Assembly (NCBI GenBank): GCA_017558065.1
Contig: JAFYWK010000028.1
Span: 1-34,986 of the forward strand
Source of the DNA: Paludibacteraceae bacterium
Lineage (GTDB): Bacteria; Bacteroidota; Bacteroidia; Bacteroidales; Paludibacteraceae
Length of the DNA stretch: 34,986 nucleotides
Reading direction: 5' to 3'
Part shown: piece by piece, positions 1-34,986 of the stretch
How positions within the stretch are numbered: the stretch's first letter is position 1
Layout of the letters: each line of letters opens with the position of its first letter
Position numbers and translations under genes: made by a program
The notes under the pieces: generated by a model
Told to the model about the DNA's origin: nothing
Database searches by the model: none
Seen by the model: the letters and a program-made list of their open reading frames with translations, nothing else

Positions 1-1695
1 ATCGCTCTCAACGCCATGATCAGCACCGAGACACATGCCGAAGTCAACGCTTCGGGCGGATGGGACCTGAATGACAAAGTATCTACAGGTATCTTGTTCC
101 ATGCACAAAACATGTCGCTCGAACTCGACCATAACCACGACGGCTTCCTCGACATGCCCAAGAATACGAATGTAAACCTGCTGAATCGCTGGTATGTGAA
201 GACGGGTGATTATACGGGACAATTCCTCGTGCGCGGACTCTACGACCGCCGTCAAGGTGGCTTGACCAAAGAGGCTACAGAGAGCTTGTCGCCATATAAA
301 ATTGATTTGAACACTTGGCGCGTAGATGGATTTATGAAAAACGGCTATGTGTTTGATGCAGAGACGGGTACATCCATTGGTATTATTGCTTCGGCATCGT
401 ATCACAACCAACAGAACACCTACGGTTCGCACCAATGGAACGCAGCACAAACCAATGCCTATATCAACGCTATCTTCCAAACATCATTCGACGATTCTGC
501 TACCGACCTATGGGATGACCACGAATATAAATTGTCGGCTGGATTGAGCGTGAACTACGATGGGTATAACGAATCGATAACAGCCTACCCCCACCCCCTC
601 CCTGAAGGGAAAGGAGATGCATTGAGTGTGGTAGATTTGAGCCGTTGGGAGGTGACGCCAGGCGTGTTTGCGGAATACACTTATACATACAAAGATAAAG
701 TGACATTGCTGATGGGCATACGGGAGGATTATTCTACGCGCTATGGTTTCTTCACTACCCCTCGTATGAACTTGCGCTACGCGCCATTCGAGTGGTGGAC
801 ATTGCGCGGAAGTATAGGATTAGGTTACCGCACCCCTAACGCGATAGCCGACAACGCTGCCTACCTCGCCAGCAACCGTGTCTATCAATTCTACACTCCA
901 CTACACAATGCTACACCACACTACACCACACTACACAACGATTCGTTAGCCCAAGAACAATCGTTGAATACGGGACTTTCTACCGTGTTTTATATTCCCC
1001 TTGGCAAGAAAGAATTGCAGCTCTCAGGCGAATACTACTATACGGTATTCGCAGATGGTGTAATAGCGGATATGGATCGTAGTTTGCATGGGGTGACCTT
1101 ATATAATATGCACGACGTGGAGAATGCCGAGTACTTCTCCCACAACTGGCAAGTGGAAGCCACGATGGAGATTCTGCGCGGCTGGACCATGACCGCAGCA
1201 TTCCGCTATACGGATGTGAAGCAGACATCGTTCAACAGCGCAGTGGGCGAATATCAGTTGCGCGACAAGCCGCTGCAAAATAAGTTCAAGGGTATCATCA
1301 CTACTAGTTATCAAACACCACTCAAGACATGGCAGTTTGACCTGACAGCCCAATTCAACGGCGAGGGACGTATGCCAGATGGATTTGTGATACCAGAAGG
1401 TAGTAATCAGTATAGGATACATAATGGATACATATACCATAAGTGGTATCCACAATTATTAGGTCAGATAACCAAATTCTTCCGCACATGGTCTATCTAC
1501 CTCGGAGCAGAAAACATGACCAACTTCACGCAGGATAGTCCGATTGTAGGTGATAGGTTAGAGGCAAAAGGCGAGAAACACGGGGGATTTGTCAATCCAC
1601 ATTCGGCGACCTACGATGCATCCATGATTTGGGCACCAATACACGGCTGGAAACTGTATCTTGGATTCCGCTGGGCACTGGAGAGAGAAGAGTAG
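1..1695 (+). CDS. TonB-dependent outer-membrane receptor, C-terminal part (5' end outside window)
   Basis: The reading frame is open from base 1 to the TAG at 1693-1695, giving 564 residues of what looks like the beta-barrel of a TonB-dependent receptor; the signal peptide, plug and first strands lie outside the window. Visible barrel traits are alternating aromatic/polar strands, long Tyr/Trp/Asn-rich loops, phrases such as GYRTPNAIADN and YLGAENMTNF typical of receptor barrels, and a C-terminal strand (KLYLGFRWALE) near the end. Such receptors import bound metals, cobalamin or glycans using TonB energy. The next gene encodes a secreted HMA metal-binding protein, which suggests a metal substrate, but that is inference. 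Two repeat tracts are read in-frame here: a GC-rich element at 584-618 and five decamers at 891-940. Start codon not assigned because the gene is truncated by the window. Confidence 0.88.
   Translation: MALNAMISTETHAEVNASGGWDLNDKVSTGILFHAQNMSLELDHNHDGFLDMPKNTNVNLLNRWYVKTGDYTGQFLVRGLYDRRQGGLTKEATESLSPYKIDLNTWRVDGFMKNGYVFDAETGTSIGIIASASYHNQQNTYGSHQWNAAQTNAYINAIFQTSFDDSATDLWDDHEYKLSAGLSVNYDGYNESITAYPHPLPEGKGDALSVVDLSRWEVTPGVFAEYTYTYKDKVTLLMGIREDYSTRYGFFTTPRMNLRYAPFEWWTLRGSIGLGYRTPNAIADNAAYLASNRVYQFYTPLHNATPHYTTLHNDSLAQEQSLNTGLSTVFYIPLGKKELQLSGEYYYTVFADGVIADMDRSLHGVTLYNMHDVENAEYFSHNWQVEATMEILRGWTMTAAFRYTDVKQTSFNSAVGEYQLRDKPLQNKFKGIITTSYQTPLKTWQFDLTAQFNGEGRMPDGFVIPEGSNQYRIHNGYIYHKWYPQLLGQITKFFRTWSIYLGAENMTNFTQDSPIVGDRLEAKGEKHGGFVNPHSATYDASMIWAPIHGWKLYLGFRWALEREE
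584..618. repeat. REP-like GC-rich element inside the receptor gene
   Basis: Pyrimidine-rich CCCCCACCCCCTCCCT followed by the partial complement AGGGAAAGGAG, able to fold as a short hairpin. It is read in-frame as YPHPLPEGKGD. The reverse complement of the element at 31783-31818 has the same plan (CCCCCTCCC, spacer, CCTCCCCC, loop, GGGGAGGAG). I infer they belong to one dispersed family. Confidence 0.6.
891..940. repeat. Five decamer repeats (CTACACNNNN) inside the receptor gene
   Basis: Five consecutive 10-base units: CTACACTCCA, CTACACAATG, CTACACCACA, CTACACCACA, CTACACAACG. Read in-frame they give a polar His/Thr-rich stretch (YTPLHNATPHYTTLHND) that is plausible as an external loop. The last unit, CTACACAACG, recurs exactly downstream of the gene at 1733-1742. 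Confidence 0.85.
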
Positions 1696-1700
1696 CTACT

Positions 1701-1722
1701 CGGTAACTACCCGGTAACTACC
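1701..1722. repeat. Two perfect 11-base repeats after the receptor gene
   Basis: CGGTAACTACC occurs twice in tandem directly after the receptor stop codon. The 11-base period and CGGT core resemble the array at 11571-11625. Confidence 0.8.
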
Positions 1723-1762
1723 CGACACAATACTACACAACGACAAACAATACTACACAATA
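1723..1762. repeat. Four decamer repeats before the HMA gene
   Basis: Units CGACACAATA, CTACACAACG, ACAAACAATA, CTACACAATA. They fill almost the whole spacer up to the ATG at 1768. Same decamer family as 891-940, 27691-27730 and, on the other strand, 10684-10730 and 33441-33480. Confidence 0.85.
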
Positions 1763-1767
1763 CGCAT

Positions 1768-2124
1768 ATGAAACGAATTATTATTTTTTTGCTGGCAATA
1801 TTGCCAATGGCCTATGTGCTGAGTACAGCAGAGGCTAAGCCAAACAAACAAAAGGTGGTGCTATATGTTCACCTGCATTGCGAGGACTGCTGCCAGAAGA
1901 TTCTGAAAAACATTCCTTTTGACAAGGATCTGAAGAATGGTGTGAAAGACCTGATGTTTGACTTAGAAGCACAGACTGTGACCGTCACCTACGACGCCAA
2001 CAAAACCGATGTGCCTACGCTGCAAAAAGCATTCGCTAAGATTGGCAAACCTGCGACTACGCACAAGCCCGAACACTCGCACCACGAGAAACATCAGCAC
2101 GAGCATCACGGACATCAGCATTAA
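1768..2124 (+). CDS. Secreted HMA-domain metal-binding protein with His-rich tail
   Basis: A 118-residue protein with a signal peptide (MKRIIIFLLAILPMAYVLS, AEA cleavage site near residue 23), so it acts in the periplasm or outside. Residues about 29-95 form an HMA (heavy-metal-associated) ferredoxin-like fold with the metal site HCEDCC: Cys38 and Cys41 make the CxxC pair that binds Cu(I) or similar soft metals in CopZ/MerP-type proteins. The tail, residues 98-118, holds 10 histidines in 21 residues. The combination suggests capture or hand-over of Cu, Ni, Zn or Co; which metal cannot be told. It follows the TonB receptor by 72 bases of repeat-filled spacer and may be co-transcribed, which would couple outer-membrane uptake to a periplasmic carrier. 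A terminator follows at 2127-2155. Confidence 0.87.
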   Translation: MKRIIIFLLAILPMAYVLSTAEAKPNKQKVVLYVHLHCEDCCQKILKNIPFDKDLKNGVKDLMFDLEAQTVTVTYDANKTDVPTLQKAFAKIGKPATTHKPEHSHHEKHQHEHHGHQH

Positions 2125-2126
2125 GG

Positions 2127-2155
2127 AAAAAGAGGCAACATTGCCTCTTTTTTTT
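2127..2155. terminator. Bidirectional hairpin terminator
   Basis: AAAAAGAGGCAA (2127-2138) pairs with TTGCCTCTTTTT (2141-2152) and is followed by more T residues. The A run on one side and the T run on the other let it stop both the HMA gene (plus) and the converging LD-carboxypeptidase gene (minus, ends at 2176). Confidence 0.9.
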
Positions 2156-2156
2156 G

Positions 2157-2183
2157 AGGTAAGGAGGTGAGAGGGTTAGGGGA
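2157..2183. repeat. Short GAGGT/GAGAGGGTTAGG repeat tract
   Basis: Degenerate purine-rich copies (AGGTAAGGAGGTGAGAGGG) between the terminator and the end of ldcA, overlapping its last codons. Related in composition to the heptamer tract at 2572-2638. Confidence 0.5.
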
Positions 2184-3060
2184 CGGATAGATGATACTCC
2201 GCGGAGAGGAGCAAGGGATAATTGGAGTCGATGTGACCAGATGGATAATCAAATAGCACAGGGAAAGCATATGGTTCCACCACTTGGCGAATAGACTCCA
2301 TCAGCGTACAACCCATCGAAGAATCGTCGGCACAATCGGTGAACTGACCGACCAATAATCCGCTGATTCGTTCGAACACACCACTCATACGCAGGTTGTG
2401 CAACATACGATCTACATGATAATGTCGCTCACCAATCTCCTCTATAAATAATATCGGTGGCGCTGCACATTGGTCAATAATCTTATTCAGTTCGTACGGG
2501 GTTCCTTGTAGGCCGTATAGCACACTCAGATTGCCACCTATCAATCTTCCTTTGGCTTCACCAGAGCGGTTGAGAGGGGAGTGAGAGGTGAGAGGTGAAA
2601 AGTGAAAACTGAGAGGTGAAAGGTGAGAGGTGAGAAATTGGCGTTCTACCACGAGAGCGGCATCATCATCGGGCAAGAGGGAGAGGTCCTTGCACATGTT
2701 TCCGTGCAAAGAGGGCACCCCCTGTACACTCATGAGAGCATGCAATGCCGTGATATCCGAAAAACCCACTACCAATGGCCATTGGTCTTTCGGACGCTGA
2801 GGCAAAACGATACGGTCAAGAATACGCTGCAATCCATAGCCCCCACGACTGCACAATATGATGTCGATAGAGGGGTCTGAGAAGGCAGTGTTGAGGTCAG
2901 CAAGCCGCTCCTCATCCGTAGCGGAGAAACGACCAATATTACCATATACATGCTCAGCCAGTGAGACACAAAAACCCCATTGCTCGAGGCGAATTTTGGC
3001 TCTATTTACCCACTGCGAATCAATCGCACTGGCGGGAGAAAGGATTCGAATATGCTTCAT
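2176..3060 (-). CDS. ldcA: LD-carboxypeptidase (peptidase family S66)
   Basis: A 294-residue S66 family protein, which removes the terminal D-Ala from murein tetrapeptides during peptidoglycan recycling. The N-terminal domain starts with ILSPAS, and the nucleophile is Ser71 in CSRGGYG. The acidic/His partners fit FIEEIGE and SGHIDSNY in the C-terminal domain. No signal peptide is visible, so it should be cytoplasmic, as for LdcA. I start it at the ATG at 3058-3060 because the family fold begins there and a TTTG-N19-TAATTTTG promoter sits directly upstream; an upstream extension to 3129 would run through that promoter. Residues about 144-169 (TSHLSPLSFHFSPL and following) are encoded by eight tandem heptamers and lie just before the conserved GRLIGGNLSVL, so the enzyme carries a repeat-derived linker insertion. 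Confidence 0.9.
   Translation of the reverse strand: MKHIRILSPASAIDSQWVNRAKIRLEQWGFCVSLAEHVYGNIGRFSATDEERLADLNTAFSDPSIDIILCSRGGYGLQRILDRIVLPQRPKDQWPLVVGFSDITALHALMSVQGVPSLHGNMCKDLSLLPDDDAALVVERQFLTSHLSPLSFHFSPLTSHSPLNRSGEAKGRLIGGNLSVLYGLQGTPYELNKIIDQCAAPPILFIEEIGERHYHVDRMLHNLRMSGVFERISGLLVGQFTDCADDSSMGCTLMESIRQVVEPYAFPVLFDYPSGHIDSNYPLLLSAEYHLSVP
2572..2638. repeat. Eight heptamer repeats (GAGAGGT type) inside ldcA
   Basis: From 2583: GAGAGGT, GAGAGGT, GAAAAGT, GAAAACT, GAGAGGT, GAAAGGT, GAGAGGT, GAGAAAT, preceded by degenerate copies from 2572. 56 bases in exact 7-base register, read on the minus strand as a Ser/His/Leu/Pro/Phe-rich peptide with a 7-residue period (three units per seven codons). 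Confidence 0.92.
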
Positions 3061-3066
3061 AGTGTG

Positions 3067-3097
3067 CAAAATTACATTTTTTTTTTCATATATCAAA
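3067..3097 (-). promoter_or_regulatory. Bacteroidota-type promoter for ldcA
   Basis: On the minus strand TTTG (3097-3094), 19 bases, TAATTTTG (3074-3067), matching the sigma-ABfr -33/-7 pattern. The -7 box ends only six bases before the ATG, so the leader should be just a few bases. Confidence 0.82.
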
Positions 3098-3114
3098 AAA
3101 AAGTTGTATCTTTG
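3084..3114 (+). promoter_or_regulatory. Bacteroidota-type promoter for the TPR/PD40 gene
   Basis: The -7 box TATCTTTG (3107-3114) lies nine bases before the ATG at 3124. The -33 region is only T-rich (TTTC). It is interleaved with the divergent ldcA promoter within a 63-base spacer. Confidence 0.78.
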
Positions 3115-3123
3115 CAGCAAATT

Positions 3124-4506
3124 ATGCAAAAAATAGGCATCTTTATATTATTTTTGCTTTGTTCTATGGGCGCTTGGGCGCAAAACGAGGTCAAAGCCAA
3201 CGAGTGGTTTCAAGCCGCAGATTACGCTGCAGCGAAGAAAGAGTATGGTCTATTACTCCGCCGTCACCCTTCCTCTGCATTGTTTGCGTATCGCTACGCA
3301 AGATGCGCACAAGAGTTAGGAGATTATACGACTGCACTGGAATATTTTGCCAAATCAGGCAACCGCTATGATTTGAAGCATTTCCACTTGGGAGAGATCT
3401 ATCTCAAACTGGGACATGCGGAGCAAGCCATCGCTTCGTACGAGACCTATTTATCTACACTCAAACCCGATTCGGAGCGTGGTGCATACGTGCGCACACA
3501 GATATATAAGGCAGAGAAACTGCAACGATACCTACGCCGAGTGGAGAAAGTGGAGATCATCGATTCGGTGGAGACCAGCGTAGATAGCATATTGGCATAT
3601 TGTCCCCTGTCAGTAGAAGCAGGCACGATGACATACACGCCCAAACGAAACATAGTCTATACCAATCAACGACAGGACCGTACCTTGTGGGCAACGACAC
3701 ATGACTCTACCTCTATCATCGTATCCAGTCACAATCTGATGGGACAATGGTCGAGTCCCGACACGCTACCATCCATAGTGAACTTTACCAAGCAACAGGG
3801 CTATCCCTATGTCTTGAGCGATGGTGTCACCCTGTATTTTGCAGCATGCGACACAAGCGGATTAGGCGGATACGATATCTATGTAACGCGATACAATATG
3901 CATACGGAGTCATACACTACACCCGAAAACGTAGGTATGCCTTTCAACTCAACCGCCAACGACTATATGATGCTGATAGATGAGCATCGCAATATTGGTT
4001 ATTTTGCCACAGACCGCTTCTCTGCAAACGGAAAAGTACGCATCTATTCGTTTGTTCCTACCGTACAAAAAAACTACTGGCGAGGTCTATCGCAAGACTC
4101 ATTGGTGGCATATGCCCAACTGCGCTATGTATGGCCTGTGCAACAACCCAACGAGATAACAAAGAGAGATAGCATCATCAATCCTTCGCCTACTGAAGCG
4201 GTAATAGAGAAGGAGATATTCTTCATCCTCAACGACTCGGTGGTTTATACTTCGCTCACGGATTTTAGAAACATTAACGCTCAAAAGAAATATCAAGAAT
4301 GGGCTGAAATTCAACTTCAGATTCAGAATAATGCACAACAATTAGCCACTCTGCGAGAGCAATATAGCCAAGCAGACGATGAAGCACGAAAAAAAATGGC
4401 TCCTGCAATCCTCCAACTGGAGCAATTGCAAAGCCAATATGCAACACAATGCGATCAGCTGATCAATAAAAGTCGCGAATTAGAAACGTCGGCTCATCAA
4501 CAATAG
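3124..4506 (+). CDS. Secreted TPR and PD40 beta-propeller-like repeat protein
   Basis: A 460-residue protein with a signal peptide (MQKIGIFILFLLCSMGAWAQ). Residues about 20-130 are TPR-like helical pairs (ANEWFQAADYAAAKKEYG; ALEYFAKSG; AEQAIASYETYLS). A middle part has PD40/WD40-like strands of the kind seen in OmpA-linked and PorE-type envelope proteins (GYPYVLSDGVTLYFAA, GGYDIYVTRY, TPENVGMPFNSTANDYMM, GYFATDR). The last 90 residues are a Gln/Glu-rich coiled coil (IQNNAQQLATLREQY) where an OmpA peptidoglycan-binding domain would often sit; no OmpA motif is seen. Likely periplasmic and envelope-associated, possibly a scaffold, but the exact role is unknown. I start it at 3124 because of the signal peptide and promoter just upstream. 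Its end overlaps the converging SDR gene by 10 bases. Confidence 0.78.
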   Translation: MQKIGIFILFLLCSMGAWAQNEVKANEWFQAADYAAAKKEYGLLLRRHPSSALFAYRYARCAQELGDYTTALEYFAKSGNRYDLKHFHLGEIYLKLGHAEQAIASYETYLSTLKPDSERGAYVRTQIYKAEKLQRYLRRVEKVEIIDSVETSVDSILAYCPLSVEAGTMTYTPKRNIVYTNQRQDRTLWATTHDSTSIIVSSHNLMGQWSSPDTLPSIVNFTKQQGYPYVLSDGVTLYFAACDTSGLGGYDIYVTRYNMHTESYTTPENVGMPFNSTANDYMMLIDEHRNIGYFATDRFSANGKVRIYSFVPTVQKNYWRGLSQDSLVAYAQLRYVWPVQQPNEITKRDSIINPSPTEAVIEKEIFFILNDSVVYTSLTDFRNINAQKKYQEWAEIQLQIQNNAQQLATLREQYSQADDEARKKMAPAILQLEQLQSQYATQCDQLINKSRELETSAHQQ

Positions 4507-5279
4507 AGCATTCCCACAATACCATTCACCCATCGCTTGGGCAATAACCTATTCAGCAAACAGAAAATGCCGTAGGTGAAGCCCCCTATGTAGATCGGTT
4601 TGATACAAGGTCGAGTAGCCATGCGGTATAAGCATCGCGCCATCTGCATAGGCGTCATGCCTCCACGCTCATCTTTCTCCATGGCTGCTACAGCCGATTG
4701 AACACCAGGATACACCTCTGCACCTTGTATATTCTTCTCGCGCGCGTCCGTGAATCCAGTTGCTACATCACCTGGCATAAGCACACTGACACGAATACCA
4801 AAACTGCGTACCTCATTCGCCAACGCAAGCGCCATAGCATTGAGCGCCGACTTGCTGGCACTATAGAAACTCTGATATGGTATGCTCAAATCGGCAGCCA
4901 CCGAAGAAGTGAAGAGAATACGCCCACTGCGCTGCTTGCGCAAAATGGGCAGTACTGCCTTCACTAATCGTAGAGCACCAAAGAAATTGACATCAAACTG
5001 CTTCTGAGCATCTTGCAGCGAAGTAAACTCTATCGGACCCGATATACCAAATCCCGCATTGCTAATCACCACATCCAAGTGGCGGGTATGACTCATTGCC
5101 TGTGCCACAGCTGCCTGTACAGACGCCTCATCTGTGACATCACATGGGATATGCAACACCGATGGCGAAGATTGACCGCTACGGCTGAGCTCAATCACCT
5201 GCCACCCCTTGGCAACAAACAATTGTACTGTAGCCAATCCAATACCTGAAGAACCACCTGTGATGAGAAGCGTTTTCAT
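4497..5279 (-). CDS. Short-chain dehydrogenase/reductase (possible 3-ketosphinganine reductase)
   Basis: A 260-residue classical SDR: nucleotide-binding TGGSSGIG at residues 7-14, ISNAG near 73-76, the catalytic Ser125/126 region, Tyr139 and Lys143 in YSASK. These residues support NAD(P)H-dependent ketone/alcohol conversion. The substrate is not given by the sequence. It lies 20 bases downstream of the serine palmitoyltransferase-like gene on the same strand, and reduction of 3-ketosphinganine is the next step after that enzyme, so this role is a reasonable inference; a general SDR is the alternative. The C-terminal part (GGFTYGIFCLLNRLLP) is hydrophobic and could touch the membrane. I use the ATG at 5277-5279, which puts the Rossmann strand at the N-terminus. 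The 3' end overlaps the TPR/PD40 gene. Confidence 0.82.
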   Translation of the reverse strand: MKTLLITGGSSGIGLATVQLFVAKGWQVIELSRSGQSSPSVLHIPCDVTDEASVQAAVAQAMSHTRHLDVVISNAGFGISGPIEFTSLQDAQKQFDVNFFGALRLVKAVLPILRKQRSGRILFTSSVAADLSIPYQSFYSASKSALNAMALALANEVRSFGIRVSVLMPGDVATGFTDAREKNIQGAEVYPGVQSAVAAMEKDERGGMTPMQMARCLYRMATRPCIKPIYIGGFTYGIFCLLNRLLPKRWVNGIVGMLYC

Positions 5280-5299
5280 AATTTCTTTGCGAGCTAAAA

Positions 5300-6481
5300 T
5301 CAATAACGAGGAGCTTGACGAAGAACACGAGCAATAATATCGACTGCTTCGTCAATAACGGGCTCAGTATGCGTAGCCATCAATGTAGTACGCAACAGAC
5401 ACTCGCCCTCCACACACGCAGGAGCAATCACAGGATTGACATATACACCTGCATCAAACAATGCCTTGCCATACCACAAGGTGTCCAAGGTCTTATACGT
5501 GAATAGAGGTACAATAGGCGTTGGAGCTTCAATGAGATTAACACCTGCATCAAGCAATTGTGTACGGAAATATTGTGCAATACGCATCAGTCGTTCAGGA
5601 CGCTCTGGGTCTTTCTCCAGTTGCTGCAAAGCCGCCAAGGCGGTAGCAGCACCACATGGGGTGATGGATGCAGAGAAAATGAAAGGACGAGAAGAGTGAG
5701 CTACATAATCGTACACCTTCTTGCTCGATAACATACAGCCACCAATACTTGCAAGCGACTTAGAGAAAGTAAGCATGGTGATATCCACCTTGTCTTGCAA
5801 ACCAAAGTGCGTAGCCGTACCACGACCACCAGGGCCCAGCACACCAAAACCGTGCGCGTCGTCCACCATCACACGTGCTCCGTACTTCTCAGCCAAAGCC
5901 ACAATCTCAGGCAAACGGCAAATATCGCCACGCATGGAGAACACACCGTCTGTCACAATCAGTTTGCCCGCTTGCTCTGGAATCTGCTGGAGTTTCTTCT
6001 CCAGATCTTCCATATCCGAGTGCTTGTAGCGCAAGACTGTTGCATTAGACAAGCGACAAGCATCATAGATACTTGCGTGGTTCTCGCGGTCATTCAAGAT
6101 ATAATCGTTGCGGCCACAGATAGTAGAGATAATAGCCAAGTTTGTCTGGAAACCAGTGCTACATGTCATAGCTGCCTCGTAACCCGTGAAGCGAGCCAAT
6201 GCCTCTTCCAATTCAAGGTGCAAATCCAGTGTACCATTCAGAAAACGGCTACCAGATACACCCGTGCCATACTTATCCAACGCTTTGTGTCCCGCCTCAA
6301 TCACAATAGGATCTTCGGTAAAACCGAGGTAATTATTGCTTCCCAGCATGATACGGCGTTTACCTTCCATCTCCACCACTGGAGCCTGACGCGACTCCAG
6401 TGTGTGGAAATATGGATAGATATCACGGCGTTTTACCTCTTCCAAAAGGTCGTGGTGGCACTTTTGAAATAAATCAGCCAT
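5300..6481 (-). CDS. Alpha-oxoamine synthase family, likely serine palmitoyltransferase
   Basis: A 393-residue PLP enzyme of the family that includes serine palmitoyltransferase, KBL and BioF, which condense an amino acid with an acyl-CoA. Key residues: Lys241 (Schiff base) in TFSKSLASIGG, Asp207 and His210 in VDDAHGFG, His135 in ENHAS, and the substrate loop YGTGVSGSRFLNGT (71-84). Its phrasing (NYLGF, GRNDYI, HSDMEDLE, DGVFSM, NPVIAPAC, LMATHT) matches what I recall of Bacteroides serine palmitoyltransferase more closely than KBL or BioF, and no biotin or threonine genes are nearby. This enzyme would start sphingolipid synthesis, a trait of Bacteroidales membranes. It lies 7 bases after mdh and 20 before the SDR gene, so the three probably share one mRNA. 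KBL remains the main alternative. Confidence 0.85.
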   Translation of the reverse strand: MADLFQKCHHDLLEEVKRRDIYPYFHTLESRQAPVVEMEGKRRIMLGSNNYLGFTEDPIVIEAGHKALDKYGTGVSGSRFLNGTLDLHLELEEALARFTGYEAAMTCSTGFQTNLAIISTICGRNDYILNDRENHASIYDACRLSNATVLRYKHSDMEDLEKKLQQIPEQAGKLIVTDGVFSMRGDICRLPEIVALAEKYGARVMVDDAHGFGVLGPGGRGTATHFGLQDKVDITMLTFSKSLASIGGCMLSSKKVYDYVAHSSRPFIFSASITPCGAATALAALQQLEKDPERPERLMRIAQYFRTQLLDAGVNLIEAPTPIVPLFTYKTLDTLWYGKALFDAGVYVNPVIAPACVEGECLLRTTLMATHTEPVIDEAVDIIARVLRQAPRY

Positions 6482-6488
6482 AGAGATA

Positions 6489-7424
6489 TTAAAGAGCGTT
6501 AATTTCTTTCAAGATACCAGTGGTCTTAGCCACAGCCTCTTCACTGGCAGCGAACAATGCCTTCTCAGCATCGTTGAGTTCGATTTCAACAATCTTCTCA
6601 ATACCATTCTTACCAATGATACATGGTACACCAATCGTGATATCGTTGTAGCCATACTCACCCTCGAGGTAAGCAGAGCAAGGAATCATCTTCTTTTGAT
6701 CGTTGATAACGCTATCCACAACAACAGCAGCTGCTGCACCTGGAGCCATCCATGCGCTGGTACCGAGCAAGCCAGTGAGTGTAGCACCACCTACCATAGT
6801 AGCTTTAGCCACTTCTTCCAACTCCTCTGCGGTCAAATTAACAGGCATACCTTTGTAAGTAGCAAAACGAGTCATAGGAATCATGGTAGTATCACCGTGA
6901 CCTCCGATTACGAAGCCCTCAACCTCGTTAGCATTGCAACCAAGTTTTTGGCTCAAGAAATATTTGAAACGGCTGCTATCCAATGCACCACCCATGCCAA
7001 TCACGCGATTGCGTGAAAGACCGAGAGACTTGAGTGCCAAATAAGCCATAGTATCCATAGGATTGGAAACTACAACCAGAATTGCGTTAGGAGAATAGGT
7101 CAAAATTTGTTGTGCAACGCTCTTTACGATACCTGCGTTCACGCCAATCAGCTCCTCGCGAGTCATACCGGGTTTACGTGGAAGACCACTGGTGATAACT
7201 ACTACATCAGAGCCAGCTGTTTGGCTATAATCATTGGTTACACCTTTTACTACGGTGTCAAAGCCCAACAATTGAGCTGTTTGCATAATATCCATTGCCT
7301 TGCCTTCTGCAACGCCTTCTTTGATGTCGATTAATACGACTTCGCTGGCAACCTTCTTCACTGCCAACACATTTGCGCATGTAGCACCTACATTGCCTGC
7401 GCCTACTACAGTAACTTTTGACAT
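6489..7424 (-). CDS. mdh: Malate dehydrogenase (LDH-like type)
   Basis: A 311-residue NAD-dependent malate dehydrogenase: Rossmann motif VVGAGNVGAT (6-15), Asp33 after the second strand (VLIDIKEG) for NAD, substrate arginines Arg83 and Arg89 in RKPGMTREEL (the MDH signature rather than LDH), Asp149/Arg152 (ALDSSR), and catalytic His176 in GGHGDT. It interconverts malate and oxaloacetate in the cytoplasm; in Bacteroidales this commonly feeds the reductive branch to fumarate and succinate. It is the first gene of the operon with the palmitoyltransferase-like and SDR genes, and has its own promoter at 7479-7509 with a leader of about 50 bases. Confidence 0.96.
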   Translation of the reverse strand: MSKVTVVGAGNVGATCANVLAVKKVASEVVLIDIKEGVAEGKAMDIMQTAQLLGFDTVVKGVTNDYSQTAGSDVVVITSGLPRKPGMTREELIGVNAGIVKSVAQQILTYSPNAILVVVSNPMDTMAYLALKSLGLSRNRVIGMGGALDSSRFKYFLSQKLGCNANEVEGFVIGGHGDTTMIPMTRFATYKGMPVNLTAEELEEVAKATMVGGATLTGLLGTSAWMAPGAAAAVVVDSVINDQKKMIPCSAYLEGEYGYNDITIGVPCIIGKNGIEKIVEIELNDAEKALFAASEEAVAKTTGILKEINAL

Positions 7425-7478
7425 AAAATTAGTATTTTTAAGATTAGTGATTAGTATCGTTATTTAACAATTGCGCGC

Positions 7479-7509
7479 AAAGGTACAACTTTTTTTGCAA
7501 ATATGCAAA
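7479..7509 (-). promoter_or_regulatory. Bacteroidota-type promoter for mdh
   Basis: On the minus strand TTTG (7509-7506), 19 bases, TACCTTTG (7486-7479). Exact consensus spacing; about 54 bases before the mdh ATG. Confidence 0.88.
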
Positions 7510-7567
7510 TAAATGTACAATTTACTAAAGAATCCGCATAAAAATGTTGACTTTATTTTAATATTCC

Positions 7568-9166
7568 TTACCACACCTCGTTGTTGTTAGTATCGGGACT
7601 TTTGGGATAGTCTATCGTGTAATGTAAACCGCGGGATTCTTTACGCTCCAATGCTTGACGGGTGATAAGATAACCCACGTTAATCATATTACGCAACTCG
7701 CATATATCTTTGGTCGCTTTTACGCGTTTGAAGAGATCTTCAGTCTCTTCGTAAAGCAAATCCAAACGCTCCCATGCACGACGCAAACGCAAATCACTAC
7801 GCACAATGCCTACATAAGTGGACATCACTTGTCCCACTTCACGCATATCCTGCGAGATGAGGACATACTCCTCGTTGGTCATGGTGCCTTCGTCGTTCCA
7901 GTCAGGTATATTCTCGTTGAAATCGTAGGTTTCGATCATGCTGAGCGAGTGTTTGGCTGCTGCATCGGCATAGACGACTGCCTCGATGAGGGAATTAGAA
8001 GCCAAGCGGTTGCCACCATGCAAGCCCGTGCAACTGCACTCACCCACCGCATACAGACGACGGATAGAGGATTGGGCATCCAAGTCCACCTTGATACCGC
8101 CGCACATGTAGTGCGCACAAGGGGTGACAGGGATATATTCCTTGGTAATATCAATACCGATACTAAGGCACTTGGCGTAGATATTTGGGAAGTGGTGCTT
8201 GGTCTCCTCGGGGTCTTTGTGTGTGACATCGAGGCAGACATGGTCCAGACCATGGATCTTCATCTCGTTGTCAATAGCGCGTGCGACGATATCGCGTGGC
8301 GCAAGCGAGAGGCGTGGGTCGTATTTCTGCATGAACTCCTCGCCATTAGGTAGACGGAGGATACCGCCATAACCACGCATCGCCTCGGTGATGAGGTATG
8401 CTGGGTGTGTCTCGGTTGGGTTATAGAGGGCTGTTGGGTGAAACTGCACGAACTCCATGTCTTTGACTTGTCCTTTGGCACGATAGACCATGGCAATACC
8501 GTCGCCCGTAGCCACATTAGGGTTGGTAGTGGTGGCATAGACAGCACCTGTTCCGCCCGTAGCCATAAGGGTAATACGGCTGAGATAGGTGTCAATCTTG
8601 CCCGTTTCGGGATTGAGTATATAGGCACCATAGCACTCGATGTCGGGTGTGCGACGAGTGACACGCACGCCGAGGTGGTGTTGGGTGATGATCTCTACGG
8701 CGAAGTGATTTTCGAGGACATCGATATAGGGGTTGTTGCGTACCGCAGCCATGAGTCCGCGTTGGATCTCCGCGCCGGTGTCGTCGGCATGGTGGAGGAT
8801 ACGGAACTCAGAGTGTCCACCTTCACGGTGGAGGTCGAAGGAGCCGTCGTCTTGCTTGTCGAAGTTCACGCCCCAGTTGACGAGTTCCTCGATCTGCTTA
8901 GGCGCTTGGCGCACTACTTGCTCGACCGCAGCAGGATCGCTGAGCCAGTCGCCCGCTACCATGGTGTCGTGGATGTGCTTTTCGAAGTCATCTACGAGCA
9001 TGTTGGTGACACTGGCGATACCGCCTTGTGCACGACTGGTGTTGGTCTCGTCGAGGGTCGTCTTGCAGCAGAGTGCAATGCGATACTTCTGTGTGCGAGC
9101 CACTTTGAGCGCAAAGCTCATGCCCGCTACACCGCCACCGATGATGAGAAAATCATACTTTTTCAT
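7568..9166 (-). CDS. nadB: L-aspartate oxidase
   Basis: A 532-residue FAD enzyme that oxidises L-aspartate to iminoaspartate in the first step of de novo NAD synthesis. FAD site IIGGGVAGMSFAL (8-20); SRAQGGIA and the fumarate-reductase-like core (EFVQFHPTALY, HYMCGGIKVD, GECSCTGLHGGNRLASNSL) identify NadB rather than fumarate reductase. Length and the C-terminal helical domain (MREVGQVMSTYVGIVRSDLRL) are usual. Its ATG lies 2 bases after the stop of the cca-type gene, so the two are co-transcribed. No nadA or nadC is seen in the window. Confidence 0.95.
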   Translation of the reverse strand: MKKYDFLIIGGGVAGMSFALKVARTQKYRIALCCKTTLDETNTSRAQGGIASVTNMLVDDFEKHIHDTMVAGDWLSDPAAVEQVVRQAPKQIEELVNWGVNFDKQDDGSFDLHREGGHSEFRILHHADDTGAEIQRGLMAAVRNNPYIDVLENHFAVEIITQHHLGVRVTRRTPDIECYGAYILNPETGKIDTYLSRITLMATGGTGAVYATTTNPNVATGDGIAMVYRAKGQVKDMEFVQFHPTALYNPTETHPAYLITEAMRGYGGILRLPNGEEFMQKYDPRLSLAPRDIVARAIDNEMKIHGLDHVCLDVTHKDPEETKHHFPNIYAKCLSIGIDITKEYIPVTPCAHYMCGGIKVDLDAQSSIRRLYAVGECSCTGLHGGNRLASNSLIEAVVYADAAAKHSLSMIETYDFNENIPDWNDEGTMTNEEYVLISQDMREVGQVMSTYVGIVRSDLRLRRAWERLDLLYEETEDLFKRVKATKDICELRNMINVGYLITRQALERKESRGLHYTIDYPKSPDTNNNEVW

Positions 9167-9168
9167 AA

Positions 9169-10569
9169 CTACTCTTGGTTAGCTATTTTTAATAGATATG
9201 CTTTGGCAGCCTCATACTCGTTGGGGATGATGCCGTCGAGTATGGCGTCTTTGATTGCGTTTTTGAGTTCACCGACACGGGCACAAGGTTCGAGATTAAG
9301 CAGCTGCATGATCTCTTCGCCACGCACAGGCGGTTGGAAATTACGGATACGGTCTTTCTCCTCTAGTTCAATCATCTTCTGCCGTACCAGTTCGTAGTTC
9401 TTATGGAAGCGACGCACTTTCTCTTCGTTCTTGGAAGTGATGTCGGCATCGCAAAGCAACATCAAGTCATCGATATCATCGCCCGCCTCGAACAACAAGC
9501 GGCGGACAGCGGAATCGGTGACTGTATCTTCGATCAGGTTGATAGGGCGCATGTGCAGGTCCACCATCTTGATGACATACTGCATTTTCTCGTTCTGCGG
9601 CATCTTCATGGTCTTGAAGATACGCGGAATCATCTTGGCGCCGAGGTAGTTATGGTTGCGGAAGGTCCAACCTGCATGTTCGTCCCAAGCCTTAGATTTA
9701 GGTTTGCCTATATCATGCAAGAGAGCCGACCAACGAAGCCAGAGATTGTCCGACTTCTGTGCGAGATTATCCAACACTTGCAGCGTATGGAAGAACACAT
9801 CCTTATGCCCCTTACCATCTTTCGTCTCAACGCCCTTCAGTGCACTGAGTTCGGGGAAAATTAGCGGAAGAAGTCCGGTTTTATCGAGCAATATCCATCC
9901 TACGGATGGTTTGCGTGAGAGCATGATTTTGTTGAGTTCCTCTACAATGCGCTCCTTGGTGATAATCTTGATTCGTTCGCGATTTCGCTCGATGGATTCG
10001 AAGGTTTCTCTATCCAAATAGAAGCCAAGTTGGGTGGCAAAACGGATGGCACGCATCATGCGCAGCGGGTCGTCGGAATAGGTAATATCGGGGTCAAGGG
10101 GTGTGCGAATGGTGCACTCGTTCATGTCGGCAATGCCGCCGAAGGGGTCAAGCAGTTCGCCGTAGCGGTCTTTGTTCAGACACACCGCCATGGCGTTGAT
10201 GGTGAAGTCGCGGCGATTTTGGTCGTCCTCTAGGGTACCGTCTTCGACAATAGGGTTACGGGAGTCATGTTGGTAACTCTCTCGGCGGGCACCCACGAAC
10301 TCTAGTTCTATTTTACCACGTTTCACCTGTGCCGTGCCGTAAGTCTTGAAGACGCTGAGGTGCGCCCCTTTGCCGAGGCGCTTGGCAACGGCTTGCGCGA
10401 GGTCAATGCCACTCCCAACGACAACGACGTCAATGTCGGTACTATCGCGATGCAGGAAGATATCGCGTACATAACCGCCAATGACATAGCACTCCAGGCC
10501 GAGACGGTCGGCTTCTTCACCTACGAGATGGAGGATAGGAAGGTCTATTTTAGGATGAGAAGCAAGCAT
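9169..10569 (-). CDS. cca: CCA tRNA nucleotidyltransferase / poly(A) polymerase family with HD domain
   Basis: A 466-residue class II nucleotidyltransferase: YVIGGYVRD followed by DSTDIDVVV (the paired Asp that bind metal), RRDFTINAMA, LRMMRAIRFATQLGF and the helical neck-body region. A C-terminal HD domain is visible (HTLQVLDNLA, LLHDIGKP). The family either adds CCA ends to tRNA or acts as poly(A) polymerase; being the only such gene here and the common form in Bacteroidota, CCA addition is the better guess. The gene is read towards nadB with 2 bases between them. Upstream is the hairpin at 10629-10680 and repeat-rich spacer; no clear promoter of its own was found. Confidence 0.88.
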   Translation of the reverse strand: MLASHPKIDLPILHLVGEEADRLGLECYVIGGYVRDIFLHRDSTDIDVVVVGSGIDLAQAVAKRLGKGAHLSVFKTYGTAQVKRGKIELEFVGARRESYQHDSRNPIVEDGTLEDDQNRRDFTINAMAVCLNKDRYGELLDPFGGIADMNECTIRTPLDPDITYSDDPLRMMRAIRFATQLGFYLDRETFESIERNRERIKIITKERIVEELNKIMLSRKPSVGWILLDKTGLLPLIFPELSALKGVETKDGKGHKDVFFHTLQVLDNLAQKSDNLWLRWSALLHDIGKPKSKAWDEHAGWTFRNHNYLGAKMIPRIFKTMKMPQNEKMQYVIKMVDLHMRPINLIEDTVTDSAVRRLLFEAGDDIDDLMLLCDADITSKNEEKVRRFHKNYELVRQKMIELEEKDRIRNFQPPVRGEEIMQLLNLEPCARVGELKNAIKDAILDGIIPNEYEAAKAYLLKIANQE

Positions 10570-10583
10570 TTTGTGGCGTTAAA

Positions 10584-10613
10584 AAGGTTTTAAGAGTTTT
10601 AGAAGTTTTAAAG
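10584..10613. repeat. Nonamer repeats (AGTTTTAAG type) between efp and cca
   Basis: GGTTTTAAG, AGTTTTAGA, AGTTTTAAA, GG. Same unit as the tracts at 11334-11367 and 11431-11472 on the other side of efp. Confidence 0.78.
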
Positions 10614-10628
10614 GTGCGATTTTAGTGA

Positions 10629-10680
10629 AAAAAGTTTCAAGGGTTCCAGTGCTTGATGATTGAAACCTTTGAAACTTTTT
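10629..10680 (-). terminator. Long hairpin downstream of efp
   Basis: AAAAAGTTTCAAGGGTTCCA (10629-10648) pairs with TGAAACCTTTGAAACTTTTT (10661-10680) over 20 positions with two G-T wobbles and a 12-base loop. On the minus strand it ends in a T run just after efp, as expected for a factor-independent terminator. The arms also resemble the AGTTTTAAG repeat unit. Confidence 0.75.
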
Positions 10681-10683
10681 GCA

Positions 10684-10730
10684 TGGTGTAGTATTGTTTA
10701 GAATGGTGTAGTGTGGTGTAGTATTGTTGT
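10684..10730. repeat. Decamer repeats (TGGTGTAGTA type) downstream of efp
   Basis: TGGTGTAGTA, TTGTTTAGAA, TGGTGTAGTG, TGGTGTAGTA, TTGTTGT. The complement of the CTACACCA family found at 891-940 and 27691-27730. Confidence 0.87.
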
Positions 10731-10755
10731 CCACATTAGACCAAAACTAATACGA

Positions 10756-11319
10756 TTAGCGAACGCGCTCGCAGTAGCTACCGTCACGAGTATCTACACG
10801 GATGATCTCGCCCTCGTTGCAGAAGAGAGGCACGCGGATCTCAGCACCTGTCTCGAGAGTAGCAGGTTTGAGGGTGTTGGTAGCAGTATCGCCCTTGAGA
10901 CCTGGCTCGGTGTAAGAGATAGCCAACTCTACCTTAGTAGGCAACTCAGCGAAGAGGATCGTGTCGGTAGAAGCGTCAGAAACAACTTCGCAAACGAATC
11001 CCTCTTTGAGGAAGTCAACACCTGTGATAAGATCGTGAGTGATAGGCACTTGCTCGAAAGTCTCTTGGTTCATGAAGATATAGTCCTCACCCTCTTTGTA
11101 GAGGTATTGGTATGGACGGCGCTCAACGCGTACATCCTCGAGTTTCTCACCAATGTTGAAGCGGCGCTCCAATACGCGACCATCTACTACATCTTTGAAT
11201 TTCACACGCATAATGGTGTTACCTTTTCCTGGCTTAACGTGCAGGAAGTCAATTACAAAATACAAACGGCCGTCCATGCGGATACATACGCCGTTCTTTA
11301 CGTCTTGAGAGTTAATCAT
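10756..11319 (-). CDS. efp: Translation elongation factor P
   Basis: A 187-residue EF-P, which binds stalled ribosomes at proline runs and speeds peptide-bond formation. All three domains are present: KOW-like domain I with the loop KPGKG (residues 29-33), where Lys32 is the tip residue that some bacteria modify; OB domain II (YLYKEGEDYIFMNQETFEQ); and C-terminal domain III (TGAEIRVPLFCNEGEIIRVDTRDGSY), the EF-P signature. No modifying enzyme (EpmA, EarP) is nearby. The gene is monocistronic: a promoter lies at 11399-11430, a leader of about 75 bases holds an AGTTTTAAG repeat tract, and a hairpin follows. Confidence 0.97.
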   Translation of the reverse strand: MINSQDVKNGVCIRMDGRLYFVIDFLHVKPGKGNTIMRVKFKDVVDGRVLERRFNIGEKLEDVRVERRPYQYLYKEGEDYIFMNQETFEQVPITHDLITGVDFLKEGFVCEVVSDASTDTILFAELPTKVELAISYTEPGLKGDTATNTLKPATLETGAEIRVPLFCNEGEIIRVDTRDGSYCERVR

Positions 11320-11333
11320 AATTATTTTGAGTT

Positions 11334-11367
11334 AAAAAAGTTTTAAAAGTTTTAAGAGTTCCAAAGG
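11334..11367. repeat. Nonamer repeats (AGTTTTAAA type) in the efp leader
   Basis: AAAAAGTTTTAAAAGTTTTAAGAGTTCC, immediately upstream of the efp start codon, between the promoter and the gene, so it should be part of the efp leader RNA. Confidence 0.78.
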
Positions 11368-11398
11368 TGGCATAATGTGCCAAAATCGAAATCGGGTG

Positions 11399-11430
11399 CA
11401 AAGGTACAGAAAAATTTGCGGATGTGCAAA
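11399..11430 (-). promoter_or_regulatory. Bacteroidota-type promoter for efp
   Basis: On the minus strand TTTG (11430-11427), 20 bases, TACCTTTG (11406-11399). Confidence 0.85.
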
Positions 11431-11472
11431 TTTTGAGTTGAAAAAGTTTTAAGAGTTTTAAAAGTTTTAAGG
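11431..11472. repeat. Nonamer repeats upstream of the efp promoter
   Basis: TTTTGAGTTGAAAA, then AGTTTTAAG, AGTTTTAAA, AGTTTTAAG, G. It repeats the arrangement of 11325-11367 (GAGTT, A-run, nonamers), so the efp promoter is flanked by near-identical tracts. Confidence 0.78.
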
Positions 11473-11570
11473 ATTATGGGGTGTATGGGTATTTTTCTCC
11501 TTCTTTTCTCCTTCTTCTCATATGCTTGGGGTATTTATGGGATATTCATAGGGTATTCACAGGATATACA

Positions 11571-11625
11571 TATGTATCGGTTATGTGTCGGTTATGTATC
11601 GGTTATGTGTCGGTTATATATCGGA
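11571..11625. repeat. Five tandem 11-base repeats
   Basis: TATGTATCGGT, TATGTGTCGGT, TATGTATCGGT, TATGTGTCGGT, TATATATCGGA. The alternation of GTATC and GTGTC makes a 22-base higher-order unit. Confidence 0.93.
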
Positions 11626-11646
11626 ACAAACAGTTAGTAATCTAAA

Positions 11647-11688
11647 AAATAGAATAAAATAAAGCAGAAATAGAATAAAATAAAGCAG
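11647..11688. repeat. Perfect 21-base tandem duplication
   Basis: Two identical 21-base units beginning AAATAGAATAAAATAAAG (11647-11667 and 11668-11688), ending six bases before the -33 region of the U32 gene promoter. AT-rich and positioned like an upstream activating stretch. Confidence 0.93.
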
Positions 11689-11693
11689 ATGTG

Positions 11694-11724
11694 TTGCATA
11701 AATGCAAAAAAAGCAGTAATTTTG
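11694..11724 (+). promoter_or_regulatory. Bacteroidota-type promoter for the U32 peptidase gene
   Basis: TTG (11694-11696), 20 bases, TAATTTTG (11717-11724). Only CGGC separates the -7 box from the ATG at 11729, so transcription is predicted to start at about the A of the ATG. Confidence 0.83.
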
Positions 11725-11728
11725 CGGC

Positions 11729-13003
11729 ATGAAACAAATTCACGATATTGAAATTATGGCACCCGTTGGGTGCTGGGAGAGTCTTGCTGCCGCTATCGAA
11801 GCGGGCGCTACCAGCGTGTATTTTGGAATTGAGCACTTGAATATGCGTGCGCGCTCTTCTGCTAATTTTACCACACAAGACTTGCATACCATCGTGGAGC
11901 GCTGCCAAGCAGCTGGGGTGAAGACCTATCTGACCCTTAACACCGTCATGTACCCCGAAGACTTACCCTTGATGCGAGAGATTGTAGATCACGCCAAACA
12001 GGCAGGACTATCTGCTATTATCGCATCGGACATTGCAGTGCTTCAGTATGCCAACGAGGTAGGCGTTGAGGTACACCTATCTACGCAACTCAATATTTCC
12101 AATACGGAAGCCCTGAAGTTCTATGCACAGTTTGCCGATGTCGTGGTGCTGGCGCGCGAACTGAATATGGACCAAGTGGCAAGCATTTATCGCGATATTG
12201 TGGAGCAAGATATTCGCGGTCCAAAAGGCGAGTTGATTCGCATTGAGATGTTCTGTCATGGTGCATTGTGTATGGCAGTAAGCGGGAAGTGTTATCTTAG
12301 TTTGAATAACTATGCAGCCAGCGCCAACCGTGGTGCTTGCGTGCAAATTTGCCGTCGCGGGTATGTGGTGAAAGACAAAGATAGCGACCTCGAATTGGAG
12401 GTGGACAACCAATATATTATGTCGCCTAAAGACTTGAAAACCATTCATTTTCTTAACAAAGTACTGGATGCTGGCGTGCGCGTGCTGAAGATAGAAGGTC
12501 GTGCGCGTGGAGCAGAGTATGTGAAGACAGTAGTGGAGTGTTATCGCGAAGCCGTTGAACTATGGGTGGCTGGCAATGGACAGTGGGCAATAGGTGATGA
12601 GGCGATAGAGGAGAAGATTACAGATTGGAATACTCGCCTTGCTCGTGTCTTCAATCGCGGCTTTTGGGACGGCTATTATCAAGGTCAACGCTTGGGCGAG
12701 TGGACACACAGCTATGGTTCGCGTGCTACACGCAAGAAGGTATTCGCAGGTAAGTGCACAAACTTCTTCAAGAATATCTCCGTGGCTGAGTTCTACTTGG
12801 AAGCTACCAAAGAGATTCGCGAAGGCGATGAACTCCTCATCACAGGCGAGACCACTGGTGCATACGAATTGGTGGCGCACGATATTCATGACGCCAAAGG
12901 CAAGGTTCGCACCGAGATTCATAAAGGCGAATACTTTGCCATAAAAACAGACAAAATGGTTCGTCGAGGCGACCGAATATTCTTACTTAAAGTAGAAGAA
13001 TAA
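11729..13003 (+). CDS. Peptidase U32 family protein (TrhP/RlhA-type)
   Basis: A 424-residue member of the U32 family. The family signature is clear: EMFCHGALCMAVSGKCYLS, with Cys residues that in relatives bind an Fe-S cluster. An N-terminal TIM-barrel starts APVGCWESLAAAIEAGATSVYFG. Although named peptidases, bacterial relatives (TrhP/YegQ, RlhA/YdcP) take part in hydroxylation of tRNA or 23S rRNA from prephenate; a tRNA/rRNA role is therefore likely, but I cannot say which RNA. The repeat tract 12565-12606 is read in-frame as AGNGQWAIGDEAIEE, in the linker before the C-terminal beta domain. The promoter sits against the ATG. The 5'-nucleotidase-like lipoprotein gene follows after 13 bases. 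Confidence 0.9.
   Translation: MKQIHDIEIMAPVGCWESLAAAIEAGATSVYFGIEHLNMRARSSANFTTQDLHTIVERCQAAGVKTYLTLNTVMYPEDLPLMREIVDHAKQAGLSAIIASDIAVLQYANEVGVEVHLSTQLNISNTEALKFYAQFADVVVLARELNMDQVASIYRDIVEQDIRGPKGELIRIEMFCHGALCMAVSGKCYLSLNNYAASANRGACVQICRRGYVVKDKDSDLELEVDNQYIMSPKDLKTIHFLNKVLDAGVRVLKIEGRARGAEYVKTVVECYREAVELWVAGNGQWAIGDEAIEEKITDWNTRLARVFNRGFWDGYYQGQRLGEWTHSYGSRATRKKVFAGKCTNFFKNISVAEFYLEATKEIREGDELLITGETTGAYELVAHDIHDAKGKVRTEIHKGEYFAIKTDKMVRRGDRIFLLKVEE
12565..12606. repeat. Heptamer repeats (GGCAATG type) inside the U32 gene
   Basis: From 12572: GGCAATG, GACAGTG, GGCAATA, GGTGATG, AGGCGAT. Same TGGGCAA-type heptamers as in the OstA signal peptide (23173-23200). Confidence 0.78.
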
Positions 13004-13016
13004 CAACAAAAAAGAT

Positions 13017-13748
13017 ATGAAAAAGATCGTTTTATTATTGCTACTCGCCGTAGGATTGATGGCATGTCACCGCCCACTCCGTGTGGTAGAAGCAACCAGC
13101 GAAGTCATCATAGTTGATAGCACACTCGACATTATTCAGGACACCGCGTACCTGCAACATCTTGCTCCTTTTAAGGCAGAACTGGAGGCAGCACTCAATG
13201 CTCCTATTGGTTATGCCCCATATGCTCTAACGGTCAGAAAACCAGAATGTAATATGCTCAATTGGGCGAGCGACGCACTCCTATCTATGGCGCGCCAGCT
13301 CTGCCCTAACCACGTAGATATCGCAGTGGTCAATATAGACGGAATGCGCACCGATTGGGCTGCGGGAGATATCACGCGGAGGCATATCTTCGAACTCATG
13401 CCTTTCGACAACGAATTGGTAGTACTCACCATGACTGGCGAAGAGATTCTCAATCTATGTCATATTTTTGTGAAATTGGGTGGAGAAGGCGTAGCAGGCT
13501 TGCGCATGAAAGCACGCAATGGCGAATTGATTTCTGCGAGCATTGGTGGTAAACCGATTGTTCCAACAGCCTACTACACAGTGGCTACCAGCGACTACCT
13601 AAGCCAAGGTAATGATGGTATGACACCCCTCGCACAGCACCTAGACGTATGGCGCTCAGAAGAAAAAATTCGTGATCTATACATACAGTATGTGCAGCAA
13701 GTAAAGACCGTCCAAGCCATAGTAGATGGACGAATGGACATACAGTAG
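13017..13748 (+). CDS. Lipoprotein consisting of a 5'-nucleotidase C-terminal domain
   Basis: A 243-residue lipoprotein: signal MKKIVLLLLLAVGLMAC with the acylated Cys at residue 17. The rest is a 5'-nucleotidase C-terminal (substrate-binding) domain: ECNMLNWASDALLSMA, DIAVVNIDGMRTDWAAGDITRRHIFELMPFDNELVVLTMTG-type strands and YYTVATSDYLSQGNDGM. In full-length enzymes this domain binds the nucleoside while a separate N-terminal metallophosphatase domain does the hydrolysis; no His/Asp metal motifs are here. In Bacteroidales the two halves are often adjacent genes, but here recO follows directly, so the catalytic partner must be elsewhere or is absent. Probably a periplasm-facing or surface protein. 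It lies 13 bases after the U32 gene and 12 before recO. Confidence 0.85.
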   Translation: MKKIVLLLLLAVGLMACHRPLRVVEATSEVIIVDSTLDIIQDTAYLQHLAPFKAELEAALNAPIGYAPYALTVRKPECNMLNWASDALLSMARQLCPNHVDIAVVNIDGMRTDWAAGDITRRHIFELMPFDNELVVLTMTGEEILNLCHIFVKLGGEGVAGLRMKARNGELISASIGGKPIVPTAYYTVATSDYLSQGNDGMTPLAQHLDVWRSEEKIRDLYIQYVQQVKTVQAIVDGRMDIQ

Positions 13749-13760
13749 CCTTACTATTTT

Positions 13761-14342
13761 ATGCCCACTGGTATAGTTTTATCCCTCACCAAATTTTCCG
13801 ACACAGGAAGTATTGTGCACCTCTACACGGCCGAACAAGGACGGGTGCAGTGTGCAGTATATGGCAATAAGTACAAGGGTATTCTGCGTCCATTATCAAT
13901 CGTGGAATTTACTGGCTCACGCCGCAATAATGCTCCTAATCAATTGACAACCCTCTCCAACTGTCAGTTATCATTTGTCAACTCCCAACTGTCAACGGAC
14001 ATCCAACGTCAATGCGTGGCTATGTTCATTGCCGAAGTGCTAAGTAGTACCTTACGCCACCCTATGAGCGATCAGCCGTTATTTGACTGGCTTTGCGAGG
14101 TGGTAAAACACTTAGATACAGACACAGATATTAGTAATATGCACCTGCTTTTTCTCATCGAATACGCTAATCATCTAGGTATTGGCATTGATGACACGGA
14201 ACATCCAGATTGGTACCAATTGCCCACCTCCCGCAAAGAACGCCAGCAGCGTCTGCACGAGCTCTGCACCTATTACACCGAGCACATTGAGGATTTTCGA
14301 CAACCCAAATCGCTCGAGGTATTGATGGAGGTGTTTGACTGA
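13761..14342 (+). CDS. recO: DNA repair protein RecO
   Basis: A 193-residue RecO, which helps RecR load RecA on SSB-coated DNA. The N-terminal OB fold is recognisable (GIVLSLTKFSDTGSIVHLYTAEQGRVQCAVYG), followed by the helical part (QCVAMFIAEVLSSTLRHP, LFDWLCEVVKHLD). It is shorter than the usual 230-250 residues and no zinc-binding Cys set is seen. Residues about 61-80 (QLTTLSNCQLSFVNSQLSTD) are encoded by a heptamer tract and sit at the junction of the OB fold and the helical domain. The start is the ATG at 13761; the preceding in-frame TAG at 13746 closes the upstream gene and forbids a longer start. Confidence 0.88.
   Translation: MPTGIVLSLTKFSDTGSIVHLYTAEQGRVQCAVYGNKYKGILRPLSIVEFTGSRRNNAPNQLTTLSNCQLSFVNSQLSTDIQRQCVAMFIAEVLSSTLRHPMSDQPLFDWLCEVVKHLDTDTDISNMHLLFLIEYANHLGIGIDDTEHPDWYQLPTSRKERQQRLHELCTYYTEHIEDFRQPKSLEVLMEVFD
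13942..14000. repeat. Heptamer repeats (AACTGTC type) inside recO
   Basis: AATTGAC, AACCCTC, a 3-base slip, AACTGTC, AGTTATC, ATTTGTC, AACTCCC, AACTGTC, AACGGAC. The same AACTGTC unit makes the 21-base duplication in the Nfn gene at 30418-30459. Confidence 0.9.
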
Positions 14343-14398
14343 TCAATGAGCTGAATTGATAGAAAAACAGCAGCAAAGACCATTTTTTTTCCTTTTTG

Positions 14399-14430
14399 TT
14401 TGCGTATGTGCAATTTTTGTAGTAAATTTG
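14399..14430 (+). promoter_or_regulatory. Bacteroidota-type promoter for the pRiA4b ORF-3-like gene
   Basis: TTTG (14399-14402), 20 bases, TAAATTTG (14423-14430), 40 bases before the ATG at 14471. Confidence 0.84.
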
Positions 14431-14470
14431 CACGCTAAAATGTATAACATTAGATTTAACTAACAATTTT

Positions 14471-15019
14471 ATGATATTTCGAATTAAATTCTCTTGCGAC
14501 GATGTAGATGATTTTCGTCGCGTGTATGAGGCAGACAGCGATGCCACATTTTGGGAACTGCACAAGGCCATCTTGGATAGTGCCAATTACCCTGATGATC
14601 AAATGACTTCGTTCTACATGTGCAACGAACGTTGGGAAAAGGGGCAAGAGGTAACTCTCGTGGAGATGGGTAGCAATTTTGAATACGACAATATGGTGAT
14701 GGAGTCCACACGCCTGAGCGAACTGCTTGAGGAGAGCGGACAACGCATGATTTATGTGTTCGACCCTATGAACGAGCGCTATTTCTTCGGACGTGTCACA
14801 GATATTCTGCCTGGCATGTGCAGTGGTGTGGTTTGTGTGGAATCACAAGGCGACGCACCTGCGCAATTGTTGCAGGACGATGTGCTAGACCCTTCCAAGA
14901 CCAAAGCCAACGATTGGGAGATTGACGATGACTTCTATGGCGATAGCCAGTATGATGACGGTGACTTGGATTTTGAAGGTTATCAGGACTTGAGTTTTGA
15001 TGACGGTTCCATGTTCTAA
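14471..15019 (+). CDS. Plasmid pRiA4b ORF-3-like family protein
   Basis: A 182-residue cytoplasmic protein of the pRiA4b ORF-3-like family (PF07929 type), recognised by FRIKFSCDDVDDFRRVYEA-like opening strands, FWELHKAILDSANYPDDQMTSFYM and the W-containing RWEKGQEVTL. The fold is a small beta-grasp-like domain of unknown function, first noted in plasmids and IS elements but common as a chromosomal gene in Bacteroidota. The last 35 residues are strongly acidic (DWEIDDDFYGDSQYDDGDLD). Its TAA is immediately followed by the miaA ATG, which implies coupled translation and perhaps a link to tRNA modification, though no mechanism is known. Confidence 0.85.
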   Translation: MIFRIKFSCDDVDDFRRVYEADSDATFWELHKAILDSANYPDDQMTSFYMCNERWEKGQEVTLVEMGSNFEYDNMVMESTRLSELLEESGQRMIYVFDPMNERYFFGRVTDILPGMCSGVVCVESQGDAPAQLLQDDVLDPSKTKANDWEIDDDFYGDSQYDDGDLDFEGYQDLSFDDGSMF

Positions 15020-15916
15020 ATGCCTCGTTTGATTGTCATAATCGGTGCTACTGGCGTAGGAAAAACGGCTCGCGCGATAGAAGTGGCTAAGCAATATGGT
15101 TGCCCAGTTGTCAGTGCCGACTCCCGACAGATTTATCGCGATTTGCCTATCGGCACCGCAGCCCCCACTGCGCAGGAGCAGGCTGGTATCCCCCATTATT
15201 TTGTGGGGTGTAAAGAGCTGGATGAAGTATATAGTGCAGGTCAGTATGCTCGCGATTGCCACGCACTCTTGCAGGATTTGTTCACCAAACACGAGACTGT
15301 GGTAATGGTCGGAGGAAGCATGATGTATGTGGATGCCGTATGCCACGGAATGGACGACATACCCGAAGTTCCTGCCGCTATTCGCGAAGAGGTGCGAATG
15401 GAATACCAGCAGAAAGGCATTGAGTGGTTGCAGCAAGAAGTGCAACGTTTAGACCCTGTTTATTGGCAACAAGTGGATCAGCACAACCCGCAGCGCCTAA
15501 TGCACTGTATTGAAGTGAGCAGAGCAAGCGGACAACCCTATTCCTGTTTTCGCAAACGAGAAAAGCATGCCGATAATCACCCACTGCCCTTCGATGTACA
15601 ATACATCATGGTCGAACGCCCCAGAGAAGAACTATACGAGCGTATCAACCTGCGTGTTGAGCAAATGGTAGAACAGGGTTTGCTGCAAGAGGCGCAAGTG
15701 GCATTTCAGAAACTGCACATACCGCTCGACGGCAACATCGAACTGGATTATTCCACACTGCCCAATAGCGTGAATACGGTTGGATACAAGGAACTGCTGC
15801 GCTATTTTAGAGGCGAATGGACGCTCCAACATGCAATAGAAATGATACAACAAAACTCGCGCCATTATGCCAAACGGCAATTGACATGGTGGAGAAAGAG
15901 TTTAGCTAATGAATAA
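15020..15916 (+). CDS. miaA: tRNA dimethylallyltransferase
   Basis: A 298-residue MiaA, which transfers a dimethylallyl group to A37 of tRNAs reading UNN codons. P-loop GATGVGKT at residues 9-16; DSRQIYRDLPIGTAAP (the conserved DSRQ-Y substrate loop); GGSMMYVDAVCHGMDDIP; HNPQRLMHCIEV; and the C-terminal NTVGYKELLRYFRGE and RHYAKRQLTWWRK motifs. Length is normal. The ATG abuts the stop of the upstream gene and the 3' end overlaps the PKD lipoprotein gene by 8 bases, so it is inside an operon. Confidence 0.96.
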   Translation: MPRLIVIIGATGVGKTARAIEVAKQYGCPVVSADSRQIYRDLPIGTAAPTAQEQAGIPHYFVGCKELDEVYSAGQYARDCHALLQDLFTKHETVVMVGGSMMYVDAVCHGMDDIPEVPAAIREEVRMEYQQKGIEWLQQEVQRLDPVYWQQVDQHNPQRLMHCIEVSRASGQPYSCFRKREKHADNHPLPFDVQYIMVERPREELYERINLRVEQMVEQGLLQEAQVAFQKLHIPLDGNIELDYSTLPNSVNTVGYKELLRYFRGEWTLQHAIEMIQQNSRHYAKRQLTWWRKSLANE

Positions 15917-16970
15917 GAATATGAGTAAAAAGATTATACTATTATGTACTATGTGCGCACTCCTTGCAATGAGTTGCAAACGAGTGAGTGTAGATTTCAC
16001 CTACTCGCCTGCCCAACCCAGGGCTGGACAAGTGGTATCGTTTACCAACAAGAGTAGCGCAGGAGAAAAATGGGCTTGGAGCTTTGGTGATAATAGCACC
16101 AGTGTGTCTAAAAACCCCAATAAGGTTTATAAGAAACCCGGCGAGTATCTCGTAACGCTGATGGTCGATAGCGCTAAATACAACACGGCCAGCTATACCA
16201 TCACGGTGTATGACACGGTACCTACTTTCGTGGCTTCCACCGAATCCATCTTCCATTGCCAGGATGTGACTTTTACAGCCAATATCTATAATCCATTCAG
16301 TTATCCATTGTCCTATCAGTGGCATATCTCCGACAACTGTGTACTCACCAGTGGCAATCTCACCAATCGTAGTATCACCGTGTATTTCAAATCACCGGTT
16401 GCAAAAGATTCAGTTCAGTTGACTATCAAGCAAGGCGACAAAGAGCACCCTGTGATTACTCACTATTATACTATCCGCGAGACCTTAGCGCCTGCGATAG
16501 TCATGCATGATCAGAAGGACACATGGCGTCAGCGTATCATCAACGACCGACTCGATACCGTGCGCAGAAGCCAACAGGAGGAAGACATCCTCTATCTCTC
16601 TGCTACCACCGACACTGTGGTTAACTTCAACGGTAAGGACTTCTATGCCAGCAAGATGCAAGATATATTCCGAACCCAACAAATCAAGCGTCTGCAAATA
16701 GATGCCATGGCACAGAAATGGTATATCACTACCGACGAAGGATTGTTCGTTGCTAATTTCAACGGACAGTATCAGGCGTTGATAGATGCCAATGCCATAG
16801 GTGCTTTATACGTAGATGCACCACGCAATATGCTCTATTGGGCTACGCCTGATGGGCTGAAAGCTATGGCACTCATCAAGAGCAAGAATAATCTCTTTTC
16901 TACTACTCCTATATTGTATAACTCTATCAGCGATATTGACCGCATCGTAGTCAATCCTAATTACAGATAA
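15909..16970 (+). CDS. PKD-domain lipoprotein with propeller-like C-terminus
   Basis: A 353-residue lipoprotein (349 if started at the ATG at 15921). The signal ends in LLAMSC, acylated Cys at residue 23. Residues about 28-105 are a PKD domain (FTYSPAQPRAGQVVSFTNKS, WAWSFGDNSTS, YKKPGEYLVTLMV), normally an extracellular protein- or glycan-contact module. A second Ig-like domain follows (DVTFTANIYNPFSYPLSYQW). The last 120 residues look like blades of a beta-propeller, with LYWATPDGLKAM resembling the YWTD motif of LDL-receptor propellers. No catalytic motif is seen. It overlaps miaA by 8 bases and is 2 bases before the glycogen synthase gene; the link to them is probably only transcriptional. 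Function unknown. Confidence 0.8.
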   Translation: MNKNMSKKIILLCTMCALLAMSCKRVSVDFTYSPAQPRAGQVVSFTNKSSAGEKWAWSFGDNSTSVSKNPNKVYKKPGEYLVTLMVDSAKYNTASYTITVYDTVPTFVASTESIFHCQDVTFTANIYNPFSYPLSYQWHISDNCVLTSGNLTNRSITVYFKSPVAKDSVQLTIKQGDKEHPVITHYYTIRETLAPAIVMHDQKDTWRQRIINDRLDTVRRSQQEEDILYLSATTDTVVNFNGKDFYASKMQDIFRTQQIKRLQIDAMAQKWYITTDEGLFVANFNGQYQALIDANAIGALYVDAPRNMLYWATPDGLKAMALIKSKNNLFSTTPILYNSISDIDRIVVNPNYR

Positions 16971-16972
16971 TC

Positions 16973-18469
16973 ATGCAGCCCCAATACATTTTTGAGACAA
17001 GTTGGGAGGTGTGCAATCGTGTAGGCGGCATCTATGCCGTTCTCTCCACACGCGCCGCTTCCATGCAAGCAGAACACAAAGACAAAGTCATTTTCTTCGG
17101 TCCTGATTTTGGAGAACACTCCAATCTCACCTTCAAAGAGAGCAAGACCCTGCTCAAAGGTTGGCGTCCCAAGGGCGTACGCGTAGGCCGTTGGCAAGTG
17201 CCTGGCAAACCTATTGCTGTACTCCTCAAGTGGGAAGAACTATGGAGTGAAAAAGAGCAAATCTTCGCACACATGTGGGAGAAGTATGGCGTACAGAGTC
17301 ATGCTGCCTATGGCGACTATGATGAGAGTTGCCTCTTCGCCTATGCGGTCGGACAAGTGGCTGAGAGCTTGTACAAGCACCTCGATATGCCTACTACCGT
17401 CATGCACTGCAACGAGTGGCAAACCTCTTTCACCATCCTCTATCTGCGCGAACATTGCCCTGCTATTGGTACACTCTTCACCACCCATGCTACCAGTATC
17501 GGCCGCTCTATCGCGGGTAATTACAAACCTTTGTATGACTGCTTTGATGCCTTCCAAGGTGACCAGATGGCAGGGGAACTGAATATGGTCAGCAAGCACT
17601 CCGCTGAAAAGAAAGCTGCGCACCTGTGTGACTGCTTTACCACGGTGAGCGACCTTACCGCACGCGAGTGCAAACAGCTGCTTGACAAACCTGTGGATAT
17701 TGTCACTCCTAATGGCTTCGAGCAGGGCTTTGTGCCACAAGGTAAAGATTTCGATGCCGCACGCAAACGCGCGCGTAATACCTTATTATCACTCGCACGC
17801 GCCAAAGGCATTGAGGTGCAATCCACCGACATGCTCATTGGCACAGCAGGTCGCTACGAGTGGAAGAACAAAGGCATCGATGTGTTTTTAGAATCGATGA
17901 GAAAGTTGGGCGAAGCCCACGCCTCTACACCTTACACCTTACACCCCACACCATCACAAAGGCAAGTCATCGCATTCGTGATGATTCCTTACCTCGACCG
18001 TGAGGATTTTACTGTGGGCAATGTGCATGTGATCTTCGTACCTACCTATCTGAATGGCAACGATGGTGTACTCAACTTACCTTATTATGATTTGCTTATT
18101 GGTTTGGATTTGACAGTCTTCCCAAGTTATTACGAACCATGGGGTTACACCCCATTGGAGAGTATGGCTTTTCATGTGCCTACTATCACAACCAGTCTGA
18201 GTGGTTATGGAGTATGGTGCGAGGAGCAGGGTTGCACTACGATTGACAAGGGTGTGGCGGTCATTTACCGCAACGATAGCAATACCGATGATGTGATTAC
18301 GCATATCGTGAACACCATTGTGTATTACCTCTCGCTCACGCCACGCAAGGTGTCTGCAGCTCGCAAAGCTGCGGTGGAGTTGGCGCTAAAAGCAGAGTGG
18401 CAACATTTCTTCCAATACTACCGCGAGGCGTATAGCATTGCTCTGAAGAAAGCAGCAGCTCGTCAATAA
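16973..18469 (+). CDS. Glycogen synthase, GT3 (eukaryotic-type) family
   Basis: A 498-residue glycosyltransferase that by family extends glycogen from nucleotide-sugar. It has the GT3 opening ETSWEVCNRVGGIYAVL instead of the KTGGL motif of bacterial GT5 GlgA; HATSIGRSIAG; TVSDLTARECKQLLDKPVDIVTPNGFE; AGRYEWKNKGIDVFLES; and the acceptor/donor motif YYEPWGYTPLESMAFHVPT containing the catalytic Glu pair. It is shorter than the roughly 550 residues I would expect for Bacteroides homologues and much shorter than eukaryotic enzymes, which carry regulatory tails. Residues near 319-327 (STPYTLHPTPSQ) come from a heptamer repeat tract at a point between blocks of the second Rossmann domain. The gene is last in the run from 14471 and is followed by a strong hairpin. 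Confidence 0.9.
   Translation: MQPQYIFETSWEVCNRVGGIYAVLSTRAASMQAEHKDKVIFFGPDFGEHSNLTFKESKTLLKGWRPKGVRVGRWQVPGKPIAVLLKWEELWSEKEQIFAHMWEKYGVQSHAAYGDYDESCLFAYAVGQVAESLYKHLDMPTTVMHCNEWQTSFTILYLREHCPAIGTLFTTHATSIGRSIAGNYKPLYDCFDAFQGDQMAGELNMVSKHSAEKKAAHLCDCFTTVSDLTARECKQLLDKPVDIVTPNGFEQGFVPQGKDFDAARKRARNTLLSLARAKGIEVQSTDMLIGTAGRYEWKNKGIDVFLESMRKLGEAHASTPYTLHPTPSQRQVIAFVMIPYLDREDFTVGNVHVIFVPTYLNGNDGVLNLPYYDLLIGLDLTVFPSYYEPWGYTPLESMAFHVPTITTSLSGYGVWCEEQGCTTIDKGVAVIYRNDSNTDDVITHIVNTIVYYLSLTPRKVSAARKAAVELALKAEWQHFFQYYREAYSIALKKAAARQ
17926..17953. repeat. Heptamer repeats (TACACCT type) inside the glycogen synthase gene
   Basis: TACACCT, TACACCT, TACACCC, CACACCA, in exact 7-base register and in-frame. 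Confidence 0.9.
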
Positions 18470-18495
18470 ACATTATCCTGTCTTGATATTACATG

Positions 18496-18521
18496 TGAGG
18501 GGGCATATATGTGCCCCCTCA
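18496..18521. terminator. Hairpin terminator between converging genes
   Basis: TGAGGGGGCA (18496-18505) and TGCCCCCTCA (18512-18521) pair perfectly over 10 bases with a 6-base loop. The hairpin overlaps the stop codon of recX (18519-18521), so it can serve both the glycogen synthase operon and recX. Confidence 0.85.
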
Positions 18522-18977
18522 ATTATCAATACATGCACGTATCTCGTCGTAGGTAAATCCACGTTGCATACAGAAGCGAATCAGTTTTTCTTTTGCCTGC
18601 GGGTCCGCGCTCTTGATGGTTCGTTTCTTAGAGGTCACCACACGACTCAACACAGCATAATACTCGGATTCATCGATATTTGCGAGCGCTGAATCAATGG
18701 CAGTACTGGGCAAACGTTTTGCCTGAAGATACGCACGTATTTTCATTCTCCCCCACCCTTGATAGAGCACTTTATCGTGCACAAAAGCATGACAATAGCG
18801 CTGCTCGTCCACATACTTATGCTCCAGCAATTGACTCACAATTTGCTCTGCCTGCTCTGCGGTAGCACCCCATTGTTGCAGTTTGAGGTGCATATCGTAG
18901 CAACAGTGTTCGGCAGCAACACAATATGCCTCCGCCTTAGCGCGCAATTGTTCCAAAGACCATTCGTGGTTTGCCAT
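18519..18977 (-). CDS. recX: RecX family regulatory protein
   Basis: A 152-residue RecX-type protein of three-helix repeats, a family that binds RecA filaments and limits recombination. Visible repeat features: MHLKLQQWGATAEQAEQIVSQL, YVDEQRYCHAFVHDKV (the F-V-D-x-x-R-Y/F-A signature region), GRMKIRAYLQAKRLPSTAIDSAL, and RFCMQRGFTYDEIRACI at the C-terminus. I start it at the ATG at 18975-18977, which gives the normal family length. This start lies inside the end of prmC: the two genes overlap by 41 bases in different frames, suggesting translational coupling. Confidence 0.88.
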   Translation of the reverse strand: MANHEWSLEQLRAKAEAYCVAAEHCCYDMHLKLQQWGATAEQAEQIVSQLLEHKYVDEQRYCHAFVHDKVLYQGWGRMKIRAYLQAKRLPSTAIDSALANIDESEYYAVLSRVVTSKKRTIKSADPQAKEKLIRFCMQRGFTYDEIRACIDN

Positions 18978-19815
18978 AGAGATCGTTTTTGAGTTGAACA
19001 TTGGTATATCCCATCTGCCGCAGCATCTCACACACTTCGCTGCCATACGCCTCATTGATTTCGAAGAAAACATAGATTGCTTGCGCGGGTAGATTACTAT
19101 GCCCCGAGTCGGCAGCACCCGTAGAAAGATGTTGAGCCAATCTGGCTATCTGTCGATAGAACAGCAGCGGGTCAGTGTCAGGCACAAACAATGCCGCATG
19201 AGGTTCATAATCCAGCACACGCGCATCCATATCCCTCCTCTCACTATCGCAGATGTATGGAGGGTTACTAACAATAATATCGGGTATCGGAAATGGGGTG
19301 TCGGATATAGGCGAGAGGATGTCGGCATGTAACCAATCCACATGTATGTGATTGCGTTGGGCGTTCTCTTTTGCAACCTCCAATGCCTCTTTACTAATAT
19401 CCAATCCTGTTATTTGCCAGAGAGGAGCACCTCTCTTCAATGCCAGCGCAATACAGCCGCTGCCAGTGCCAATATCCAATACGCGCAACGGTTGATGCGT
19501 GTCGCAAGCGGACAAAACCCACTCTACCAACTCTGCCGTTTCTGGACGAGGGATAAGGGTCGCAGGAGTAACACGCAAGTCAAGCCCCATCCACTCTGTA
19601 TGACCAAAAACATATTGTATAGGCTCGTGCGCGCGAAGTTTTTGCAAAATAATTTCTATATTTGGAATATTTTTTGTACCTTTGTCCGCCGTAAGGATTT
19701 GTGTGCGCGTCATACCCGTAGTTTCCTCTATAATCCAGTATGCCAATTCGCGCAATTCTTCCTCTGGAAAGAACCCACGTAACTCAGAGATAATATAGTT
19801 AATCAGTTGTTTCAC
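18937..19815 (-). CDS. prmC: Release factor glutamine methyltransferase
   Basis: A 292-residue PrmC, which N5-methylates the Gln of the GGQ motif in release factors RF1/RF2. SAM site DIGTGSGCIALAL (114-126) and catalytic NPPY at 184-187 (VSNPPYICDSE); the N-terminal helical domain contains PIQYVFGHTEWMGLDLRV and PRPETAELV, usual for the family. The start codon is GTG (19815-19813), forced by the sequence: a TAcCTTTG box ends four bases upstream and no other start exists before it. A heptamer tract (19279-19320) is read as LSPISDTPFPIPD just before NPPY, in place of the usual short Phe-Asp-containing link. recX follows with a 41-base overlap. Confidence 0.93.
   Translation of the reverse strand: MKQLINYIISELRGFFPEEELRELAYWIIEETTGMTRTQILTADKGTKNIPNIEIILQKLRAHEPIQYVFGHTEWMGLDLRVTPATLIPRPETAELVEWVLSACDTHQPLRVLDIGTGSGCIALALKRGAPLWQITGLDISKEALEVAKENAQRNHIHVDWLHADILSPISDTPFPIPDIIVSNPPYICDSERRDMDARVLDYEPHAALFVPDTDPLLFYRQIARLAQHLSTGAADSGHSNLPAQAIYVFFEINEAYGSEVCEMLRQMGYTNVQLKNDLYGKPRMVFGTIAR
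19279..19320. repeat. Heptamer repeats (ATCGGGT type) inside prmC
   Basis: ATCGGGT, ATCGGAA, ATGGGGT, GTCGGAT, ATAGGCG, AGAGGAT: six units in 7-base register. Confidence 0.82.
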
Positions 19816-19819
19816 GCTG

Positions 19820-19850
19820 CAAAGGTACGAAAAAAAATGGAAAGTGCAAA
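19820..19850 (-). promoter_or_regulatory. Bacteroidota-type promoter for prmC, abutting the start codon
   Basis: On the minus strand TTTG (19850-19847), 19 bases, TACCTTTG (19827-19820), CAGC, then the GTG start. The predicted start of transcription coincides with the GTG, so the mRNA would be leaderless. The box also overlaps the 5' end of the divergent ribD. Confidence 0.86.
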
Positions 19851-20892
19851 ATTATATATCAATCGTTGCCTACAATTAGCACGATTAGGCGAATATCATG
19901 TAGCGCCCAACCCTATGGTCGGAGCGATATTGGTACACCATAGCGCCCATGGCGATGTGATTTTAGGCGAAGGATGGCATGAGCAATATGGTGCCCCGCA
20001 CGCAGAACCCAATTGTATTCGTCACGCAGAGACATCTCACCCAGAAGGTATTGATTATAAACAATGTACTCTATATGTCAGTTTGGAACCCTGTAGCCAC
20101 TATGGCAAAACGCCACCTTGTGCCGAACTCATCATTCGCAAGGGAATAGGTCGAGTAGTAGTGGGAACATTAGACCCTAATCCCAACGTAGCTGGACGAG
20201 GGGTGCAAATGATGCGAGATGCTGGCATTGACGTAGTGGTGGGCGTATTGGAGGCAGAATGTCGCGAACTAAACAAACGCTTCTTTTGCCTGCAAGAGAA
20301 ACATAGACCTTACGTCATCCTGAAATGGGCTGAAACAGCAGATGGGTATATCGATTGGCAAAGAGGCGAAAGGCAAGAGGCGAAAGGCAAAGAGGAGGGG
20401 AAACCATTGGTGATTTCCACGCCACTTACCAAACAACTCGTACATCAGCAACGTGCTGAGAATATGGCCATTATGGTAGGCACACGCACGGTGCTATTAG
20501 ACAACCCCCGCTTGCTAACCACCCATTGGTGCGGCAGAAATCCTATACGTATTACTTTGGACAGGCATGGCGTATTACCCCAAGAGAGCCGAATATTCTC
20601 CAACGAAGCACCTACCATTGTGTATCGCGACAACACCGATTGGCAATATATCTGTTCCGATTTAGCGAAACGAAACATCCACTCCGTATTGGTAGAGGGA
20701 GGCACAACGCTGCTGCAACATATTTTGGATAGTGGCATCTACGACGAAGTGCATATTGAGGTGAGCCACACGCCTTTGCCCCGCACTGCCAACGAAGAGC
20801 CCAAAGGCGTAAAAGCGCCCGTATATAAGCCAGTCACACAACCAAAGGTTGTGGATAATCAGCAAATTTACATAGAAAATTTGCATAAATAG
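19837..20892 (+). CDS. ribD: Bifunctional riboflavin deaminase/reductase RibD
   Basis: A 351-residue RibD that deaminates and then reduces the pyrimidine intermediate of riboflavin synthesis. The N-terminal deaminase (1-145) has zinc ligands and catalytic Glu in HAE (55-57), and Cys86 and Cys95 in PCSHYGKTPPC; GTLDPNPNVAGRGV is the usual end of this domain. The reductase domain (about 150-351) has ILKWAETADGYI, MVGTRTVLLDNPRLLTT and LVEGGTTLLQ. Residues 176-189 (RGERQEAKGKEEGK) are repeat-encoded, in the loop after DGYIDWQ. I start it at the ATG at 19837 after a run of A; an upstream start at 19807 would cross the prmC promoter. It is divergent from prmC with 21 bases between start codons. 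No other rib genes are here. Confidence 0.94.
   Translation: MESAKLYINRCLQLARLGEYHVAPNPMVGAILVHHSAHGDVILGEGWHEQYGAPHAEPNCIRHAETSHPEGIDYKQCTLYVSLEPCSHYGKTPPCAELIIRKGIGRVVVGTLDPNPNVAGRGVQMMRDAGIDVVVGVLEAECRELNKRFFCLQEKHRPYVILKWAETADGYIDWQRGERQEAKGKEEGKPLVISTPLTKQLVHQQRAENMAIMVGTRTVLLDNPRLLTTHWCGRNPIRITLDRHGVLPQESRIFSNEAPTIVYRDNTDWQYICSDLAKRNIHSVLVEGGTTLLQHILDSGIYDEVHIEVSHTPLPRTANEEPKGVKAPVYKPVTQPKVVDNQQIYIENLHK
20362..20396. repeat. Heptamer repeats (AGAGGCG/AAAGGCA) inside ribD
   Basis: The 14-base unit AGAGGCGAAAGGCA occurs twice perfectly (20362-20375, 20376-20389), followed by AAGAGGA. Read in-frame as a charged Arg/Glu/Lys loop. Confidence 0.92.
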
Positions 20893-20911
20893 AAAAAAAT
20901 GCGTATCTTTG
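20880..20911 (+). promoter_or_regulatory. Bacteroidota-type promoter for the envelope-biogenesis genes
   Basis: TTTG (20880-20883), 20 bases, TATCTTTG (20904-20911), about 28 bases before the ATG at 20940. The -33 box lies in the last codons of ribD. Confidence 0.87.
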
Positions 20912-20939
20912 CAGGTTGAAAAGTTTTTTAGCTCAAGAT

Positions 20940-21782
20940 ATGAAAAAAATTATCATCATACTTCTTAGCATTTTTACACTCCAAAGTTGCCATCTTTTCG
21001 AAGAGAGGCGACTGAGTGGCAGTGCCGCAGAATACAATGGCAAGACCATCACGCTCAAGGAATTGCAGTTGCTCACCGCTGGGCTTACTCCTGAGGATAG
21101 CACCCGCTTGGCTGAGCAATACATTCGCCAATGGGCTATCAACCTCATTGAGTATGATATTGCCAAAGATCAATCCAACAAGGCCATAGAATTGCTTGTT
21201 GAGGACTATCGTCGCTCCCTATATCTGCACGAATACGAAGAACGACTAGTCGCGCAGTATATGCCTCGCATTATAGAGGACTCGGTGATTCAGTCTTTCT
21301 ATGACATGCACCGCAATCATTTTATTCTGCCCGAAACGATTATCCAAGGCGTGCTGCTCGTTATACCCCACGATGCACCCAACATGTCAGAACTGCGAAA
21401 GAGGATTCAACACCCAGAGGTGGAGGAAAACATAGAGTGGCTGGAGAAATTTGCTTATCAATATGCCGTGGGCTACGAACTCTTTTTGGAAGAATGGAAA
21501 AGTACAAACGAAGTCATCGTATATCTGCCATTTGATAAGAACGATTTTGACAAACAGTTGCGCAACAAACGCCAGATTGAATTGCAAGACTCTGTCAACA
21601 CCTTTCTTCTGCAAGTTACGGACATACACACAGAAGGTGCGCACATGCCGCTGGCATATGCACGCAAAGAGATTGAAAACCTACTGCTGCATGAGCGTCA
21701 AATAGAATTTCTGCAACGCGAACGAGAAGCATTGTACAACCAAGCGATTAAAGAAGGAAAATTGAAATTATATGAAAAGTAA
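20940..21782 (+). CDS. Parvulin/SurA-like lipoprotein without clear PPIase domain
   Basis: A 280-residue lipoprotein: MKKIIIILLSIFTLQSC with acylated Cys17. The N-terminal region (EYNGKTITLKELQLLTAGLTPEDSTRLAEQYIRQWAINLI-type helices) resembles the chaperone part of SurA/PpiC proteins, and the C-terminal helices (LAYARKEIENLLLHERQIEFLQREREALYNQAI) match the usual ending of periplasmic PPIases. The middle lacks the parvulin core residues seen in the next gene, so it is likely a non-catalytic periplasmic chaperone tethered to the membrane. Its stop overlaps the surA start by 11 bases, strong evidence of a joint role in outer-membrane protein handling. The start at 20940 is set by the lipoprotein signal. 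Confidence 0.78.
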   Translation: MKKIIIILLSIFTLQSCHLFEERRLSGSAAEYNGKTITLKELQLLTAGLTPEDSTRLAEQYIRQWAINLIEYDIAKDQSNKAIELLVEDYRRSLYLHEYEERLVAQYMPRIIEDSVIQSFYDMHRNHFILPETIIQGVLLVIPHDAPNMSELRKRIQHPEVEENIEWLEKFAYQYAVGYELFLEEWKSTNEVIVYLPFDKNDFDKQLRNKRQIELQDSVNTFLLQVTDIHTEGAHMPLAYARKEIENLLLHERQIEFLQREREALYNQAIKEGKLKLYEK

Positions 21783-23118
21783 AATTTTGGTTATTGGTTA
21801 TTGGCTATTGGCTATTGGGTGTTTGGCTCAAGATAATATCATTGATGAGGTGATATGGATAGTCGGAGAAGAAGCCATCTTGCGCAGCGAGGTGGAAGAG
21901 GAGCGCCTCCGTGCGCAATACGAGGGGCAGCCCATACCTGGTGATCCATATTGCGTTATACCAGAGCAATTGGCTATCCAAAAACTATTCTTGCACCAGG
22001 CCGAGTTGGACTCTATAGAGGCAAACGAGTCTTCTGTTAGCAGTCAAGTGGATATGCGTATGAACTACTACATCTCGCAGATTGGCAGCAAAGAGAAAAT
22101 GGAAGAATACTTCCGCAAAACCAGTAGCGAGATCCGCGAAGAGATGATGACATCGGTGCGCAACCAGATGATTATTCAGCAGATGCAAAGCAAACTGACC
22201 GAGGGCATCCAGCCCACTCCTGCTGAAGTGCGCCGCTATTTCAATTCGCTGAGCATTGATTCACTTCCCACCATACCCGCACAGGTGGAAGTGCAGATAT
22301 TGAGTATTCAACCCCCTGTACCTGTAGAGGAAACGGAGCGTATCAAGTCGCAGCTGCGCGAGTTCACCGAGCGCGTGACCAGCGGGAATGCCGATTTCAG
22401 TATGTTGGCCCGTCTATACTCCGAAGATACCGAATCTGCCAAACGTGGTGGCGAATTAGGGTTTGTGGGCAAAGGACAATTGGTAAGCGAGTTTGCCGAT
22501 GTGGCATTTAACCTCACCGACCCCAAACGCGTATCGCGCGTCGTAGAAACAGAGTATGGTTTTCACATCATTCAGCTCATCGAGCGCAAAGGCGAACGCA
22601 TCAATTGTCGCCATATCTTGCTCAAACCTCGCGTGTCCTATATGGATAAACAAAATGCCATCACACGCCTAGATTCCATTCGATCGCTGATTATGGCAGA
22701 CAGTTTGTCCTTTGAGTTGGCTGTAGCACGATTCTCCGAAGACAAATCGACCATGATGAGCGGTGGCACTATGACCAACCCTAATACAGGAACCAGCAAG
22801 TTTGAGTACCAAGAACTGCCTCCTGAGATTGCTCGCCAAATATACAACATGAAGGAGGGCGACATCAGCACGCCGTTCACCATGATTGACCGCACAAAGA
22901 ACAAAGAAGTGTGTGCCATTGTACGCCTAAAAACCAAACGTGACTCTCACAAGGCCAATCTCACAGATGACTTCCAAACGATTCGTGACATGCTGACCCA
23001 AAAACTCAGCGCAGAAACCATCGACAAATGGATTCGCCAAAAGCAAAAAGAGATATACGTGCATATTGATCCCTATTGGCGAGGATGCGATTTCCAATAC
23101 CCTAACTGGGTACATTGA
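21772..23118 (+). CDS. surA: SurA-type periplasmic peptidyl-prolyl isomerase/chaperone
   Basis: A 448-residue periplasmic chaperone for outer-membrane proteins. Signal peptide MKSKILVIGYWLLAIGCLAQ; N-terminal chaperone domain (NIIDEVIWIVGEEAILRSEVEEE; YLAIQKL-type helices) to about 165; two parvulin domains, about 170-270 (PAQVEVQILSIQPP, RLYSEDTESAKRGGELGFVGKG, VVETEYGFHIIQLIERKGE) and 275-385 (INCRHILLKPRVSYM, RFSEDKSTMMSGG); and a short C-terminal helix. The domain order is that of E. coli SurA. The hydrophobic core of the signal peptide is encoded by TTGGTTA/TTGGCTA heptamers. It overlaps the upstream lipoprotein gene and is followed after 19 bases by the OstA gene, an arrangement reminiscent of lptD-surA in Proteobacteria. 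Confidence 0.9.
   Translation: MKSKILVIGYWLLAIGCLAQDNIIDEVIWIVGEEAILRSEVEEERLRAQYEGQPIPGDPYCVIPEQLAIQKLFLHQAELDSIEANESSVSSQVDMRMNYYISQIGSKEKMEEYFRKTSSEIREEMMTSVRNQMIIQQMQSKLTEGIQPTPAEVRRYFNSLSIDSLPTIPAQVEVQILSIQPPVPVEETERIKSQLREFTERVTSGNADFSMLARLYSEDTESAKRGGELGFVGKGQLVSEFADVAFNLTDPKRVSRVVETEYGFHIIQLIERKGERINCRHILLKPRVSYMDKQNAITRLDSIRSLIMADSLSFELAVARFSEDKSTMMSGGTMTNPNTGTSKFEYQELPPEIARQIYNMKEGDISTPFTMIDRTKNKEVCAIVRLKTKRDSHKANLTDDFQTIRDMLTQKLSAETIDKWIRQKQKEIYVHIDPYWRGCDFQYPNWVH
21787..21821. repeat. Heptamer repeats (TTGGTTA/TTGGCTA) encoding the SurA signal peptide
   Basis: TTGGTTA, TTGGTTA, TTGGCTA, TTGGCTA, TTGGGTG, in exact 7-base register, starting 15 bases after the first base of the ATG. 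Confidence 0.93.
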
Positions 23119-23143
23119 GAAAAGTGAAAACTGACAAGTGAGA
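23119..23143. repeat. AAGTGAAAACTGACAAGTGAG tract carrying the OstA start codon
   Basis: Degenerate GAAAAGT/GAAAACT/GACAAGT units like those in ldcA (2597-2610). It fills the spacer after surA, and the GTG start of the OstA gene (23138) is part of the last unit. Confidence 0.72.
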
Positions 23144-24892
23144 ATATTCAAGAGATACATATTATCCATTTTTTGGCTATTGGCGATGGGCAATGGGCTG
23201 TGCAGCATGTCCGCTGTTGCACAGGATACCACGAAGACCTCTCTGGTTTATCTGGAACATTCGAGAACTCTCTCTTTTGATGAGAAACGTCTGCCCGATG
23301 CCCAAATCTTGCGAGGTGATGTCTGCTTCCGCCACGACTCTGTGCTGATGTATTGCGATTCTGCCTATTTCTTTGAGAAAGAAAACTCGCTGCATGCTTT
23401 TGGTCGTGTGCATATGGTACAAGGCGATAGTCTGGAAGGCTTTAGCGATGTGCTATATTACAACGGCAACACCAAATTAGCACGCATGCGTCGGCATGTC
23501 CGCCTCATCCACCAAGAAACCGTTTTAACCACCGATAGTCTCAACTACAACCGTGCAAAGAATATCGCATACTATTTCTCGGGCGGAATGATTGAAGATA
23601 GTCTCAATACTCTCACATCGCGCTGGGGACAATATACGCCTGACAATCACCAAGCAGTATTCCGAGATGATGTGAAGTTGGTCAACCCCAAGTTCGTGCT
23701 CACTGCCGACACGCTGGGATATAACACGGAGAGCTATCAGTCGGATTTGGTAGGTCCTACTCAAATCCTGTACGAAGAGGAGACAACCATCCTTTCGACC
23801 AATGGGTGGTACAACACCCAAACCGAAAAATCGCTGCTGCTCGACCGCTCGCGAATCATTCACACCGATGGTATGACCCTGACGGGAGACACCATCTATT
23901 ACGACAAATTAAACGGCTATGGTCGCACGATTGGTAATATTGAGTCCACCGACTCTGCCAACCAGATGACCCTTTACGGACAGTATAGCGAGGTATGGGA
24001 AGATGCCAACAGGGCCTATGTCACAGACAGTGCCATGCTACTGGATTGGTCGGACTCAACCATGTTTACCTATATGCACGCCGATACGCTATGGACTGAA
24101 GAGATTCCGTATCAAACCTACTCGCTGCTTCCGCAAGATAGTGTGTGGGTAGATTCCGTACTTACAGCGCTGCCGCCAGACACATTGTGGCAAGACACTG
24201 CCTATCAACAGCTACGCGCCTTCCACCATGTCCGCATTTACCGCGAGGACATGCAAGCCGTCTGCGATTCGGCACGCTATCATGGCAAGGATTCGCTACT
24301 CACCCTGTTTGGATTACCCATATGTTGGAACGAAGACAACCAGATTTCTGCCGACCAGATTGATATCTATATCAAAGACGAAACAGTGGATTACATGCAC
24401 GGCACAGACAATGCCTTGGCCATTAAGCGCGAAGGAATAGATGAGTTCAATCAGATGGCGGGCAAGGAGATGTATGCCTATGTGCGCGATGGCGATGTCT
24501 ATCAGGTGGACGTGAAGGGTAATGCCGAAACGGTTTTCTATCCACGCGAAAGCGATGGTTCATATATTGGCGTCAATCGCACACAAAGCAGTTTTGTACG
24601 TCTCTACCTCACAGATCGAAAAATCGACCATGTGGTGTTTACCACAGCCACTACAGGCGTCATGATTCCGCTCAATCAAGCACTACCTGGAGAAAAAACG
24701 CTGAGCGGATTCTTCTGGGCTATCGATGAGAGACCTCTCAAACCGAGCGATATTTTCCGACATCCAGAGCGAACCAAACGACCTGAAAAGACCATCACAT
24801 CCGCTACGGCAGAGGAAGAAGAAGAGGAGGAGGAAGAGGATTCCCCAAAAAAGAATCGAAGAAGAAGAAATACTAATCAAACAAATAGATAA
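23138..24892 (+). CDS. OstA-like (LptA/LptD N-terminal domain type) envelope protein
   Basis: A 584-residue secreted protein with repeated OstA beta-jellyroll strands: DAQILRGDVCFRHDSVLMYCDSAYFFEKENSLHAFG-type, then VHMVQGDSLEGFSDVLYYNGNTKLA, VLTTDSLNYNRAKNIAYYFSGG, VLTADTLGYNT and MTLTGDTIYYDK. This fold carries LPS across the periplasm in LptA and forms the N-terminal part of LptD, so a role in LPS transport is likely. Start: GTG at 23138; an in-frame TGA at 23132 rules out earlier starts and the next ATG (23186) would remove the signal peptide RIFKRYILSIFWLLAMGNGLC. The C-terminus carries nine Glu in a row, then a basic stretch (KKNRRRRN). It follows surA and precedes a beta-barrel gene by 3 bases. 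Confidence 0.86.
   Translation: MRIFKRYILSIFWLLAMGNGLCSMSAVAQDTTKTSLVYLEHSRTLSFDEKRLPDAQILRGDVCFRHDSVLMYCDSAYFFEKENSLHAFGRVHMVQGDSLEGFSDVLYYNGNTKLARMRRHVRLIHQETVLTTDSLNYNRAKNIAYYFSGGMIEDSLNTLTSRWGQYTPDNHQAVFRDDVKLVNPKFVLTADTLGYNTESYQSDLVGPTQILYEEETTILSTNGWYNTQTEKSLLLDRSRIIHTDGMTLTGDTIYYDKLNGYGRTIGNIESTDSANQMTLYGQYSEVWEDANRAYVTDSAMLLDWSDSTMFTYMHADTLWTEEIPYQTYSLLPQDSVWVDSVLTALPPDTLWQDTAYQQLRAFHHVRIYREDMQAVCDSARYHGKDSLLTLFGLPICWNEDNQISADQIDIYIKDETVDYMHGTDNALAIKREGIDEFNQMAGKEMYAYVRDGDVYQVDVKGNAETVFYPRESDGSYIGVNRTQSSFVRLYLTDRKIDHVVFTTATTGVMIPLNQALPGEKTLSGFFWAIDERPLKPSDIFRHPERTKRPEKTITSATAEEEEEEEEEDSPKKNRRRRNTNQTNR
23173..23200. repeat. Heptamer repeats (TTGGCTA/TGGGCAA) encoding the OstA signal peptide core
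   Basis: TTGGCTA, TTGGCGA, TGGGCAA, TGGGCTG. Same family and same position in the gene as the SurA signal-peptide tract. Confidence 0.88.
24812..24838. repeat. GAA/GAG microsatellite encoding nine Glu
   Basis: Nine consecutive GAG/GAA codons near the 3' end of the OstA gene, giving a length-variable acidic run. Confidence 0.9.
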
Positions 24893-24895
24893 ACG

Positions 24896-25621
24896 ATGAA
24901 GAAAATTCTATTATGTATCATTCTTGCATGTTGCAACATATTGCTCATGCATGCAGAAGAAAAACAGTATCTTGGACTGCAAGTGGGATTCACTCACCCA
25001 CTCACACGATTGAATGCCCCTACCGTAGGACAAGAGAAAGCCCTTCAGACCACTGCGTACAATGGTTTGAAAGTGGGTTTTGTATATGATGCTACTATTG
25101 TTAAGGGTTTTGGCTATACCATTGGGCTTAACTACACTTTTGGTGCCAATGCTACCGATTGGATGAAAGAAATAGCTACTCAACCCAGTTTTTATCCTCA
25201 GGTGCGCTCGCGTGGACTATATCACCAAGTGGAGATTCCTGTGGATTGGCAATACAAATTTGAGATTGCTCAACGCACATGGTTGATACTCTATACAGGT
25301 CCTACCTTGCAATGTGGATTGGTATTAAAAGATAAGTGGTACGCGAGATTTGATAATAAGAGCGATGCGTTTACCCTTGAAGAAAACCTCTACTCCAAGG
25401 AAGATATGGCAGATTATGCTCTCAAACGCCTTAACGTCACATGGGGTATTGGTGCGGGACTGCAATACGAGCGTTATTTCTTGCGCGGAGGATATGATTT
25501 TGGACTAATCAACCCCTACAAAGCAAAAACCTTTAACATCAGCGAGAATTACCAACCCTACACCCGTGGTCGCTTTGACCAATGGCAAATCAAGTTAGGT
25601 ATCTACCTCTGGGAAAAATAA
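24896..25621 (+). CDS. PorT-like outer-membrane beta-barrel protein
   Basis: A 241-residue secreted protein with a signal peptide (MKKILLCIILACCNILLMHA, cleavage likely after A20). The rest alternates in amphipathic strands typical of small 8-stranded barrels: YLGLQVGFTHPLTRL, GLKVGFVYDATIVKGFGYTIGLNYTF, HQVEIPVDWQYKFEI, WLILYTGPTLQCGLV, GIGAGLQYERYFLRGGYDFGL, and a final QIKLGIYLWEK ending in an aromatic-basic terminal strand. This matches outer-membrane beta-barrel proteins of Bacteroidota (PorT-like family); no specific function can be given. It follows the OstA gene by 3 bases and is therefore probably co-expressed with the chaperones that would fold it. dnaG starts 41 bases downstream after a repeat tract. 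Confidence 0.8.
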   Translation: MKKILLCIILACCNILLMHAEEKQYLGLQVGFTHPLTRLNAPTVGQEKALQTTAYNGLKVGFVYDATIVKGFGYTIGLNYTFGANATDWMKEIATQPSFYPQVRSRGLYHQVEIPVDWQYKFEIAQRTWLILYTGPTLQCGLVLKDKWYARFDNKSDAFTLEENLYSKEDMADYALKRLNVTWGIGAGLQYERYFLRGGYDFGLINPYKAKTFNISENYQPYTRGRFDQWQIKLGIYLWEK

Positions 25622-25631
25622 TATCCTTGCC

Positions 25632-25657
25632 TTTACACCATACACTCTACACCATAC
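25632..25657. repeat. TACACCATAC repeats before dnaG
   Basis: TACACCATAC twice (25634-25643, 25648-25657) separated by ACTC, giving a 14-base period; it belongs to the CTACACCA family and ends five bases before the dnaG ATG. Confidence 0.78.
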
Positions 25658-25662
25658 CGCCA

Positions 25663-27681
25663 ATGATACCTCGCGAAACAATAGATAGAATATTCTCCGC
25701 TGCCCGCATCGAAGATGTGGTGGGCGACTATGTGTCGCTCAAGAAACGCGGTGCCAATCTTATTGGTCTCTGCCCCTTCCACGATGAGAAGACGGGCTCC
25801 TTCACCGTCTCGCCCAGCAAAGGTATCTTCAAGTGTTTTGGTTGCGGCAAGGCAGGACACTCCGTGGGCTTCATCATGGAGATCGAGCAATGCTCCTATA
25901 TTGAGGCCATTCGCCAACTGGCAAAGAAATACCATATTGAGATAGAGGAGCGCGAACTCACTGCCGAAGAAAAGCAGAAGCAAGACGACCGCGAGTCGAT
26001 GTTTGTTGTCAACGAGTTTGCCAACAAATGGTTTCACGAACAATTGTGGAATACGCCAGAGGGTACCGCTGTGGCTATGAGTTATCTTCGCCAACGCGGA
26101 TTGCGTGAGGATATCATTCGTAAGTTCCAGATAGGATATTCCCCCGAGAAAGCAGCCCTATGGGATGTGGCAAAGAAGAAAGGCTTCCAAGAGAAATACT
26201 TGCTCAATGATTCACAGAATGCACCGTATATAGGTACAGGTGTTTGTGGTAAAAGTGAAAATGGCAAACTCTACGACCGCTTCCGCGGACGCGTGATGTT
26301 TCCCTTCTTGTCCGTCAGCGGCAAGGTGGTGGGCTTCTCGGGGCGCCTCATGGTCAAGAACGACAAGGTGGGTAAGTATGTCAATTCGCCTACCTCGCTC
26401 ATCTACGAGAAGCACAACGAACTCTTCGGACTCTACCAAGCCAAGCAAGCCATATCCAAGAACAACAGCTGCTACCTCGTGGAGGGACAGATGGATGTCA
26501 TTCAACTGGTGCAATCGGGCATAGAGAATGTGGTTGCTTCAGGCGGTACAGCACTCACCATCAACCAGATACGCCTCATTCACCGTTTTACAGAGAACAT
26601 TATTCTGCTCTACGATGGCGACAAGGCGGGTATCAAAGCTGCATTGCGCGGTATAGATATGATGCTGGAGGAGGGTATCAACATCCGCGTCATACTGCTA
26701 CCAGAGGGAGAGGATCCTGATAGTTTTGCTAAAAGTAGAAACGCCTCTGATTTGAAAGAGTTCTTGGATAACAATCAACATGATTTTATCCGCTTTAAGA
26801 CCCAACTGCTGATGGAAGATGCGCAAAACGATCCTTCTAAACGCTCAGAGATGATTCTGCAAATCGTACGTTCGATAGCAGTGATTCCAGATATTATCAA
26901 ACGTCAAGTATATATTAAAGATACTGCGACACTGCTCTCTATGCCAGAAGATGTGCTGACTCGCAAAGTGAATGAGATACGCAAGAAGGAGGCAGAGGAA
27001 CGCAAGAAACGAAAAGAAACAGAACAGAGACAAGTGGTGGATAGTCAACCAGAACCACTTAAAGACAATTCGCCTGTTGCCACTGTTGTTGAGCAACATA
27101 ACGAGCAACATCTCACACACAAAGAGCGCAATATACTGAACTTGATCCAAGTGCTTATACGCTATGGTGAACGAGTATTGTATCAAACAGAAGAGCAGAT
27201 GATAACTACAGGGGAATATATCATCACTGAAATGAAGAATGATAGCATTGATATTTCCAATCCGCTCCATCAACAAGTGATAGATGAATATATTGCCAAT
27301 TATCAGACACCTAACTTTGTGGCTTCTGTGTTTTTCCAGCATCATCCAGACGCCAAGATTAGTCAGTTGGCAGTAGATATGATTGCTGATAAATACCAAC
27401 TCAGTCGTATGTATAGCAAACGAAGTATTTCTGAGAACGTTGTTCAAGAGGTACAGCAAGACGAAACATCCATATTACCTGAATTGGTACAGCGATTGTT
27501 ACTGGAACTCAAATACACCGTGGTTGATGAGCGTATTGATAGCATGCAACGTCTTCTCAAGGAGGCACAAGCCAACGAGGATTGGCAACTCATCACAGCT
27601 ATCCTCGAACAGCAACCCCAACTCATGGAGATCCGCCAGCAACTCTGCCGCGCCCTCGGCAACCGCGTCATCGTCCGCTAA
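25663..27681 (+). CDS. dnaG: DNA primase
   Basis: A 672-residue DnaG that makes RNA primers at the replication fork. The N-terminal CHC2 zinc finger has Cys37, His40, Cys58 and Cys61 (CPFHDEKTGSF, CFGCGKAGH). The TOPRIM core shows VEGQMDVIQLVQSGI and LLYDGDKAGIKAAL with its acidic metal ligands, preceded by RVMFPFLSVSGKVVGFSGR. The C-terminal part (about 430-672) is helical, as expected for the helicase-binding domain. I choose the ATG at 25663 since MIPRETIDRIFSAARIEDVVGDY is the standard DnaG opening; a longer frame upstream would translate the end of the barrel gene and repeat sequence. GC content falls after about 26700 compared with the first half of the gene. Confidence 0.96.
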   Translation: MIPRETIDRIFSAARIEDVVGDYVSLKKRGANLIGLCPFHDEKTGSFTVSPSKGIFKCFGCGKAGHSVGFIMEIEQCSYIEAIRQLAKKYHIEIEERELTAEEKQKQDDRESMFVVNEFANKWFHEQLWNTPEGTAVAMSYLRQRGLREDIIRKFQIGYSPEKAALWDVAKKKGFQEKYLLNDSQNAPYIGTGVCGKSENGKLYDRFRGRVMFPFLSVSGKVVGFSGRLMVKNDKVGKYVNSPTSLIYEKHNELFGLYQAKQAISKNNSCYLVEGQMDVIQLVQSGIENVVASGGTALTINQIRLIHRFTENIILLYDGDKAGIKAALRGIDMMLEEGINIRVILLPEGEDPDSFAKSRNASDLKEFLDNNQHDFIRFKTQLLMEDAQNDPSKRSEMILQIVRSIAVIPDIIKRQVYIKDTATLLSMPEDVLTRKVNEIRKKEAEERKKRKETEQRQVVDSQPEPLKDNSPVATVVEQHNEQHLTHKERNILNLIQVLIRYGERVLYQTEEQMITTGEYIITEMKNDSIDISNPLHQQVIDEYIANYQTPNFVASVFFQHHPDAKISQLAVDMIADKYQLSRMYSKRSISENVVQEVQQDETSILPELVQRLLLELKYTVVDERIDSMQRLLKEAQANEDWQLITAILEQQPQLMEIRQQLCRALGNRVIVR

Positions 27682-27690
27682 CCCAAACCA

Positions 27691-27730
27691 CTCTACACCA
27701 TTCTAAACAACTCTACACCACTCCACACAA
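27691..27730. repeat. Four decamer repeats (CTCTACACCA type) before the radical SAM gene
   Basis: CTCTACACCA, TTCTAAACAA, CTCTACACCA, CTCCACACAA. It fills most of the spacer between dnaG and the ATG at 27739, and is nearly the complement of 33441-33480. Confidence 0.92.
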
Positions 27731-27738
27731 CCAACCCC

Positions 27739-28500
27739 ATGCTCTTCGACTCTATCGTATATGGCCCTATCCGTTCGCGCCGCTTGGGCGTGTCATTGGG
27801 TATGAACCTCATGCCCACCACGGCCAAACTCTGCACTTTTGATTGCGTCTATTGCGAATGTGGATGGAATCAGCCCGTTTCGCACCCTGTCCTACCTACC
27901 CGCGAACAAGTGCGCGAAGCGCTCGCCTCTCACCTTGTCGCTTTATCGCCTAATAACCTTGATGTCATCACATTCAGCGGCAACGGCGAACCTACCCTGC
28001 ACCCCGAGTTCTCTGGTATTATCCAAGACACTTGCGCCTTGCGCGACCAATATTGTCCACAAGCCAAGATTTCGGTGCTCAGCAACTCCACCCAACTCGG
28101 TCGCCCAGACGTGGTAGAGGCATTGCGTATGTGCGATAATCGTATCCTGAAACTGGACTCTGCCATCGATGCTACCATGCGCCTGATAGACAAACCCGTC
28201 AATCCTAACCTAACCGTCGAGCAGATTGCTGAATGGCTCTCGCTCTTTGACGGCGATTTCACATTGCAGACCTGTTTCTTGCGTGGCGAAGACAATGGGC
28301 AAATTATTGATAATACCACCAGCGAAGAACGCAACGCTTGGTACGCTATGGTGGACCGCTTACACCCCAAGCAGGTCATGATCTATGTCATTGACCGCGC
28401 TACACCGCTACAAACATTATCCAAAGTGCCTAAGGCGGAGATGGAGGCGATTGCTGCACCGCTGCGCGCCAAAGGCATAGATGTCATTGTCAGCGCATGA
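27739..28500 (+). CDS. Radical SAM protein (COG0731-like)
   Basis: A 253-residue radical SAM enzyme. The cluster motif is CTFDCVYC: Cys32, Cys36 and Cys39, binding a 4Fe-4S cluster and SAM. FSGNGEPTLHPEF matches the GGEP-like SAM-binding motif, and LSNSTQLGRPDVVEALRMCDNRILKLDSA the following barrel strands. The phrasing (YGPIRSRRLGVSLGMNLMP) is that of the small radical SAM family related to the wyosine enzyme Tyw1/COG0731. The substrate in bacteria is not known. Its stop overlaps the next start (ATGA, 28497-28500), so it is coupled to the glycosyltransferase gene. Confidence 0.88.
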   Translation: MLFDSIVYGPIRSRRLGVSLGMNLMPTTAKLCTFDCVYCECGWNQPVSHPVLPTREQVREALASHLVALSPNNLDVITFSGNGEPTLHPEFSGIIQDTCALRDQYCPQAKISVLSNSTQLGRPDVVEALRMCDNRILKLDSAIDATMRLIDKPVNPNLTVEQIAEWLSLFDGDFTLQTCFLRGEDNGQIIDNTTSEERNAWYAMVDRLHPKQVMIYVIDRATPLQTLSKVPKAEMEAIAAPLRAKGIDVIVSA

Positions 28501-29468
28501 AAATTCTGATAGCACCGCTCAACTGGGGACTGGGTCATGCCACCCGCTGTATCCCGCTTATCCGCCACTATCTCGCAGCAGGCAACGAAGTGGTGCTGGG
28601 CGGCGATGGCGAGAGCATAAAGCGGCTTCGCCAAACTTTTCCTGCGTTGCGTACCATAGACCTTCCTTCGCTCGAGCTGCGCTATACCGACAATGCCCAG
28701 CAACGCGGATTCTACCTGCGCGCCATACCCGCACTCATACGCTTCACCCTATCCGATTACTACTATCTTCACCAGCAGTTGGCAATAGAGCATTTTGATT
28801 TGATTATTTCCGATAACCGCTTTGGACTATTCACGCGCGAGACGCGCTGCGTGTATATGACGCACCAGCTCTATGTACAATTGCCCAAACGCTTGAGGGT
28901 ATTCCAGCCCCTCGCGCGTGCGTTGCACGCGTGTATATATAAGAGGTATAACGAGGTATGGGTACCCGACTATGCCGACCCTACCCATAATCTGGCAGGT
29001 GTCTTGGCCCACGGTGGTCGCTTCGACAGCTACGCCAAGTATATCGGACCGCTATCGCGGTTCAGCAATTTGGAGTCCGGAAGCCGGCATCCGGAAAAAC
29101 CAACTGGTCTCCAAAAGCCAGAAGCCGAATACCCCATTCTCGCCATTCTCTCAGGATTAGAACCCCAGCGCACATTGTTTGAGCAAGAGCTCATCGCCCG
29201 TTTTAAGGAGAGCACAGAGCCCGTCCTAATCGTGCGAGGTAAGATAGGTGGTCCTGCCACTGCTACGCATATCGGTGCTGTCACGCTGGTGCCCAATATG
29301 AACGATGAGCAACTGCTGCCGCTCATGCAGCAAGCCAAAAAAATAATCGTGCGTAGTGGCTACAGCACGATTATGGATTTATCCGTATTGGGGTTGCTAT
29401 CCAAAGCAGAGTTCCACCCCACCCCTGGTCAAAGCGAACAAGAATATCTTGCGTCACGATTTGCTTAG
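28497..29468 (+). CDS. Glycosyltransferase, MurG-like (GT28/GT-B type)
   Basis: A 323-residue GT-B glycosyltransferase. N-terminal domain opens KILIAPLNWGLGHATRCIPLIRHY, the glycine-rich HxxR acceptor loop of MurG/UGT-like enzymes; RLKxFxx-type linker; C-terminal donor domain with ILAILSGLEPQRTLFEQELI, VLIVRGKIG, LVPNMNDEQLLPLMQQAKKIIVRSGYSTIMDL and TPGQSEQEYLA, which is the usual UDP-sugar binding block. Sugar and acceptor cannot be told; a cell-surface glycan is likely. A GTPase or transport partner is not near. The segment SGSRHPEKPTGLQKPEAEYP comes from heptamer repeats between the two domains. The start overlaps the radical SAM gene by four bases; the end overlaps the converging Nfn gene by 15 bases. 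Confidence 0.84.
   Translation: MKILIAPLNWGLGHATRCIPLIRHYLAAGNEVVLGGDGESIKRLRQTFPALRTIDLPSLELRYTDNAQQRGFYLRAIPALIRFTLSDYYYLHQQLAIEHFDLIISDNRFGLFTRETRCVYMTHQLYVQLPKRLRVFQPLARALHACIYKRYNEVWVPDYADPTHNLAGVLAHGGRFDSYAKYIGPLSRFSNLESGSRHPEKPTGLQKPEAEYPILAILSGLEPQRTLFEQELIARFKESTEPVLIVRGKIGGPATATHIGAVTLVPNMNDEQLLPLMQQAKKIIVRSGYSTIMDLSVLGLLSKAEFHPTPGQSEQEYLASRFA
29076..29130. repeat. Heptamer repeats (TCCGGAA/GCCAGAA) inside the glycosyltransferase gene
   Basis: TCCGGAA, GCCGGCA, TCCGGAA, 13 irregular bases, then TCCAAAA, GCCAGAA, GCCGAAT. Located at the inter-domain linker. Confidence 0.85.
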
Positions 29469-31748
29469 GTACTCATGCATCGCCTGAGCAGCTTTTCTGC
29501 CGTCAGACATAGCAAGAATAACGGTAGCACCACCACGCACGATGTCGCCTCCTGCGAATAGGATAGGCAGTGATGATTGCATTTGATCGTTGACTACAAT
29601 TGTTCCCTTTTTGGATATTTCAAGGCCCTCTACCGTTGATGGAATCAATGGATTAGGGCTTACGCCTACGCTCACGATAACGAGATCTACAGGCAGCGTC
29701 ACAGTCTTTCCTTCTACGGCTACAGGACTACGGCGTCCTGACTCGTCAGGTTCGCCCAAGGTCATGACTTGCAATACGGCTTCTGCTACGCGCCCCTGTT
29801 CATTAGCGTGATACTCTATTGGGTTGTGCAGGGTCATAAACTCAACACCCTCTTCTTTGGCATGGCGCACTTCTTCCACGCGGGCGGGCATCTCCTCCTC
29901 GCTACGACGATAGACGATGATAGCACGCTCTGCGCCCAATCGTTTGGCAGTACGAACAGCATCCATAGCTGTGTTGCCACCTCCCACTACCATCACGGTC
30001 TTCGCACGAAGCAGCGGTGTATCATTATCTTGTGTGGCAGCACCCATAAGGTTCACACGAGTGAGGTACTCGTTGCAGGACATCACACCGTTGAGGTTCT
30101 CGCCAGGGATATTCATGAAGCGTGGCAATCCTGCTCCGCTACCCACAAAGATACCCTTGTATCCTTGCGCTTGCAAGTCTTCTACGGTCAGTGTCTTACC
30201 GATAATCGTATCGCATTGGAATTGCACACCCAGTCGGCGCAATCCCTCTATCTCGCGGTCCACCACGGCATTGGGCAAACGAAACTCTGGGATACCGTAG
30301 CGCAATACGCCACCCACCTCGTGTAGGGCCTCAAACACCGTCACTTGGTAACCCAACTTAGCCATATCACCCGCAAAAGCCAATCCCGCAGGACCACTAC
30401 CCACCACTGCAATCTTCTTGTCAACTGTCAACTGCGAATTGTCAACTGTCAACTGCGAATTGTCCGCCACAAAGCGCTCCAGATAACCAATAGCCACGGG
30501 ATCGTGTCCCATTTTCACATGGATACATTGCGCCTCGCATTGTTTCTCTTGTGGGCATACGCGTCCACACACGGCGGGCAGAGTGCTGCTTTGTTGAATC
30601 ACCTCAGCGGCACCTACTATATTGCCTATCTCCAATTGCTTGATAAATCCAGGGATATTGATATTCACAGGACAACCCTTCACGCAGGTAGGATTCTTGC
30701 AATCCAAGCAGCGATGCGCTTCGGTGATGGCTTGCTCCATGGTCAAACCTTGATTCACCTCTTTGTATAAGGACTGAATACGCACTTCAGGCGCCAGTTC
30801 TGGCATCTTCACACGTGGAATAGCAACTCTGTCTTTTGCTTTTCCTGTAAATGGTGCTACTATAATTGCGTCTGTACTTTTTGTTTCCTCTTGTGTGCTA
30901 TCTGATGATGGAACTACCTCTGCCTCAGCATGATGTTGATACTCCTCGTATGCTGTCTTTTCCTCTACTGTATATTGGCGCAAACGTGAGAGCATTTCGT
31001 CGAAATCTACAGCATGGGCATCAAACTCAGGACCGTCCACGCAGACGAACTTCGTTTTGCCGCCTACCGTCACGCGGCACGCGCCGCACATACCTGTGCC
31101 GTCCACCATGATGGTGTTCAGACTGGCTTCGGTAGGAATATTGTATTTCTTGGTGGTCAGTGCCACAAACTTCATCATGATAGCAGGACCGATAGTGATG
31201 CACTTATCCACCTGTTCGCGCTGAATGACTTGCTCCACGCCCATGGTCACCAATCCCTTCTGTCCCAACGAACCATCGTCGGTCATGATGATCAGTTCAT
31301 CCGACACCGCAGCCAACTGTTCGCGCAGAATGATGAGTTCTGCTGTGCGGGCTGCCAATACAGTGATAACGCGGTTGCCTGCCTCCTTGAGGGCGCGTGC
31401 GATAGGCAACATCGGTGCTGCACCTACGCCACCGCAGGCACAGACCACTGTGCCGAATGGCTTGATGGTGGTAGCTTTGCCCAATGGACCCACCAGGTTT
31501 GCCACTTCATCGCCTGCCTCGAGTGCCACCAGCTTGGTGCTACTCACGCCTATGCGCTGTACCACCAGCGTGATGGTGCCGCGTTCCGTGTCCGCATCTG
31601 CAATAGTGAGTGGCATACGTTCGCTATGTTCGTCCACGCGCACCATCACAAAGTGACCTGCTTTTCGGCTACGCGCAATCAGCGGAGCCTCTAATACAAG
31701 CTCCGCCACATTCTCAGAGAAGAATCGTTTTGATATAATCTTTGCCAT
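29454..31748 (-). CDS. Fused NfnAB-type ferredoxin:NADP oxidoreductase / glutamate synthase small-subunit-like protein
   Basis: A 764-residue fusion. Residues 1-275 are a ferredoxin-NADP reductase/PyrK-like module: FAD-NAD domains (HFVMVRVDEHSERMPLTI, ACGGVGAAPMLPIARAL) and a 2Fe-2S site (GTGMCGACRVTVGGKTKFVCVDGPEF). Residues about 330-764 are a glutamate synthase small-subunit-like flavoprotein: 4Fe-4S Cys sets (CLDCKNPTCVKGCP; CGRVCPQEKQCEAQC), FAD site VVGSGPAGLAFAG, GGVLRYGIPEFRLP and NADP site VVGGGNTAMDAVRTAKRLGA. The two modules correspond to NfnA and NfnB, which bifurcate electrons between NADPH, NADH and ferredoxin in anaerobes; databases often name such fusions after PyrK and glutamate synthase. 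No gltA large subunit is nearby, which favours Nfn. A 21-base duplication adds NSQLTVDNSQLTVDK before the FAD site. Confidence 0.92.
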   Translation of the reverse strand: MAKIISKRFFSENVAELVLEAPLIARSRKAGHFVMVRVDEHSERMPLTIADADTERGTITLVVQRIGVSSTKLVALEAGDEVANLVGPLGKATTIKPFGTVVCACGGVGAAPMLPIARALKEAGNRVITVLAARTAELIILREQLAAVSDELIIMTDDGSLGQKGLVTMGVEQVIQREQVDKCITIGPAIMMKFVALTTKKYNIPTEASLNTIMVDGTGMCGACRVTVGGKTKFVCVDGPEFDAHAVDFDEMLSRLRQYTVEEKTAYEEYQHHAEAEVVPSSDSTQEETKSTDAIIVAPFTGKAKDRVAIPRVKMPELAPEVRIQSLYKEVNQGLTMEQAITEAHRCLDCKNPTCVKGCPVNINIPGFIKQLEIGNIVGAAEVIQQSSTLPAVCGRVCPQEKQCEAQCIHVKMGHDPVAIGYLERFVADNSQLTVDNSQLTVDKKIAVVGSGPAGLAFAGDMAKLGYQVTVFEALHEVGGVLRYGIPEFRLPNAVVDREIEGLRRLGVQFQCDTIIGKTLTVEDLQAQGYKGIFVGSGAGLPRFMNIPGENLNGVMSCNEYLTRVNLMGAATQDNDTPLLRAKTVMVVGGGNTAMDAVRTAKRLGAERAIIVYRRSEEEMPARVEEVRHAKEEGVEFMTLHNPIEYHANEQGRVAEAVLQVMTLGEPDESGRRSPVAVEGKTVTLPVDLVIVSVGVSPNPLIPSTVEGLEISKKGTIVVNDQMQSSLPILFAGGDIVRGGATVILAMSDGRKAAQAMHEYLSKS
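30418..30459. repeat. Perfect 21-base tandem duplication inside the Nfn gene
   Basis: TTGTCAACTGTCAACTGCGA plus A occurs twice (30418-30438, 30439-30459), each built of three heptamers. On the minus strand it gives the heptapeptide NSQLTVD twice, immediately before KIAVVGSGPAG. Confidence 0.95.
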
Positions 31749-31759
31749 ACCCCTGCCTA

Positions 31760-31780
31760 TAACCTTTAACCTCTATCCTC
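31760..31780. repeat. Heptamer repeats (TAACCTT type)
   Basis: TAACCTT, TAACCTC, TATCCTC between deoC and the Nfn gene, next to the REP-like element. Confidence 0.65.
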
Positions 31781-31782
31781 AT

Positions 31783-31818
31783 CTCCTCCCCTTATAGGGG
31801 GAGGTTGGGAGGGGGCTC
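31783..31818. repeat. REP-like GC-rich hairpin element
   Basis: CTCCTCCCCTTATAGGGGGAG (31783-31803 region) folds on itself and is followed by GTTGGGAGGGGGCTC. It sits directly before the deoC stop codon (31820) in the spacer to the downstream Nfn gene and could act as a transcript end or stability element. Related to 584-618. Confidence 0.7.
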
Positions 31819-31819
31819 T

Positions 31820-32698
31820 TTAAAAGTACTTCACTTCCTCGCCCATGATACTCGTGAGCAGGTTATTTGCCAGACGGCTGGCGCCGAAGCGGAACGACTC
31901 ATTATTGAGCCATTGCTCGCCCAGAATCTCTTTGACCAAGGTGTAGTGTTGCACGGCCTCGTCGGTGGTGCTGACGCCGCCCGCGGGCTTGTAGCAAACT
32001 TTCTGTCCGGTCTTAGCTTGCCAATCCTTGATGGCGTGGCACATGATATAGGTGGCTTCAGGTGTCGCATTCACGGCAATCTTGCCTGTAGAAGTCTTGA
32101 TGAAATCAGCTCCCGCAGCCATAGCCAAGATACTAGCTTTGTAGATATTCTCCGCAGTCTTGAGTACGCCTGTCTCCAGAATCACCTTCAGGTGGGCATC
32201 GCGGATAGCGGCTTTGATTTCAGAGATCTCGTCATACACCTCTTGGTAGTTACCTTCCAGAAATTTGCCAATAGAGATCACGATGTCAATCTCTGTGGCG
32301 CCTGCGGCTACAGCCATAGCGGCTTCTGCCACCTTCACCTCGATGAAGGTTTGCGATGCAGGGAATCCTGCAGCCACTGCGGCGATACCGATAGGTTCGG
32401 TCAGCACCTCGCGCGCTGTTTCCACCAGAGCGGGATACACGCACATGGCTGCCACGTTAGGTACGCCAGGGAAGTGACCATCAAAGTCATTCACCTTTTG
32501 TGCCATCGTAGCCACTTTCTCGGTGGTGTCATCGCCATTGAGGGTAGTGAGATCAATCTGATTGAGGCATTGCATCCACACTTCGCGGGTGTTGTTTTCC
32601 TCTGTATGTTTGGCCAGTATGTCGGCGGTATTCTTTTGCACCAACTCATCGGTGAGTGTGCAAGGGTATTCTGCAAATAATGATTCGAATTTATCCAT
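31820..32698 (-). CDS. deoC: Deoxyribose-phosphate aldolase
   Basis: A 292-residue class I aldolase that cleaves 2-deoxyribose 5-phosphate to acetaldehyde and glyceraldehyde 3-phosphate in deoxynucleoside breakdown. The Schiff-base Lys201 is in ADFIKTSTGK; Asp138 in EIDIVISIGK and the second lysine in VCYKPAGGVST complete the active site. Length fits the longer DeoC type. It is 52 bases downstream of psd on the same strand and 71 bases upstream of the Nfn gene with the REP-like hairpin between. No clear promoter was found in the 52-base spacer, so it is probably read from the pyrE promoter. Confidence 0.96.
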   Translation of the reverse strand: MDKFESLFAEYPCTLTDELVQKNTADILAKHTEENNTREVWMQCLNQIDLTTLNGDDTTEKVATMAQKVNDFDGHFPGVPNVAAMCVYPALVETAREVLTEPIGIAAVAAGFPASQTFIEVKVAEAAMAVAAGATEIDIVISIGKFLEGNYQEVYDEISEIKAAIRDAHLKVILETGVLKTAENIYKASILAMAAGADFIKTSTGKIAVNATPEATYIMCHAIKDWQAKTGQKVCYKPAGGVSTTDEAVQHYTLVKEILGEQWLNNESFRFGASRLANNLLTSIMGEEVKYF

Positions 32699-32750
32699 GA
32701 TTAGTAGTATTAAGAATAAAGTTTATGATGTAAAGTATAAAGGCGTGGGA

Positions 32751-33434
32751 CTATTTTAGTCTGCCGATAATGGTTTCGTTTCCGATAACTGGTTCGCCTA
32801 CTTTTACAAAGATTTCTGTGTCTAGTGGCAGGTACATATCTACGCGTGAGCCAAACTTGATAAAACCAAAATGTTCGTTGCGTTGTGATTGGTGTCCTGG
32901 TTTAGCATAGGTAACGATTCGTCGTGCCATGGCGCCTGCTATCTGGCGAATAGCGATTTGCACTTTAGAGGGTGTCTCTATCACCACCAACGAGCGTTCG
33001 TTCTCGGTGCTGGATTTGGGCAGCCATGCGCCCTGATGGCGTCCGTCCTGATGTTCGGACACGAGCACGGTTCCCTCGATAGGATACCAGTTGGCATGCA
33101 CATTGAATGGCGACATGAAGATGCTCACCTGCAAGCGCTTCTCGTGAAAATACTCATGCTCCTCAGTGGGTTCCACCACTACGATTCTGCCGTCCGCAGG
33201 CGCGATGAGCAGATTATCATCGCTCACCTCCACAATACGCGTTGGATTGCGGAAGAAGTAGGTCACAAACACCAGCAGACTGGCACTCAGCAGTAGTGTT
33301 ATAGCGCCTATCCAGTTAGGCATATACATGAACATGGGCACATTGATGATAAAGATCAGCAATGTGAGTGTAGCTATCAACCCGCGACCTTCGCGGTGAA
33401 TACGAATACGTCTTTTTCTTTTTTTATGTCCCAT
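32751..33434 (-). CDS. psd: Phosphatidylserine decarboxylase (short form)
   Basis: A 227-residue membrane enzyme that makes phosphatidylethanolamine. Two hydrophobic segments (about 18-38 and 46-66) anchor it; the decarboxylase domain has PADGRIVVVE (Asp90), FMSPFNVHANWYPIEG (His122), and KFGSRVDMYLP, where self-cleavage between Gly195 and Ser196 would produce the pyruvoyl group. FGSR instead of LGST is normal for the short-form family. I start it at the ATG at 33432-33434; a longer frame would translate the decamer repeat. Together with a serine palmitoyltransferase-like enzyme elsewhere in the window it covers two lipid classes of a Bacteroidales membrane. Confidence 0.93.
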   Translation of the reverse strand: MGHKKRKRRIRIHREGRGLIATLTLLIFIINVPMFMYMPNWIGAITLLLSASLLVFVTYFFRNPTRIVEVSDDNLLIAPADGRIVVVEPTEEHEYFHEKRLQVSIFMSPFNVHANWYPIEGTVLVSEHQDGRHQGAWLPKSSTENERSLVVIETPSKVQIAIRQIAGAMARRIVTYAKPGHQSQRNEHFGFIKFGSRVDMYLPLDTEIFVKVGEPVIGNETIIGRLK

Positions 33435-33440
33435 AGAGTG

Positions 33441-33480
33441 GTGGAGAATGGTGTAGAGTTGTGTAGAATTGTTTAGAGTG
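33441..33480. repeat. Four decamer repeats between psd and the SRPBCC gene
   Basis: GTGGAGAATG, GTGTAGAGTT, GTGTAGAATT, GTTTAGAGTG. These units take up nearly the whole 47-base spacer between the SRPBCC stop codon (33482) and the psd start (33434). Confidence 0.92.
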
Positions 33481-33481
33481 G

Positions 33482-33910
33482 TTATGCCCACGATGCGTAG
33501 GGCACTTGGCAGAGCATATCCACGGCTTGGTCCAAACCTTGTTGTAGTTTTTTCTCAAACATCATTCTGAACATCATGGGTATGTCCGCTTTGATGGTGA
33601 GTTTGATGCGAGTGTCTTGCTCAGCCACTTGCTTGAGTTGGATCCACATATTGACATCCATTGGCAGGTTATCCACGCCGAACTTGATGGTTTTATTTTC
33701 TTCTTTTTCCACAATTCGGATGGTGAATTTCTGTGCCATTCCGTCTATTTTCATGCGAATAGCGTCGGGTGTAATCTCCAATTCTTTGACTTTATCTTGT
33801 GGGATAGCGTCCATGAATCGTTGCAGATTCTCCAGATTGCTCAGCACGGAATACACCAACTGATCGTTGCAAGGTATTTGTCCGATTTTGCTTTCGTATT
33901 TAGAGGCCAT
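33482..33910 (-). CDS. SRPBCC-fold (START/Bet v1-like) protein
   Basis: A 142-residue protein of the SRPBCC/START-like fold: YESKIGQIPCNDQLVYSVLSNLENLQRFMDAIP (first helix-turn-helix that forms the lid), a central antiparallel sheet (DAIRMKIDGMAQKFTIRIVEKEENKTIKFG, MDVNMWIQLKQVAEQDTRIKLTIKADIP) and a long C-terminal helix (LQQGLDQAVDMLCQVPY). Such proteins hold a hydrophobic ligand, often a lipid, in a deep cavity; placement between pyrE and psd hints at a lipid or membrane link but does not prove it. Start at the ATG 33908-33910, 2 bases after the pyrE stop, so the two are co-translated. Confidence 0.82.
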   Translation of the reverse strand: MASKYESKIGQIPCNDQLVYSVLSNLENLQRFMDAIPQDKVKELEITPDAIRMKIDGMAQKFTIRIVEKEENKTIKFGVDNLPMDVNMWIQLKQVAEQDTRIKLTIKADIPMMFRMMFEKKLQQGLDQAVDMLCQVPYASWA

Positions 33911-33912
33911 AG

Positions 33913-34545
33913 TTATTTCTCCCATTTGGCAGGATTATGCTGCCATTGTTCTATGATTTGTTTTTGTTCCTCATCAATCAGGTCCATAGCAAACGCATGG
34001 CGCAGTACGGTTTCGATGTTCGTGAGCGAGGTGAGTGACACGTCTATTTTGTCCAGCTTGCGCTTGGTAGCTGCGAAACAATAGTCAAATATTGTCACCA
34101 CGCCCAACACTTTGCAGCCGTTGTTGCGTATTGCCTCCACCACTTTCAGGATATTTTCGCCTGTATTGACTTGGTTTTCAACGATGACAACGCTTTGTCG
34201 AGGACGCAGATCGCCTTCTATTTGGTTTTCCAAGCCGTGGTCTTTAGGTTGTGGGTGTACATACACGAATGGCATACTCAGTTGTTGTGCCACCAGCACG
34301 CCGTGTGCGATGGCGTTAGTAGCCACACCTGCAATAATATCTGCATCTGGATACATTTCTGCGATCACGCGTGCCAACTCCAAGCGAATAAAATCGCGCA
34401 TTTTAGGGTAGGACAATACTTTTCTATCATCGCAGTACATAGGAGCATTCCACCCATTCGCCCATATAAACGGATTCTTCGGTTGAAACTTAATAGCTTT
34501 CAACTGAAGTAATCTCACGGCGGTCATTTCTTGTAGCACTTTCAT
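33913..34545 (-). CDS. pyrE: Orotate phosphoribosyltransferase (with atypical PRPP motif)
   Basis: A 210-residue OPRTase-like protein, which joins orotate and PRPP to form OMP in pyrimidine synthesis. Recognisable elements: FIWANGWNAPMYCDDRKVLSYPKMRDFI (substrate entry region), FVYVHPQPKDHGLENQIEG (flexible loop with the catalytic Lys) and the PRPP loop VVIVENQVNTGE at 119-130. That loop normally has two acidic residues (ED or DD); here the second is Asn124, followed by Gln125. The upstream ATNAIAHG also differs from the usual ATAGIPHG. The enzyme may still be active, since the loop shape and TG are kept, but a shifted substrate is possible. First gene of a minus-strand run with its own promoter at 34577-34607. 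Confidence 0.85.
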   Translation of the reverse strand: MKVLQEMTAVRLLQLKAIKFQPKNPFIWANGWNAPMYCDDRKVLSYPKMRDFIRLELARVIAEMYPDADIIAGVATNAIAHGVLVAQQLSMPFVYVHPQPKDHGLENQIEGDLRPRQSVVIVENQVNTGENILKVVEAIRNNGCKVLGVVTIFDYCFAATKRKLDKIDVSLTSLTNIETVLRHAFAMDLIDEEQKQIIEQWQHNPAKWEK

Positions 34546-34576
34546 ATATTAGAAGGTTTTGAAGTGAAAATTTGGA

Positions 34577-34607
34577 CAAAGGTACAACAAAAAATGCATA
34601 TGTGCAA
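34577..34607 (-). promoter_or_regulatory. Bacteroidota-type promoter for pyrE
   Basis: On the minus strand TTG (34607-34605), 20 bases, TACCTTTG (34584-34577), about 31 bases before the pyrE ATG. Likely drives pyrE, SRPBCC, psd and deoC. Confidence 0.85.
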
Positions 34608-34658
34608 GAAAAATGAGTGAAAATTTATTTTCAAACGCATTTTTCTTGCGCATAGGCT

Positions 34659-34768
34659 GCATTGAGCGAACGTAGCTTCGGGGGAATGTTGGAAAATTCG
34701 TTCGAGCATATGCGAGATTGAATTTTCCAACAGGCGGCGTCCGAAGGTACAATTGTTTCGTTCAATGC
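34659..34768. repeat. Nested inverted repeats (110-base imperfect palindrome)
   Basis: Three nested complementary pairs: GCATTGAGCGAA (34659-34670) with TTCGTTCAATGC (34757-34768), one mismatch; CTTCGG (34675-34680) with CCGAAG (34741-34746); and GTTGGAAAATTC (34688-34699) with GAATTTTCCAAC (34720-34731), perfect over 12 bases. No protein is visible. It lies between pyrE and the IS left end. Confidence 0.8.
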
Positions 34769-34786
34769 GAGGGCGTTAGCCCGCAT
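34765..34786. repeat. Small hairpin next to the large palindrome
   Basis: ATGCgaGGGC, loop GTTA, GCCCGCAT. The 3' arm CCCGCATT (34780-34787) recurs at 34843-34850, exactly at the IS boundary. Confidence 0.6.
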
Positions 34787-34849
34787 TATGTGAGCGTTCT
34801 GGAGTATAGTCTGCATTTTGCGACTGTACTTTCGAGGAGGGACCCGCAT

Positions 34850-34986
34850 TGAAGTGCACCCCAAAAGTTAGACACAAAACTAAGTGTCGCTTATGGAGCA
34901 TTCATTAAAAGAAAAATTAAAGGCAATTAAAATGTATAATCGTGGTGTACCCCCCACTAGAATTGCTAAGATTTTAGGATTTTCAA
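34850..34986 (+). mobile_element. Left end of an insertion sequence, IS3-like (truncated by window)
   Basis: TGAAGTGCACCCCAAAAGTT (from 34850) looks like the left terminal inverted repeat of IS3/IS150-type elements (TG start, CCCCAAAAGTTAGAC), followed about 40 bases later by the transposase start. The DNA becomes more AT-rich than the flanking genes. The right end and target duplication lie outside the window, so family and boundaries are provisional; the true first base may be 34850 or 34855. Confidence 0.7.
34893..34986 (+). CDS. Transposase OrfA, N-terminal part (cut by window)
   Basis: ATG at 34893 opens a frame that runs off the end of the window: 31 codons reading MEHSLKEKLKAIKMYNRG followed by a helix-turn-helix (PPTRIAKILGFS). 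Basic N-terminus with an HTH of this form is the usual start of the OrfA protein of IS3-family elements, which binds the terminal repeats. The position about 40 bases inside the terminal repeat agrees. Whether it is intact cannot be seen. Confidence 0.75.
   Translation, partial: MEHSLKEKLKAIKMYNRGVPPTRIAKILGFS

Follow-up and report, generated by a model that had tools for sequence, protein, structure and literature searches.

Short tandem arrays in genes and spacers of a Paludibacteraceae genome and their variation among related species

Tandem arrays and hairpins in the window

The window is the whole stretch of DNA that was analysed (34,986 nt; JAFYWK010000028.1, GCA_017558065.1), and its host genome (G000) is sampled over 763 kb. 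The host genus is a gut bacterium of the Bacteroidales, and its relatives with names are mostly placed in Paludibacteraceae. One genome per species is used for the comparisons. The nearest relative species (G158) shows 89% DNA identity to the window's genome. The hairpins found together with the tandem tracts (CCCCTCCC...GGGAGGGG) are taken by us to be REP-like from their appearance. The features are as follows, with the strand where assigned.

585..616: REP-like GC-rich hairpin in a TonB-dependent receptor gene, read from the sequence; the same site holds GCCTCTC-type heptamers in G054 and neither in G039.
886..936 (+): 10-mer tract (CTACACCACA type) in the TonB-dependent receptor gene (TRF); degenerate 10-mer version in G039, heptamer tract in G058, nothing in G054.
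1692..1724 (+): 11-mer tract, 3 copies of GTAACTACCCG, at the TonB-receptor stop codon (TRF and shuffle test).
1725..1763 (+): 10-mer tract directly 5' of the next gene (TRF and shuffle test).
2571..2635 (−): 7-mer tract (GTGAGAG/GTGAAAG) in a muramoyltetrapeptide carboxypeptidase-like gene (NF008424 match, below model cut-off) (TRF); G054 lacks it, and G039 has another sequence there.
10583..10612: intergenic 9-mer tract (AAAAGTTTT type) (TRF); in G158 the site holds a TTATTGG 7-mer stretch.
10683..10724: intergenic 10-mer tract (TRF); nearly identical in G158.
11336..11360: 9-mer tract (TRF); common to G158.
11445..11471: 9-mer tract (TRF); common to G158.
11527..11624 (+): composite of about four GGGTATTCATA-type 11-mers, then about five TATGTATCGGT-type 11-mers (TRF); also in G158; this architecture has 10 copies in the 763 kb sample, the window copy included.
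11647..11689 (+): exact 21-bp tandem duplication; single copy in G158.
13942..13996 (+): degenerate 7-mer stretch (CAACTGTCAG type) in a RecO-like gene (TIGR00613 match, slightly below cut-off) (shuffle test, missed by TRF); partly common to G158.
17916..17952 (+): 7-mer tract (TACACCT) in a glycosyltransferase-like gene (TRF); similar in G102, another repeat (ACTACACAAG) in G039, GATCTAC-type sequence in G158, hairpin in G025.
19279..19320 (−): weak 7-mer stretch in the PrmC gene (TIGR03534) (shuffle test, missed by TRF); common to G158.
20357..20395 (+): 7-mer tract (AAGAGGCGAAAGGC) in RibD (TIGR00326), directly after TADGYID (TRF); G025 and G039 lack the tract, and that of G096 is longer.
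21787..21818 (+): 7-mer tract (TTGGCTA) coding for the signal peptide of a SurA-like PPIase (TRF; translation ILVIGYWLLAIG); heptamers also in G158, G014 and G096, none in G025, G039 and G058.
23173..23202 (+): 7-mer stretch (TTGGCTATTGGCGATGGGCAATGGG) near the start of an LptA-like gene (TIGR03002 match, below cut-off) (shuffle test, missed by TRF).
27683..27731 (+): 10-mer tract occupying the stop-to-start gap of two genes (TRF); longer in G158, short in G014, none in G096 and G058.
30418..30464 (−): 7-mer tract (TGTCAAC, 21-bp superunit) in a DHO dehydrogenase B/glutamate synthase fusion gene (NF009414) (TRF); different, unalignable sequences in G158 and G025.
31757..31783: intergenic 7-mer stretch (CCTTTAACCTCTAT) (shuffle test, missed by TRF); partly common to G158 and G025.
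31787..31820: intergenic REP-like hairpin (CCCCTTATAGGGG type); not in G158, G025 or G039.
33434..33482 (−): 10-mer tract directly 5' of the phosphatidylserine decarboxylase start (TRF); in G158, not in G025 or G039.

The tracts are genuine and greatly exceed chance expectation. At a TRF score of at least 30, the window contains 25 merged tracts, as compared with a mean of 4.4 (maximum 10) in 100 dinucleotide shuffles and 5.8 (maximum 11) in 100 order-5 Markov simulations. At a score of at least 50, it contains 11, as compared with 0.08 (maximum 1) and 0.10 (maximum 2) respectively. Sequence of the same composition gives far fewer tracts, and the original observation is confirmed. By-eye comparison indicates that the TRF rows overlap 15 of the 21 start points listed there. 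When each start point is compared with 300 local shuffles (best of six lags), 20 of the 21 reach 0.01 or less; position 12572 fails (0.10) and position 29076 is borderline (0.010). These two are also the weakest against random window positions, for which the values range from 0.0003 to 0.049. It is correct, as had been claimed, that the unit drifts within a tract while the register is kept. Families likewise recur at distant sites: for a 22-mer taken from 11571, the genome gives 28 matches with up to 3 mismatches, as against 0 for its reversed control. The claim that the frame is never broken fits the in-gene tracts seen, but selection on its own would produce the same pattern. The tract at 33441 lies upstream of the likely phosphatidylserine decarboxylase start and so outside the gene.

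Unit lengths, families and variation among species

The 763 kb sample contains 337 tracts of about 20–138 nt and many unit families, and 116 of them are coding, according to rough gene calls. Period 7 accounts for 68 tracts (more when periods 14 and 21 are added), period 10 for 50 and period 11 for 52. The unit lengths are sharp. Self-similar spacer windows per 10 kb number 31.6 at lag 7, 13.4 at lag 9, 29.3 at lag 10 and 58.2 at lag 11, as compared with 0.6, 0.0, 1.9, 0.0 and 0.0 at the off-peak lags 5, 6, 8, 12 and 13. The decamer family has 134 matches in G000, 33 in G079, 30 in G014 and at most one in every other genome drawn. Among the genomes drawn, it is therefore amplified solely in the subclade of the window.

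Related species hold quite different repeats, or none, at one spot. Of 64 testable tracts of the host genome, 29 are conserved in G158 with ordinary substitutions (identity 0.897 inside and 0.906 in the 300-nt flanks) and 35 are not. Many tracts are thus simply inherited. In 13 of the 35 non-conserved cases, seen from the host side, the other species has no significant tandem. One coding site is filled in five of nine species. The fillers are a 10-mer, a REP-like hairpin, two 7-mer tracts, one of them with hairpins, and a GATCTAC composite; the other four species keep a short native sequence, and the reading frame is kept. A stop/start junction in nine species is a TAATG overlap in four, holds two different 7-mer families in four and has a short non-tandem insert in one. 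REP-like hairpins are found at sites that hold tandem arrays in other species. At the RibD site, 21 of 81 sequences are tandem at p ≤ 0.02. The site L229:1570 is a clean coding swap with 60-nt flank identities of 0.97 and 0.98, and L046:8040, where an 11-mer array recurs in six of nine species, is a stable site. The discrete presence and absence expected by the original prediction is thus seen in sites that are empty or filled across relatives and in unrelated families at one site.

Most events could not be polarised. In several swaps, one flank shows low identity, which suggests that the insertion may have taken place in another lineage before being imported, and some swaps sit at steps in flanking identity. 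Because of these steps, homologous recombination between species (allele exchange) probably accounts for part of the swapping.

Origin of the arrays

The reading that we favour, with a probability of roughly 0.4, is recurrent short insertion of repeat 'filler' with units of 7, 9, 10 and 11 nt, filtered by selection. Arrays of a lineage-specific unit vocabulary and REP-like hairpins would be discrete blocks, roughly 20–140 nt long, which can be inserted and replaced at tolerant sites (stop-to-start gaps in operons; loops, linkers and signal peptides in proteins; longer spacers). New arrays would most likely be made by error-prone synthesis during break or gap repair or replication restart, and this synthesis may copy, in trans, unit-length stretches of arrays elsewhere via short microhomology. 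Blocks that break a frame, start or stop would be lost by purifying selection, homologous recombination between congeners would then shuffle the alleles, and most arrays would be neutral. This reading is favoured because of the excess over shuffles, the sharp lags, the varied content per site, the tandem share at the RibD site, the clean swap at L229:1570 and the clade-limited decamers. It is also supported because neighbouring decamers are no more alike than shuffled ones, no Y1_Tnp match is found and MutS-family genes are present in G000. It is weakened by the conserved tracts, by same-family changes, by the uniformity of units within heptamer arrays, by the swaps with one flank of low identity, by the cases in which the other species has no tandem and by some stable sites; in addition, no break-repair or copying event is seen and no enzyme is implicated.

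Ordinary slippage followed by drift ranks close behind. Units of 7–11 nt would escape mismatch repair, local seeds would expand, point mutations would diversify them and tolerant sites would retain them, and the likeness of families would reflect convergence and compositional bias. Mismatch repair with MutS fixes small loops and leaves larger ones, and the MutS-family genes of the host would act in this way. Changes of length within the same family occur, and the same-family changes in 15 comparisons (7 on the host side and 8 on the G158 side, some sites counted twice) are explicable by slippage. The CCTYTMR heptamers are more alike within one array than across arrays (0.690 vs 0.613; shuffle maximum 0.634), as local expansion predicts. 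For two of the nine unit families, adjacent-unit identity is marginally raised, with fractions of 0.055 and 0.085 of shuffles as high. Identity also falls with lag (0.712, 0.634, 0.598) in the lag-detected set, but this set is selected on the first lag. However, adjacent-unit identity does not exceed that of within-array shuffles either for decamers (0.761 vs 0.762) or for CCTYTMR heptamers (0.810 vs 0.822). Slippage is also difficult to reconcile with one decamer family at many unrelated sites in only one clade among the genomes drawn, with the nearly empty lag 8 and with the replacement of unrelated families by one another at single sites. The excerpts of PMC4679880 and PMC4692102 ascribe the slippage account, as a view of long SSRs, to Mrazek and colleagues (2007), and report heptamers as the commonest of 5–11 nt repeats in most genomes, for which polymerase slippage is the hypothesis.

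It is doubtful that the genus has an undescribed insertion process which writes arrays unit by unit at empty sites, instead of expanding local seeds or copying blocks. Such a process would, with the same doubt, draw on a lineage-specific degenerate vocabulary, such as C-M-A-Y-N-C-T-A-M-A. Loops, signal peptides and operon gaps would then be built from a changing word stock, which would occasionally supply a function, as in a signal peptide made of TATTGGC repeats.

A selected function is similarly unlikely. The 10- and 9-mers would serve as unstructured leaders, poor in G, between cistrons, for Rho loading or for translation in the absence of Shine-Dalgarno sites, and the 11-mers would be tandem 11-bp protein-binding arrays in long spacers. 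Consistent with these roles, 22 of 26 codirectional spacers and 7 of 8 coding cases have the CTACA of the 10-mers on the coding strand, many 10- and 9-mer tracts finish 0–20 nt from a start codon, and 51 of 52 period-11 tracts are intergenic, many in repeated composite architectures. However, these counts rest on rough gene calls, the orientation bias could mirror avoidance of stop codons or G, the same gap in relatives holds unrelated families or nothing, and tracts are also present inside coding loops, for which these roles would be meaningless.

A dedicated mobile element or an RNA-templated writer (telomerase-like, DGR- or RAYT-driven), a mobile element and templated copying having been among the origins originally proposed, is the least probable source. 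Discrete in-frame insertions at many sites, the sharing of sites by REP-like hairpins and arrays, the resemblance of decamer units to independent draws from a degenerate 10-mer, and 11 pairs of CCTYTMR arrays sharing runs of three identical units (above the across-array shuffle maximum of 7, although close to the within-array shuffle mean of 8.4) point towards it. Against it, RAYT (Y1_Tnp, PF01797) has 0 matches in G000, an assembly that is 94% complete, so that a gene may be missed, as compared with matches in 5 of 14 control genomes. The single RVT_1 match in G000, at C83 beside HRDC and FGE-sulfatase genes, lies in a DGR-like cassette with no link to the tandem tracts. Three identical consecutive units are common to 0 pairs of decamer arrays (34 in the host and 14 in G158; a low-power test), and no fixed ends or terminal repeats are noticed by informal inspection.

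The interpretation as an insertion system is partly supported, for insertion-like presence, absence and replacement but not for a dedicated mobile element or a templating RT. If the insertion of filler is mostly true, non-triplet tandem repeats have entered conserved genes such as ribD in frame, and repeatedly, within one bacterial genus, at an event density that would allow the process to be dated and polarised. It would be a natural experiment on the origin of filler DNA and on the conversion of non-coding repeats into new loops and signal peptides, and would bear on the reasons for the recurrence of 7-, 10- and 11-nt repeats across distant bacterial phyla. In practice, predicted proteins and spacers in these genomes hold sequence that is non-homologous between species.

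Comparison with known systems

Cyanobacterial STRRs are dispersed short tandem heptamer repeats. The likeness in style to them, as originally noticed, is fair. Degenerate tandems of about 7 nt are dispersed here with a sharp peak at lag 7. The REP/RAYT system differs, because the host genome has no RAYT (Y1_Tnp) match and most tandem tracts have no hairpin. According to the excerpts of PMC4692102 and PMC4679880, heptanucleotide SSRs, LSSRs or STRRs are known in cyanobacteria, Xanthomonas, Beggiatoaceae and some Bacteroidetes, and TAACTGA repeats are reported for five Bacteroidetes, among them Paludibacter propionicigenes with two sets. The excerpts describe repeats that, as here, are dispersed, mostly intergenic, patchy among relatives and degenerate in unit (e.g. 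GGGANTN), with heptamers prominent. In contrast, 10- and 11-nt units match 7-nt units in the spacers of the host genome, lag 11 exceeds lag 7 and heptamers are not dominant. Moreover, 116 of 337 tracts are coding, families swap per site, REP-like hairpins occur at the same sites and, among the genomes drawn, the decamer vocabulary is limited to one subclade.

Rickettsia palindromic elements, in the excerpts of PMC10969869, lie in-frame in unrelated protein genes and are tolerated by the protein, as are the tracts in RibD, the TonB receptor, the SurA-like protein and others. Those elements form palindromic families, about 150 bp long and each encoding a conserved peptide of its own. Here, most blocks are short tandem arrays whose ends are not palindromic, and one site is used by several families. 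BrickBuilt of Porphyromonas gingivalis, a MITE with a minisatellite, is similar in that tandem repeats of a member of Bacteroidales are dispersed with a mobile-element-like block (excerpts of PMC4596501 and PMC10969869). It is set apart by its description there as a strictly intergenic MITE, whereas the tracts here enter genes and no MITE is noticed. The kind is already known, from heptamer SSRs/STRRs and in-frame Rickettsia palindromic elements, and the arrays described here are an extreme variant of it rather than a proven new system.

Tandem tracts in the window and across the genome

TRF reports 38 rows in the window, which merge into 25 tracts at a score of at least 30 and 11 tracts at a score of at least 50. 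At these two thresholds, TRF finds on average 4.4 and 0.08 tracts in dinucleotide shuffles of the window (n=100), 5.0 and 0.14 in order-3 Markov simulations, and 5.8 and 0.10 in order-5 Markov simulations. The original prediction, that degenerate tandem tracts with units of 7, 9, 10 or 11 bases are dispersed through genes and spacers, is upheld by this comparison with shuffled sequence. When each start point that it had listed (n=21) is compared with local shuffles, using the best of six lags, 20 of the 21 tracts come out at ≤0.01, the exception being 12572. No Rfam match at gathering scores is found within the window; it also has no tRNA gene and no tRNA hotspot.

The window is contig C37 of an assembly of 2.44 Mb in 83 contigs (G000). 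TRF at a score of at least 40 gives 4.4 tracts per 10 kb in this genome (337 in 763 kb) and 3.6 per 10 kb in the nearest relative species, G158 (165 in 462 kb). By rough gene calls, 116 of the 337 tracts are coding and 221 are intergenic, at a coding fraction of 0.854. The sample of other taxa (20 genomes, 1.7-20 kb each) is too small to rank them by tract density, and one stretch in it (L242) has zero readable bases.

The spacers are self-similar at lags of 7, 9, 10 and 11 (31.6, 13.4, 29.3 and 58.2 windows per 10 kb, respectively) and at multiples of these lags, while lags of 5, 6, 8, 12 and 13 are nearly empty (0.6, 0.0, 1.9, 0.0 and 0.0). Inside genes, lags 7 (2.23) and 10 (1.18) are prominent alongside codon-type lags, and lag 11 is at 0.00. 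Heptamers occur in genes and spacers alike, in families of the CCTYTMR, CCAATAN, CCGATAY, CAACTNT and AATTCNW types. Ten-mers are dominated by one family, which often takes up everything between one gene's stop and the next gene's start. Where 10-mers lie in codirectional spacers, 22 of 26 have CTACA on the coding strand, as do 7 of 8 coding cases; in one more case the neighbouring genes differ in direction. Of 52 eleven-mer tracts, 51 are intergenic, and this class frequently forms composite elements. One such element, with about four GGGTATTCATG units followed by four to five TATGTATCGGT units, has 10 copies in 763 kb. Many copies have a similar tail after the two blocks, and at least four further 11-mer families have recurring layouts. 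A separate 9-mer family is also located in short intergenic gaps. The positions are as follows (L and a number denote a sampled stretch of a genome, with the position after the colon).

Composite 11-mer element and ACTAGYNNT-type 9-mer family
Window 11527-11624: composite 11-mer element, one of the 10 copies
L040:19273, L043:17291, L045:5300, L052:11861, L055:66: composite 11-mer element, other copies
L056:1132, L218:4666, L220:16149, L223:1759: composite 11-mer element, other copies
L041:14220, L043:781, L043:1909, L053:19400, L224:8676: 9-mer family, short gaps between genes

The dominant decamer pattern (CMAYNCTAMA type) has 134 matches in G000, 33 in G079 and 30 in G014, the latter two being relatives' genomes. 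It has one match each in 4 other genomes of 200 at the family level and in 5 others of 247 at the order level, and the reversed control likewise yields single matches; G158, G025 and G039 lie outside both draws, and their decamer tracts are visible in the alignments. Three CCTYTMR units in a row are found in 122 of 178 genus genomes, most strongly in the subclade of the window (188 in G096, 159 in G000, 104 in G079 and 94 in G158); at the order level, they are found in 21 of 247 genomes, G000 and G104 among them. The reversed CCTYTMR control is abundant in some genomes (58 in G150 and 30 in G384), which suggests that these genomes have other unit vocabularies.

Content of the same sites in relatives

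Among the matches listed, 80 named RibD relatives come mostly from 'Paludibacteraceae bacterium' or '(uncultured) Bacteroidales bacterium'; ungulate guts are the source of many. Ranking of 178 genus genomes by mdh places G158 nearest (91%), followed by a group at 84-86%. G158 matches 4.4-8.3 kb and, beyond 10.3 kb, most of the rest of the window, with larger blocks at 84-90%. The tracts of the window were aligned with one to six relatives each.

Content of window sites in the window and its relatives
585-616: REP-like hairpin in the window; heptamers at that site in G054
891: 10-mers in the window and G039; heptamers in G058; nothing in G054
RibD: heptamer tract in the window, G158, G014 (short) and G096 (long); none in G025 and G039
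10583: 9-mers in the window, 7-mers in G158
10683, 11336, 11445, 11571: tracts clearly common to the window and G158
21787 and 23173: signal peptides coded by heptamers, in some species only
29459: 10-mer tract in G158 and G025; none in the window
33434: 10-mer tract in the window and G158; none in G025 and G039

At RibD, a significant tandem (p≤0.02) lies right after the TADGxx motif in 21 of 81 sequences, and a variable stretch without a significant tandem is found there in 52 (at least 24 nt) and 8 (shorter); the tract of the window has p 0.096, above this threshold, yet it is detected by TRF. Three of the 52 stretches (L142, L149 and L154) contain REP-like hairpins on reading.

Seven sites of the L046 region were aligned, with 6 to 10 sequences per site. 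One coding site has a different content in each of five species out of nine (a 10-mer, a REP-like hairpin, a 7-mer, a 7-mer with hairpins and a GATCTAC composite) and the short native sequence in the other four. In four of nine species, a stop/start junction keeps the overlapping TAATG, and the others have CAACTGT-type heptamers (three), GCCTATA-type heptamers (one) or a short non-tandem insert (one). Counter to constant turnover, six of nine species have an 11-mer array at L046:8040, and three of six have AATTC-type heptamers in common near 13430.

For rates, chains of G000 and G158 of at least 800 nt were used (200.7 kb of own sequence, 196,970 aligned columns, 89.1% identity), and tracts with periods below 7 or of 12, 15, 18 or 24 were excluded. 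The 64 testable tracts on the own side comprise 29 conserved, 7 with a same-family tandem, 11 with an other-family tandem by the automatic rule, 1 REP-like, 13 without a significant tandem and 3 gone. Seven of the 11 other-family cases are clear on reading, and the arrays at L047:13506, L218:4666, L223:5809 and L228:14747 are related despite the automatic call. The 57 tracts on the G158 side comprise 31 conserved, 8 with a tandem of the same family, 6 with a different one, 1 REP-like, 7 with none and 4 gone; the two counts overlap, some sites being scored twice, and four of the six different cases (L178, L182, L187 and L195) are apparently reciprocal views of own-side sites. As controls, 16 of 400 random orthologous segments are tandem, as are, on the G158 side, 14 of 80 divergent islands that lack an own tract. 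Conserved tracts evolve in the ordinary way, because their internal identity (0.897) is close to that of their 300-nt flanks (0.906). Compared with G158, the insertion suggested by the original prediction loses ground for the 29 tracts that are the same segments with ordinary substitutions; the other 35 are not conserved.

The identity of 60-nt flanks is 0.858 for non-conserved tracts, 0.909 for conserved tracts and 0.890 for random segments. Some swaps lie at identity steps (flanks 0.95 and 0.78 at L046:8745, 0.92 and 0.65 at L215:12024), which we read, from the alignments, as homologous import. A near-identical heptamer-plus-hairpin block at L046:14225 is present in G158, G095, G102 and G096 and missing from the sister of G158, the species of the window; it is probably a homologous import or exchange between species. 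At L229:1570, by contrast, a coding swap between CCAATAG and CCTTTAA types has 60-nt flanks that are 0.97 and 0.98 identical.

Growth of the arrays and their possible source

For decamers of G000 and G158 pooled, adjacent units are 0.761 identical, as compared with 0.762 in within-array shuffles, and units two apart are 0.789 identical, as compared with 0.763, a value that 0 of 400 shuffles reach. In CCTYTMR heptamers, there is likewise no adjacent excess, and there is an excess at three units. Of seven other families, two have a marginal adjacent excess and five have none. No pair among 34 own decamer arrays shares three identical consecutive units, a test of little power with 0.56 pairs expected by shuffling. 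Therefore, decamers are not simply explained by slippage of one unit or by the copying of blocks; for heptamers, either process may operate. Heptamer pairs sharing three-unit runs exceed the maximum of across-array shuffles (11 vs 7 for CCTYTMR, 5 vs 3 for CCAATAN, 6 vs 4 for CCGATAY and 2 vs 1 for AATTCNW), so that copying between heptamer arrays may occur; these numbers are also reached by within-array shuffles. CCTYTMR units are 0.690 uniform inside an array and 0.613 across arrays. Local expansion and copying would both give such uniformity and shared runs.

We favour, at a probability of roughly 0.4, a reading in which copied filler, namely tandem arrays or REP-like hairpins as replaceable blocks at tolerant sites, would be recurrently inserted during repair, a central step that we infer; selection would then filter the inserted filler, and recombination would reshuffle the alleles. 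Plain replication slippage as the source of the arrays is a close second. The heptamer arrays, being more uniform inside than across, weigh toward slippage and narrow the gap between it and filler insertion. Whole-array transposition is rejected on the zero decamer pairs with shared runs, though this test is low-powered. Loss of mismatch repair is rejected as a cause, since two MutS-family genes are still encoded in G000. A 21-nt step (two helical turns), for which a TRF-selected set and the lag tests of two unit families gave a hint, is rejected as a general growth unit by an unselected scan of the own sample (r7 0.712, r14 0.634, r21 0.598). A single heptamer grammar, GKNNANN, is likewise dropped (4.31 bits vs 3.77 in a control flawed by a repeated random seed).

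G000 has no match to Y1_Tnp, the REP-associated transposase. Its contig C83 carries, at about 16.5-19 kb (L255), a row of genes for FGE-sulfatase, HRDC and reverse transcriptase, the last being the one RVT_1 gene; this cassette looks like a diversity-generating retroelement, judged from its gene content. REP-like CCCCTCCC/GGGAGGGG hairpins, some of them in frame within genes, occur in this genome without a Y1_Tnp match.

REP-like hairpins
Window 585-616
Window 31787-31820
L223:12250
G158, site opposite L218:15224

In G158 (L081), the gene for CCA tRNA nucleotidyltransferase has a 42-nt in-frame insertion with the inverted repeat CTTGCC...GGGCAAG, which faces window 10412, where the window is without it.

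Comparison with described repeats

Heptamer simple sequence repeats are described in two papers for Xanthomonas, Nostoc, Beggiatoaceae, cyanobacteria and five Bacteroidetes; for the over-representation of heptamers these papers refer to earlier work, and polymerase slippage is mentioned (PMC4692102, PMC4679880). Paludibacter propionicigenes is reported to have heptamer repeats (PMC4679880). Bacteroidota are among the phyla of high STR density, bacteria on average not being enriched, according to another paper (PMC12699852). A review gives Rickettsia palindromic elements as in-frame insertions and the BrickBuilt MITE of Porphyromonas as intergenic (PMC10969869). Among the matches listed by our search of the open-access literature, which is no proof of absence, there was no report of such repeats in Paludibacteraceae or of same-site swapping. 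We cannot match the same-site family swaps including hairpins, the sharp 9-, 10- and 11-nt classes and the clade-bound decamer vocabulary to a described system. The phenomenon itself is real, strong, genus-scale and of a known kind.
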